Assembly: GCA_905250025.1 (NCBI GenBank)
Contig: CAJNOJ010000246.1
Coordinates: forward strand, 1-64,000
Length of the DNA stretch: 64,000 bases
From: Adineta ricciae
Taxonomy: Eukaryota; Rotifera; Eurotatoria; Adinetida; Adinetidae
Reading direction: 5' to 3'
How positions within the stretch are numbered: the first letter of the stretch is position 1; each line of letters starts with the position of its first letter. Of this stretch, positions 1 through 64,000 are shown piece after piece. Below the pieces are notes generated by a model. The model was not told the origin of the DNA. It saw only the letters and a program-made list of their open reading frames with translations, and searched no databases. Both the position numbers and the translations under genes were made by a program.

Positions 1-273
1 CTTTTTGTAGTTTTTCTATACTATTGAGCCACATCATCCGATGACCGAAATAAATTTCATATACCTTCACTATCCCAGGGCAAGTATAACAAAGCGCAAA
101 TTACCCTTCAGAAGTGGATACCGCTCGTTAAAGCCTTCCTCAAGAATTAGAACTATTTATAGAATAAAGACATAACCACAACATACCGAATCAACGAAAA
201 CTTTAAAACAAGATCATTCCACAACTACCAACTAACTCATGTACCAACTTTCTACCATAAGCTCGAATTATTA

Positions 274-323
274 AGCTACCTGATGAACGGCCCTTGAGAA
301 AGGTCGAAACTATAGTCGTAGCT
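274..323 (+). ncRNA. Hammerhead ribozyme, type I (imperfect stem II)
   Basis: The CTGATGA core (280-286) and the GAAA core (306-309) are present. Stem I is six perfect pairs, AGCTAC (274-279) with GTAGCT (318-323). Stem III is the loopless palindrome ACTATAGT. The predicted cleavage site is GTC, after 317. Stem II pairs GGCC (289-292) with GGTC (302-305) but leaves two extra bases (287-288) after CTGATGA, which may weaken activity. A C-rich telomere-like tract begins 12 bases downstream. Loopless stem III is known from hammerheads of Penelope-like elements and animal retrozymes, which are thought to act as dimers. Confidence 0.7.
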
Positions 324-335
324 ATCTCTCTAGAA

Positions 336-370
336 CTCACACCCACACCCTCACCCACCCCACACCCTCT
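336..370 (+). repeat. C-rich telomere-like tract
   Basis: Consecutive CACCC/CCCTCA units; the reverse strand reads as GGGTGAGGGTGTGGG-like units. Bdelloid telomeres are G-rich with TGTGGG-type repeats, so this looks like an interstitial or subtelomeric tract. The C-rich strand on + is the orientation of a telomere lying to the left. Confidence 0.6.
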
Positions 371-982
371 CATTTGATCATGAAGCATTTTGCCAGTTGT
401 AAATATTTTGATTTTCAATTAAGTGTTTTTAATCGATTAAAATGCGTATACTATGCTTTGGCTTGATTCCAAATTGCAGTACCATTTGCCTTTTATTAGC
501 ATTTGACAAGCCAACATTCAATCTGATAAATGGTTTTGTTCTATCAGTTCAAAAAATTCATTACTAATTCAACTCCGTACTTTAATTGCCGAACTTCTTA
601 TTGTACTACAAAATCGTTGAATTTGAATTCAATCGATTTATTTTTATATCATTTACTAGACAAATCGTGAGACTAAAACAGTCGATCCATCAAACATCAT
701 TCTTGGCACAATTCCAAAATACGATTTCTTGATTTTCCGCTGAATTGTATGAAGATTTGGTTCGGTGAATGGTCTCAACATATCGCTTAGCATGTGGCCA
801 ATTGCCCGAAAATATTAAATACACTATCTGTGTATGCGTATCTGGCAAGTTCTCATTTTCTTAGTGATCCGTAATGTTCCATTCAATTTTTCTTGTTTTG
901 TCCATCTATCTTTTCTTGTTTCCCAGTTTTTTCTTTTTTCCTTTGTACTCATATATGATTTTTCGATTTTGTGCTTATCTAT

Positions 983-1052
983 GCAGAGCCCTGATGAGTG
1001 TTTAAATTTTAATAAATAGCACGAAACGCGTCGGCGAAATTAAACTCTCTGC
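983..1052 (+). ncRNA. Hammerhead ribozyme, type I
   Basis: CTGATGA is at 991-997 and GAAA at 1023-1026. Stem II is a short GTG/CAC helix (998-1000 with 1020-1022) closing an AT-rich loop. Stem III is the loopless ACGCGT. The site is GTC with cleavage predicted after 1032. Stem I pairs CC with GG next to the core, then after an internal loop pairs GCAGAG (983-988) with CTCTGC (1047-1052). All invariant core positions are present. Confidence 0.75.
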
Positions 1053-1336
1053 ATTTCTCTTATTAATTACTTTTCAAAAGCACATCAATTAAACTTACAT
1101 ATCTGTTGATACTTGATCGATTGCTGAAAAGCAAAAGTTGAGAGTAGCAAATTGGCTTGTATCCAAAAGAATATAAGTTAATTTGTTTTTCGATTAATAA
1201 TTCAAATTTAGTATTTGGATCCTTGGAATATCTACTTCGGATAATAAAGAATTTAGTTTTGGAGTTAATATTGGAAGTCTTTTGACTTTTCAATTTGATT
1301 CTGAATTAATTATCTTTGTTATTTATGCAGATTTAA

Positions 1337-1392
1337 ACCACCTGATGAGACGGTGAGGCTTTTCAGCCAATTTCGTCGAAACCGGTCGTGGT
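1337..1392 (+). ncRNA. Hammerhead ribozyme, type I (best formed)
   Basis: CTGATGA is at 1342-1348 and GAAA at 1378-1381. Stem I is ACCAC (1337-1341) with GTGGT (1388-1392). Stem II is GACG (1349-1352) with CGTC (1374-1377), with a further GGCT/AGCC hairpin (1357-1368) inside. Stem III is the loopless ACCGGT and the site is GTC, cleaved after 1387. It has an intact core and the cleanest helices of the set. Confidence 0.85.
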
Positions 1393-1510
1393 ATTCTAAT
1401 AATTCCTTTTAAGCTGGATTTAAGTTTTTTAACTTGAATTTGATTGAAATTAGAGATTTTTAGCTTTTTTAAGCTGAAAATGTTTGATTTTAGTCATTTT
1501 TAAGTTCTAA

Positions 1511-1554
1511 GCCATTTGATAACGAACTTTAGTAGGTTCGAAACCGGTCATGGC
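1511..1554 (+). ncRNA. Hammerhead ribozyme relic with mutated core
   Basis: Stem I (GCCAT 1511-1515 with ATGGC 1550-1554), stem II (GAAC 1524-1527 with GTTC 1536-1539), GAAA (1540-1543), loopless stem III ACCGGT and the GTC site are preserved. The core reads TTGATAA instead of CTGATGA and one extra base (1523) precedes stem II. C3 and G8 are both changed, so it is probably inactive. A C-rich telomere-like tract follows six bases after stem I. Confidence 0.65.
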
Positions 1555-1560
1555 ATTTTA

Positions 1561-1579
1561 TCACACCCTCACACTCTCG
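1561..1579 (+). repeat. Short C-rich telomere-like tract
   Basis: A short run of CACCCTCACACTC type directly after the third hammerhead, in the same orientation as the tract at 336-370. Confidence 0.4.
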
Positions 1580-3007
1580 AATATAAAAATCAGAGTTTGA
1601 AGACTAGTTTTAGAACAGAGAAACTCAGTGAAAAAAGTTTTTTTTGTAAAAAACCACTTTGTGAAATGCATGACTTGATATCAGTTCTCTTGTTGATCAC
1701 GAAAAAATTGTGTACTCTATTAACGCACCCCATTGTACATAATACTGTGCCCCACATGTACCCCATTCAAGAATTTTTTTACCTCATTTTAGGTCTGACT
1801 AGATGGCAACTCTGTCATGTCCTATACTATGAGAGTAGTCATGGCTTCTTTAACACTGGAACGTGGAGATGCTTTGGGTTGTCTAGTTTTAAACTATGAT
1901 TGCATTGTTGAGTTCAGGATGTAGTCCCATTAACTGTCGTGAGATTTTCACGGAAGTAGCGTTATAGAAATATGTGACTTGGGTTTGCAATACTTGGCTG
2001 CCCGGACTGATCTTTTGTTGTGTATTTTAAAATCTTGATAGACATTCAGTGTACTCTGTTGCTTAAGTCTGATACGCTTTTTAGAGTACACATAACTTTC
2101 GGATAAAATCCGAAGTTTTCGCATTGATTTCATTTTTCAACTGATCTTTCTATAATTTTTTGTTATTTCTCTGAAGAAAAGAATTCATTTTATTTTTAAC
2201 CAATACGTTTGTATTACATGATGACTCTGTATACCGAAACGTTCCTCATATATCATCATTTCAAACACAAATGAAAAAAATTAGCAAAGTAAGAACATTA
2301 CAATACTCCAACGACATTGCCACAACTAATATAGAAAAATCGCGTCTATTTGCAGTATTTAGTCAGAAAATCGTTTTTGTATTTCTTGAATATTTCTACC
2401 AAAATCAATGTAGGGAGTTTTTATGAGGAAAAACTATTTTCATTTCGCATATGGAATTAGTCTTCGATTGTGCAACATCGTGAAATTAAATGAATATTTT
2501 CTTCTCAAATGCAAAAAAAAAGAATATTACCTGTCGATCATGTTAATGTATAAAGAAAATTAAGCAGTGTAATTAAAATATTTTCATTAGTACAACATGT
2601 GTACATAACATGGTTGTTGTTGTTATTAATAAGTCTATATTTCAAACTTGGATCTGGAGCGATCTCCGTATGTAATCACGAATGCACTTCTAGTTCGTTT
2701 AAATCAGGCGAGTTTTTTTCACCAAATTAGCTCGNCAAAAAACGTTTTTGGTTCCAACCGCAAATGGCTGCACTATTTCGTTGATTCGAATATAAGATAA
2801 TCTATTAAATGTGCATTTTGTAGAGAATCTTTTTCTCTATCGAACTGTATAGGTTATATCATAATAGAACACTTTCTCTTCGACTAATGCAGCAAAATGA
2901 TCGGGCGAATTTCGCTTCTGCACAGCTCGCTCAAAACTAACCCTTTGGTTTCTTTTTGACACTGGTCGAAAAGAAAGTTTTATGATATCGTTGAAAGCGT
3001 ACAGCTT
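1580..3007. other. No recognisable gene
   Basis: AT-rich sequence with only short overlapping reading frames without recognisable domains. A single N at 2735 may mark a contig junction. Confidence 0.5.
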
Positions 3008-3023
3008 CCCATGTAGCCGTTTT

Positions 3024-3325
3024 CGCGAAATAATGCACATTATAATGCATTATCTTACAATGGGGAAATAATGCTTCAATTACATGATAATGCAACACTT
3101 TTTAATGCATTTCAATTAATTAAATATCAATCATGAATTGTAATGCGTTAATAAGTAACACATTACAATGAATTAAAACGAGTAATGCATTTCAGTACAT
3201 GATACGATTTTCGTTGTCTTCAGCAGCATTTTCTACCAAAATAATGCCTCACAACGCATTAAAGTCGGTAATGCATGATAATTTCATGTATCGCTTATCA
3301 ATCGTTCTCTTGTATAATGCATTAA
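3024..3325. repeat. Left subterminal array of AATGCATT words
   Basis: About 300 bases in which AATGCATT and one-mismatch variants (TAATGCATTA, AATGCATTTC) recur every 20-35 bases in no fixed phase. The word is its own reverse complement, so orientation is undefined. The same word fills the other end of the element. Confidence 0.75.
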
Positions 3326-3832
3326 TCTTTTCATTTATTACCATCATTCCATTCCAACTGATTCCACCTTGTAGTTCATTTGATAAAAGATCTATTCATA
3401 AAAATATATGATATTGATCAGATCTCAGGTACAAAAATCATATAAAAATTGCGTTCAGTAGAATTGAGTACGATCATTCCAGTTTTGAAAATATTTTTTT
3501 CTAAGTTATTTGACTATATGAATGCTAAGCCATTGGAAGAGATTGCCATCTAACGGAATTAAATATGAAGTGCGGACTAAGATATAGTTGGTTACATTAA
3601 TAGAAACGCATAGTGTATTGAATATCGTGCATATATGTATTGATTTTCTTATTCATTCTCACGTGATTTACTGACTATTTATCATTATGTCTACCGATGT
3701 ATAAATTGTAATGTACTTCAAGTTTACTTGCACTTGATTATATAGCTAAAATACAAAATAGAATGATAAAGAATTACATAAGTTACTAATATATTTACCT
3801 GATTATTTGTAGATATCTGTCGCACGCGACGA

Positions 3833-5216
3833 ATGGCACCAAAGAAAAGGAAACAAGCTTCATCTAATCAAGGAGATACATTTGTTGTTTTACGTGATAG
3901 CAAAACTTCAACTTTACATTTGATTCCAACGAATCAGTTATCATATTCAAAAAGAGAGAACTTAAAGATTAGTACAGCGGCTACTTTCAATGGTGCTGGT
4001 GATGTATCTCGTGGGTTCAAGGGAATAATTCTTGCGAAAGGTAAATGAGTCGAAAGAATAAATATTGCATAAATTTTTCGTACATTAAAGGCACAAGAGA
4101 TCAATGTCAACAGAGTTTGTCGATAATAGAAAAGACAAACTCAAAAGATGGACAGATTTCAAATGAAGTAAAATCCGATTCATCACATACTTTACATATC
4201 GATGAACGTACTGAATCAAGTGATAGCGATGATCATGAAAATGCCGAAAACCAGCCCGATATCGAAAATAAAACTGGACCTGATTTACCTATTTCTGAAG
4301 CACTTGCTACATCAGTTCAAAAGAAATCGAACACTGCAGATATGTCATCTTCAACTTTTGTTAATACTGACACTTCTTCAGCTACGACAGCGAATTTAAG
4401 TTCATCTAGTGACGCTGGTGAGTACATTTTTACTGAGTCATTTACTCATCGTAATGTGTCAGCTCAATTGTTTATGTTTTATTTCTCCGTTTAGCATTAA
4501 TAGATTTAACGAATGGTGCTGGTATGGGAAGTAAAAGGAACGAAGCTTCAATGGAATCAAAAATTGTCACTAACAAGAAAATAAAACTTTCTGGAACATT
4601 TACTCAGGCTGCGTGTGAAAAACTAGCACGTGAAAACGTACAGTTGAAAAAAGAATTAGACATGTACAAGGAAAACTGGATGCGTGAGTTTACCTCTTTT
4701 ATCAAACTGTGTAAATGACTTCTTTTTTAGCACGACCAACTGGGGCAGCTAAGAATTATATCGTCGATGTTGGAAGAGTTTTATCCGGCGAATTAAATAA
4801 TAACGAAGAAGATAAAGGTGAAAAATTAGAAAACATATGCACGACTTTAGGATTGAACGAAAAAGAATTGAAATCTTGTGAGCACAAGACTGATATTACT
4901 AAGACTTGCCGACAGATCGTTAAAAAACTCTATTCAGAACCTAAAGAACGTGCTAAACTCAGCGTTGTAAAAATGGATCTCCAGGTGTTACAAGCAATTC
5001 ATAGTAAAGATTCTGATTATAATTTAACAGTATACTAGGTTTTAAAATGTTGTAGGTTATGCGAAACTCGCTCATCCAGCGATGTCAAACATTCAAAATT
5101 GTATGCTGAATAACGCTATCGGAAATGTCTTTGCAACTGATAAACGAAAATACGAAAACGACGAAACAAATGTATCTGAAGAAGAGGAAACAGAAGATGA
5201 TGACGTAACTAATTAA
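3833..5216 (+). CDS. Transposon accessory protein, possibly BEN-like
   Basis: Five exons with phase-1 introns: 3833-4040, 4091-4417, 4495-4683, 4731-5003, 5056-5216. They join in frame to about 385 aa. The N-terminus has a basic PKKRK stretch typical of a nuclear localisation signal. The middle is acidic and Ser/Thr-rich, a short helical segment (CEKLARENVQLKKELDMYK) could form a coiled coil, and the end is acidic. The region containing TCRQIVKKLY and LQAIHSYAKLAHP vaguely resembles a BEN DNA-binding domain; this is weak. It lies 215 bases before the transposase on the same strand. By analogy with two-gene En/Spm elements it may bind the AATGCATT arrays; that is inference. Confidence 0.6.
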
Positions 5217-5430
5217 CGTTTATAATAAAACATATGTACTCACCTTCAATAATATATTAATGTTGGAATGTTTGGCATCTTTCCTCATAGAGATTTTTTG
5301 TCTCATTGTATTGCGTTTGAATTGAAATGTTGAGTCATGTATGATTTTAAATACGTTTTTTTAATTAAAATAAAGCTAAAATAAAAGAAAAAGAGTTTAT
5401 CATAATTTTAACACTGTATTTTCAGGACCT

Positions 5431-8400
5431 ATGTCTAAAACAAACCGCTCGACTAATTGGCGCCGTAACGAAACAAAAAAAATCAGAAATGATCTCGGTA
5501 TAAACTATCATATCATAATCAGTTTTTCTCTAACTTTTTATTCAATTACCAGCTTTCGCATTCAGTCAAATCGTTACACGTGAAGATGCCAGTGATGTTG
5601 AATATGCGGTAAATCAAATCCCTCATTCAAATACTGATCAGAATACTGATAGTGGTATACTTGTCGTTTGTGATCAAGAAATGAAATCACCTACTGATTC
5701 TAATTCGGAAGAAACAGAACAAAAGAAGATGCACTCATTACCGTAAGCTCTTGTGAAAGGGATTAATATTGTCAGAACTATATAATATGATAATTGCTGT
5801 TTCCTTAGATTGAAATTTGAACCTATTGTAATTAACGATGAAAATCTAGGTGTAAATATAGATTCAGTTCAAATTGCAGTAGCATTAATAACTTTAAAGT
5901 CGAGACATCGTTTATCTAACAATTGTGTTGAAGATATTCTCGCTCTTCTTCGCGTACTTGGTGTTGATGTTCCATCAAGTTATAAAGCGTTATGTACTAT
6001 TCTACGGAAACGGTCGAGCACTCATCTGAATCCATCAAAATACACAATATGTCCTCATTGTGAAGATTTATCATCTGCCATGCATGAGTGTACAAACTGC
6101 GGAGCGAAATATTGGCCAATTTCGTCAGCGAATATTCCATTGTTTTATACGTATAGTATTTCTCAACAACTGAGAGCGATTATTGCTACATCTCCTGATT
6201 TACTACTAAGTAAAAGTACATCCACTAGCAAAGGATCTATGAGAGATATTACTGATGGTTGTGTTTATAAAAAACTGAAAGAAAATCAATCTGGTCTATT
6301 TATAACTCTTACTATGAATATTGACGGCGTGCAACCAAACAAAGGATCTGATAAAAGTCTCTGGCCAATCTTACTCGTTATCAACGAAATAAAGCGAAAA
6401 AAACGATTTTCTCTTGAGAACTTAGTAATTGCAGGAATGTGGCCAGGACCATCAAAACCATCACGTACTCAATTATCATTATTTTTCAAGAATATTGTTA
6501 CAGAGTTACAAGAACTAGAGCAAGGTGATCTGTTTCGGCTTTATTCATCCGATTATAACGATCACTCAGAGATTATAAAGATTTTCTTAATAGGTGCTTG
6601 TGTGGACAAGCCCGCTCAATCTATTGTACAATGTCTAGCTGAACCTACGGCGTATTTTGGTTGTGGGCATTGTGAACTTGAAGGTAAGCTACTCGTAATA
6701 ACAGTTAACGTATTAATCTCATCTTTTGTATTGCATACTTTTTTAGGTGTTAGTGTACCAACAAAAAAAAATGGTTCAGTTGTAAGTTTCGCAATTTATG
6801 AAAGTGATCTACCAGCAAATGAACGTACAAATGAAAGACACGATTTCCTTCTTCAACAAGTTCATGAAAATGAAACTGAGCTCGCTGCTAGTAGTTATCG
6901 CGGTCGACGTGGTTTAATTGAAAAACATAAAACTACATAAAAAGGTCTGAAAGGACCATGTATACTTCGATCCTTGTCCAGTTTTGATGTCGGGATGTCC
7001 TTTCTTGTGGATAGCTTGCATAATATCTATTTAGGGCTCTTTGTAAGTGAATTATTATCGTCTTTTTATCGTGGTATATAAACAACTGTTCTATCATAGA
7101 AACGAATGCTATCATTATGGCTTAGTGATGAACACAAGAACGAACCGTGGTCTGTATGGTCACAAAGAAACGAGCTGTCGATTCGATTAAATCGACTTCG
7201 TTTTCCATGCACAACTACACGTCAACCGCGAACTCTTCACAAATTTGCGAAGTTTAAAGGCAGCGAAATTCGACTTGTTTTACTTTTTGGCTATGCTATC
7301 TTTGAAAATATTCTTAAATCGAAATATTATTTGCATTTACTTTTACTTGTTCTCATAGTTCATTATGCAAATTTACTAGCACAAAAATGTTGTTAAAATT
7401 ATTATAATATGCATCTTTTATCTTACAGGCAGAATCACGATGCTTAACTAGCGGTATGATCGAGATCGTCGAAAATTTATGTCGCTCATTTCTTTTTGAG
7501 TTTCCAAAACTATACACCAATCGACACAACGTTCAGGTACAATTTCTAACTCACGGAATATTTAACACAGAATTGACCTGTTTCTTTTATAATCAAGTCT
7601 TATTCTGAGATTTTATTGAAAGACAATATATTTGATTTCAAATGACTTCTCACCTATTAATTAATTAGATATCTTACTCAATTAAAGAAATAGTTGTATT
7701 AAACTTTCTCTCTATCTTATACTAGGTTGTTCACTCTATCTTACATATTTCGAATACGTTACGTCGTTTTGGACCTTTATCAACATATTCAACATTTAAT
7801 TTTGAGAATCAGTTAGGTGAGTTTATATAGATGATTTCTTACTATATTGTATATTCAAACAGTACTTACCTTTAAGGTTTGTTAACTCGATCATGTTGAA
7901 GCACACGACGACATGCAATCGAGATAATGAACAATTTAATGCATTTACGCGACGCATGTTTTGAGCTAAAAGTTGGTCAAATGCATTCTGGTTTACACAA
8001 ATTAGCTTCAAAATGGTTACATATATCAGATTCCTATGTTGCATCATCTAATGATTGCGTTAAACTTTTACATCCGCTCGAAATTACTGACAATGTATTA
8101 AGTACTATTTTTATGGGTGGTATTGATTTTTACTCTACAGTATTTATACATGGAATAAGATTTACAAGTGCTGATTATGCACAAGGAAAAGTCGGCGATG
8201 ATTCCTCAATTATTTTTAAAACTGGTTTACAAGAAAACTTTGGTCGAATCCGTCGGATTTTTACAGTAAATGATACTGGTCCTATATTTTATGTTGATGT
8301 ATTTAAAAAAAACTAGTGATTTTGAATGTACGACAAACGGAATTACCTATTGTTATTCTCAAATTCAAACTGGATTCTTAAATGAAGCAACAAATGGTAT

Positions 8401-8694
8401 ATTTATTAGCGCAAGTGATATTCAAGAGAAATGTGTATTCTACGAGCGTAATAACAAACTGTGCACATTCTATAGATTTCCTAACCTTGAAGAATGCTCT
8501 TAAAAGAGCTTCAATACAAAGCTCGTTTTTTATTTTAGATTTAAAAAAGTATATTTCAGCGATTAAATCAAGATGACTTTATTTAATTAAGCGATGAAAC
8601 TTAATTTCAGCAAAAGAACAAGTACTCGAAGTTTCTTCCAATGAATATCATAATCGATTGATTGCTAATCAACTACCTGCCTAATAAATTCTAC
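5431..8694 (+). pseudogene. tnp2/CACTA-like transposase, decayed
   Basis: Exons recognised: 5431-5497, 5553-5742, 5809-6683, 6747-7042, then from 7100 with further exons to a stop at 8692-8694. An N-terminal basic tail is followed by a zinc-finger-like C..C..C..C region (PHCEDL, CTNCGAKY), then the tnp2 landmarks: NIDGVQP, WPILLVINEI, AGMWPGPSKPS, CVDKPAQS and DSLHNIYLG, with a later block TRQPRTLHKFAKFKG. Three lesions are visible: an in-frame TAA at 6938-6940 with homology continuing in the same frame (KGLKGPCIL), an in-frame TGA at 7897-7899, and a frameshift in an A run near 8303-8312 just before KKTSDFEC. The A-run shift could be a sequencing error; the two stops look real. Exon borders after 7,390 are approximate. 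Confidence 0.8.
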
Positions 8695-8832
8695 TTTTCT
8701 GAGTCAATTTGTAGAAACATTACCTTCTCCCACAAGATTTTTATGATTGATTATTTTATCGTAAACAAATTGTCAGTCACTGATAATCAACCATTATATA
8801 CCACTACGGATATCAGGTGGAATAATGATCTG

Positions 8833-9825
8833 AAATGCATTAAGAGTTTTGTCAATGTGTTTGTCTTGTAAAAATAATTTTGGGTAATGTTTGTTGATGC
8901 ATTGAGAAAACGTACATGCTTCGAAATTTGCGAATTTTAAAAATAATACTCTATAATGCAGTGCTACTTAATGCATTTCATACGTGTTTCATACATTACT
9001 TTCACGAATGCGTTGAAATACATTGATGTTATCATACTAACGTTATCCATCTGCAAATCATTTCACATAAGACATGATAATGCATTGAAAAGTAACGAAT
9101 TATGTGTTTCTTTCACATTAAAGCATATAAATGTCCTGTAGTGCATTATTTTTCAATGAATTACAACACATGAAGAGCTTTTTTTAAAATGCATTGAACT
9201 AAATTAAAATTTTGACAAGCAGTTAAGTAAGGAACATTTATTTTGAATAATACATTTTAATGCATTGAGATACAATGCATTATGCAGTATTTCATAGGTT
9301 AAGTGGAATAATGCATTGACATACATTGAATTCTGTATGGTAAAGACGATCAAAGTCGCAAAAAACAATAATGCATTGAATTGTGTTTGAAAAATAATCC
9401 ATTAATTCAGTTTTCAACATTTTGTTCCATTAATGCTATGTAATGAATTGATTTGCTGTGAGTTATAAGACATTTTACTTCATTAGTTAGAATAATGTAT
9501 TGAAGTGCATTACAATCGCGCTGTTGATTCGGGTTTGAATTAAAGCAGATAAATAACAAAATGCAATGCATTAGATTTCAATTGATTTTATAGCATTTTG
9601 CACATTATTACAAATCATGCGTTGAAATTCAATGAATTATTCAAGTTGCATGCACTTTTTAAAAATAATACTGTACAATGCATTAGAAAACAATGGATTA
9701 TTTAAAATTAAGACACTACTCTCAAAAATCAAACGATAAGATATGAAAAATAATGCATTATAATTTATTATTTTCTGTTTTTATAGAAAATAATGGAAAT
9801 CAATGCGCTACTTTTGCATTATTTG
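8833..9825. repeat. Right subterminal array of AATGCATT words
   Basis: About 1 kb densely populated with AATGCATT and variants, often as paired words such as AATGCATT...AATGCATT spaced 10-15 bases. It is three times longer than the left array. Confidence 0.75.
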
Positions 9826-9845
9826 TCCATTATCGGCTACATGGG

Positions 9846-11260
9846 TTGGAAGAGGAAACAGTTCTCTATAAAATACACATTTAGCAGATTATCTAACATT
9901 CTAAACAATAAAATGGTGCAGAAATCTTCGGTCGCGCTGCCGCACCATACCTTACACGTGTTCTCCCTTTCCTAATAAAATGAAGAGTTAAGTGTAGAAA
10001 GATGAGTGTTCATGTAAATTTCAAATCCAAAGGTGTCAAAATGTTTCTAAGTGTGAACTACAGACGTTGTCATATCAAAATCTCGTTCATTTAGTCTACG
10101 AGCATTGCTTTTCTTCTCTGCATTATTATACTTGAGTGTGAGACACATCCTCTTCTGGTGTCCAATTTGTGATTCGGTACGCTAGCAAAAACGAATACTA
10201 ACAATAATTTATACAAGATTCTTCGCTGTCTGTTTTATATAGTCACACCAACAGAAGCAAAAACATCAGAATCGTATTTTGGACTTGTGCTTCGACGGAA
10301 ATTCTCCTACTATCACAAATACGAGTTACATTACATTCTCAGAACGAATCTTTCAGTTTCGATGTATGATACATTTCCTTGCACATTTGGAGTTATGAAA
10401 AACTTTTACCTAATCTTTGTTCCACTCATAATGAAATTCTCTTATGGGCTGTTGACCTCAGGGCTGAACGTACGTTTAACATCGACCCTATCTCACATGT
10501 CCTCACCCTCTCAACCAACTTTCAGTGTCAAAACACCTTTCGAAACCATGTTTTATGAAGTTTTGAATATTTTCAAAAAAAATGTAATTTGACCTTTGAC
10601 CTTTGACCTGCGACAGACATACTCACAAATGAATTTCGATTTTTGGACCACTTTTTTCGACATGACCCTCCTTTCAGTCGAGGGAATAAATTATCATCGA
10701 TTACAACCGGCACACATTGTGCCATAATAAGGCACATGTATAATTTAATATAATAATATTAGCTGAAATACCACCAAATAGCACAGAAAAATAGAACTTC
10801 TTTTTCTCTATCAGACTGTGTAGGAAAGAACTTTTTTGAAGCCTACTATAGAGTAAAAAAGTGTCACTGCCACTATTTTTGGTATGTCCTAAGTATAATA
10901 AAATTAGTTGGATGAATTCATCAATACAGAATGCTCAGCTGTGAGTGAAGGATATTGACGCAGTTAGCAATTTTTTTATTTTAAGTTCACTCTGTGTCCA
11001 AGCGTGTGAGCCTCTCAGTGGGACTTTGAAATGATGTGTATAAAAAAGAACAAAAAGGAGATCACTCCCTATATACGAACAAGAAAAGAGAATAGAGAGA
11101 AAGAATGATATCGAAGATAACATGCTTTCTCGAAAAGCAAACGAAACAGAGGTCTGGAACACTACATGAACAGAAAGAAGAAAAATATGTGCGCACGTGA
11201 CGTGGTAGAGAGAATCAGTAGCGAGGATGCTCGTTAATAGCTTATAAAGGAGAATAAGAG
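9846..11260. other. No recognisable gene
   Basis: Short unsupported reading frames only. Three direct TTGACCT units lie at 10589-10609. A weak CCTCACCCTC stretch lies near 10500. Confidence 0.5.
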
Positions 11261-13713
11261 TTATAGCTTCATAATATAAATAAGTGCATAAAATGGTGGA
11301 TGTAAATCAATTGTTGATGATGTTGCTGCATGTGTATGAGGTTGATTTTGTCCACTAGTTCTTATTTTATGTGCATGCTTACAAGTAGGATAAAGATCGT
11401 GAGTACGATGAGCCAAATATCGACCCTCACTCGTTACAACTACCCTTGTATTTCGTTCGGAGTGGTGATCATAATATTCCTCTTTGTCATCTTCAGGCCC
11501 AGTCACACCACCATGATCATGACTCGGCATTTGTGATTCATTTAATGCTGCCCCGTACACCGCAATTAGTGGTACTACACTCGATGGCCCACCAGTGGTA
11601 TGAGGCTGTGTTTGTGCACCCGAACCTAGATTAGTAAAATAACACAGATTTTATGTTTTCCTTAAGAAACGCTGTTCACCAGAACCAATAACAAATTTAT
11701 CACGCAAATCTGGAGTACCATTAGTACCGTCGCATATTTCCCAACCGAGAGGAATTGCTTTTTCTGTACCATTCCTTAATCAGAAAGAATCAAAGATAGT
11801 ACTTTTTACACTCATAAAAATCAAAGAGTTATTTTCTTACCATAGAATGATACCTCCGCTAGGTATGTTGTTTAAAGGTTCGACTGTAAAGTCCACTGGT
11901 ATATTGATCATACTAATCGTACGAATTACTGCACCATTTGTCTTGTCAGCAGTCAATTGTTTTGAGATAATAGCCACTTGAAGACGATCTGTCAGATCGA
12001 GTAATTTATAGACGTGGAATGATTTTGGAATGAATTTTTCGCCTGTCCATTGAAATTCAGTCTGTTGTTGGGAGATTAATCTTTCTACTTCGGCTAAAGA
12101 GAAAATATCACGATTTATTTCCATAAGAATATCATAAAAGGAGTTCGAAGAGGACGATGAAGAACCACCTGAGCATCCTATGGTGATTCCAAGGAATGAA
12201 GCGCTAACACCACCACTAGCCGAGTTGCTGTTGCTCGATGTTGGTAAATTTTGTTTATTGAAATCGAAATATGTATTTGTATAATTATGTCGTTTAGTTT
12301 CAGTTTCATTGTAAGTGAATACTTTACTAAGTTCTGATGTTAATCGATCAGGATTTAAATCGAACGGAAACCATATTTGATCGAATAATGCTGCATCTAG
12401 CGAAATTTGTTGTGCAACATTCATACCTATTACAGACAAAGGTATCACTGCATAATACAGTTAGGTCGATACTTCCGAAGTCTAATCGCTTTTAAACAAT
12501 CCTACATCGTCCATCTGAGGTCAATGACAGAATCTAATGAGTGGATCACCTATAGATGCCGATCTCTTTTTACATGAGAAGAAAGTGATATGGACAATAT
12601 CCTCCTGGCACAAAACTGAATTTTCGCGAGCGTGAAAGAAAAATCTCACAAACCTACAGCTCTTTCCTGCTAAACGTCGAGAAGAACGATTTTAAAAGTA
12701 ACAAATTCAGTTAGTTGTGCTCTACGAACGAACGTGCGATCCGCTAGATCAAACAAAATTTCAGCAGATCGATGTTTACCTTGTTGTAGCAATGAAATAA
12801 ATTGCTCTTCTAGATCATTGATAAGAGACGCTGTAACGGCATTTATATTTTCCATATAAATCATTTTCTTGACATTTGCTATATAGTTTTCAATAAATTT
12901 TGATGCTTGATTACGATGAATATATTGTGCGGTTATACTACCCCCATCAACTATTGTTTTGCTCAGTACACTTTTTAACTGATCACTAGTAATTGAAAAG
13001 AAATTCGTTGTCATGTGTTTAAACCCAGCAAAATAGAACGCAATTTCAATTTCATAGTCACCATTAGCAACCTTTTTTGCGATAAGCTCAGCAGTTTCTT
13101 TTGATGAACATTGAAATCGAAATGTCATTGTAAGACTGTTTGGATGCACTACACGATAGGGATGTACACCGGCTACTGGTGATGCTCTACCACTTACAAT
13201 AAAAGCTGTTAGAGAGTCAATCATCAATGGAGCCACAGTCCAAGATTTTGAATACTGTGATACATTTGGATCATATTTATCAACAATTGCTTTGCGCGCT
13301 AATTCTTGAATCTCTGGGTTGCCTAGCATTAGTGTTAACCGTATTTCAGTGTTAGAAGACCATATCCACCTATCGCCCAAACCATTCTGAGAACGTGCCA
13401 TAACTGGTACATAATAAAAGATCCATTTTTGTGGTGTTAACTTATTTTCATTTTCATTTGAAATTGCACCATAAATATAGACTTGTGAACCTTTATAGTC
13501 AACTATTGTTAATATCTGTGTAATAGCAACGGTTGTAGCAAGACTTGGATCATTACTCGTATAGTTACTTGTGTCATTGATACTGATCACAGGTTCACCA
13601 TTAATCAAGACGTTCAAGTTTAATAGAAGAAAAAAACAACGTAGAAAAGCATAGTCATGTTCTATAGAAGAAAATACCGTTAATAGATATTTGCACTCCA
13701 TATATATATACAT
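11261..13713 (-). CDS. Secreted protein with C-terminal phage tail-collar-like domain
   Basis: Exons on the minus strand: about 13713-12690, 12447-11841, 11774-11680, 11625-11261. The last three junctions are clean GT-AG and in frame; the donor of the first exon is unclear. The first exon begins with a hydrophobic stretch (LRCFFLLLNLNVLI), probably a signal peptide. The middle contains a Ser/Gly-rich linker. The end carries hallmarks of the tail-collar fold of phage and bacterial fibre proteins: PLGWEICDGTNGTPDLRDKF, then HDHGG, NQPHTHAA and the terminal PPFYALIYIMKL. The first about 330 aa are not recognised. It may be an extracellular adhesion or carbohydrate-binding protein, with the collar domain perhaps acquired from bacteria or phage; that is inference. 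Confidence 0.7.
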
Positions 13714-13772
13714 TAATTACGTGCATTGTCAGAGGTAAAGGCGATTTTTATCTCGTAGTTATTCCTTATCTT

Positions 13773-13799
13773 GAGGGTGTGGGTGAGGGTGTGGATGAG
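13773..13799 (+). repeat. G-rich telomere-like tract
   Basis: GAGGGTGTGGGTGAGGGTG-type units on the + strand, opposite in orientation to the tract at 13907-13943. Confidence 0.55.
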
Positions 13800-13855
13800 A
13801 GTTGAAAGAAGAGGCATCTACACCTTCACACCCACACCTTATTACTTCCTTAAAT

Positions 13856-13898
13856 CCATCTGATGAACTTCTTAGCAGAAGTCAAATCTAGATAATGG
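13856..13898 (+). ncRNA. Hammerhead ribozyme relic (GAAA to CAAA)
   Basis: CTGATGA is at 13860-13866. Stem I pairs CCAT (13856-13859) with ATGG (13895-13898). Stem II pairs ACTTCT (13867-13872) with AGAAGT (13877-13882). The palindrome TCTAGA sits where stem III belongs, followed by TA as cleavage site. The second core element reads CAAA in place of GAAA, losing the conserved G12, so cleavage is unlikely. A C-rich telomere-like tract starts 9 bases later, the same order as the relics near the left end. Confidence 0.5.
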
Positions 13899-13906
13899 CA
13901 GTTTGT

Positions 13907-13943
13907 CTCACCCATCCTCACCCTCACCCACACTCTCACCCTC
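13907..13943 (+). repeat. C-rich telomere-like tract
   Basis: Repeated CACCCTCACCC units directly after the hammerhead relic. A shorter C-rich stretch lies at 13819-13840 before it. Confidence 0.55.
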
Positions 13944-15082
13944 GAGGATACGCATCCGTTATATTTACATACATATGCAAGACGGTGAAAAAATTTCAGT
14001 GCTCTGCTTTGCGAAAATTGACACTCTTAAGGCGTCTTTTTTGGTAATAAAAGTTGTGTATTATTGATGCTGGTAGTGAGTAAATTATCGAAGATTTTGA
14101 AATATGATGATGGACACTTTTTTGGTCTCGAAATCATCTAACTTTCTTCATGCAAAAAACATGCAGAGAAAGAAGCAAAACAACTACTATTTTTTCGGCA
14201 TTATGAGGGCAGTTTGTTTTTTTCGTTTGATAATGATGCATTTTACTTTCAAAATGATCAAGTGTAAGTAGATAAATTAGATTTTATTAACGTTTTTCTA
14301 GAAAACAACATTTTCTGCATTAAGAGTATTAGATATTAGTGGACAAAATTCTCATTTCACGCCAGATATATCTACTCCATCAAAGATACTCAAAGAAAAC
14401 AGTAGCTGAGAATAAATTGCTGGTTTTACCTTCTGAATCAATCAAGGATGTAGAACTGCTAGTCAAAATTTTCACTTTGAATGTCGTATTTAAATAGTTG
14501 AATTCTAGTCACTCCGATAAACTTTGATAGCTGTAATCTGGTCCACACAAATAACGTTCGTCTAGAGATACAAGCAATTTCGAGATAAATTTGGATTCGG
14601 ATAGATTTTTGTATATTTGAGCTTTTTCAGTGACATGAATTCATTTTCAATAACTATACTCTCACTTGGAACTTGAAAAGGTAATACTAACGTATGAATT
14701 ACTAGAGGATCTGGCAGATCAAAAGTTCGAAGATGAAACTGTACGAAGAATTGACTCATTCACCTTTGATTTAACGATAAATAAATAAACTCATTTTAGT
14801 TTTGTTTGTATAGACCGTTTTAATGTCGCCACATTCTCCCGAGGTCGAATGGATCAGACTACTATTGATTTTGGATTCGCTGTGCAAAGATATAACAAAA
14901 AAACCTGATGACTAAGAGCTATTGCATTTTAATTTCAGTGATTATAATTGCAAACAGTTTTATTTCTAGATTGATTTCTAACTGAAATATTTATCTTTTC
15001 TATTCGATCTTAGCAAAAATGCATCTCGCGTACAGGTAAAAGTTTCTAAGCATTCTATATATTATTGACAATAGAAACAATT
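13944..15082. other. No recognisable gene
   Basis: AT-rich; no frame with domain-like content was recognised. Confidence 0.4.
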
Positions 15083-16895
15083 ATGAAAATAATGTTTTCT
15101 TTGTTTTATAGTTACACATGGCTATTTTGCTTGACCTTTTATGGTTGGTACTGCATAAACTTGACTGGAAGCAGAATAATAATTGAAATAGATTCATCGA
15201 GTTCAGAAACAGATTCACGACCACCGAATAGAAGTAAACTTAACTCTTTCATCATTCTATTCATTCTTCAAAGAGAATTTACTCTATAACTAAACTATTC
15301 TATTCATTTTTCTTTTAGTGTACTGTAAGGATCAGAAGGAAAATGGAGATGAAACCGACATCGATTGTGGCGGCAGTCGATGTCCCAAATGTAACAACAT
15401 GATGGCTTGCAAAATCGATGACGACTGTATCAGCGGTGTTTGCAGAGGAAAAAAATGCACTGGAAAGTATTTTACCTCAGTAAAATTTAAATAAATATAA
15501 AATTTTGTCATTTCAGCTGAAGAATCGTGTGTAGACTACATGAAGAATCAAGACGAGACTGATGTTGACTGTGGTGGTACCAAGTGTCCAAAGTGTCGCG
15601 ATACAAAGAATTGCACAGCTTGTTATGACTGCATCAGTGGCATCTGCAGAAATAACATGTGCATTCGTGAGTATTCAATCAATTTGATACTCATACATTA
15701 CAAGTTTTTCCTTTAGCGAATGATCATTGTTTGAACAAAATTACAGATAATGATGAGACTGATATAGATTGCGGTGGTCTTCAGTGTCCAAAATGTGGCG
15801 ACATGAAGAATTGTAACGTTTCAGCAGACTGTATCAACGGTTCTTGTATTAATCATAAATGCATTCGTGAGTATCAATTCTACTTAATCTAAAAGCATAA
15901 AAACCCCTATAAGTTCAGCTGCCGAGTCATGCACTGATAATGTGAAAAATCAAGATGAAACGGACGTCGATTGTGGTGGTACTATCTGCACAAAGTGTGG
16001 TAGTTCAAAGAGTTGTACTCAAGCATCTGATTGTAGCAGTGGCTATTGTGATAGCAATCATGTTTGTTCAAGTGAGTATAGGATCATTAAAAGTCACAAA
16101 TATCGATGATTAGACATGAAGAAAAACGTATTTTTTTAGTACAAAATGGGTTTAACCGTACGTAAATAGATGAAATGATAATAGCACAAAGACTATAGAT
16201 ATGCGCTCTAGTGAATTGCAGTGTTTGTGAAAGGTTTTTGATTACATACTTGACCTTGTTATACAGCCTAGGATACATTCTATCACTGATTTTTCGATGA
16301 ATGAACGTTGAACATTTGGTCGCTTGCTTCGTTGCAAGTGAATTAAAGTCGCATAGGACACTGATTCAAATGCAATTTTTCATATATTTGAAACATTAAT
16401 GTTTGTTGTAATTGTTGTAGATCCGACCGTAGCAACAACTCCAGCAAATCCAGTAATAAAGTTTATTTGAAAGATAGCTGAGTTATTAATACTTTCTTTT
16501 GGTAGACGACACCAAGTCCTGCTGTTAGTGTTACTACATCAGTCTCTACAAGTAATTATTATGGCACTGAAAGTATATCATTACGTCCCTCTACTATATT
16601 ATCGAATGTGATTATTGTTGTTACTGTACAAAAGACTGTGGGTGCTAAATGGACCGGAATGTTTAATAATTTTCCCGGTGGAAGTATGACTGAATCTCAT
16701 GATGATAATGGTGCACAAGTAACCTATACTTGGCGCAGTACCGGTGGATTATCGATTGGATCTGTTGGTGGCTCATACACAGCCACAGCTCAATTCGATT
16801 TAATTGGAACAGCACAACCAACAACTGGTGATACTTATAATGTAACAATCACAACCGATAACGGCCAGACAAGTACACAATTGGGCCATTTTTGA
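15083..16895 (+). CDS. Membrane-anchored protein with four DETDVDCGG cysteine-rich modules
   Basis: Exon 15083-15233 encodes a hydrophobic anchor (TWLFCLTFYGWYCINL). Four exons near 15319-15470, 15518-15666, 15719-15867 and 15919-16074 each encode one about 48-residue module with eight cysteines, pattern C..N.DETD.DCGG..CPKC....C....DCISG.C....C. Exon 16421-16455 is a Pro/Thr linker and exon 16506-16895 a Gly/Thr-rich beta-type domain ending at TGA. Most introns between modules are phase 1, which permits exon gain and loss. The donor after the first module is not clear. Similar DETDVDCGG repeats occur in secreted proteins of myxobacteria and various eukaryotes. The function is unknown; an extracellular role is inferred from the anchor and disulfide-type cysteines. 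Confidence 0.7.
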
Positions 16896-19800
16896 TCTTC
16901 ATTTCTCATTAAAATTTAGTGACTCACCACTCGTTTGTCTTATATTTTTTCTACTAACTGAATTATATACACTTTTTACTTCTTATAACCATTTCATCTG
17001 ACGATTGTTCGTTTCATTTAACTTTTTTTATTCTAGCATGTTTGTGAGAATTTATTGACATTTTTATATACTGATTTCCTTTTCCGTTACACGCATACAA
17101 AACATTTTAATCATTGAAATAGATGTGTGTGTTTTCTATTATGAATTATTTTTCTCTGCAAAGATCTTCAGTTTTGTAACGAATCGAATTCAAAGCATTA
17201 TTAATTGAAATGTCAAAGTATTTTCTAGAATTAAACACACAAAAGCAAAAATACGACTAAAGGGTACGTAAATAAATAAAAAGCAATTGGATGGTTTATA
17301 GTTTGCAACAAATAACAGCGATATTGCCAAGATCAATAGCATATGAATCTCTAGGATATTTTCTATTTTTGAGGCATGCATCATCTAATTACTTTTTTGG
17401 CTCCTTGCATTGTCACTCTCACTCAGCCGACATCGCTTTCAAAAGCGGTGTGTAATCTGGCAATGAGAGGTAGAGAAATCGTGTTCTGCTACAAAACTTC
17501 AAAACGCATTCTTTTATCATACGTTCCCCTGAACTCTTTTCAAAAACGATGTTAACATTTAATTTGAAAATACGATGGCGATTGCATGAGTATGTTAATA
17601 AGGAAGAAAAAGGAAAGGCAAAAAGCTGTCTTACCATCGACTCAATTTCCTCGATCATAGATTTGTTTGCAAATAGAGTGACGCAGTTTAACGATTGTAT
17701 TATTGGCCGAGCCTAAAAAATTTATATTACGGCAAGGTAACGACATGCTTTGACCATGTTTTCTTTAAGGATTTGATCTAAAAAATCGATACATACTGCA
17801 AAAAGTAAATGCAGAATAACAAACCCATAATTTCGTTTATGCATGTTTTTATAGACTTTTACACTGAAAAAAAGATCCGCTTTCATGATGAGGGTATTGT
17901 ATTATTCGTTTTTAGGTTTATTATTCTACTTTTTCGTCAAAAGGGTATATCAGCATGTTTTTTCTGAGGGAGATTTTATTACCCCTCTGAAAAAAGCTCA
18001 TTACTCTACGCCTGAGGGTAGATTCTTTTATCTGATTTTCCAAAGGGTTTCTTATTCTACGGTTCGCTATTGATTCATCCGCTTCTTAATCTAAAGATTT
18101 AGCACTGTCCTTGAGAAATTATGTTCGATACCTTTCCGTTAGCAAGGGTATTTCATTCATCGCCCAAGAGTTTAGTCAACTTCTTCCTTTGCAAAGGAAG
18201 GTTTATTCTTACACTCTTTCGTTCAAAAGGTTTATTATTATGTGTGAAAGGGTTTATTCTTATACGCTTCTATTAGAAAGCTTTATTCATGTACACACAA
18301 GATTTGACTCTTTTATCTCTCGATTTCTGGGAATTTATTGTTTGACGCATATGTATTGATTCTCCTACAGTTTTGTAAGAATAGTTTGTCATAAGATAAT
18401 TGAGTTGATGAAGTGTGAACAGATCCTGGGAAGAAGTCGTTTAGTGGCGTAGATTATTTTTAATAATGATTCCATTATATCTCAGTTTGAGGATTACTCT
18501 GTTTATGTATCATTAGGGATGCACGTTTTTTTCAATATTATATGCTAGACCGATGTATTTACTTTTATCATGTATCTTGTTGTGCGTGTTAGATATTCAC
18601 ATATGAGATACAATAGCTAGAGATGATGATGGACTTTCTACCAGATGAATCTTTTTCTAATGTTTTTCTATAAATGAAGTAAAGAATGTATGCGTTATGT
18701 GGAAGGAACGAATTGCATAGTCTACGGAATGCGCAATATATTCTTTCATGATTGTTATTCCTTTTTATTTATCTCTCGGTCAATAAATGCTGATGATATG
18801 AAAAAATAAAGGCGAATCTATATTAATTCAGTTAATCAATAAAATCTAATGACTATACTCATATCAAACTGTTGCATTGAACACGAAAGCTTAGTATCAT
18901 TATTTATTTCTCTGTTTTTCAACAGATCGAAATGTCTTTAGCCTTGCTAAAGTGGCTATACACATAACAGTTCATCATAAAACGATACCAATTTTTGAAT
19001 TACTTGTGATTTACATAACGTATATAGTGTTCTATAACGAATACAATCTGCATATAAATCTCTTATTTCTCGGCAACATCCAAATAAATTTCATGAGATA
19101 GAAACACTTAAACAATTTAAATACAATTTATATTGGTACTCAACAGTAAAAGAAAATAGATTTGAATATTGGAAACGTTTTACAAATAATGATGATATGA
19201 TACATCGAATTCTACTGACAATTAACATTATCAGATGATGATCAGGAAGCGATGTTTTAAAAATTTTCGTTATCATTCAGTTTAGTAGATGGTGCAGAAA
19301 CCTTGGAATCGATGATGGATATCAAGAGTGTTTGTTTCCTTCATCTTACAATTACGTGAATTTTTTTTGTAGCTATTTAGTAATATCACAGCAATGGCCC
19401 AATTCTTCAGACGATATACTATGTTAAGCGAACACTCGCCAATGTGATAGCCTATGATCCAATTGAGAAGTACAATATCGAGTAAGTCATGCCGCGAAAC
19501 TATTCATATAAGAGCATATTGAAAAAATAGATGTTCATGATACCTCTAATTTTTTTCAATTTATCAGGAATCAATTGTTTTCATCACGATTGGACAGTTT
19601 CGAATCAAGAGTGTACAACAGTTCTGTCTATCGGTGATGATGATAGTTCCCCAGTGGCAATCTAGACAATTATGTTTCTTATTTCATTCAATGGGTATTG
19701 AAAAACACATTATTTTATTGATAATTCAAGTTGGTCTAATAAGCAAGAGACACGCTTTCCTTAAAGAAAATGTTATTTCTTTCTCAAAGCATATTTTACT

Positions 19801-20361
19801 TTGAATTTCTACATTCTTTTTCACACCGAATTGAAGTTTTTAATAGAATAAACCATATATTACTAAGCATTTTTAACTGGAGAACATTTTTCAGATTATG
19901 ATCAAGTTCCATTCTCGATCTAACCATTGAATCTTTTCTTTAAAATTAGCTGTGCAACACAAGCAATTCGATTTCATTAGCAGTGCGATTGTCATATTTT
20001 TAAAGGTACTTTTGACGATTAACAATATCGTAAGGACACTCAACATCTATAGATGATTTTACTTTTGTTTATTGTAGAATGTAACCGAAATGTAAAATAA
20101 CCACTTTTCATTTCAAGTGAGAACACTCATCACGTTTTCTTGTTTCTTATTCTCATCATTTTATGCAATTCAGTGGACATCGACCACGCACTAACATAAT
20201 AAGTAAATATTTTTTTGTCTTTCTTTTCTCAACCAACAGCTCAATTCGAAAGGCATGGATCTGCAAGAGCATGATAAGTGTTATATTACTATTTGCTTTA
20301 TCTTCTTGTTCTTTTATAGTTGATTTTCCAATTCGAACAATATCATGCATCAAACTGCCTT
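16896..20361. other. Long gene-poor stretch
   Basis: No supported gene was seen in about 3.5 kb. It contains the word repeats at 17889-18345 and scattered coding-like fragments too short to identify. Confidence 0.4.
17889..18345 (+). repeat. Imperfect repeats of an AAAGGGTTTATTCTTA-like word
   Basis: Variants of AGGGTTTATTCTTATACG recur about eight times at 25-60 base spacing, for example AAGGTTTATTCTTACAC near 18208 and GGGTTTATTCTTATACG near 18250. The word is not palindromic and no terminal inverted repeat was found around the block. Confidence 0.45.
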
Positions 20362-21173
20362 CCCATGTCGCCTCTTTTTCTAGGACTGCGTCGCATTTGC
20401 GCGCAGTGGCCATTTTGCGGCGCAACTGCGCGTAACTGCGCCGCAGTGGTCGCAATCAGAGTCACATTAAAAAAACTGCGCTTACTGCGACGCATTTGCG
20501 ATCGCATCTGCGCCACAGCTATCGCAGTCAGTCACATAAATGATACTACGCTTACTGTGTCGCAGTTGTGCGCATCTGCGACGCAGTTACCGCATTTGTC
20601 TAACTCATCTATTGGAGAATTTTGAATAACAACCGTTAGTGCTAGCAGTCGAGTATAAAAGGAGATGCAAAAATCATTCAAGCTTATTTTTCAGTTNNNN
20701 NNNNNNNNNNNNNNNNNNNNNNNNNNNNNNNNNNNNNNNNNNNNNNNNNNNNNNNNNNNNNNNNNNNGGTGGGTGCTGCGAATCAGCCATGGGCCAGTGA
20801 AAAATGGACTATCGTTCTTGGAAAGTGAAGAATAATTGTAGGTGGGTGTAATTATCGCTAAAAGCAGGACCTTTCTGCCGATCAGGCCCTTCTGGTGATA
20901 TTATTTCGCTTGTTACAGATGCTTTTGTTGTGAAAATAGTGTGCTTCTGGTCATTTAATAAATAAGAGAAGATAGATTATAATGCAGAATAGTTTAGGTG
21001 GTTTGATCACCACTTATGATTGTAATAGTTGGTGCAAAGAGTCGAAATAGAGATGAGAGGTGATGCGATCATTGCGTCGCAGTTGCGCCACAATTTTTCG
21101 CAATTACGGGTCACAGTGCGATCGCAGTTGCGGCGCAACTGCGTCGCAATCTGACCGCAATAGCAAACATGGG
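20362..21173. mobile_element. Non-autonomous relative of the 3,008-9,845 transposon, TGCG/CGCA words
   Basis: CCCATGTCGCC starts at 20362 and the reverse complement of CCCATGTTTGC ends at 21173, sharing CCCATGT with the large element. Both ends are packed with quasi-palindromic words such as TGCGTCGCA and TTGCGCCGCA (20390-20600 and 21065-21160), the subterminal-array layout of the large element with a different word. No transposase is visible. A 71-base gap (20697-20767) lies inside. Left flank TT and right flank TA do not give an exact duplication. Confidence 0.55.
20697..20767. other. Assembly gap (71 N)
   Basis: A run of N inside the TGCG/CGCA element. Its internal repeats probably hindered assembly. 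Confidence 0.95.
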
Positions 21174-21394
21174 TAAAGATTCCATTTAGATTATGACCTG
21201 AATAATCATTTGGATCTTGAGGATTTAATGGCTAATATTCAACTGGAGAATGTTCAAGAACTAATTGATCATAACTCGAAAGAAAATTACTAATTACAAC
21301 ACACATATTTATTACGAAAAGTTTTGAAAACATTTTTCAAAATCTAAAATACTCAAAGATTATTTGTTTTTTTTTATAAAATAAAAAAAACAAT

Positions 21395-22657
21395 TTATAA
21401 ACGTGCATCAACACAATCTTTAGGTAAAATTCCTTTAATGTCATAAATGATTTTTTTTGAAGATTTAACTGAAGAAAAGTCTAGGCTTTTAAATTGTTGA
21501 TGAGCAACTCCAATAACAATGCCATGATAGTCATCAAAAATGATATTTCTATCAAAATCTTTTATCTCAATGCCAAATTCATCGAAAACACGTTTTTTCG
21601 ATGCCCATGGATCGACAATATCGACATGACAACCAAATTCTTCTAAATCTTGAACAATATCAATTATTTTTGAATTACGAATATCGGGACAATTTTCTTT
21701 AAAAGTTATTCCTAAAATTAAAATATTTGAATTCATAACAGATATTCCTTTTTTAATCATTGTTTTAATAATTTCCGATGAAATATAATGTGACATTGTT
21801 TCATTGATTCTTCTACTTGCAAGAATAATTTCCGGAATGTAGTTTAATGATAAAGACATATTAATTAAATAATATGGATCAACAGCTATGGAATGCCCGC
21901 CAACAAGACCTGGTTCAAATGGTAAACTATCCCATTTTGTTCGTGTTGCTTCTAAAACTTCATGTGTATCAATTCCAGCTAAATGAAATATACGTGAAAG
22001 TTCATTTACAAATGCAATATTTATATCACGTTGAGAATTTTCAAATAATTTCGCAGCTTCAGCTATCTTTATCGAAGAAACCATAAATGTTCCTGCTTCG
22101 ATTATTTCTTTATAAAGTGCATCGATTTCTTGAGCGATTGCAGGTGTTGAGCCTGATGTTATCTTTCGTATTGTTTTTATTGTATGAAGTTTATCACCGG
22201 GATTGATACGTTCAGGTGAATAACCACAAAAGAAGTCAATATTATATTTCAGATGACTTACTTCTTCAAGAATTTTAACACAAATATCTTCTGTTACACC
22301 TGGATAAACAGTTGATTCATAAATAACAATATCATTTGTTTTTAGGACTTTTCCAATTGTTTCAGATGCATTTTTTAATGGAAATAAATCAGGACGATTA
22401 TTTTCATCAACGGGTGTTGGAACAGCAACAATAAAAATTTGACATTCATACAAGTCCTCCATGTTTGTTGTAAATTTTAAATATTTCGATGATTTCAAGT
22501 TTTCATCGGACGATTCAAGATTTGGATCATGACCAGTTTTTAATTTTTCAATACGTTCTTCATTCATATCATACGCTACTGTTGGACGAGATTTTCCAAA
22601 TTCAACAGCTAATGAAAGACCAACATAGCCAACTCCAACTATTCCGATAGATTTCAT
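21395..22657 (-). CDS. UDP-N-acetylhexosamine 6-dehydrogenase-like protein (TviB/WbpA type), catalytic Cys replaced by Ser
   Basis: A single 420-aa reading frame without introns, usual length for the bacterial family that oxidises UDP-GlcNAc/GalNAc at C6 to the uronic acid for surface polysaccharides. The N-terminus has the NAD-binding GIVGVGYVGLSLA. YESTVYPGVTED, the family lysine region AEAAKLFENSQRDINIAFVNE (the K lies within KLFEN) and PFEPGLVGGH follow. Where the family has GGHCIGVDPYY this protein has GGHSIAVDPYY (codon TCC), so the nucleophilic cysteine needed for the second oxidation step is absent. The C-terminal domain (ILGITFKENCPDIRNS) is intact. The bacterial character and lack of introns suggest horizontal transfer. 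It may be inactive, stop at an intermediate, or have a changed function. Confidence 0.9.
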   Translation of the reverse strand: MKSIGIVGVGYVGLSLAVEFGKSRPTVAYDMNEERIEKLKTGHDPNLESSDENLKSSKYLKFTTNMEDLYECQIFIVAVPTPVDENNRPDLFPLKNASETIGKVLKTNDIVIYESTVYPGVTEDICVKILEEVSHLKYNIDFFCGYSPERINPGDKLHTIKTIRKITSGSTPAIAQEIDALYKEIIEAGTFMVSSIKIAEAAKLFENSQRDINIAFVNELSRIFHLAGIDTHEVLEATRTKWDSLPFEPGLVGGHSIAVDPYYLINMSLSLNYIPEIILASRRINETMSHYISSEIIKTMIKKGISVMNSNILILGITFKENCPDIRNSKIIDIVQDLEEFGCHVDIVDPWASKKRVFDEFGIEIKDFDRNIIFDDYHGIVIGVAHQQFKSLDFSSVKSSKKIIYDIKGILPKDCVDARL

Positions 22658-22916
22658 CTGAAATAATGAATTATCTAAGAGTCAATTTATTCGAAATACA
22701 ATTATAATCATATGGTAAATTTGTACGCCTCCTTATTCATATGGATGCAAAAATATGATTTGCTATTACCTTTCGTATTTTGTTATGTTTAATCGACATG
22801 AAAAGAAAAAAGGGCAATTCAAAAAGTATCTTTTTCTCAACATGAGAAAAGGAAGAGATTCATCCTAAAATAAAAAGTAGGAAATAGATGATAATTATTG
22901 AAAATAAAATTCTTAC

Positions 22917-25038
22917 ATAAACATTTCTTCGTAGTAGGACCACATATTCCATTTGTACAATCTGAAGCTTTGCTACATGATTTTCCACTTGCACATTTTG
23001 TTGTACAAACAGTTCCACCGCAATCAACATCAGTTTCGTCTTGATTTCGTAATGAATCACTACACGTTGCAGCTAAAATAAATATTTTATTCAATTTCAT
23101 AATAGATCTTTACAGAAAAAAGAACATTCTCCCAGGTCGATCATTCCGGCGACGGGATTCGTTGAAATCTGAGTCGGTTCCGGTACAGCTCTTCTCGATT
23201 CCGGCACAGTTTTCGCCGGTTCCGGCAAGTAAATGGTCGGAAAAAGAACCTAACCGGCCGGAACCGACTGTGCCATAATAACTTGGATAACTTCGGCATG
23301 TTTTATCCGGTGGTCGACAGAATCCACTTTGACAGTCTGCATATTTTCCACAACTCTTTGTATCTGAACATTTAGCTGAACAAACTGATCCACCACAATC
23401 AGTATCTGTTTCATTTTGATTTTTGTATCCATCGAAACAACTGGGTGCTAGAAATGTTCATTTAAACAAAGATTTCATTATAAATCAAAGTGATAATTAC
23501 TTTGACATGATTTATCTGTTCCTCGACAACATCCACTTGTACAATCGGAATTTCTTGCGCAATATTTTGTAAGAGCACATGTTGCTGTACAAATCAATCC
23601 ACCACAGTCAACATCAGTTTCATCTTGATTTTGAAATCCGTCTGTACATGATGCAGCTAAAAAAAGATTCAAATATACAAAAAAACGTGAATTCGTTTTT
23701 TTTAAATACTTCGACATGTTTGGTCTATTAATCGACAATAACCACTAGTACAATCAGAATTTTGCGAGCATGTTTCGTTATCTATACATTGAGTTGAACA
23801 TATTGATCCACCACAATCAACATCTGTCTCATCTTGATTTCTAAATTCATCAGAACAGCTTGGTGCTAGAAGTTTCATTTCAAAATATTTCATTCAAAAT
23901 ATCAAACTTACTCTGACATGTTTTGTCATTTGAACGACAAAATCCAGTTGTACAATCTCCATCTTTTCGACAAGTTTTATTTAAAGAACATTTTATTCCA
24001 CAAATTCGTCCTCCACAATCAATGTCGATTTCATCTTGATTTACATAATTATCCGTACAAGTCGGTGCTAAAGAATAATTTCCAATCAACTTTCTTACAA
24101 ACATAGTGACAAATCCGGTTTTATTTTTACTTTGACATGTTTGATCTGCTGTTCTACAAAAATCACTAATACAATCTGAATTTTTCGAACATGGTTTTGT
24201 ATTTTCACATTTTGAAATCGAACTTCCACTTCCACAAACTAATGTTGTTGTTTGATTTACACATGCTAAACAAATGTTGATAAAACAAAAATCAAATCCG
24301 AAAATCAAGCTTACAACTAATTGTCGTTGGAAGTTCTTGATGATCAAACGAACAGAAATATAATAAAGTGGAAATAGTTTGATTATTATTGAGATGAATT
24401 GGAATTGTTATTGAAGAAAATAAATTTTTTATATTATATATAATATGGTTTGTGGAACGTTGTTGACACAATATTGTTCCACAACCACGAGGATATTCAA
24501 TGACAAACTTGATTCTTAATACATTATCATTGAGATGCTCGGAATTTTCACATTGAATTGTTCTTGTGAAAATCGAAAGATTTCAGTTATTCAACAAAAA
24601 AGAAATCTTACTCTCGTTTCTGTCTCTGACCATTTGTGACAATAACAAATCCCGCATCGATTATTTGTATTCGATTAAGTATTAAGATTGTATTTAACTG
24701 AAATAAGTCATTAACGATAGGAGAGGAAAACAAAGGAATGAAATAACCTACATTTGAACTCAGTACATCAATATCTGATACGTTTAAAGATCCAACATTT
24801 GTTAAATTTGTTATGTAATTTAATTCATAGTGTTTTGTGCCTTTTATATGTAAAAACAAGAGAAATAATCGTTTAAAAGCTAAAAATACAACATACTTGT
24901 TTTCGTTTCTGGGAAAACAGCATTATTTTGTAAATAAATCGGAATAAGACCAATGATAGTAACTCCGCCAGTAATTAACATTGAAAACAAAAAGAAGGTC
25001 ATTATAAGCAACGATAAATAACAAGAATTGATTTCCAT
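22917..25038 (-). CDS. Type II membrane protein with six cysteine-rich modules (cluster 2), 3' end incomplete
   Basis: The first exon (25038-24897) encodes a short cytoplasmic start and a membrane segment (LIMTFFLFSMLITGGVTIIG). Exons from 24840 to about 24310 encode an unrecognised ectodomain with several possible N-glycosylation sites. Six exons between 24265 and 22917 then encode cysteine-rich modules, five with NQ(D/N)E(T/I)D.DCGG and the first divergent (CVNQTTTLVCGSG). Most introns are phase 1. After the last module a GT donor (22916) points to another exon that was not recognised before the dehydrogenase gene. A 157 bp MITE sits at the donor of the fifth module. It is closely related to the 28,160-29,803 cluster. 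Confidence 0.7.
23131..23287. mobile_element. Small MITE with CCGGTTCCGG words at a splice donor
   Basis: It starts CCCAGGTC and ends AACTTGGA, a degenerate inverted terminus differing only by transitions. The interior is dense in GGTTCCGG/CCGGAACC words. The related cluster at 28,161-28,170 has the empty site ACATT-TT-ACTTCG, while here the flanks read ACATT-CT and TA-ACTTCG, fitting a two-base target duplication with one change on each side. The insertion changes the module's donor from GTAAAA to GTTATC. Confidence 0.6.
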
Positions 25039-25369
25039 TTGATCGAAATTAATCTGAAAAAGAAAACAAGTCATATTTATATAGTATAATATAAGAAAAT
25101 AAAATCATCGACATCGATATTTGTTGACATAGGAAAATAAGTCGAATGTCATTTTATAAATGTCTGATGTATATTTTCACGATTTATATCGATCGTGAGA
25201 AGCAATGTTCGTATGTTACAGTCACTCTGACCTTTGACATAATTATTTTCTCGAAATTATTCAATCGCAAAATTAAGACTATTTATGCGTTTTTCTTTTA
25301 ATGAATGACAAGAAAAACATGAAAATTGTCAATGTAACGCTGAAATTTCATCGAATTGAAATTGATGAG

Positions 25370-27211
25370 TTAAACAATTTCAATAGTAAAAATGGATAGA
25401 TCGGAAGTATTTTTCACATTTTTCTTCGGTCTACCCCATGATAAATTTCCAACATTATAAAAAACGGTTGTAATAACAGCAATAGATATAAACGAAGTAC
25501 ATAATTTATTTAAAATATAACTATGAATAAATTTCGGACATATTCTTCGAAGTTTTGCTTTCAAAAATGATGAAATAAAAAAATAAAATGTTGGATATAA
25601 AACAAGAAATAATTGAATTATTAATTGAATAAGTAGAACATTTTGTGTTAATTGATAAATAAATAAAACAATATTAAACAATCTAAAATAAACTACCCAG
25701 GTCCAACAATCCCATACTCGGATCCCATCGGATCCTACAGGAATTCGATGGATCCGATGAAATCCTGGTGACGGAATCGCATTGGATTCCAATGGTCTCG
25801 GATCCGAAACATGGATTTCCTGGGTTTTCTAAGGGTCATCATAGAACATAGCTAAAAAGATCGCTCATAAAATTTGCAACAACCGACGGGATATTTCAAG
25901 TCGGATTCCAATGCAATTTCGTTTCCAGGAATCCGATCGGATCCAGCATCGGATTTGTTGACCTGGGTAAAGCGATTCTAGCCATATCAAGAAATAAAGA
26001 TAAACGAATTATTGGATGAATTCGACTTGAACAAACACCAAGTAAGGAATTAAAAAAAGCATTACTTCTCCATCGACGGCGTTGTGTTACAAATCTGTAT
26101 AAACTATGTGGAGGTTTCGTATAACAAACAGCTGATTCAACTAGACATGTTTTTATTTGATGATATTGAATCAGATACACTAAACGACGATCTGTACCAA
26201 GTCTTTGAGCTGTTGTTTGAATAAGTTGACTTTGACGAGGCATTTTTGCATAATCAGATGTAACATGCGAAAATTTCTCATCAACTTGAATCATTGTAAT
26301 ACAACCAGGTAGACAAGTAATTCTTCGAAAGATATTTTCAAAGCTTCTTCGTAAAACTTGTCCATATAAATATTGAAAATTTTGATAAAGATTCCAAAAT
26401 CCTCCAAAATGATTATAGAAATCGACCATAACGATGCCACATGCAGCACCAACATGTCGATATTCCACTTCATCAATAAGACGTGTTAATGAACCTGATC
26501 GAATAAAACTATCAGCATCTGTGAAAAACATATAATCATATTTTGATATCGAATACAAATGTTTGACTTCTTTTCGGATTAATTTTCTAAAATAAACTGT
26601 TAATGTTGATATATCATTTCTTAAACTATTAAATACATCAAATGATAAGATAAGACTATCTTTCTTTTCCATATTAATCTCTTTTTTAATAATAACACCT
26701 AGAATTTTATGACAATAACCATAAACAATATCACAACTAATATTTTGATCTTTCCATGAATTGTATTCAATATTTATTTGAGATTTTATCGTTTTGTTTA
26801 AAATTGAATCAACATTTATCGAATTTCCATCAGATATAATAATAATTAATAATCTATATAATTTATATAAATTATAAAAGGGTAAGATTATAGCACATAA
26901 GATATCTTTGATTTTAAGAATAATTATTACTACAAGTACTCCTTGTTGGCCACCAAATAAATCAATAATTGCAATACATATTATATTTATTATAAGATTA
27001 AATATAGAAAATATCGTTTTAATGTAAACTATGTATTGAAATGCTTTTTATTAATTTCGATTTTGAATAGATTTCATAAAGATTTTTTCCAATATTTTTC
27101 AATTAAAATTCCACATAAACCGAGTAAAATGATCACAATTATTGCCGTTAATGCAACTATTGTTCGAGTATTATTTATATTAACACTTGATGATAGACTT
27201 CGTTTTATCAT
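25370..27211 (-). pseudogene. Chitin-synthase-like GT2 glycosyltransferase split by a MITE
   Basis: An open frame from about 27045 down to 25968 encodes a membrane segment, a nucleotide-sugar-binding-like ISDGNS, the TDAD metal-binding motif, LGTDRRL (where chitin synthases usually have EDR) and QRRRW, the processivity motif of beta-glycan synthases. After the MITE the frame resumes at 25693 with membrane segments and NLSWGRP, resembling the C-terminal SWG(T/R) motif. A separate N-terminal membrane segment (start 27211) is interrupted by a stop near 27080. Removing the 272 bp element and one TA restores IAL-VYFRLFN in frame, so the insertion broke a previously continuous coding region. Target sugar unknown; chitin or a related glycan is inferred. 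Confidence 0.7.
25696..25967. mobile_element. MITE with CCCAGGTC ends and GGATCC words
   Basis: Ends are CCCAGGTCCAACAA and the reverse complement of CCCAGGTCAACAA, with TA on both sides (25694-25695 and 25968-25969) as target duplication. The interior is crowded with GGATCC, GGATTCC and ATCCGAT words. At 272 bp plus TA it shifts the reading frame of the glycosyltransferase. The ends resemble those of the large transposon (CCCATGT). Confidence 0.85.
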
Positions 27212-27239
27212 ATTCAAAATTATAAATAAATAGATTCCA

Positions 27240-28130
27240 TTTTGCGCAATAGGGGAAGAAAAGAAGAAAAATTATGTATGTTTAATAAATAAAGGTAAAA
27301 GGAGCGGATAAACATCATAGACTGTTTTTTCTAAGGTTTGTTAAATTGTTCGTAAATACGTGTCACCACGCTTTTTGTTATATATTATAATTTTTTATTT
27401 ACAGAGAAATGTTTTTCCAATTAAGATTTTCATCCTTTTTGTATCTCTATTTTTAAAAATATACCATTACTTTTGGAATATTATCGAATTCGAAAACATG
27501 ACTTTATATATGTGCCATGATTCTTTATAAAAATGATTCATTTGGAAAATCAATCTTTAATTTCTATTTATAATCAAATTCTTTTGATTTTTTTATATGA
27601 ATATTTCATGTTTTCACAAAGTTTTTCACAATCGATTAATTGAATTTTCAAGTCGGTTTTATAATGATTTATAAATCAATGTTAGGAAAGAAAAATATTT
27701 AACTACCAAATTAAAATAGAATGATCGGTGAGCCGATGAAAGTACAGCCGACATTTGTTTTTCACCTTGAAATATATACACATGCAGCGATATTGACTAT
27801 TTAATGAGAAAAAATAACTTATTTCGTGAAATCTATAGATATTCGAATTGCTTTTTTAATATGTCATTTTGTCGTCTCGCATTGACTGACATTTTCAACA
27901 GGTACTTTCGTATAAAATAAAATAGAACATGTCATTATAGTTTTTTCGTTGTGTATTTGATTAATGTATTCAGAATATACCCATTTGAATAACGTATATG
28001 AATATTTTCATTGATGACTTTTGAAAAATTGATTTAGAAAATCAAATCTCATTGAAAATTATAGAACGACCGTTTATCCACCATGCGATTTTTTAAAGAG
28101 TGAAAGAGAGGAACGAGCACATAACTCTAC
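27240..28130. other. No recognisable gene
   Basis: AT-rich spacer ending at a single N (28131), after which sequence homologous to the 22.9-24.3 kb cluster begins. Confidence 0.4.
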
Positions 28131-28159
28131 NAAGAGATCTTTACAGAGAAAAGAAAAGA

Positions 28160-29803
28160 CATTTTACTTCGACATGTTTTATCCGTTGGTCGACAAAATC
28201 CATTTTGACAATCTGCATCTTTTCCACAACCCTTTGTATCTAAACATCTAGCTGAACAAACTGATCCCCCACAATCAGTATCTGTTTCATCTTGATTTTT
28301 ATATCCATCGGAACAACTGGGTGCTAGAAATGTTCATTTAAACAAAGATTTCATTATAAATCTAAGTGATAATTACTTTGACATGATTTATCTGTTGTAC
28401 GACAAAAAGCACTTGTACAATCAGCATTTTTTCCGCAAGATAAACCATTTGCACATTTAGCTGTACATGCTGTACCGCCGCAATCAACATCACTTTCATC
28501 TTGATTTCTCAATAAATCAAAACAAGTTGCCGCTGTAAGACAAAAGATGAAAGTATTTGTTTGAATACAAATATATTAAAAAAGCAAACCAACTTTGACA
28601 TGTTTTATCCGTTGGTCGACAAAATCCACTGTGACAATCTGCATCTTTTCCACAAGTTTTTGTGAGAGAACATTTAACTCCACAAGTTGATCCACCACAA
28701 TCAATATCTGTTTCATCTTGATTTCTAAAACCATCTGAACATCCTGATACTAAAACCAAAAGATTCATTTAAATTTCTCGAAATTTTTCAAAATAACCTT
28801 GACATGTTTTATCTGTTCCTCGACAAAATCCACTTGTACAATCGGAATTTCTTCCGCAATATTTTGTAAGAGCACATGTTGCGGTACAAATCAATCCACC
28901 ACAGTCAACATCAGTTTCATCTTGATTTTGAAATCCATCTGTACATGATGCAGCTAAAAAAAGATTCAAATATACAAAAAACAAATGAATTCATTTGTTT
29001 TTAAATACTTCGACATGTTTGATCTGTTAATCGACAATAACCACTAGTACAATCAGAATTTTGCGAGCATGTTTCATTATCTATACATTGAGTTGAACAT
29101 ATTGATCCACCACAATCAATATCTGTCTCATCTTGATTTCTAAATTCATCAGAACAGCTTGGTGCTAGAAGTTTCATTTCGAAATATTCCATTCAAAATA
29201 TCAAACTTACTCTGACATGTTTTGTCATTTGAACGACAAAACCCCGTTTGACAGTCTGATGAAGTTTCACATGACTTATCAATAGAACATTTTGTTGAAC
29301 AAATTGATCCTCCACAATCAACATCAGTTTCATCTGCATTCCAATAATTATCTTTACATGTTGATACTTTGAAAAAACAAACAAACAAATCTTTTCTTCA
29401 CACAGAAATCTTGAGAAATAGAAAAACCAATCGCAATACTTTGACATGTTTTGTCATTTAAACGACAAAATCCAGTTGTACAATCTCCATCTTTTCGACA
29501 AGTTTTATTTAAAGAACATTTTATTCCACAAATTCGTCCTCCACAACCAATATCGGTTTCATCTTGATTTACATAATTATCCGTACAAGTCGGTGCTAAA
29601 GAATAATTTCCAATCAACTTTCTTACAAACATCGTGATGAATCCAGTTTTATTTTTACTTTTACATGTTTGATCCGCTGTTCGACAAAAATCACTAATAC
29701 ACACTGAATCTTTCGAACATGGTTTTGTATTTTCACATTTTGAAATCGAACTTCCACTTCCACAAACTAATGTTGTTGTTTGATTTACACATGCTAAACA
29801 AAT
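28160..29803 (-). CDS. Cysteine-rich modular gene, eight modules (cluster 3), partial
   Basis: Eight exon-encoded modules of the NQDETDVDCGG type on the minus strand, near 29790-29660, 29600-29440, 29360-29210, 29170-29010, 28960-28795, 28755-28590, 28535-28375 and 28325-28165. Several match cluster 2 almost exactly (for instance the SCSDEFRNQDETD and CTDGFQNQDETDVDCGG modules), but at least two extra modules are present (TCKDNYWNADETD, GCSDGFRNQDETD), and ATCFDLLRNQDESD has no close counterpart there. One module has DIGCGG in place of DIDCGG. Both ends stop at single Ns (28131, 29804), so the anchor exon and 3' end are missing. It is either an alternative haplotype of cluster 2 or a paralogue. 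Confidence 0.7.
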
Positions 29804-29804
29804 N

Positions 29805-31234
29805 GGTTTTTGTGCGGGTAAGGGGATCATGGACTATGTATCGAGTGTACCTGTTGGTATGACAAAAAGTGCTATTCAGAATCCCAGTACTGGTTAGTTG
29901 AGAACTCGAATATTTTGAGTTGAATGAGTTTGCGATTGTTACGTTACAGGCATTTATCAAATTGTCCTAAGTTGGGTTCCTGTTGCCAGTCAGTATGGTC
30001 CACAAGCTGTTTGTATGGGTGCAGTCGACAATACGAACATTCAAACAAATCAATGGTGCATCACCTTTTTGGTTGGTTTCAAATCACCTGATGTCATTCG
30101 ACCGAAGATGGTGCAAGGTTCAGCTTCACCTATCGGCACTGTCTTTCAAAATCAAACAACTTTCTCAATTCAAAGTAACATCTATCGACGCAAGAACCAA
30201 AGAAAACAACAACACGGCCTTTTCTTCTATTTTTTAGCATCGATCTCAGTCAATCGTCCAACCCGTAACGGCACGTATATCTACTTTTACTTTGCCAATG
30301 GCACTCTTGTCCAGAAGTATGATTGTGGCTGGGAACCGGAAGTCACATACACGGGTTTCACCATTGTCATTCGTTTTCCTGTTGCACCATGGCAACCTGG
30401 AGCTTTCTACTATGTCAACATGGACAGTGGTATGTTTCTACTGATCCTTTCTTTCATGATCTGTTGTATTGATGTTTAGGAGTGGCAAGTGGAACTGAGT
30501 TTTGTGGTGAGTGATGCCACTAATAGTATGACACAAGCATGAATTCTCTCCTCACTTCTTCCAGGTCCAGAATCTGCACCCATCACTGATCCGAGCTTCT
30601 GGGTGTTTAACATCTGGAATCCTGCACTCTCATCCACAACAACAACCACGACCACACCCTTTACAACTGTCACAGTCACAACAAAACAAACATCGACAAC
30701 AAGTATCAACACTCTCGTAAGACTCTTTCGCTCTCTCTTTTGTTCATTGTATCGCATCTAAATGTGTTCCAAATAGTTAACAACAACCGGTATTGTTGTG
30801 ACAACCACCAGTCCACCGACAACAACATCCACAGCTTCAACAACGGCACCACCCACGACAGCTGGTATAATCTACTGCTTTTGTTGTTCATACACAAAAT
30901 CTGTTGTAATTTGTTTGTTTAGCACCAACGACAGCTGCTCCAACGTCACCTGGTTCGACAACTGAATCGACTGTTGCTGTTTTGTATCCGAAAGACTTTG
31001 TAAGTGACATTCATCATCATCATCATACATCTGTCTATGTAACATGAATAATAGGAAGATATCTGTCTTCAACCTATTGCTATTCTGACTGCAGCATTCT
31101 TTGCTGCAATGGTACCAATTCAAGGTTTGGCTTTGTTTGCTGCATTTACCAAATTAGCAAACACATTCAATCCATCGAAGATCAACGCACAAACGAGACA
31201 CAAACAAAGAATGAAACGAGTCATGAAAAAATAG
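29805..31234 (+). CDS. Mucin-like single-pass membrane protein, 5' truncated
   Basis: Exons <29805-29892, 29950-30429, 30480-30506, 30565-30716, 30777-30864, 30923-30999, 31055-31234; phases agree throughout. The first large exon encodes a beta-rich extracellular domain with IVLSWVPVASQYGPQ and CITFLVGF, as seen in large metazoan extracellular proteins. A Thr/Ser/Pro-rich stalk follows, likely O-glycosylated, then a hydrophobic segment (IAILTAAFFAAMVPIQGLALF) and a basic tail ending RMKRVMKK. The 5' part is cut by the N at 29804. The function is unknown; a cell-surface or matrix role is inferred. Confidence 0.7.
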
Positions 31235-31889
31235 ACTTGCGGTCGCATTTGAAATTTATTTTCACTTTTAACATAATCAAGACATTTCCTTATCCATTCC
31301 TTCTTTTTCAAGTTAAATAAAAATACGTGAATGATCAAGTAGAAAACATAATGAAACATATGAGACGACAAAAAATTCGGAAGATCTTTAAAAACTTTGA
31401 AAATACAGCGAATCAGATATGCACATGTCTGGTATGATTATCCCCTATATCAACAGAGCTATTTCGTCGCTCGTTATACCGCTTGGTTAGCTACTACATT
31501 CACTATGGTTCACTCAAATCCTCACATATTTTTAACGCATGTATTTTCTTCGTAGATGTCAGTACTCAACAATAAAAGGGAAGGAATATTGACTATGTAG
31601 AAATGTTGTGTTTAACCTGAAACTGATAAATCCAACGCCCAGTTTAGGTGCTAACTTTCATTTCGTCAGATAAATTTCGTTTTGTATTCATTAACAAAAA
31701 AACCAGTAGTATTCGACTCAAGCGAATCTGGAGATGTGTCATTTTGCGTGAATTACGAAATTTGTTCTTTGATAAAGTGGTGATATTTAACCATACTTAT
31801 CATTTTGAATATAAGTCTTATTATACTTTTTTGCTACACGAGATAAGAATAAATTCACGAGTAGTGCCTTACGTACTTTGTAGGTCAAA

Positions 31890-32906
31890 ATGTTGAAAAT
31901 TAGACAACGTCGATTAGGAAAAAATGGTCCTGAAGTATCGTGTGTGGGTTGTGGAGCAATTATTATGGCAAACATCGATGGAAAAGAGGACCAACGATTT
32001 GAAATTTATCATCGTGCAATCGAACTCGGTTGTAGTTTTTTCGATAGCGGCGATGTTTATGGCGATAGCGAAGATTCTCTTGGAAATTATTTTTCAAAGT
32101 ATCCAAATCAACGCGAAAAAGTGTTTCTCGCCACGAAATTCGGTCTTGTTCGTTCATCCGAATCGAACGCTTACATAGCACGTGGCGATGCCCAATACGT
32201 TCACGAAGCGTGTGAAAAAAGTTTAAAACGTCTCCGCGTGCACTTTATCGACCTCTATTATGTTCATTGCATCGATACGTCAATTCCAATTGAAGAAACG
32301 ATCCATGCGATGAAAGAATTGATTGATCTCGGAAAAATCAAACACATTGGGTTATCCAACTGTTCAAGTGAAACGCTTCAACGTGCATATGCCATTCATC
32401 CAATTTCGTGTGTACAGATCGAATATTCACCATTTAGTCTAAACATCGAGAAAGATCAAAGAAGTCTTTTGCAGACATGTCGACGGCTGGGGGTGGCAAT
32501 AGTTTGTTATTCACCGTTAAGTCGAGGGCTGCTTGGCGGAAATATTCGATGTTTAGATGACTTGGATAAAAATGACTTCCGAAGACATTTCCCAAGGTTT
32601 TCCTCAGAGAATTTAACGGACAATATTCGAATAACTGACGAATTCACGAAATTGTGTGCAAGAAAAGGTTGCAGTCTCAGTCAGTTAACCTTGGCTTGGA
32701 TCCTTGCGCAAGGTGAAGACTTCATTCCAATTCCAAGTACAACCAAGTTGGCCCATTTAGAAGAAAATCTTCTTTCAACTCAAATTCAATTCGATCAAAC
32801 TGAATTAAATGATATTCGAGATATTTGTGAAAAATATCAAGTCGCCGGAGAACCTTGTCCGAAAAACATGTCACATTTTTTATTTTCTGACTCCGCTCCG
32901 CAATGA
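31890..32906 (+). CDS. Aldo/keto reductase
   Basis: A single intronless frame of 338 aa, normal family length. It shows the NADPH-dependent aldo/keto reductase barrel: FFDSGDVYGDSE carries catalytic Asp and Tyr, ATKFG the Lys and YYVHCID the His, followed by GLSNCSSETLQRA, VQIEYSPFS and the cofactor-binding PIPSTTKLAHLEEN. It resembles fungal/bacterial/plant AKR13-type enzymes that reduce aldehydes and ketones. Lack of introns beside intron-rich genes suggests horizontal acquisition, not proven. The start is the first ATG before RQRRLGKNG. All four catalytic residues are present, so activity is expected. Confidence 0.9.
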   Translation: MLKIRQRRLGKNGPEVSCVGCGAIIMANIDGKEDQRFEIYHRAIELGCSFFDSGDVYGDSEDSLGNYFSKYPNQREKVFLATKFGLVRSSESNAYIARGDAQYVHEACEKSLKRLRVHFIDLYYVHCIDTSIPIEETIHAMKELIDLGKIKHIGLSNCSSETLQRAYAIHPISCVQIEYSPFSLNIEKDQRSLLQTCRRLGVAIVCYSPLSRGLLGGNIRCLDDLDKNDFRRHFPRFSSENLTDNIRITDEFTKLCARKGCSLSQLTLAWILAQGEDFIPIPSTTKLAHLEENLLSTQIQFDQTELNDIRDICEKYQVAGEPCPKNMSHFLFSDSAPQ

Positions 32907-33167
32907 ACTCATCAGAAATCGACTAAAAAAGCTAAACAATGATTTATGAATGTGATGCTATTTGTTGTTCTTGGTCAAATTGTATTGTTTTACTTCAACA
33001 AGTATAATCTTTCGAAACAGTTTATTTGTAGTGAATGAGAAGAGAAAGCATCAGAAGAGTTCAAGGATTTGCTAAACGGCAAATGTGAGTGCTCGGCTAA
33101 AAACATAAAACTCATCGATAACACCAAAGAATTGACGCATAGAAATCGATCCTGATTTGCAAGAATT

Positions 33168-33208
33168 TGGGTGAGGGTGTGGGTGTGAGGGTGTGTGTGA
33201 GGGTGTGA
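33168..33208 (+). repeat. G-rich telomere-like tract
   Basis: GGGTGAGGGTGTGGGTGTGAGGG-type units (G strand on +). A C-rich tract in the opposite orientation lies at 33308-33327, just before the start of the duplicated segment. Confidence 0.6.
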
Positions 33209-33307
33209 ATATAGATATGGATACTGTATTCTCGTCACACCCACATATCCACCATCAAGATTGCCACAGTCATACCCACAAATATACTCATCTACACTGC
33301 GGCCCAG

Positions 33308-33327
33308 ACACCCTCACACACCCTCAC
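33308..33327 (+). repeat. C-rich telomere-like tract
   Basis: CACCCTCACACACCCTCAC, about 40 bases before homology with the second copy begins (33368). Confidence 0.5.
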
Positions 33328-33651
33328 GAAAAATAGGAGGCATCAATTTCAGTAGCGATACTATAGTGACTCAGCGCAAAGCATTGAAACGTGACTATGA
33401 TGTTCTATTTTTACGACAAACAATTTTATTTTCGATCGGAAGAAACGAAAAGCATGCGTCATAGACGTCTGTTTTATTCATTAAAATGAATAATAATATG
33501 GATATTTTGCATTTCTCCAGTAAAGAACATCGTAGTGGCTGTGTTGCTATGGTTCCTCTCACCTGCTACACATTCTTTATAACTGTCAGAATTTCGATCA
33601 AACCATTTCATTGACTAATTCTTCATGTCTTGATCACATTTCAGCAGTTAA

Positions 33652-36046
33652 ATGGACGGTGGTTGCTCCGCCTCTAGCATACTACGTAAGATTGTTGCAC
33701 AGGTTTAGTGCGTAGATATTTTACATTGAATTTATTTATTTTTACTTTCACAGAGACTCCTACAGGACTCCAGCCAGCTTACCGAACTACTATGGACGTA
33801 TACTCATCCAGCTATGCCCCAGTTCGAAACTCATTGTCTTGTTCAACTTGTTTTAGTATGTCTAATTCATCCAGCCGTCGAATCAGTCTTTTTCTCTGTT
33901 CGTGTTTAACAGGCAGGTTAACCTCAACTACCGAATTCTATAGAAGTGCACCATTCACCAGTCAAAGCATGTCTGCAGGTTATATCTCAATTAGTTTCAC
34001 TTCCTTTCCTGCCAACACGCTTTCGTTTTTTTTCTCTTAGGCAGTGGTACATTCAATTCATCGAACTCCATCCAAGAGCAAAACCGTAGTCCTCTACAAA
34101 ACTCAAATAAAATTGAAGTTTTTATTCATCCGAGTGCACAACAGCGTTTATACTATGAATCAGAATATGAAAGTGGACCTTTACGCTTCATTCAAGGTCC
34201 AGAAGTTCCAACAGAGCAAAACGGAAAGGAATATAAATATCCAGCTATTAGAGTAAGCGTACTCATAAGCGTTTTTCTCTTGTAATCGATCAGTCTACTG
34301 ATTTATGTCTAGGTTCTATTGGAGTATTGCGATCTCATTCCGTCCTATTATATCCGTGTTACATTGACTACAATTCAACAGGGAGATGGAAGGCGTTATA
34401 TTCATCCTAATCGTTTCATAACACCAGATGAAGAGGAAGATCTAGAAGTTCTTCGTAACGATAAAAGTCTCTTTTATCCAATCAAGAAAGAAAGAGTAGA
34501 TGCAAATAGGATTATGGAGTAAGTTTCAATATATCCAGTCGATTTCTTCATTCTCACGGGGCTGTATTTGTACAATTAATTCTAGATTCAAGCGTCTCGT
34601 GATGATTACAAACAAACTTAATAAGCTGAAAGAGTACACATCTTTAGTTTCATTTGAGACAAGTGAGCTTGTTGATTTTCGAAACATGTGTTAATGGAAT
34701 CTGATCCATTCATTCTCTTTTCAGATGAAGAATGTCCAATCACCGTGCAACGCCCGAGAGACACAATTAACGAGTATCAGTTACACAAGTCACAGTTAGC
34801 CTTCAGTCTCGGTCAATTTATAGATGCAAATCATTTTTATTCTATTCAAACAATATTCTCGGACGTTATGGAAGAAACAAAAGACGGTAGATAACTACTG
34901 ACTTGTAGATCTTCATCCCTTCTTTCTTTTCTTTGGGTTCATAGGACGATCAAAAGATAGTCGATATACTGTAAAAAGTACTGTTGCATCTAAATTGTAC
35001 GATAACTTTACTCAAGACGGTGCAATCGACTCAAAAAAATGGAAATTTGTAGAGGACAATGGAATAGACGTGTGGGATATACACACAAAGCAATACTATA
35101 CAACTAATGTTCTCACAAATGCACGCTGTCAGAACAATCATCTAGTCATTGAGGCACGAAATAACACTAACAAAGGTCCTGAATTTACATCTGCCCGATT
35201 GAGATGCAAACGAGCATTTTTATATGGTCGACTGGAGGTATGGACTGTTATGGGTGTTCCACGAAGTTTTATTCTTATTTAATCTCTTATATAACCATAG
35301 ATTCGCGCTAAGTTGCCGGATGCAAAAGGAACCTGGTCTTCATTTGTTCTAGTTCGTATTTTACATAAAGACTATAAGTATGCGAATGTGCTGGGCTCAT
35401 ACGCAACTTCGTTTTAGGTTCCTGCTGAACGTACGTACGGTAGCGCAATGTGGCCAGATAACGGCCAAATTAACTTCGTGTCACACGTTGGACGCGAGCC
35501 AACAATAATTAGATCGTCAGTTTTTATTCAATCGAATAATCCGCGGCTAGGTGACATTCCCTTCTATACAGCTGATGTTCCTGATGCAACTAAAAGCTTT
35601 AAAACTTACACACGTAAGAGACTCTTGTCTTTAGATTTTCCTACTAAGGACGAAAATTTTCGAAATCCGTTTCTTGGTAGTGATATGGTCACCCGATGAA
35701 ATCGAAATGTTTGTTCGCATGAAGGACACAGATAAGGACGATCGACGGATTTTTCTATGGGAAAAAAATGACAGAGATTGGACATTTTGGTAAGTCCGCA
35801 CGGGTTTGGATGAGCATCATTGGTATGTTCATGTACTTTCTCTCCTCAGGCCGTTCGACAAGCCATTTCATTTGGAAATCGCTCTAGATGTTGGCGGAGA
35901 CGTGTGAGTATATCCTCTAACGATCCATTTGAAACAATTGTTACTTAAACTTTGTTTTTTTTTGCAGAGCTGGTAACCAGATAGACAACCATCTATTTCC
36001 TCAACGACTTGAAATCGAGTATATTCATTACGAGAAAACACACTAG
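33652..36046 (+). CDS. Rel-homology-like region joined to a catalytically dead GH16 domain (copy 1)
   Basis: Thirteen exons with consistent phases give 546 aa: 33652-33685, 33754-33855, 33913-33978, 34041-34252, 34313-34518, 34586-34662, 34725-34886, 34945-35237, 35301-35351, 35418-35613, 35681-35789, 35850-35903, 35968-36046. The N-terminal half resembles a Rel homology DNA-binding domain: QRLYYESEYESGPLRF, YPAIRV, YYIRVTLTT, a later HPNRF, FKRLVMITNKLNKLKE and QLAFSLGQFIDA. The C-terminal half is GH16 laminarinase-like (LYDNF, NNHLVIEARNN, FTSARLRCKRAFLYGRLE, WSPDEIEMFV, WPFDKPFHLEIALDVGG). At the catalytic EIDxxE motif it reads GQINFVSHVG, so nucleophile, helper Asp and acid/base are replaced by Q, N and S. 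No enzyme activity is expected; a beta-glucan sensor role is inference. Confidence 0.75.
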
Positions 36047-36576
36047 ATAGGTTTTGTAAACAAACCGCATTAGCTCAGAGTCAGACTTGATATGCTTCTT
36101 TTCTTTTTTTCGAAAATCATTTTATACCCGAAAATAGAGCTAAGTCAATTGTTGAAATTTTCATTATATCAATGCATTATTCATGTTTTCGATTGTCATG
36201 ATAAACAAACTGACATTTCATTTGTGCACTCTGTCTCAAATAGACGGTGATTGCATGAAACTAATCGTATCAGCCAATATTGGATCAACTCAAGAGATGA
36301 AAGTGTGAGTCTATATAGAGCAGAACTTCTATTTATTTGAAATTATTCATCCTCAGTAGTTGTGAAGTAATGTATTGTGTTTGACATTCTATGGTAACGC
36401 ATTATGTAAATGATGACTCATACTTCTATTCTTTTGCATACGAAGAAAAAACAAAACATTTCTCATGTCACAGTTACAATACGTTTTAATATAAAATGCG
36501 AAATGTTTCACTTTCTTCTGTAATTGTATATTGATATTAAACACACAAAATCTAAACTAAGCCTATCTCTCGGATA

Positions 36577-37502
36577 TCATATTTTCGACCAAATACGTTG
36601 TACGTATATCTTGTTTGATTTTGAGTAAATCAGGATGAGTAGAATGTAAAATATTTTCTCGAAGAATCTTGTTGCTTCTTTATACAAAATCACCTTGTAT
36701 TTCATAAACATCACCGCAATATTTTTAAGAACTCTTACAATAGAACGATGCTGTGAAGCAAGTGATGTCTCAAAACATTTCCGTACTATTTCATAGCTCT
36801 TCAATGCTAAATCATAGTCACCAAAATAATACTTAACGTTTCCAAGATATTCACCTTCTTTTGGATGATTCATTTTCATAAGATAAATAATACCTGTATT
36901 CTTAGAACACTACGCAACATTTTCATTCATATCATCCAGTTTCTTTCTTAAAATTGCCAATGCTTGATTAGTATCACCTTTCTTCTGATACACTTCACCG
37001 ACATTTTTATACACATAAGTAATTCGAATTTGATTGAAATGTAGTTTTGCATACAGAATCTCGAGTACCATTTGAAAATATCCGGCTACTTTGATAGAAG
37101 AGTTTAAAGTAAATCGAGTCTCTCCCCCGCAATTGTTTTCTTCATAAAATCAAAAAGTAAATGAAAATTCTGCTCCCTATTGTTCTAAAAAGTCATGCGT
37201 ATATATTTTATTGTATCATTATAAGAAACTACATCATTTATTCGAAAAAAAAACGAATCTAACACGATCAAAACTTCTTGTTCCACAGGAAAATCACTCA
37301 TCGATGAAATGTCTGCAAACAGCTTCAATTGATTTTCAGATGGATCAGCATGAATTTCAAATAAAACACTTTGTAAACCACTGTCAACATCATTCCTCTT
37401 TTGAATTAATATAAATAAGAGCAATTGATTGATGAAGAGTAGTTGAAAGAAAAATGAAATCACAGACACTAATTTATTTGTTGAATTTTCAAATAATTTC
37501 AA
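36577..37502 (-). pseudogene. ADP-ribosyltransferase/TPR pseudogene (copy 1)
   Basis: Read on the minus strand, LFEIHADPSE and FADISSMSDFPVEQEVL match the C-terminal part of arginine-type ADP-ribosyltransferase domains, including the E-x-E motif (EQE), and are followed by a degraded TPR region (GDYDLALKSYEIVRKCFE). Frame changes and stops separate the pieces, and no N-terminal half was found. ADP-ribosyltransferase/TPR fusions are abundant in bdelloids. The same relic in copy 2 carries a different lesion. Confidence 0.65.
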
Positions 37503-38357
37503 TTCTTTTTTTTCGATATCAGTTGATCTTGTTTACTGAGATGAATTATTTTCATAGAATTTTTTTATACAAATTGATTCATTTCACCTTTATCAGAATC
37601 AGTCACGTTCATTCGGTCGAGGCAATCGATTAGTAATTCGGTTTGAAGTTTCAATACTGATGACGACTAGGTATCATAATTTTACTCAAACAGCTGCTGT
37701 TCACATTCTCTATAAGTAGAAAGAGCAATTTAAAAAATAAAGAAACATTTCCGAACAGTATTATCAAACTTGAATTCTTTCAACTGAAAAAGAATGGAAT
37801 ATACAGAAATTCTACAGTACCCTCAATGGAATTAGATTCCTACCGTAATAATAGAAAATATTGTTGATCATGACTATGTGTTTTTATTATCACGAAATCA
37901 ATAAATAAACAAATAAGTACACAACAAACTATATAGAGATCGCAAAAGGAGAAAGAAATCTGTATTGGCATAGTAATATATGTTATAAAATGTAATACAC
38001 GATGATGATAAAAGAATTTAGTTTATTTTTAATATTCTAAAAACAGATGAGATTGACGTGTTTAATAACAATTTGAAAGTCAATTTGTGTAGTTTCTGAA
38101 TTGGTTCTTAGAATTCGACAGTGGATAAGATTATAATCGATATTTTATGTATAAAATGAAATGCACATTGAAATTGTGGTTCAATACAAAATGATATTCC
38201 TTTGGAAATGTGATGAAACATTTTCAGTTTATTTGGAGATTAATAAGATATTAAAAGCAAGAATACTTGATGTTTTTTTTTAATTTCCGTCCGATGCGTG
38301 TCTATTTAAAAAGAAGCTTTCTCTATAAATTGCTTTTTTTACTTGAATTTCACATCG

Positions 38358-39409
38358 ATGCTATCTGTAAACAATACAACATTGGTGGAAGATGAAAATT
38401 CTGCTTTTCCAACATATGAAACGCCATTGAGTCGAACAATCAAATTTCATTGTTTACTTGTTTTTCAAATTCTTTCGATTTTATGCAGCGCAATCATATT
38501 TATTTCTTTTGGTCGAATGCGAGAACTACGAGCAAAACAACACAATCATATGTAAGTCATTTTCTTTCATTTATTCTTGCGAAACATGAAGATTTCTCTT
38601 CATCTTGTAGTGTAATTTGTCTATTAGTTTGTAATTTTCTTATCATAAGTATTGAATTACCAGTTACACTTATTTATATTCATTTTGGTCAACTGATCCC
38701 ATCATCAGACAAACTCTGTCTCTACTGGATTTTTACAAATTATTTTCTTTTCACAACAAGTATATGGTTAACAGCTGTGGCTTCAATTCAACGACATATT
38801 CTTATTTTTCATGCACATTTGATGAATTCGCATATAAAACATTATACACCTATTATTCTACTGCCAATTTCTCTCTGTATTTGGTACATTGTTCTTATTT
38901 TCTTTTATTCTTGTGAACAACACTTTGATTATACTCAACCCTGGTGTATTGGTCCATGTTATACATTTCAAAGTGTAATATCAACAGTTGACTGGATAAT
39001 TGGGTCATTTGTACCCGTGATTTTAACAGTACATACAAATATCGTACTTGTTGTACGAGTAGTTTATCAAAAATATCGAATGCATCGTGGTCGTACTTGG
39101 CGTACGACACGTAAACTCGCTTTTCAACTATTTTCAATATCTTTTCTTTTCCTTAGTATTTATTTGCCACTAATTATTATTTCATTAATTCGCTTATGGT
39201 TTAATCCAACATTTCTAATGATTTTTGGTATACTCTATATTTCATATGCTGTTTATCTAGTTCCATTATTAATACCATTTATTTGTTTGATAAGTCTTCC
39301 TGAAATTGTTTTACAAATGAACAAATTTCTTTGTTTCAACAATTATGTCGAACCCGAACGGCCTCAGAACATTCCTATGACAATAAGTTCAAGACGAATC
39401 AATCAATAA
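38358..39409 (+). CDS. Rhodopsin-family-like seven-transmembrane receptor (copy 1)
   Basis: Two exons, 38358-38551 and 38611-39409, join in frame to 330 aa. Seven hydrophobic segments are visible, with an N-terminal region bearing NNTT glycosylation sites. The segment after helix III reads VASIQRHILIF, with QRH in place of DRY. Cysteines near helix III (LCLYW) and in the second outer loop (CIGPC) could form the conserved disulfide. The inner loop 3 is basic (RMHRGRTWRTTRK). Bdelloids carry large expansions of such peptide-receptor-like proteins. The ligand is unknown. Nearly identical to the copy-2 gene. Confidence 0.8.
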
Positions 39410-40493
39410 ACATGTTGAAAAGTAGCAATGAAATATTTGACTGTGACATATAATACATAAGAACCACGAAAACTCTGCTCATTGAGTAAAACAGAACAGA
39501 TATTTCTTGTTATCTCTGTTATAATATTTTGCCGTCGTAAACATCATGTTTTGATGAGACTTATGTAAAGAAGTTAAATCCGATTAAAACATTTAATCAT
39601 TCAAACTCGTCTACATCTTTCCTCTCGAGAAGAAATGAATTGAAAATAATCAAATAATTGATGATTTTGTTTCTTTTTCATTTATCTCAGAAGCAGAAAC
39701 AGCTGGTTGGGAAAGAACGGTAAATATGATAATCAATATCATTTGAAGAATCATTTGATTGCTATAAGAGTCAGGTGAATCGTTCCTCTGAAGATAATCG
39801 AAAAATGCAGACAAAAGAAGCGATCTATATAGAATAAAAATCAAATATCATTCGTCCTTGTCGATTGAAACAAAAAAAAACAAAGATTCGTATTAATTAT
39901 AAGTGATAGTGAGTTCAATCAAAACATCAGCTGCAAATCACAATTCGTAATATTTATAACTTCAGACAACGCGATTAGAGATGAACATCTGCGTTAATTT
40001 AAAATAAACGGCTTTTACTTAACCGCGAATTTATAATTAATTAAGTGATTAACGTATAAGAAAGCTTCTCTATTACTTCAGTGGCAATTGTAAATCTATT
40101 CTGATTCAGCAGCTATGCATCCCCGGAGAATGAATAGAATCTGTTTTCCAGGTTGCGTCTTTTAAACTTAATGACTTCTAGAGTTAAGAAGTCAACGATC
40201 AAATTGAAAGAACATAGGGCGAGGACGTGGTGAACGATGCATCATTGTTGACCCTATACTCTTTTTATTAAGTAGCATACTTCTAATGTGGGTTTCCTTT
40301 AAAAATAATGAGGACATTTTTTTCCTCTTTCTGAAATGAAAGATAAAGGAACAGGACACGGTTGTATTGCGATTTCTTGTATCTCTTAATAATATCAAAA
40401 ACATAATTCATGACACTTTGTATCTGAATTGACGTACAGATGATACGATTCAAATAATTAAAACGGTTTTCTTTCTGACCTCAGTTGATTTTG

Positions 40494-40785
40494 ATGGCAA
40501 CGCAAAATTTTTCTTTGTACGATCAATTTAACGCCATTATGACCCACAGTTTCTACTGAATTGATGAAAAATTTGATTCGCCGACCAAATATCACATTAC
40601 ATCTCGAAGAAGGAATGCAACATCCTGCTAACGCATTAAAAACAAGCACGGTATTATTTATTCATCTCTCAGATAATTCACCTATCAGTACATTTTACGT
40701 TGTACAGAAACTCCTCACGCCACATCTTTTATGGAATCGACTCGATAAACTAGAAATATCTTCTATACTTGTGATGAGTTGATAG
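40494..40785 (+). pseudogene. Leucine-rich-repeat fragment (copy 1, deleted)
   Basis: Matches the reading frame at 55618-56103 but lacks about 90 bases between two CGATCA words (copy 2 retains both, near 55646 and 55735) and a further about 20 bases at the LRR core. Remaining recognisable text includes NITLHLEE and LFIHLSDNSP, the beta-strand pattern of an LRR. Confidence 0.5.
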
Positions 40786-41479
40786 TCATGCGACATTGTT
40801 TGTCTTTATATCTTCATAATAGGGAAACACAATGAAAAGTAATTTGCAAAAAGATTATCCAGAATTGACTATATCACTTTTGTACCTTTGTTCGTTGTTA
40901 GTAAGAAAATGAACACAAGATCGTGGTTCGAAAATCACTCTACCATTTTAAACGTTTCTCATTCAATTTTGACAAGATTACAATGAATACAACTAAGAAA
41001 GCTTTTCGTGTTTATCATTTGCTTCATTGTTCTGTTAGTTTTTAATACAAAGAGTGAATGAATTATTAGATAAAACCGAAGGAACATCAACTAATGACCT
41101 TGAAAAATTATATTCACATCCTACTCATCGATCGTTCATTCAATATACCATCTCTTCTACACGTGCTTGTCGAACATAGTACAAAAGTCACTTAAATAGT
41201 AAGCTCATTTGTCGCATTGTTTAATTGTTTCTTAGTAAAAGTCGGCATTGATCATTGTGCACGACTCAGAATATCTAATATCAATTATAAAGTTCTCAAA
41301 ACTATTTATTTCTCTTGATGACTGATAATGCGTTTAAGGATTCGATAAACAAAAAGTTAGCAAAGAGAAAAAAAGTAGAGCACACACGTGTTCTTATCTA
41401 TTGTTCTTATATCTACGAACTCACAACGAAAGTTGACTACTCATCAAGAAATAAACTGAGCATCGAGCAACAATTAACT

Positions 41480-42814
41480 ATGTTCTCTGTTGTTTTCAGT
41501 TGTTTCATCACTGTCGCTTGTATTTCTTACACAATATGTGGACGAGTGATTGATTTTGAGGCAATTGGAGGCATCGCTGGTGATGATCGTCTATCTACTT
41601 GTCGAAAAAATACACATCTTCTCAATCAAACTGTGAATTCATTACAAACAAATGATACTATTGTGTTTCCATCCAATCGAACATTTTGGCTGATCGGTGG
41701 GATCTATGCTCGTCGTCTCGCTCACGTAACTTTCCAAATCGATGGTGTTCTAAAATTTTCGGACAACTTTCTCCAGTGGCCTCGCGATTCTCGTACTCAC
41801 TTGGTGCTTGATTGTTTCTATTTCGAACAATTGGATCATGTTACCTTTACGAGCGCGAATACAGAAAATCAGAAAGGAGTTATCGATGGGTCAGGTAATC
41901 GTTGGTGGGGCATAGTGGAATACTTAGTAATTCGTGGAGACCGACCGCGTTTGTTAGTTATTTACAATTCTACAAATCTACTCGTAGAAAATATTTTATT
42001 GAAAAACTCACCAAAGTGGACATTCTACGGTAAAGACGTCGCTAATCTCGAAATTCGCCATACCGATGTCGATGCTCGTCGACATCCAGCTGTTCAATGG
42101 CATGATCTCGATGAATTAACTGCATTCAATACCGACGGATTCGACATCTCTGGAACTAATATTTGGATCCATGATTGTAATATTTGGAATGATGATGACT
42201 GTATCGCAGTCAAACAACAAGATTCACGTAGTATTCATTCGACATGTAGTGAAAATATGCTTTTCGAGAGAATTAACGCTTCCGGTGTAGGTCTATCTAT
42301 TGGTTCTGTTGGCGCTTCTGTCGCACATTCGTGTGTGCGAAATATAACTTTTCGGGATTGTACGATGTATAATACATTCAAAGGCATTTATTTGAAGTCT
42401 CGTCCAGGAGATGAAGGACATACGGGAGAAATAAGTAGTATTCTCTATGAAAATATTCGAATATACAATGCTTCTCAGTGGGCTATATGGTTTGGACCAC
42501 AGCAGGCTGCTTTCAAAGGAGCTTGTTCACTTCTCTGGCCATTCGTACCGGAGATGCCATGCCCGATTCCATCTGGCATCACTTGGAATAATATTACTCT
42601 TCGAAATATTACTCTCTATGATCCACAAATAAGTCCTGGTGTAATTGTTGGTAATACTTCGAATCCTATGAAGAATATTTTATTTGATAATGTAGTTGTC
42701 AAAAATCCCGGTTCACATCCATGGGGCGATAAATACTACGCATGTTCGAATGTCGAAGGTATTGCACAAGGCGATACTCAGCCGGTCCCACCTTGCTTCA
42801 AACATTACAAGTAA
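41480..42814 (+). CDS. Polygalacturonase-like glycoside hydrolase family 28, secreted
   Basis: 444 aa from an ATG followed by a signal peptide (MFSVVFSCFITVACISYTIC); no introns. An upstream frame extends to 41315 but would hide the signal peptide. GH28 landmarks are in order: NTDGFDIS, NDDDCIAVK (catalytic aspartates), GVGLSIGSVG and GIYLKSRPG. The usual GHG histidine is Val, as I recall for an algal/oomycete/chytrid-type subfamily with GVGLTIGS, to which the CSLLWPFVPEMPC and PVPPCF region also fits. It probably acts on pectin-like polymers outside the cell or in the gut. Plant-cell-wall enzymes in bdelloids are known to come by horizontal transfer. Copy 2 retains only the signal-peptide region. 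Confidence 0.85.
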   Translation: MFSVVFSCFITVACISYTICGRVIDFEAIGGIAGDDRLSTCRKNTHLLNQTVNSLQTNDTIVFPSNRTFWLIGGIYARRLAHVTFQIDGVLKFSDNFLQWPRDSRTHLVLDCFYFEQLDHVTFTSANTENQKGVIDGSGNRWWGIVEYLVIRGDRPRLLVIYNSTNLLVENILLKNSPKWTFYGKDVANLEIRHTDVDARRHPAVQWHDLDELTAFNTDGFDISGTNIWIHDCNIWNDDDCIAVKQQDSRSIHSTCSENMLFERINASGVGLSIGSVGASVAHSCVRNITFRDCTMYNTFKGIYLKSRPGDEGHTGEISSILYENIRIYNASQWAIWFGPQQAAFKGACSLLWPFVPEMPCPIPSGITWNNITLRNITLYDPQISPGVIVGNTSNPMKNILFDNVVVKNPGSHPWGDKYYACSNVEGIAQGDTQPVPPCFKHYK

Positions 42815-43782
42815 TTACAATGGATAAAAATGAACAATAAGCTAGCAAATAATGTCATGTTTCGATATTAATAAAAATCGATTGAAGACTCGTTTGATAG
42901 AAGAGCACTGTTTCAATATGTCAAAAATTCTTCTCTCTCTTTTTCTTCGATTAGAGGACAACATTCCATTCCTTCATCATTAATAATTACATCATTTAAT
43001 ACGTGTATTCTGGAAGCTTCAGAAAAGCCTACGGAACATCTATAAACAACCACTTAAACTTCTAGAAACTTGATGATCTTGCAGTTCAGATGATTTCTGA
43101 GCAATTGTCCCTCAAAACATCGAAAGCTTCACGCATTTGTTACGAATTCTGATGGAGTTACGCTTTACGTTTTTTCCCACCATTCTCTCTTCAACTTGAG
43201 AGGATAAATCTTGCGCTTTTCTTCCGAAGTTTGTTGCTGCTCACTCTACTCTCGAGATATAATCGAATTTTGAACCGAATCATACACGTCTTATAATGCC
43301 ATCCAACCGTCCGTCATCGTAGTTAAGACAACAAAATTGTGTACATACATGTAGACATAGTCTCAATCAAGTAAAACAACCACCAAAATTCAAAACAAAC
43401 AATTGTAGAAAGTGATGTTTGTAATTATTCTAAATGTCTTCTCAAGCGACATTAAATGTCTAGTGGTAAACGTTTTTGGATTTAATTTGCGAAGCTCTAG
43501 CTATCTTTACTTTCAGAATGCTCATAAATGTTACGTACTTTACTACTAATTATCAAAGCAATAGACAAAGCTGTAGTTTCCAAAATAATGCAATACGAAG
43601 GATCTTAGTCACACAGCGATGATGAGGAAGAACAAACGAAAATAATATCCAGATAAACATTTACGAACTACACTTGAACATTACATCGCAGTCATATAAT
43701 CAATACTGACTGATCTCAAGTTAAGTTTATACCATACGCGATCGAACGCGTCTGGATGCATTTATACTAAAAACATATGCTA

Positions 43783-44676
43783 CCGAGTGTACCAAAAGTT
43801 TTGCGACACTTTATTTTGTTGATATCTTGACTTGAGAAAATAGTAATACTGTAATTCTTTTTCTGAATGATAGAGCAAGAGAAACTGCACAAGAGAATTC
43901 TTAGTCTTTGGTTCGAAAAAAATTTGTGGAGTCAGCGTTAAGTATCTGTTTGACACGACGGTGTCCCATTGTAATCGGATGAATATGAATGTCTTGTAGT
44001 CACTTGCATAAAGCGTTTGACGGCAGATCTTTCAAAAAACCATTAAGTTACTATTATACAGAGAAGTCAGTCAAAACAGGAAAATCGTTATCAATGAAAA
44101 TTTTCAGAATTCATTTGCCAGTTCTTCATCTGGAGCTTAAATCAACGCATACATATAAGTTCCCATGAGTCTGTTTTCACTTGTTTTTGCAGCTCTTTTG
44201 ACGGCACATCTCGTATGAACAGAATTCATGTTCTATCATTTCTAGAAGCTAAAATATCTTGGAAATAAAATTGAAGTATATCATAAAAAATGGGGCCGTG
44301 AAATGTGTACTTTTTTATTTTGAGAACGCAAAGTAAAACAGATGCCATAGTATTTGTGATTGCTTGGTATAGCTCTAAAAGAGCCTTTCATGGCGCAACT
44401 TTTGAAAGAAGAATTAGAAATATCTCTTTCAAATGTCAAAATACGTATATAAGAAGCAATAAACAATGTGCAGTTAATTGTATTGCGTGAGGACACTGTC
44501 GATCAGACAGATACTTAATGCGGACCCCACAAAAGTTTTTTCGAACCAAAGACTAAGAATTCTCTTGTGCAGTTGCTTTTACTCTATCATTCAGGAAAAG
44601 AACTACAGTATTACCATTCTCTCAAACCAAGATATCAACAAAATAAAAAGTGTCGCAAAACTTTTGGTACACCCGG
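43783..44676. mobile_element. Tc1/mariner-like MITE with about 190 bp inverted repeats (copy 1)
   Basis: Flanked by TA (43781-43782 and 44677-44678). The ends are CCGAGTGTACCAAAAG and the reverse complement of CCGGGTGTACCAAAAG; the inverted repeats extend about 190 bases with some divergence. The interior has no transposase frame. Shared at the same site in copy 2, so insertion preceded separation of the copies. Confidence 0.8.
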
Positions 44677-44678
44677 TA

Positions 44679-46812
44679 TATTGGCTCCTATATTCACTGT
44701 ACTATTAAGAAGTGAGACACATGAATCCAGCTGATAATTGTCACTAACATCTTATAAAACAAATAAGGATCCAGTTGATAAACTTGAGCAACGATGAATG
44801 AAATATTCGTCGGTGTTCGATTCAATGTATTCAGTATATCATTTCTGTTACACATACTCTTTGAACGTGTTTTAAAACTTAGAAAAATGCTATCAATAAA
44901 AGGAAAATATGAATATAATATTGAGTAACGTTTGCACGCCTATTTATTTATAGGAGAAGGATTGAACATCAAGTTCGGCAATATAAAAATCACGTATCAG
45001 TGATGTTTCTTCGGAGTACCCGCCGTTGAGTAGATGCCGATCTTCAATCAATGTGATCGTTATGTAGTATAGAACATGATTACAAACCTAAAAAAAAGTG
45101 TGAGAGAGCAACTATAAAAATATTTAACGTATGAATTACTTCTCAACTTGTAATGATAGCGTACATGTATGGCAGGTAAGAAGTTTTTCAATACTGCTCG
45201 ATTTTCAGCTAATGGCGAAGCAGAAATGCATGCTTGATGTTTTCTGCAATTATCGATCGAGAATGATTTATTGAACACTATTCAAAAAGCTTGTGAAACG
45301 TTCTCTTCTCGACTTCGAAAACAAGGTTAGCATATGAGTTATAAAATGCATTCGGTTATAATCGTAGTGACTATAAAGGAGGTGTTGGACTATACTATCT
45401 GATGGTGTGGAATGCGGTCATTGTCCTCTTTTCAGAAATGATGGAAAAAATCAGATGATGAAAAAACAGTTTATGTCCATTTGATATGTTGGACTTTGCA
45501 TACTGTACTTCAATGAAAGGACAGGAGTTGTGGAACAACTAGCAGTTGGTTTCAATTACGAATGAAGTGAACTGTGTTACATATGATGATCTAAGGTCAT
45601 TTTCATGGATGATGCTATCGGCATCTGAATGTCTTCGATTGAATACTCAAAGAGAAAACAAATGGGTTCACGGACATGATATTGGTTCGAGATGAATATA
45701 GGAGAAGTGCTCACTATTTTGATACAAAGTCCGTTTCAAGCTGGTATATGCTGCATTATGTATCCTATAGTAAACGTTGCTGACTATGTTTTACAATTTG
45801 GCAGAATGGAAATGCTCAAGTTGGTTTGTTAGAAGGAAATGCCAATCCACGTTTGCTGCCACCTGAAAATACTCAAGTTCAGTTGACTACCATCAACTAA
45901 ATAGAACGAATTTCTGTGTATCAATAAATGCTGAAACATTGAATATGACAGTTAAACGTGGAGGAAATGTATGCGGTTTATCAATAACCAAATAATTGAT
46001 TGACTCATTTCGACAGACAAATTTTGGAATGATCTGTTGTGAACATCAGTATTGCCGAGAGAAGAACAAAACGTGTTAACTGGAAAGAGAATGCGAATAA
46101 TCCAATCTCTTCTCTTGTAATTTCACCTAAACTCGTGTCTTACACACAACAATATTTGCCGTTATTCATACGAGAATAGAATAATGAATGGGATCTAAAC
46201 ATCTACTTTGGATGAGCATTTAATGGAAATACGACGAGTCTGCAACGAAAGCATTCCTCATCTTTTCATAATTGCTTATGATTGACACAGAATAATTCTT
46301 TCGCCACTACGGCAATAGAAATTGTAGAATCTGACTAGTAGGAAAAGAAACTTAGTGCATTTCTATTGTCGTCAATATTTTGTAATAAGTAATGAAGTTT
46401 CAATAGGCTACTTTTCGAAAACAAGTTCTGGGATATTCACGAACGATGTGTTGCAGTAGAACTCACAAATAGACAAGCGCTTTAACAGGGTGTTTCAGAA
46501 GCTCATTTCTCTCGTGCTTAAGAGTAGCTGCGACAATTGGAACAATTACGTCTCTCTAAAACAGCGTGTATCGTTTCAACACTCACATCGAATAGAATTC
46601 ATCAAACGTCACCGACTATACCACCATACGATATAGCCCTTTCCAACATCAATCCTATTAACAATGTTCCGCATTTAGGTGATTTCAATGTGTCAATTCA
46701 TCGGTTACTCTCTCATTGAAATACTCGCTGCGTATTCTGATGGAAAGACATCGGCAGAATATTTCTCTCAAAACCTATATCGTGACGCGTGATTTTGAAA
46801 AAAGAGATGATT
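44679..46812. other. No intact gene; possible coding relics
   Basis: Scattered coding-like pieces (for example NANPRLLPPENTQV on + near 45840) without continuous frames. Homology with copy 2 ends near 45766. Confidence 0.35.
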
Positions 46813-47806
46813 CTATTTTCCAGCACGAAAAGAAGAAATCCGCAGTCCATTCGCTACAGATTCTAGGTTTCTTTCGTATGTTAAAACGTGTGGATGGTTT
46901 GGTTGCAATAAGCATTTGGCAATTTGAACGGCGCGTTCACAATAGAAGTGAGCTTTTGGATAATCACCCTTGCTATGATACACCGAACCGATGTTGTTGT
47001 AGGATGTGGCTAAATCAGGATGGTTTGTAGGAAGTGATTGTTGTCGAATTGAAAGAGCTTTCTCATAGTATTCAAGTGATTTTTGATAATCACCCTTGCT
47101 ATGATACACTGAACCGATGTTGCTGTAGGATGTGGCTAAAGCAGGATGGTTTTCAGGAAGTGATTGCTGTCGAATTGAAAGAGCTTTCCCGTAGTATTCG
47201 AGTGATTTTGGATAATCACCCATGCTATGATACACTAAACCAATGTTGTTGTAGGATGTGGCTAAATGAGGATGGTTTTCAGGAAGTGATTGTTGTTGAA
47301 CTGAAAGAGCTTTCCCGTAGTATTCGAGTGATTTTGGATAATCACCCTTGCTATGATACACTGAACCGATGTTACCATATAATATGGCTAAAGCAGGATG
47401 GTTTGCAGGAAGTGACTTTTCAAGAAGCATAAGTGATTTGGTATATAATGTTATGGCTTCCTGAAACAAGCCTTGCTGATCTCGGATACAACCAAGTTGA
47501 TGACGAATCAATCCCTCGTCACTGTCATCTGATGTTTGATTCAGTAAAGTGTCATAAATCTTCTCAGCCGTGTATTGTTGACCCAAGTAAATCAGCAGTT
47601 GGCCTAATCGCGTCCAACCTTTGCCACCAACATGATTCTCGCGACGGATATGATCAGTCAATGTGCGTAACTCTTGGTCTGAATCAAGAGTCAGTGAGAT
47701 ATTCACTTCATAGAGTGGTCGACCAGTGCCAATAACTTTGATGTCATGAATGCGAAACACGGTGTGCATTGAAAACAACACTTCGGTCTCTTCTGAAAAG
47801 TGGCCT
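46813..47806 (-). CDS. ADP-ribosyltransferase C-terminal end plus six TPRs, 5' truncated
   Basis: The exon starts after a CTTTTCAG acceptor with EETEVLFSMHTVFRI, the E-x-E end of an arginine-type ADP-ribosyltransferase domain, then about six kinesin-light-chain-type TPRs of 42 aa (NIGSVYHSKGDYPKSLEYY, NHPHLATSYNNIG). The upstream exon is cut by the N at 47829. The matching N-terminal type of sequence lies on the same strand at 61229-61984. The TPRs suggest partner binding; the substrate is unknown. Such fusions form a large family in bdelloids. Confidence 0.8.
46966..47430. repeat. 126 bp tandem repeat encoding TPRs
   Basis: Four close copies of a 126 bp unit (42 codons), each containing ATCACCC(T/A)TGCTATGATAC and AGCAGGATGGTTT-like text. 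The similarity is unusually high at DNA level for TPRs, indicating recent expansion or gene conversion. Confidence 0.85.
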
Positions 47807-47828
47807 TAATTTCCAACACGAACAAATG

Positions 47829-47829
47829 N
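47829..47829. other. Single N, probable contig junction
   Basis: It interrupts the ADP-ribosyltransferase gene; the second copy of the 12 kb segment begins 120 bases later. Confidence 0.6.
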
Positions 47830-48230
47830 AACTCGGCAACAACGGCACGAGGGCACAAATCCTTTTGAGGTTTTTCATACCTCATTGGGGTCTACTTACT
47901 ACCAAAAGATGGGATCTAAACTGCTTGAACACCTAAATATGTTCCCTCGTCAGTGCAAAGCATTGAAACGTGAATATAATGTTCTATTTTTACGACAAAC
48001 AATCTTATTTTCGATGAGGAGAAACGAAAAGCATGCGTCATAGACGTCTGTTTTGTTTATCAACATGAATAATAAAGTGGATATTTTGCATTTCTCCAGT
48101 AAATAACATCGTAGTCAGCGTATTGACATGGTTTCTCTCACCTGCTACGTATGCTTTATAACTGTCAGAATTTCAATCAAACCATTTCATTGACTAATTT
48201 TTCATATCTTGATCACATTGCATCAGTTCA

Positions 48231-50670
48231 ATGGACGCTGATTGTTCCGCCTCTAACATACTACGTAAGATTGTTGCACAGGTTTAGTGCATAGATATTT
48301 TACATTGAATTTATTTATTTTTACTTTCACAGAGACTCCTACAGAACTCCAGTCAGCTTACCAAACAACTATGGACGTATACTCATCCAGCTGTGCCCCA
48401 GTTCGAAACTCATTGTCTTGTTCAACTTATTTTAGTATGTCTAATTCATCCAGCCATCGAATCACAGTCTTTTTCTCTGTTCGTGTTTAACAGACAGATT
48501 AACCTCAACTACCGAATCCCATAGAAGTGCAACATTCACCAGTCAAAGCATGTCTCCAGGTTATACCTCAATTAGTTTCACTTTCTTTCCTGCCAACACG
48601 CTTTCGTTTTTTTCTCTTAGGCAGTGGTACATTCAGTTTTTCGAATCAACAAAGTGCAATCAATTCATCGAACTCCATCCAAGTACAAAACTGTAGTCCC
48701 CTACAAAATTCAAATAGAATTGAAGTTTTTATTCAACCGAGAGCGCAACAGCGTTTATACTATGAATCAGAATATGAAAGTGGAACCTTTCGCTTCATTC
48801 AAGGAGTTCAAAGAGAGCAAAACGGAAAGAAATATGAATATCCAGCTATTAGAGTAAGTCTACTCATAAGCGTCTTCCTCTTGTAATCGATCACTCCACT
48901 GATTTATGTCTAGGTACTATTGGAATATTGCGATATCATTCCGTCCTTTTATATCCGTGTTACATTGACTACAATTCAACAGGGACATGGAAGGCGTTAT
49001 ATCCATCCTAATCTTTTCATAACACCAGATGAAGTGGAAGATCTAGAAGTTCTTCGTAACGATAAAAGTCTATTTTATCCAATCAAGAAAGAAAGAGTAG
49101 ATACTGATAGGATTATGGAGTAAGTTTCAATTTATTCAGTCGATTTCTTCCTTCTCATGGGTCTGTATTTGTCCAATTAATTCTAGGTTTCAGCGTCTCA
49201 TGATGATTACAAACAAACTTAATAAGCTGAAAGAGTACACATCTTTAGTTTCATTTGAGACAAGTGAGCTTGTTGATTTTCGAAATATGTGTTAATGGAA
49301 TCTGATCCATTCATTCTCTTTTCAGATGAAGAATGTCCGATCACCGTGCAACGCCCGAAGGACACAATTAACGAGTATCAGTTACACAAGTCACAGTTAG
49401 CCTTCAGTCTCGGTCAATTTATAGACGCAAATCATTTTTATTCCATTCAAACAATATTCTCGGACGTTATGGAAGAAACAAAAGACGGTAGATAACTACT
49501 GACTTGTAGATCTTCATCCCTTATTCTTTCTTCTCTTTGGGTTCATAGGACCATCAAAAGATATTCGATATCCTGTAAAAAGCACTGCTGCATCTAAATT
49601 GTACGATAACTTTACTCAAGACGGTGCAATCGACTCAAAAAAATGGGAATTTGTAGACAACACTGGAATAGATGTGTGGGGTATACATACACAGCAATAC
49701 TATACATCTAATGTTCTCACCAATGCACGCTGTCAGAACAATCATCTAGTCATTGAGGCACGAAATAACACCAACGAAGGTCCTGAATTTACATCCGCCC
49801 GATTGAGATGCAAACGAGCATTTTTATATGGTCGACTGGAGGTATGGACTGTTATGGGTGTTTCACGAAGTTTTATTATCATTTTATCTCTTATGTAACT
49901 ACAGATTCGCGCTAGATTGCCGGATGCAAAAGGAACCTGGTCTTCATTTGTTCTAGTTTGTATTTTGCATACAGGCTATGTACCCGAATGTGCTGAGCTC
50001 ATACACAACTTCGTTTTAGGTTCCCGCTGAACGTACGTATGGTAATGCAATGTGGCCAGATAACGGGCAAATTAACTTCGTGTCACACGTTGGACGCGAG
50101 CCAACAACAATTAGATCGTCAGTTTTTATTCAGTCGAATAATCCACGGCTAGGTGGCATTCCCTTCTATACAGCTGACGTTCCTGATGCAACTAAAAGCT
50201 TTAAAACTTATACACGTAAGAGACTCTTCTCGTCAGATTTTCCTACTAAGGGCGAAAATTATCGAAATTCGTTTCTTGGTAGTGATATGGTCATCCGATG
50301 AAATCGAAATGTTTGTTCGCATGGAGGACACAGATAGGGACGATCGACGGATTTTTCTATGGGAAAAAAATGACAGAGATTGGACGTTTTGGTAAGTCCA
50401 CGAGTTCGGATGAGCATCATTGGTATGCTCACGTACTTTCTCTCCTCAGGCCGTTTGACAAGCCATTTCATCTGGAAATCGCTCTAGATATTGGCGGAGA
50501 CGTGTGAGTATATCCTTTAATGACCAATTTGAAACTTTTCTTGTCGTTTGAAATAATGGTTACTTGAACTTTGTTTTTTTTTTCTTTGCAGAGCTGGTAA
50601 TCAGATAGACAACCATCTATTTCCTCAACGACTTGAAATCGACTATATTCGTTACGAGAAAACACATTAG
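48231..50670 (+). CDS. Rel-homology-like region joined to a catalytically dead GH16 domain (copy 2)
   Basis: Same exon plan as the gene at 33652-36046, with splice sites conserved at every junction I checked. Exon 4 has an in-frame addition (FSFSNQQSA region), and the Rel-like part differs by substitutions such as FIHPSAQQ to FIQPRAQQ. The GH16 motif is again GQINFVSHVG, so loss of the catalytic residues precedes the split of the copies. An open frame maintained in both copies argues that the protein is used despite lacking catalysis. Confidence 0.75.
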
Positions 50671-51112
50671 ATAGGTTTTGTAAACAAACCGCATTAGCCG
50701 ACAGTCAGACTTGATATGCTTCTTTTCCTTTTTTTGAAAATCATCTTATACCCGAAAATAGAGCTAAATCAACTTTTGAAATTTTCTTCATATCAATACA
50801 TTATCCATCTTTTCGTTTGTCATGATAAACAAACTGACATTTCGTTCGTACACTCTGTCTCAAATGAATGGTGATTGCATGAAATTAATCTTATCAGCAA
50901 ATATTGGATCAACTCAAAAGATGAAAGTGTGAATCTATACAGAGTAGAACTTCTATTTATTTAAAATTATTCATCCTCAGTAGTTGTGAAGTAATGTATT
51001 GTGTTTAACATTCTATGGTAACGTATTATGTAAATGATGACTCATGCTTCTATTCTTTTGCATACGAAGAAAAAACAAAACATTTCTCTTGTCATAGTTA
51101 ATACGTTTTAAT

Positions 51113-51131
51113 AGGGTGAGGGTGTGGTTCA
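51113..51131 (+). repeat. G-rich telomere-like tract at a break in copy homology
   Basis: GGGTGAGGGTGTGG directly where copy 2 stops matching copy 1 (copy 1 about 36494) for about 250 bases. Confidence 0.4.
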
Positions 51132-51361
51132 GATTGTCTCGTATAGTTTTATGTCCACCATAGTGTCTCTGAAACATTATTATATAGAGCCGGCCTCTAT
51201 CGATTTGTTGGTAAGTAATTCCTAAACTCGAGGGATTATTTGCGTGAATTGGCAGTGATGTTTATGACGCATTAACGATTGGTAAAAACCTGTTTAAATT
51301 GCTTAGATAAGTAGGATATATATAACAGCTTTTCAACACAAAATAATATACTGATCAAAAC

Positions 51362-52322
51362 TCAACTTCTACTGATCAACAAATCAAACTGCTCATTCAG
51401 TATAAAATACTGATCGTTTAAATACAGTCCAAATGTTTTCTCGTAGAATCTTGATGCTTCTACAAAATCACCTTGTATTTCATAAACACTACCAATATTT
51501 TTAAGAATTCTTACAATAGAACGATGCTGTGGAGTAAGTAATGTCTCAAAACATTTTCGTGTTATTTCATAGTTCTTCAATGCTAAATCATAGTCACCAA
51601 AATAATACTTAACGTCTCCAAGATTATCATATATGCTTTTTCAAGATATTCACCTCCTTTTGGATAATCGATTTTCATGAGATAAATAATACCTGTATTA
51701 TTAGAACACTACGCAACATTTTCATTCATATCATCCGGTTTCTTTCTTAAAATTGCCAATGCTTGACTAGTATCACCTTTCTTCTGATACACATAAGTAA
51801 TTCGAATTTGATTCAAATGTAGTTTTGGATACGGAATCTCGAGTACCGTTTGAAAATATCCGGATACTTTGATAGAAGAGTTTAAAGTAAACATTTGAAA
51901 CAATTTTCTGCTGTGTTGAGTTTCGCCATACGGCCGAAATTAACTTATTGAGTCTCTCCCCCGCAATTTTTGTCTTTATAAAATCAAAAGGTAAACGAAA
52001 ATTCTGATCACTATTGTTCTGAAAAGTCATACGTATAGATTTTGTTGTATCATCATAAGAAACTACGTCATTTATTCGAAAAAAATAAATCTAACATGAT
52101 TAAAACTTCTTGTTACACTGGGAAATCATTCATCGATGAAATGTCTGCAAACAGCTTCAATAGATTTTCAGATGGATCAACATGAATTTCAAATAAAACA
52201 CTTTGTAAACCACTGTCAACATCATTCCTCTTTTGAACTAAGATAAACAAGAGCCATTGATTGGTCAAGAGTAGTTTAAAAAAATGAAATAACAGATACG
52301 AATTTATACGTTGAATTTTCAA
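51362..52322 (-). pseudogene. ADP-ribosyltransferase/TPR pseudogene (copy 2)
   Basis: Counterpart of 36577-37502. The coding text reads FADISSMNDFPV and then a TAA stop where copy 1 has the first Glu of EQE, so the catalytic E-x-E motif is destroyed differently from copy 1. The downstream TPR relic (RKCFETLLTPQHRSIVRILK) is also broken. Confidence 0.65.
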
Positions 52323-53512
52323 ATAATTTCAATTCTTTTTTGGATATCAATTGATCTCAATAAAACATAAAATCTTAATTATTTTTCCATATCACAAAGA
52401 AAAGAAAACGAAATAAAAGTAAAACATCGATATTTTGTAAACGAAGAACTCTATTTAATATACACGATGAAGAAATGAATCTCTTATATATACCATTGAA
52501 TTCCTTGATCAGAAGAATTAGTATTTCGAAATCGATCGATCATTGTTTACTGAGATGAATTATTTTCATAGAATATTTTTCCACAAATTGATTCATTTTA
52601 CCTTTATCAGAATCAGTCACTTTCATTCGGTTTGAAGTTTCAATACTGATGACGAATAAGTATCATAATTTTAATCAAACAGCTGCTGTTCACCTTCTCT
52701 ATAAGAAGAAAGAGTAATTTGAAAATAAAGAAACATTTCCGAACAGTATTATCAATCTTGAATTCTTTCAAATCAAAAAGAATGGAATATACAGAAATTC
52801 CACAATACCTTCAATCGAAATAGATTCCTACCGTAATAATAGAAAATCTTGTTGACCATGACTATGTGCTTTTATTATCACGAAATCAATAAATAGACAA
52901 ATAAGTACACAACAAACCACATAGAGATCGCAAGGAGAAAGAAATCTGTATTGGCATAGTAATTTATATATACATTTCATTTTCCAAACACAAGATCGTT
53001 GAAGAACATCTCAGTATAGTTACAGGAAAAAAGGAAAAGAACTAGATGACATACATATACGAACTATGAGTCTATTTTGTTTATTTAAATTGCCTTGAGA
53101 GTATAATATAATATGAAAAAATAACAACAAACTTGAACTATATAAAATATAATACACGATGATGATAATGCATTTAGTTTAGTTTTAATATTCTAGAAAC
53201 AAATGAGATTGATGTGTTTAATAACAATTTGAGAGTCAATTTGTATAGTTGCTGAATTGATTCTTAGGATTCTATAGTGGATTAGATTATAATCGATATT
53301 TTATGTATAAAGTGAAATGAATATTGAAGTTGTGGTTCAATACAAAATGATATTCCTATGGAAATGTGATGAAACATTTTCAGTTTATCTGGAAATTAGT
53401 AAGATATCAAAAGCAAGAATACTTGATGTTTTTTCAATTTCCGTCCGATGCGCGTCTATTTAAAAAAGAAGCTTTCTCTATTAATTGCTTTTTTTACTTA
53501 AATTTCACATCG

Positions 53513-54564
53513 ATGCCATCTGTAAACAATGAAACATTGGTGGGAGTTGAAAATTCTGCTTTTCCAACATATGAAACCCCATTGAGTCGAACCATCAAAT
53601 TTCATTGTTTACTTGTTTTTCAAATTCTTTCGATTTTATGCAGCGCAATCATATTTATTTCTTTCGGTCGAATGCGAGAACTACGAGCAAAACAACACAA
53701 TCATGTGTAAGTCATTTTCTTTCATTTATCCGCACGAAATATCAAGATTTATTTTCATCTTGTAGTGTAATTTGTCTATTAGTTTGTAATTTTCTTATCA
53801 TAAGTATTGAATTACCAGTTACACTTATTTATATTCATTTTGGTCAACTAATCCCATCATCATATAATCTTTGTCTCTATTGGATTTTTACAAATTATTT
53901 TCTTTTTACAACAAGTATATGGTTAACAGCTGTGGCTTCAATTCAACGACATATTCTTATTTTTCATGCACATTTGATGAATTCACATATAAAACATTAT
54001 ACACCTATTATTCTACCACCACTTTCTCTATGTATTTGGTACATTATTCTTATTTTCTTTTATTCATGTGAACAACAATTTGATTATACTCAACCATGGT
54101 GTATTGGTCCATGTTATACATTTCAAAGTGTAATATCAACAGTTGACTGGATAATTGGATCATTTGTACCCGTGATTTTAACAGTACATACAAATGTTGT
54201 ACTTGTTGTACGAGTAGTTTATCAAAAATATCGAATGCATCGTGGTCGTACTTGGCGTACGACACGTAAACTTGCTTTTCAACTATTTTCAATATCTTTT
54301 CTTTTTCTTAGTATTTATTTGCCACTAATTATTATTTCATTAATTCGATTATGGTTTAATCCAACATTTCTAATGATTTTTGGTATACTCTATATTTCAT
54401 ATGCTGTTTATCTAGTTCCATTATTAATACCATTTATTTGTTTGATAAGTCTTCCTGAAATTGTTTTGCAAATGAAGAAATTTATTTGTTTCAACAATCA
54501 TGTCGAACCCGAACGACTTCAGAACATTCCTATGACAATAAGTTCAAGACGGATCAATCAATAA
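53513..54564 (+). CDS. Rhodopsin-family-like seven-transmembrane receptor (copy 2)
   Basis: Exons 53513-53706 and 53766-54564, same lengths as copy 1, 330 aa. All seven membrane segments, QRH, loop cysteines and the basic third inner loop are preserved. The differences are scattered substitutions, consistent with purifying selection on an allelic or duplicated receptor. Confidence 0.8.
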
Positions 54565-55617
54565 ATATGTTGAAAAGTAGAAATGAAATATTTGACTGTG
54601 ACATATAATACATAAAAACTCTGCTCATTGAGTAAAACAGAACAGATGTTTCGTATTACTTATGTTATAAATAGACACTCCTTCGGGTAGTAAGTTGAAA
54701 ATGAAATCGATCTCTATTATAATATTTTGTCGTCGTAAACATCATGTTTTGATGAGATTTATGTAAAGAAGTTAAATCCGATTAAAACATTTAATTAGTC
54801 AAACTCATCTACATATTTCCTCTCGAGAAGAAATGAATTGAAAATAATCAAATAATTGATGATTTTGTTTCTTTTTCATTTATTTCAGAAGCAGAAACAG
54901 CTGATTGGCAAAGAACGGTAAATATGATAGTCAATATCATCTGAATAATCATTGGATTGTTATAAGAGTCAGGTGAATCCTTCCTCTGAAGATAATCGAA
55001 AAATGCAGACAAAAGAAACGATCTATATAGAATAAAAATCAAATATCATTCGTCTTTGTTGATTGAGACAAAAAATAAAGATTCATATTAATCATGAGTG
55101 ATAGTGATTTTAATCAAAATATAATGTTACAGCTGCAAATCGCAATTCGTAATATCTACAACTTCAGACAACGCGATTAGAGATGAACATTTGCGTTATT
55201 TTAAAATAAACGGCTTTCACTTAACCGTGAATTTACACTTAATTAAGTGATCAACGTATAAGGAAACTCCTGTATTACTTCAGTGACAATTGTAAATCTA
55301 TTCTGATTCAGCAGCTATGCATCCCTGGAGAGTGAATAGGGTGAGAGGGTGTAGTGAACGATTCATAATTGTCGACCCTATACACTTTTTATTGAGTGGC
55401 ATACTTCTAATGTGGGCTTCCTTCAAAAATAATGAGGACATTTTTTTCCTCTTTCTAAATTGAAACATAAAGGTAGAGCACACGGTTGTGTCGCGATTTC
55501 TTGTATCTCTTGATAAGATCAAAAACATAATTTATGATACTTTGTATTTGAATTGAAGTATAGATGATACTATTCAAATAATCAAAACGGTTTTCTTTCT
55601 GACCTCAGTTGATTTTG

Positions 55618-56103
55618 ATGACAACACAAAGTTTTTCTTTGTACGATCATCAACAATATAAATTTATTAACGAAGCACGCCAAAAGATTAATGTTGGTTC
55701 TTCTTTAATATCTCCAATAAATGTAAAATCTAACGATCAATTTAACACCATTATGACCCACAGTTTCTACTGGATTGATGAAAAATTTGATTCACCGCGA
55801 CCAAATATCACACTACATCTCGAAGAGAATCAGATCAGAAGTAAAGGAATGCAATATCTTGCTAATGCATTAAAAACAAACACGGTATTATTTATTCATC
55901 TCTCAAATAATTCACCTATCAATACATTTTATGTTGTACAGAAACTCCTCACGCTACGTCTTTTATGGAATCGAGTCGATAAACTAGAAAAATCGTCTAC
56001 TTGTGATGAGTTGATAGTCATGCGACACTGTCTGTCTTTAAATCTTCATAATAGGGAATCCTGTGAAGAATACATTTCGATGCCGCAACACGATATTCGA
56101 TGA
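55618..56103 (+). CDS. Leucine-rich-repeat fragment (copy 2, longer form)
   Basis: About 161 aa, with one clear ribonuclease-inhibitor-type LRR (NITLHLEENQIRSKGMQYL and LFIHLSNNSP). No signal peptide or other domain. It looks like the remaining exon of a larger LRR protein; the copy-1 counterpart is deleted, so it may be a pseudogene. Confidence 0.4.
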   Translation: MTTQSFSLYDHQQYKFINEARQKINVGSSLISPINVKSNDQFNTIMTHSFYWIDEKFDSPRPNITLHLEENQIRSKGMQYLANALKTNTVLFIHLSNNSPINTFYVVQKLLTLRLLWNRVDKLEKSSTCDELIVMRHCLSLNLHNRESCEEYISMPQHDIR

Positions 56104-56835
56104 TTTACGAAATATGAATAAAACTAAAACTATGTGACAATCTTTGAAACACAATGAAAAGTAATTTGCAAAAAGATTATCCAGAATTGACTATATCGCT
56201 TTTGCACCTTTGTTCGTTATTAGTAAGAAAATGAATGTAAGATCCTGGTTCAAAAATCACTCCACCATTTTAAACGTTTCTCATTAAATTTTGACAAGAT
56301 TACAATGAACAACATTGCTTTACTCGTCACTATAGCAATGAATACAACTAAGAAAGCTTTTCGTGTTTATCATTTGCTTCATTGTTCTGTTAGTTTTTAA
56401 TACAAAGAGTGAATGAATTATTAGATAAAACCAAAGGAATATCAACTAATGACATTGAAAAACTATATTCACATCCTACTCATCGACCGTTCATTCAATA
56501 TACCATCTCTTCTACACGTGCTTGTCGAACGTAGTACAAAAGTCACTTAAACAGTAAGCTCATTTGTCGCATCGTTTAGTTGTTTCTTAGTAAAAGTCGA
56601 CAATGATCATTGTGAACGACTCAGAATATCTAATATCAATTATAAAGTTCTCAAAACTATTTATTTCGCTTGATTGTACCGATAATACGTTTATGAATTC
56701 GATAAACAAAAAGTTAGCAAAGTGAAAAAAGTAGAGCACACACGTGTTCTTATCTATTGTTCTTATATCTATAAACTCACAGCAAACGTTGACTATTCAT
56801 CAAGAAATAACCTAAGCATCGAGCAACAATTAACT

Positions 56836-56914
56836 ATGTTCTCTGTTGTTTTCAGTTGTTTCATCACTGTCGCTTGTATTTCTTACACAATATGTGGACG
56901 AGTGATTGATTTTG
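56836..56914 (+). pseudogene. GH28 stub (copy 2): signal peptide only
   Basis: Identical in plan to the start of the polygalacturonase at 41480, through ICGRVIDF, then a single N (56915), after which the sequence matches copy 1 from about 42898. About 1.34 kb of the coding body is missing, either a real deletion or unassembled sequence. Confidence 0.75.
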
Positions 56915-57590
56915 NAGATGAGCACTGTTTCAATATGTCAAAAATACTTCTCTCTCTTTTTCTTCGATTAGAGGACAACATTCCATTCCTTCATCATTAA
57001 TAATTACATCATTTAATACGTGTATTCTGGAAGCTTCAGAAAAGCCTACGGAACATCGATAAACAACCACTTAAACTTCCAGAAACTTGATGATCTTGCA
57101 GTTCAGACGATTTCTGAGCAATTTTCCATCGAACCATACACGGCTTATATTACCAGGCAACCAAATTGTGTACATAATATGTAGACATAGTCTCAATCAA
57201 GTACAACAATCACCAAAATTCAAAACAGACAATTGCAGAAAGTGATGTTTGTAATTATTATGTCTACTGGTAGACGTTTTTGGATTTAATTTGCGAAGCT
57301 TTAGCTATCTTTACTTTCAGAATGCTCATAAATGTTACGTCCTTTACTACTAATTATCAAAGCAATAGACAAAGCTGTAGTTTCCAAACTATAATGCAAT
57401 ACGAAGGACATTAGTCACACAGGGATGATGAAGAAGAGCAAACGAAAATAATATCCAGATAAACATTTACGAACTACACCTGAATATTACATCGTAGTCA
57501 TATAATAAATACTGTCTGATCTCAAGTTAAGTTTATATCATACGCGATCGAACGCGTCTGAATGCATTTATACTAAAAAAGAACATGCTA

Positions 57591-58394
57591 CTGAGTGTAC
57601 CAAAAGCTTTGCGACACTTTTTATTTTGTTGATATATTGACTTGAGAAAATGGTACTACTATAATTCTTTTTCTGAATGATAGAGTAAGAGAAACTGCAC
57701 AAGAGAATTCTTAGTCTTTGGTTCGGAAAAAAATTGTGGGGTCAGCATTAAGTATCTGTCTAACACGACGGTGTCCCATTGCGTAATTGGATGAATATGA
57801 ATGTCTTGTAGTCACTTGCATAAAGCGTTTGACGGCAGATCTTTCAAAAAAACTTTACTTTACTATTATACAGAGAAGTCAGTAAAAACAGGAAAATCGT
57901 CATCATAAGACTTTTCAGGATTCATTTGCCAGTTCTTCATCTGGACCTTAAATCAACGTATACGTATAAGCTCGCATGAGTTTTTTTTCACTTGTTTTTG
58001 CAGCTCTTTTGACGGCACATCTAGTATAAACAGAATTCATATTCTATCATTTCTAGAGACTAAAATATCTTGGAAATAAAATTGAAGCATACCATAAAAA
58101 ATGGGACCGTGAAATGTGTACTTTTTTATTTTGAGAACGCAAAGCAAAACAGATGCCATAGTATTTGTGATTGCTTGGTATAGCTCTAAAAGAGCTTTTC
58201 ATGGCGCTAATTTTGAAAGAAGGATTAGACAGATATCTCTTTCAAATGTCAAAATACGTATATAAGAAACAGTAAGCAATGTGCAGTTAATTTTATTGCG
58301 TGGGGACACTGTCGATCAAGCAGATACTTAACGCTGACCCCACAAAAATTTTCTTGGATCATAAAAAGTGTCGCAAAACTTTTGGTACGCCCGG
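57591..58394. mobile_element. Tc1/mariner-like MITE (copy 2, shortened)
   Basis: Same site and TA flanks as 43783-44676. About 90 bases of the right inverted repeat are deleted, leaving one arm short. Confidence 0.75.
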
Positions 58395-59639
58395 TATATT
58401 GGTTCCTATATTCACTGTACTATTAAGGAGTGAGACACATGAATCCAGCTGATAATTGTCACTATCATCTTATAAAACAAATAAGGATCCACTTGATAAA
58501 CTTGAGGAACTATAAATAAAATATTCGTCGGTCTTCGATTCAATGTATTCAGTATATCATTTTTGTTACACTGCACATACTCTTTGAACGTGTTTTAAAA
58601 CTTAGAAAAATGTTATCAATAGAAAAAAAATATGAATATAATATTGAGTAACGTTTGTACGCCTATTTATTTATAGGAGAAGGATTGAACATCAAGTTCG
58701 GCAATATAAAAATCACGTGTATCAGTGATGTTTCTTCGGAGTACCCGAAGTTGAGTAGATGCTGATCTTCAATCGATGTGATCGTTATGTAGTATAGAAC
58801 ATGATTACAAGCCTAAAAAAGTATGAGAGAGCAAATATAGAAATATTTACCATATGAATTACTTCTCAACTTGTAATGATAGCGTACATGTAAAGCAGGT
58901 AAGAAGTTTTTTCGATTTTCATCTAATGGCGAAGCAGAAATGCATGCTTGATGTTTTCTGCAATTATTCATCGAGAATGATTCATTGAACACTATCCAAA
59001 AAGCTTTTGAAACATTCTCTTCTCGACTTCGAAAACAAAGTTAGCATATGAGTTATCAAACGCATTCGGTTATAATCGTGGTGACTATAAAGGAGGTGTT
59101 GGACTATACTATCTGATGGCGCGGAATTCAGTCATTGTCCTCTTTTCAGAAATGATGGAAAAAGAATCAGATAATGAAGAACCAGTTTATGTCCATTTGA
59201 TACGCTGGACTTTGCATACTGTACTTCAATGAAACGACAGGAGTTATCGAACACTAGTAGTTGGTTTGAATTACGAATGAAGTGAGCTGTGTTACATATG
59301 ATGATCTAGGGTCATTTTCATTGATGATGCTATCGACATCTGAATATCTTCGATTGAATACTCAAGGAGAAAACAAATGGATTCACGGACATGATATTGG
59401 TTCGAGATGAATATAGGAGAACTGCTCACTATTTGGACACAAAGTCCGTTTCAAGGTGGTATATGCTGCATTGTTTATTCTCTTTCTCGTAGAGAAGAGT
59501 CTTAGAAACATAAATTGTTTGCTTGCTTGCTTGTATGTCCGCAGGGTCAAAAAAACATTGAAAATCGATTTTTCCGAAAAGACATTTATAGATGTATTTC
59601 GATGCGGAGACTTCGAATCTGATGTTATTTTTTGGAAGT

Positions 59640-60035
59640 TTTTCATAAAAAAAGTTTTTTTGAGACAAAGGCCCAATTTTTTACAAAAAAAATTTTTTTT
59701 CATAAAATTTTACCAAAGGGTTTTTAAGGTCCAGGAATTCAAATTTGGTGTTAGCTTCTCGAAATTTTTTGTAGAAAACTTTTTTGAGACAAAGGACCAT
59801 TTTTTTACAAAAAAGTTTTTTTTAATAAAATATCACTAAGGAGTTATTTGGGTCGATGAACTAGAATCTGGCGTTATTTGTTTTAAATGTTTGCATGGAT
59901 TAGTTTTTTATACAAAGGGCGACTTTTTTGTAAAAAACAGTTTTTTTTGTAAAAATCTACCGAAGACATTTTGGGATCGGAGAGGACAAATATGATGTTA
60001 CTTTTTTGAGAACTAAAAAAAATTTTTCAAACCAG
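59640..60035 (+). repeat. Tandem repeat, about 125 bp unit, T/A-run rich
   Basis: Three to four diverged copies of a unit containing TTTTTGAGACAAAGG, then TTTTTTACAAAAAA, then ACCAAAGG or ACTAAGG, then AATCTGG(T/C)GTTA. Open frames here are by-products of the repeat. Confidence 0.6.
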
Positions 60036-60304
60036 GGATACCGATTTGGAGAAAAACATTTATAACTTGTATGATACCGATTATAGTCAAGTATATAAGT
60101 ATGATGAATAAAATATTGTGCTCAATGTCTCGTTATATAATAATTAGTAATTACCTTTCGCGATCGGGTTTTGAACTAGCGTAGCTACTGTTCATATATT
60201 GTGTGATCAAAAGCATTACCGACAAGGTTACATTGGACTGTTAAGAGTAATGTGTAAAGACGTGTAGTAGAATGTGTAAAGACTGGCCATAGAAAAATTG
60301 GTGT

Positions 60305-60354
60305 CCGGTGGCGCCACAATCAATTCTTTCTTGTGTAGATACTAGCGCCACCGG
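60305..60354. repeat. Perfect 10 bp inverted repeat, CCGGTGGCGC / GCGCCACCGG
   Basis: Arms 60305-60314 and 60345-60354 with a 30-base loop, GC-rich in AT-rich surroundings. It lies in a stretch with repeated AGAATGTGTAAAGAC-like words that might be part of a solo LTR or another mobile element. Confidence 0.5.
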
Positions 60355-60584
60355 GTTCTAATTGGTCCATGCCTAGTAAAGCGTATGGTAGAATGTGTAA
60401 ATACAGAGTAGATATCGTGCGCTACATATTCTGAAGAAAAATTGCTTCTTAGAAGCGTACAAGCAATTGTCGCATTTGTACGGTAAGTCACCCAACGCAA
60501 CTACGCGACACAATTTACAACAGCAACGTTCTTCTTTATGGTACAATCGTCATGGAACAAGAACCTTCTTATCATGTGGCCTCC

Positions 60585-60825
60585 TAGTTATTTTCTACGA
60601 TATACTCGATGGGGTGGGCTTACTTTTATTTTCGTCGATCGTAGTTATTCTCTACGATATATTCAACTACGTCGTCCTCTTTTTACTTTCGCCGACTCGT
60701 CCTTACTCTCTCCGATATTTTCAATCGCGTCGCACACATTCTACTTTCGCCAACTCGCCATTATTCTCTCCGATTTTTTCAACTAGGTCGTCCTCCTTCT
60801 GCTTCCGCCTCCTTGTCGTTTAATA
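60585..60825 (+). repeat. Minisatellite, about 62-66 bp unit
   Basis: Three to four units of the type TATTCTCTACGATATATTCA...CGTCGTCC...TTTTACTTTCGCC. Units are diverged; reading frames across it are by-products. Confidence 0.6.
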
Positions 60826-61151
60826 TATTAAAATTTGTGTAATTTGTCAGTGGATTATCAAGCGTTCAGCTATAAACTTATTAGCAAGCGTAGGTACTAC
60901 TGATCCGTTGTGGACTCTGACCCTTTTACGGGATTTTTTTCTTATATGTATTCTACACGCTGGAACTCGCGCTACCTTCAAAATGTCCCATTGTACTGCT
61001 TCTTAGCTTGATGAATCAGAGCATAAATGAGTTAAGTAAATTTTTTCGTAGTACAATCAGGCATTATTATATACATCGTAAACAAGTGTCAATGTCTATA
61101 ATTCTAATTTTTGAAATTTTAGATTTTGATATTTAATTTCTACTTGTGAAA

Positions 61152-61228
61152 NNNNNNNNNNNNNNNNNNNNNNNNNNNNNNNNNNNNNNNNNNNNNNNNN
61201 NNNNNNNNNNNNNNNNNNNNNNNNNNNN
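61152..61228. other. Assembly gap (77 N)
   Basis: It interrupts the N-terminal half of the ADP-ribosyltransferase gene at its downstream edge. Confidence 0.95.
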
Positions 61229-61984
61229 AGAACTCGTAGATGTGGTGACGAACTGTTCTTTGTGCAGCTGTTCAATGTTGCGATGAAGATCAGTGATGAA
61301 GAATCCCATTCGAACAAGAATATCACCATCCATGATTCGTAGTGCATAGTTGAGCATGGAATGTAACGAAGTACCTCTTGTATACCACCAGATGGGCTTC
61401 TTTACATGGTAATCACTTACTAATTGCTTAACATTACTGGAATGTTTATCATCGAGAGTGATTAGTCCAGGATGATGCTTGATAAACTCTTCGATGTGTT
61501 TGTCTTGGAATCCAATCGTTAACAATATCTCGTTGAAGAGTTGTGTGTACATGAAAGATGGATTGAGCTGATCCCGTCTTTTACCAGATGGCACAAAACT
61601 GATTGGTGTGGTATTGGGCTCTTCTTGACGTAACGTAATCTGAATGGCTTGGCAGAGTGATGTTAGATCAATGAAAAGATCTTTGATCTTGTTCCAGTGT
61701 TTAGCCCATTGTTCATGATATGATTTGTTTTGACAAAAGATGAAAATGGAATGTAGTTGAGGAATGTCGTGGATACAACGCACAAGATATTGTCCGAGTG
61801 CACCAGAAAGGATTAGATATACTTGATGGTGATTGTTGCTGATTATAAACTCGACGCATTCATCATTATCCGTGAATGTGATGACATTGTCAACAACGCG
61901 TTGGAGTTGTGTAAGTGTTAACTGACAATCAGGATTGTTATGGTCGATATGATTGTCGAGCCAAATGACAACGACGTCTTGCAT
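61229..61984 (-). CDS. N-terminal half of a bdelloid ADP-ribosyltransferase-TPR protein, truncated by a gap
   Basis: About 250 aa from ATG (61984): MQDVVVIWLDNHID, then a receiver-like alpha/beta region (VYLILSGALGQYLV, IFIFCQNKSYHEQWA), then the start of the transferase domain (PIWWYTRGTSLHSMLNYALR, with the Arg and Ser region usual in arginine-type transferases). It stops at the gap 61152-61228. Its missing C-terminal part is the kind of sequence found at 46813-47806 in the same orientation. An upstream frame extends to 62014 without ATG. Confidence 0.75.
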
Positions 61985-62952
61985 CTTTTTAATACCGATC
62001 GATCGATCGATCACCGATTGTCTACTGCGTGAAAAATTCTGGGTATTGCTCTCCTAGTAGTTATTTGTTGACTTAGCTCGCTGTGTTTTGACGGTGTGTT
62101 GGTTAGAGCGCAATAAAAATAGGCAACTTAGTTGGTGATTTTTTGTGTTCTTTCTTCTCTCGAGAGAAGCCCGTATACATATACATATACGTATAGCTAC
62201 TGAAGAACGCGAAAAACATGCGTCGAGAATACGTTTACCACGATGCAAACATTGAAGACGTGAATAGGAAGTGTTTGACAAAAGGTATCATAGGAAAGTT
62301 CAGCATTGAATCAAAGAATAAAATACTCAGCAATCTCGACTTGAAGTTCAAGTGTTCTGTGTTTTTAAACAGTAGATTAGACGATAGATTAGTTTCGATT
62401 ATATTCTCTAATGCAATGCTTCGTTGAATGCACTGAAGAATAGTATCGTGTTTTAATTGAGTCTCGTGTTTCATTTAATAAACTTATTTTAATTGCGTGA
62501 TGTTTTTTGTATAAATTGTTGAGAGCTATTTATAGATGATAAATGAACATCATAATGATTACCCATAAACTATACACTTTATTCCTATCTAACTATTTTC
62601 CACCCCTATCAAATCGGTTAGTCAAATTTTGAATTATTAACGGATGTGATGATTCTATTCATTGGGCACTCATTCTCTAGTAAATACTCACAGTGAGGTA
62701 CAAATAGACACGCGTACATTTCGTGCGAAACGTACGCGTACTGACCCCAGTTCGCAAAGAAAGAAAAAAAAGAGAAAACGAAAACGGTATGATTACTCGT
62801 ATATAAATATGCGTTCTTTTTCTTGTTACTCAAGGCCAGTCTCTTTCAAATAAAACTGGTAGAGCAAACCGCCATTTTGTTTTCAGTAAATTTCAAGTAT
62901 ATTTCTCTCTTTAGTTCATCGATTCATTTAAATTCAATTGAAAAAAGAAATA
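61985..62952. other. No recognisable gene
   Basis: A (GATC)n run lies near 61998-62012. A 69-codon frame at 62218-62427 (+) has no recognisable domain. Probable 5' region of the O-methyltransferase. Confidence 0.4.
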
Positions 62953-64000
62953 ATGGCAGAAAACAATGATAATATTATTCGTTCTCCAATGGAACTCAAT
63001 GGTTTATCGAAATACTTCTCATTGATACGTCATCGAGTAGTTGAATATGCCATATGGACATTTTGTGAATTAGGCATTGCTGATCTTATGAATAATCATA
63101 AAATGCCAATAACAGCATTAGAACTAAGTCAATTACATGACAACAATTGGAATGCTGAATATCTCTATCGATTATTACGTGTCATTGCTGATTCTGGTAT
63201 TATAACTCAAACAAATACGGATGAAAAACATTTAAGCCAACCAGAGCAAACAATTCGATTTGAATTGTAACTAAAGATGGATTATTATTAACAAGTAATC
63301 ATTTCTCAAAAACTCCTGATATCCTTCGATTGTTTATAAATCCAATTACCGACAAAATTTATTCATATCTTCCATCGATGATTAAATTTGGTAATACGAA
63401 CGGAAATTGTTTCGAACAAGCATTCGGATGCAGTGCGTTCGAATATATGAAAAAAGAAGAAAATAAAGAATATGCACATATTTTCAATAATGGAATGCTT
63501 ACTTACACATATTATACGGCAGAGTCAATAGTTTCAACTGTTGATTTTAGTCGTTTTAATACATTAGTTGATATTGGAGGTGGATTGGGAACATTATTGG
63601 TCTCAATTATGGAAAAATATCAAAATTTACATGGTATTTTATTTGATTTAGATCATGTTATTCAAAATGCTAAATCAATCAATCCAAATGAGTTTCAACG
63701 AAGACAAATCGAAACAAATCGTTATGAATATGTTAGTGGTGATATGTTTAAATCAGAAACTATACCATTAGGTGATGCTTACATATTAAAATCCCTTATA
63801 CATGATTGGAATGATGAAAAATCGATTGAAATTTTCAAATCCATACACAACGCAAATAAAACACAAATGAAAAAACAAATAACAGTATTTATAATTGAAT
63901 CGATAATTACATCGGAAAATAAAGACAATTGGGAAGCACATATATTAGATATTCACATGTTGGCAAATTTAGGAGCCAAAGAGAGAAATCTATGGGAATA
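62953..64000 (+). pseudogene. SAM-dependent O-methyltransferase with frameshift, runs off the window
   Basis: The ATG at 62953 starts an N-terminal dimerisation domain (ELNGLSKYFSLIRHRVVEYA, LYRLLRVIADSGI). At 63268-63272 the frame changes: RFEL is followed by a stop, while TKDGLLLTSNH continues in another frame, as if two bases were inserted (or one lost). Downstream the catalytic domain is intact: VDIGGGLGTLL (SAM-binding), FDLDHVI, GDMFKSE and LIHDWND with the catalytic His. The family (COMT/acetylserotonin/bacterial small-molecule O-methyltransferases) methylates hydroxylated aromatics. No intron boundary explains the shift. It may be a pseudogene or carry a sequencing error. The bacterial-like, intronless form suggests horizontal origin. 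Confidence 0.75.

Follow-up and report, generated by a model that had tools for sequence, protein, structure and literature searches.

Four transposable elements, here called E1 to E4, lie within positions 1 to 64,000 of Adineta ricciae contig CAJNOJ010000246.1 (GCA_905250025.1), and this whole stretch of 64,000 nucleotides is referred to below as the window. They raise the question of which transposon superfamily they belong to, and of why elements with nearly invariant ends should each repeat a different short word. An earlier note on this DNA had described them as one family filled with palindromic words that co-evolve with a DNA-binding protein; its observation as a whole is partly confirmed here, and its interpretation partly supported. 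Genome searches covered the 130-Mb assembly that holds the window. Our explanation starts from what is seen directly, namely CCCAKGT termini, a 2-bp duplication, a tnp2 transposase, arrays of one word per family and, in the E1 type, a conserved upstream accessory gene. Taken as a whole, we consider it probable that E1 to E4 are animal CACTA (TRC-type) transposons and short non-autonomous derivatives of them, and that the accessory is, by analogy, the animal counterpart of maize TnpA, binding the word of its own element.

Ends, target sites and superfamily

The features of the window are as follows.

3006–3007: left 2-bp target duplication (TT) of E1, partner of 9846–9847
3008–9845, plus strand: E1, probable CACTA/TRC element of 6838 bp, with 12-bp terminal inverted repeat CCCATGTAGCCG and word AATGCATT
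3008–3330: left subterminal AATGCATT array of E1
3833–5216, plus strand: E1 accessory gene, five exons (3833–4040, 4091–4417, 4495–4683, 4731–5003, 5056–5216)
4731–5165, plus strand: accessory C-terminal domain, split by one intron, with motifs TxRQI, EYARLxHP and AIGNVFA; possibly BEN-like
5431–7042, plus strand: E1 tnp2 transposase, exons 5431–5497, 5553–5742, 5809–6683 and 6747–7042, core 5846–6685 (PF02992, 34.1 bits)
7900–8315, plus strand: open frame 3' of E1 tnp2, followed by a frame break
8820–9845: right subterminal AATGCATT array of E1
9846–9847: right 2-bp target duplication (TT) of E1
20362–21173: E2, non-autonomous element of 812 bp, with unequal ends CCCATGTCGCC and CCCATGTTTGC, word TGCGnCGCA and an N run at 20697–20767
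23131–23286: E3, short non-autonomous element, with left end CCCAGGTCGATCATT and gapped inverted-repeat word CCGGnnCCGG
25694–25695: left target duplication (TA) of E4, partner of 25968–25969; empty site at C621:10531–10830
25696–25967: E4, MITE of 272 bp, with CCCAGGT ends and GGATCC words
25968–25969: right target duplication (TA) of E4

The window contains four CCCAKGT and three ACMTGGG sites, and all seven are ends of E1 to E4, at the places where the earlier note had put them. Both inverted ends are intact in E1, E2 and E4, whereas the right end of E3 has decayed to ACTTGG at about 23286; ACCTGGG stands at this end in all four of the other E3 copies fetched. Neither these four copies nor 20 other copies of E4 end elsewhere. 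CCCATGT or CCCAGGT is likewise found at both ends of C281, C482, C618, C346 and C555. The statistics of these ends were taken from a 245-kb sample made up of the given window, ten loci picked by tnp2 and accessory, and C346 and C555, picked by tnp2 and matches to the word or ends of the E2 type. The sample holds 16 convergent CCCAKGT pairs, eight of which have equal 2-bp flanks (seven elements, because two C788 pairs have one end in common), as against a mean of 0.23 and a maximum of 2 for 60 permuted motifs. A palindromic word occurs at least four times in 10 of the 16 pairs, compared with a mean of 0.12 and a maximum of 2 per control motif.

Elsewhere in the assembly, related elements have the CCCAKGT ends too, duplicate 2 bp of their target and encode a transposase of the tnp2 (Transposase_21) kind. 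Three characters by which TRC/CACTA elements are recognized are present. The tnp2 domain scores above the PF02992 cut-off of 28.6 bits in E1 (34.1), C555 (41.9) and C346 (42.4), all seven intact ends in the window begin with CCC, and a 2-bp duplication flanks E1, C281, C482, C618, C346, E4 and a C788 MITE. For E4, the homologous contig C621 has an empty site (10531–10830), which establishes the insertion; the duplication is found in 13 of 21 E4-family copies, and a 15-base terminus of this family has 205 exact genome copies against none for the control. Matching 2-bp flanks are absent from E2 (TT/TA), from C555, from E3 itself and from three of the four fetched E3 copies. Two marks of plant En/Spm elements in the strict sense are lacking: the ends are CCCAKGT and not CACTA, equal 3-bp flanks occur in none of 21 E4-family copies, and the flanks of E1, CTT and TTG, agree over 2 bp only. 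Of a third mark, subterminal repeats to which an accessory of the element binds, the arrays and an accessory gene are present. The earlier comparison with En/Spm was right in kind, with the animal TRC elements (DeMarco 2006, PMC1636069, as far as its main text goes) as closer relatives. With those elements, SmTRC1 and its relatives, the present ones share Transposase_21, CCC termini, 2-bp direct repeats and a second protein beside the transposase.

The unity proposed for the four elements holds at the level of a superfamily, not of one family: the transposase of C555, the autonomous relative of E2, is far from that of E1, and no autonomous partner of E3 and E4 (CCCAGGTCGAWCAWT ends) was found in the 130-Mb assembly. 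E2 has both ends and its word in common with C555, which carries tnp2, and is probably a shortened relative of C555:35165–41431. In E1, the accessory has an intact open frame (spliced by eye), tnp2 has an in-frame TAA within its fourth exon, and the open frame at 7900–8315, to which Pfam assigns no family above cut-off, is perhaps the C-terminal part of tnp2.

A word for each element

The excess of palindromes lies in single words. E1 contains 17 exact copies of AATGCATT, and across 100 dinucleotide shuffles no palindromic 8-mer came more than 6 times. Its total of 65 palindromic 8-mers (17 of them AATGCATT alone) is unremarkable beside a shuffle mean of 43 and maximum of 64. E2 has eight exact TGCGnCGCA, with a total of 5 palindromic 8-mers against a mean of 4.2. 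The excess is modest in E4, with five GGATCC against a shuffle maximum of 4; its 20 other copies, which are not independent, have 3–7 apiece. No palindromic 8-mer is enriched over dinucleotide shuffles in E3, the word of which, CCGGTTCCGG, is not identical to its reverse complement CCGGAACCGG. An unusual density of palindromes as such, claimed earlier, was accordingly rejected in favor of one enriched word per element, and the claim that each word is palindromic fails for E3.

Arrays of AATGCATT, AAGTACTT, AATCGATT, TGCGnCGCA or GCGYTATARCGC were found in nine of the 13 transposase-bearing loci examined, one of them by eye only (the C346 word, which the array scans did not flag). Against 200 shuffles, in which the best palindrome reached 4–6, the scans counted AATGCATT 15 times in E1 and 9 times in C281, AAGTACTT 11 times in C618, and AATCGATT 11, 12 and 10 times in C482, C788 and C835; the right side of C847 has seven AATCGATT and seven ATTATAAT against a shuffle maximum of 5. 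The arm limits used for C788, C835 and C847 are not fixed by two found ends. Neither an array nor both element ends were found in C312, C225, C586 and C378, the top words in C225 and C586 being plain (AT)n. In both the E1-type and the E2-type families the array words are palindromes; those of the E1 type, AATGCATT, AAGTACTT and AATCGATT, keep a constant AA-NNNN-TT around a changed core (AA-TGCA-TT, AA-GTAC-TT, AA-TCGA-TT).

Across the genome, the E2 word as paired TGCGNCGCA occurs at 21 places against none for the reversed control, each place being listed on both strands and several falling within one array. Pairs of AATCGATT (70 against 8 for the reversed control) and AAGTACTT (39 against 18 for the reversed control) are widespread outside such elements, partly in minisatellites, and were rejected as element finders for being too unspecific. 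GATTCCA was discarded as the word of the C847 element, since this repeat forms part of another, foldback-like element, and ACTTGTAC (C312, C788) was dropped for want of a place inside a defined element. Word spacing is irregular, some distances (10, 15, 46 and 60 bp) recur, and phasing with the 10.5-bp helical repeat is unsupported (p about 0.16). At trial periods of 8.5–9.3 bp, p came to 0.0001–0.001, with no correction for having tried nine periods or for the presence of repeated units.

The accessory gene and its words

The C-terminal domain of the accessory lies upstream of tnp2 in 11 loci (a weak match in C378, E 0.32; C586 has four stops in tnp2), and the N-terminal part is recognizable in nine. 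The E1 accessory has no Pfam match. Accessory domains with no tnp2 match nearby occur in C315, C741, C845 and C193. In the E2 type (C555, C346), a candidate accessory stands downstream of tnp2, without demonstrable homology to that of E1.

Words and accessory clades, which the earlier note had proposed to pair, are consistent within the E1-type group; several forks are open, there are only three word types and four of the 13 loci are arrayless. C482 and C788, both with AATCGATT, form a starred pair in the accessory and transposase trees. C835 and C847, also with AATCGATT, group in both trees, joined in the accessory tree by the arrayless C586, and C618 is the sole carrier of AAGTACTT. E1 and C281, which share AATGCATT, form no resolved pair in either tree. 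Each of these three pairs of loci has kept one word despite accessory synonymous sites near or at saturation: pS and pN are 0.95 and 0.20 for E1/C281 (exon 4; 0.64 and 0.13 in tnp2), 0.77 and 0.35 for C482/C788, and 0.76 and 0.28 for C835/C847. The outer ends of E1 and C281 still align (81–82% identity over 184 bp on the left and 98 bp on the right), so part of their shared word copies is plain homology.

What reads the words

We propose a division of labor in which the tnp2 transposase would act on the termini, which hardly vary. The accessory, probably as a dimer, would bind its element's word wherever it is repeated at either end, join the ends and mark the DNA as a substrate, in the manner of TnpA in maize En/Spm. 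Words would differ between lineages because the DNA-binding domain of the accessory and the array change together, and co-evolution of the two through binding is our inference. Specificity in the E1 type would reside mainly in the 4-bp core between the constant AA and TT, and non-autonomous elements would retain the word and be mobilized in trans.

It is unlikely, by our estimate, that the transposase itself binds the arrays, for example through its N-terminal part, leaving the accessory another role such as transcription regulation. The transposase tree fits the words as well as the accessory tree does, and the E2 type has arrays even though its candidate accessory lacks demonstrable homology to that of E1; against this, the accessory has a small C-terminal domain with a weak best PDB match to a DNA-binding BEN domain, and in maize the subterminal repeats are recognized by the accessory TNPA and not by the transposase (passages of PMC2613891).

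Quite improbable is the view that the words are sites for host DNA-binding proteins, or structures such as hairpins or nucleosome-positioning signals, that no element protein reads. Palindromes can form hairpins and AATCGATT pairs are frequent elsewhere in the genome, but words of 8–9 bp without spacers make poor hairpins, and the word varies by element family while being common to elements with related proteins; the presence of different words in one genome argues against a single host factor. That the words arose as a side effect of base composition or of repeats expanding locally, as the separate tandem GATTCCA array of C847, the AAGTACTT pairs in minisatellites and the recurring spacings might suggest, is very improbable given counts above dinucleotide shuffles, irregular spacing and three pairs of loci that retain their word at near-saturated synonymous sites.

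Several known systems resemble the present one in part. Maize En/Spm and soybean Tgm likewise have family-specific subterminal motifs, with which the accessory DNA-binding protein TNPA is thought to co-diversify, this joint diversification being a stated open question for plants; they differ in their CACTA ends, in the 3-bp duplication of soybean Tgmt, and in motifs (those quoted are of 7, 10, 12 and 17 bp) that are not short palindromes (all from passages of PMC2613891). A second protein from alternatively spliced transcripts is a trait of animal TRC/CACTA elements. The main text of PMC1636069 only postulates a role for this protein and reports no accessory conserved between species, whereas here a single genome has a conserved accessory at 11 loci; that text contains neither "subterminal" nor "palindrom" and mentions no more than a 15-bp motif repeated internally, in contrast to the present word arrays. 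Hydra Spongebob / EnSpm-4N1_HM has CCCAG.. ends and a 2-bp duplication as here, but in the relevant part of PMC4298943 its exact transposase is undefinable owing to stops and frameshifts, and a word array is not described. Literature listings on BEN-CACTA links, palindromic EnSpm subterminal repeats and bdelloid EnSpm or rotifer CACTA elements name no such elements. One assembly offers three comparable word/accessory combinations and two more distant words. Co-evolution thereby becomes directly testable with a domain of small size, and the word of a non-autonomous element can serve to identify its helper.

The C-terminal domain of the accessory may be BEN-like, as judged from profile comparison. 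Its A5 profile (13 rows) places BEND6 (7yul) first among 177,635 PDB sequences at E 0.044 (domain 0.34), a weak match that spans positions 10–93 of 98, nearly the whole domain, and scores above 2000 of 2000 shuffles. Scores for other BEN proteins were matched by shuffles (24 of 2000 for BEND3, 167 for Insv, 514 for BANP). Hhalign gave E 0.0074 and a probability of 5% against four BEN sequences and no match against three. The accessory profiles A1, A2 and A4 found no BEN domain. The Pfam BEN model PF10523 misses the accessory, its two sub-threshold matches in the genome both lying at other loci. An AF2 model of the C835 frame, with a read-through intron mid-chain, is all helical (pLDDT 75.5, pTM 0.50), and Foldseek with it gave a best E of 1.4 and BEN in none of 34 hits. 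Pfam, the fold search and the small profiles gave no support for BEN, and BEND6 came from the 13-row profile only. According to the sections of PMC7764960 and PMC11472053 cited here, BEN-domain proteins (Insv, Elba1, NAC1, BANP) bind short palindromic sites (CCAATTGG, ACATGT, CGCG), a likeness to the palindromes proposed as sites of the accessory, beside the weak BEND6 match; these sections describe no transposon role. We tentatively suggest, as a possibility somewhat short of an even chance, that animal CACTA elements use BEN-type dimeric DNA-binding accessories for the part that TnpA plays in plants, that the core is switched together with the protein, and that such accessories may yield solo host genes; if so, the elements would be a natural series of matched protein/site pairs within one genome. 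In the PDB comparison, the profile match to the designed protein NF6 covers at most 54 positions.

Ends and insertion of the elements

All CCCAKGT (four) and ACMTGGG (three) sites in the window are ends of the four elements, E1 to E4, that the earlier note had named.

Elements of the window with CCCATGT or CCCAGGT ends
E1, 3008-9845: 12-bp inverted repeat CCCATGTAGCCG; TT flanks on both sides
E2, 20362-21173, non-autonomous: inner ends unequal; without equal flanks
E3, non-autonomous: right end decayed to ACTTGG
E4, 25696-25967, a MITE: TA flanks on both sides

ACCTGGG is the end of all four other E3 copies fetched, one of which has an equal 2-bp flank. E4 is a high-copy family: the 15-base family form of its terminus has 205 exact copies in the genome, versus none for the reversed control, and the window's own copy is one base off. 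From 391 first-look candidates, 40 were scored; 13 of 21 copies (20 fetched plus that of the window) have equal 2-bp flanks and none has equal 3-bp flanks. When the E4 flanks are rejoined with one TA, a 99-residue frame without interruption results. A stretch of another contig (C-numbers denote contigs of the same assembly), C621:10531-10830, aligns to this E4-less join over all 300 bases with 95% identity and no net length difference, and is thus an empty homologous site. The same contig bears an E2-type end at C621:3348. The open frame split by E4 (window 25546-26119) holds a QRRRW motif, typical of chitin synthases; a Pfam search with the piece carrying it gave no match.

The ends were compared with 60 permuted motifs in a 245-kb sample. 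CCCAKGT formed 16 convergent pairs, eight of them with equal 2-bp flanks (seven elements, since two pairs on C788 have one end in common), versus a mean of 0.23 and a maximum of 2 for the controls. One palindromic word occurs at least four times inside 10 of the 16 pairs (control mean 0.12, maximum 2 pairs per motif). Besides the window, which was given, the sample comprised ten loci picked for their tnp2 transposase and accessory genes, and C346 and C555, included for tnp2 together with E2-type matches to word or ends; for these chosen loci the test is not blind. A larger AATCGATT element on C788 has, nested within its left arm, a 329-bp CCCATGTAAAAA MITE with a TA duplication (C788:9349-9677).

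Words in the subterminal arms

An unusual density of self-complementary words had been claimed; overall palindrome density is unremarkable, but one word per element stands out. The enrichment is clear in E1, with 17 exact copies of AATGCATT versus at most six for any palindromic 8-mer in 100 dinucleotide shuffles. E2 holds eight exact copies of TGCGnCGCA, and paired TGCGNCGCA occurs at 21 genome places, several in one array, the reversed pattern at none. For E4 the excess of GGATCC is modest (five copies, shuffle maximum four); 20 other copies hold three to seven each. The E3 word, described as palindromic, is not: CCGGTTCCGG is not self-complementary and reads as a gapped inverted repeat, CCGG-nn-CCGG, and a search of E3 against dinucleotide shuffles found no enriched palindromic 8-mer. 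At C89:279213-287752, two left-end and two right-end E2-type TGCGNCGCA arrays lie with one CCCATGTCGCC end, probably as nested or duplicated elements.

Related elements were scanned for clustered palindromic 8-mers and for 9-mers with a free centre, no words being supplied beforehand. The top-ranked word was AATGCATT in C281, AAGTACTT in C618, TGCGnCGCA in C555 and AATCGATT in C482, C788, C835 and C847; in C225 and C586 plain (AT)n came first. Several overlapping non-palindromic 8-mers, being extensions of the same core, rank equally high. Subterminal stretches contain 15 copies of AATGCATT in E1 and 9 in C281, 11 of AAGTACTT in C618, and 11, 12 and 10 of AATCGATT in C482, C788 and C835 (shuffle maxima across loci 4 to 6; 200 shuffles). 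C847 has seven AATCGATT and seven ATTATAAT (maximum 5, 200 shuffles); the stretches counted in C788, C835 and C847 are not delimited by two found ends. C346 has GCGTTATAACGC and GCGCTATAGCGC at its ends, recognised by eye only. Arrays are present in 9 of 13 transposase-bearing loci (eight via the scan, one by eye), and none that convinced was found in C312, C225, C586 or C378.

The E1-type group uses three words, all of the form AA-NNNN-TT, with TGCA, GTAC or TCGA as the core. Exactly 10 bp, start to start, is the commonest spacing (20 of the 139 that fall in the range 8-80 bp; arrays of E1, C281, C618, C482, C788, C847 and C835, at most one mismatch per word). Pairs of AAGTACTT also recur at constant spacing at C237:132635-132820 (~56 bp), C390:70509-70727 (~67 bp) and C441:1121-1366 (~57 bp); these are minisatellites with the same word as C618. 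A foldback-like element at C847 ~8570-9896, apparently within a gene, carries CCAAGGGGAAAAGTACGGAATC at each end, together with long arrays of tandem GATTCCA; it too is packed with one word, and its ends are unlike those of the CCCAKGT group.

Genes and their pairing with the words

The second gene of E1 encodes a tnp2 transposase (score above the PF02992 cut-off); it has an in-frame TAA at window position 6938, from which the copy is probably dead, and a later frame break at ~8314. The first gene, the accessory, is intact across five exons (splicing by eye). As genome queries, the accessory C-terminus gave 25 matches (E up to 1) and tnp2 gave 35 (E up to 0.001) among 40 scored candidates. The accessory precedes tnp2, in the same orientation, at 11 loci including E1, a count that takes in C378 (weak accessory match, E 0.32) and C586 (four stops in tnp2). 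Its N-terminal part is detectable in nine loci (best E per locus 1e-35 to ~0.04), and alignment A5 of its C-terminal domain shows the motifs TxRQI, EYARLxHP and AIGNVFA. Purifying selection on the genes is indicated by pS above pN: 0.95 and 0.20 in accessory exon 4, and 0.64 and 0.13 in tnp2, for E1 versus C281; 0.77 and 0.35 (C482 versus C788) and 0.76 and 0.28 (C835 versus C847) in the accessory.

The suggestion that words pair with accessory clades is consistent with trees of tnp2 (12 rows, without C586) and of the accessory domain (14 rows, without C346 and C555), but the test is small and E1 and C281 form a resolved pair in neither. Both trees pair C482 with C788, with a star each time. 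C835 and C847 are paired (89/98) in the tnp2 tree; the accessory tree places them together with C586 under a star, and an open group of six in that tree includes all four AATCGATT loci. Despite saturated accessory synonymous sites, E1 and C281 retain the same word; their arms still align at 81-82% over the outermost 184 bp on the left and 98 bp on the right, and elsewhere only in patches that are weaker or shorter.

In the transposase tree, C346 and C555 stand apart as a clade on long branches. E2 is best read, from its ends and word, as a shortened derivative of the 6.3-kb tnp2 element at C555:35165-41431, which has both in common with it. Downstream of tnp2, C555 and C346 carry additional open frames, whose aligned pieces are 54% mutually identical and in which no relation to the E1-type accessory was detected.

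The accessory C-terminal domain

Excerpts on animal TRC elements describe CCC ends, a 2-bp duplication and Transposase_21 (PMC1636069; PMC4298943), and one on plant CACTA elements describes subterminal repeats that differ by family and are recognised by an accessory diversifying along with them (PMC2613891). A literature search found no animal CACTA group combining a conserved accessory gene with lineage-specific palindromic word arrays. By analogy with TnpA, the accessory would bind the word and the transposase would act on the ends.

The C-terminal domain may resemble a BEN domain. BEN proteins bind short palindromes, among them ACATGT (NAC1) and CCAATTGG (Insv, Elba1), according to an excerpt of PMC7764960. 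Pfam BEN did not match the accessory, no BEN structure was retrieved with profiles A1, A2 and A4, and hhalign gave no match to three BEN sequences. An AF2 model of the C835 frame (pLDDT 75.5), which includes 15 residues read through from an intron, drew no significant match from Foldseek. The A5 profile, searched against 177,635 PDB sequences, placed BEND6 first (sequence E 0.044, domain E 0.34) over profile positions 10-93 of 98. The BEND6 score exceeded 2000 of 2000 shuffles; the BEND3 score was reached in 24 of 2000, the Insv score in 167 and the BANP score in 514. With four BEN sequences, hhalign returned a single-comparison E of 0.0074 but a probability of 5%; for scale, a search with BEND6 itself detects Insv at no better than E 0.0095. 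A BEN-type domain is considered possible, at a little under even chances.

Accessory-type C-terminal domains also occur at C315:103191, C741:6146 and 11270, C845:11196 and 17411, and, as weak matches, C193:180969 and 198633. No tnp2 match lies on these contigs among the 40 scored tnp2 candidates, and the domains possibly represent solo genes or another element type.
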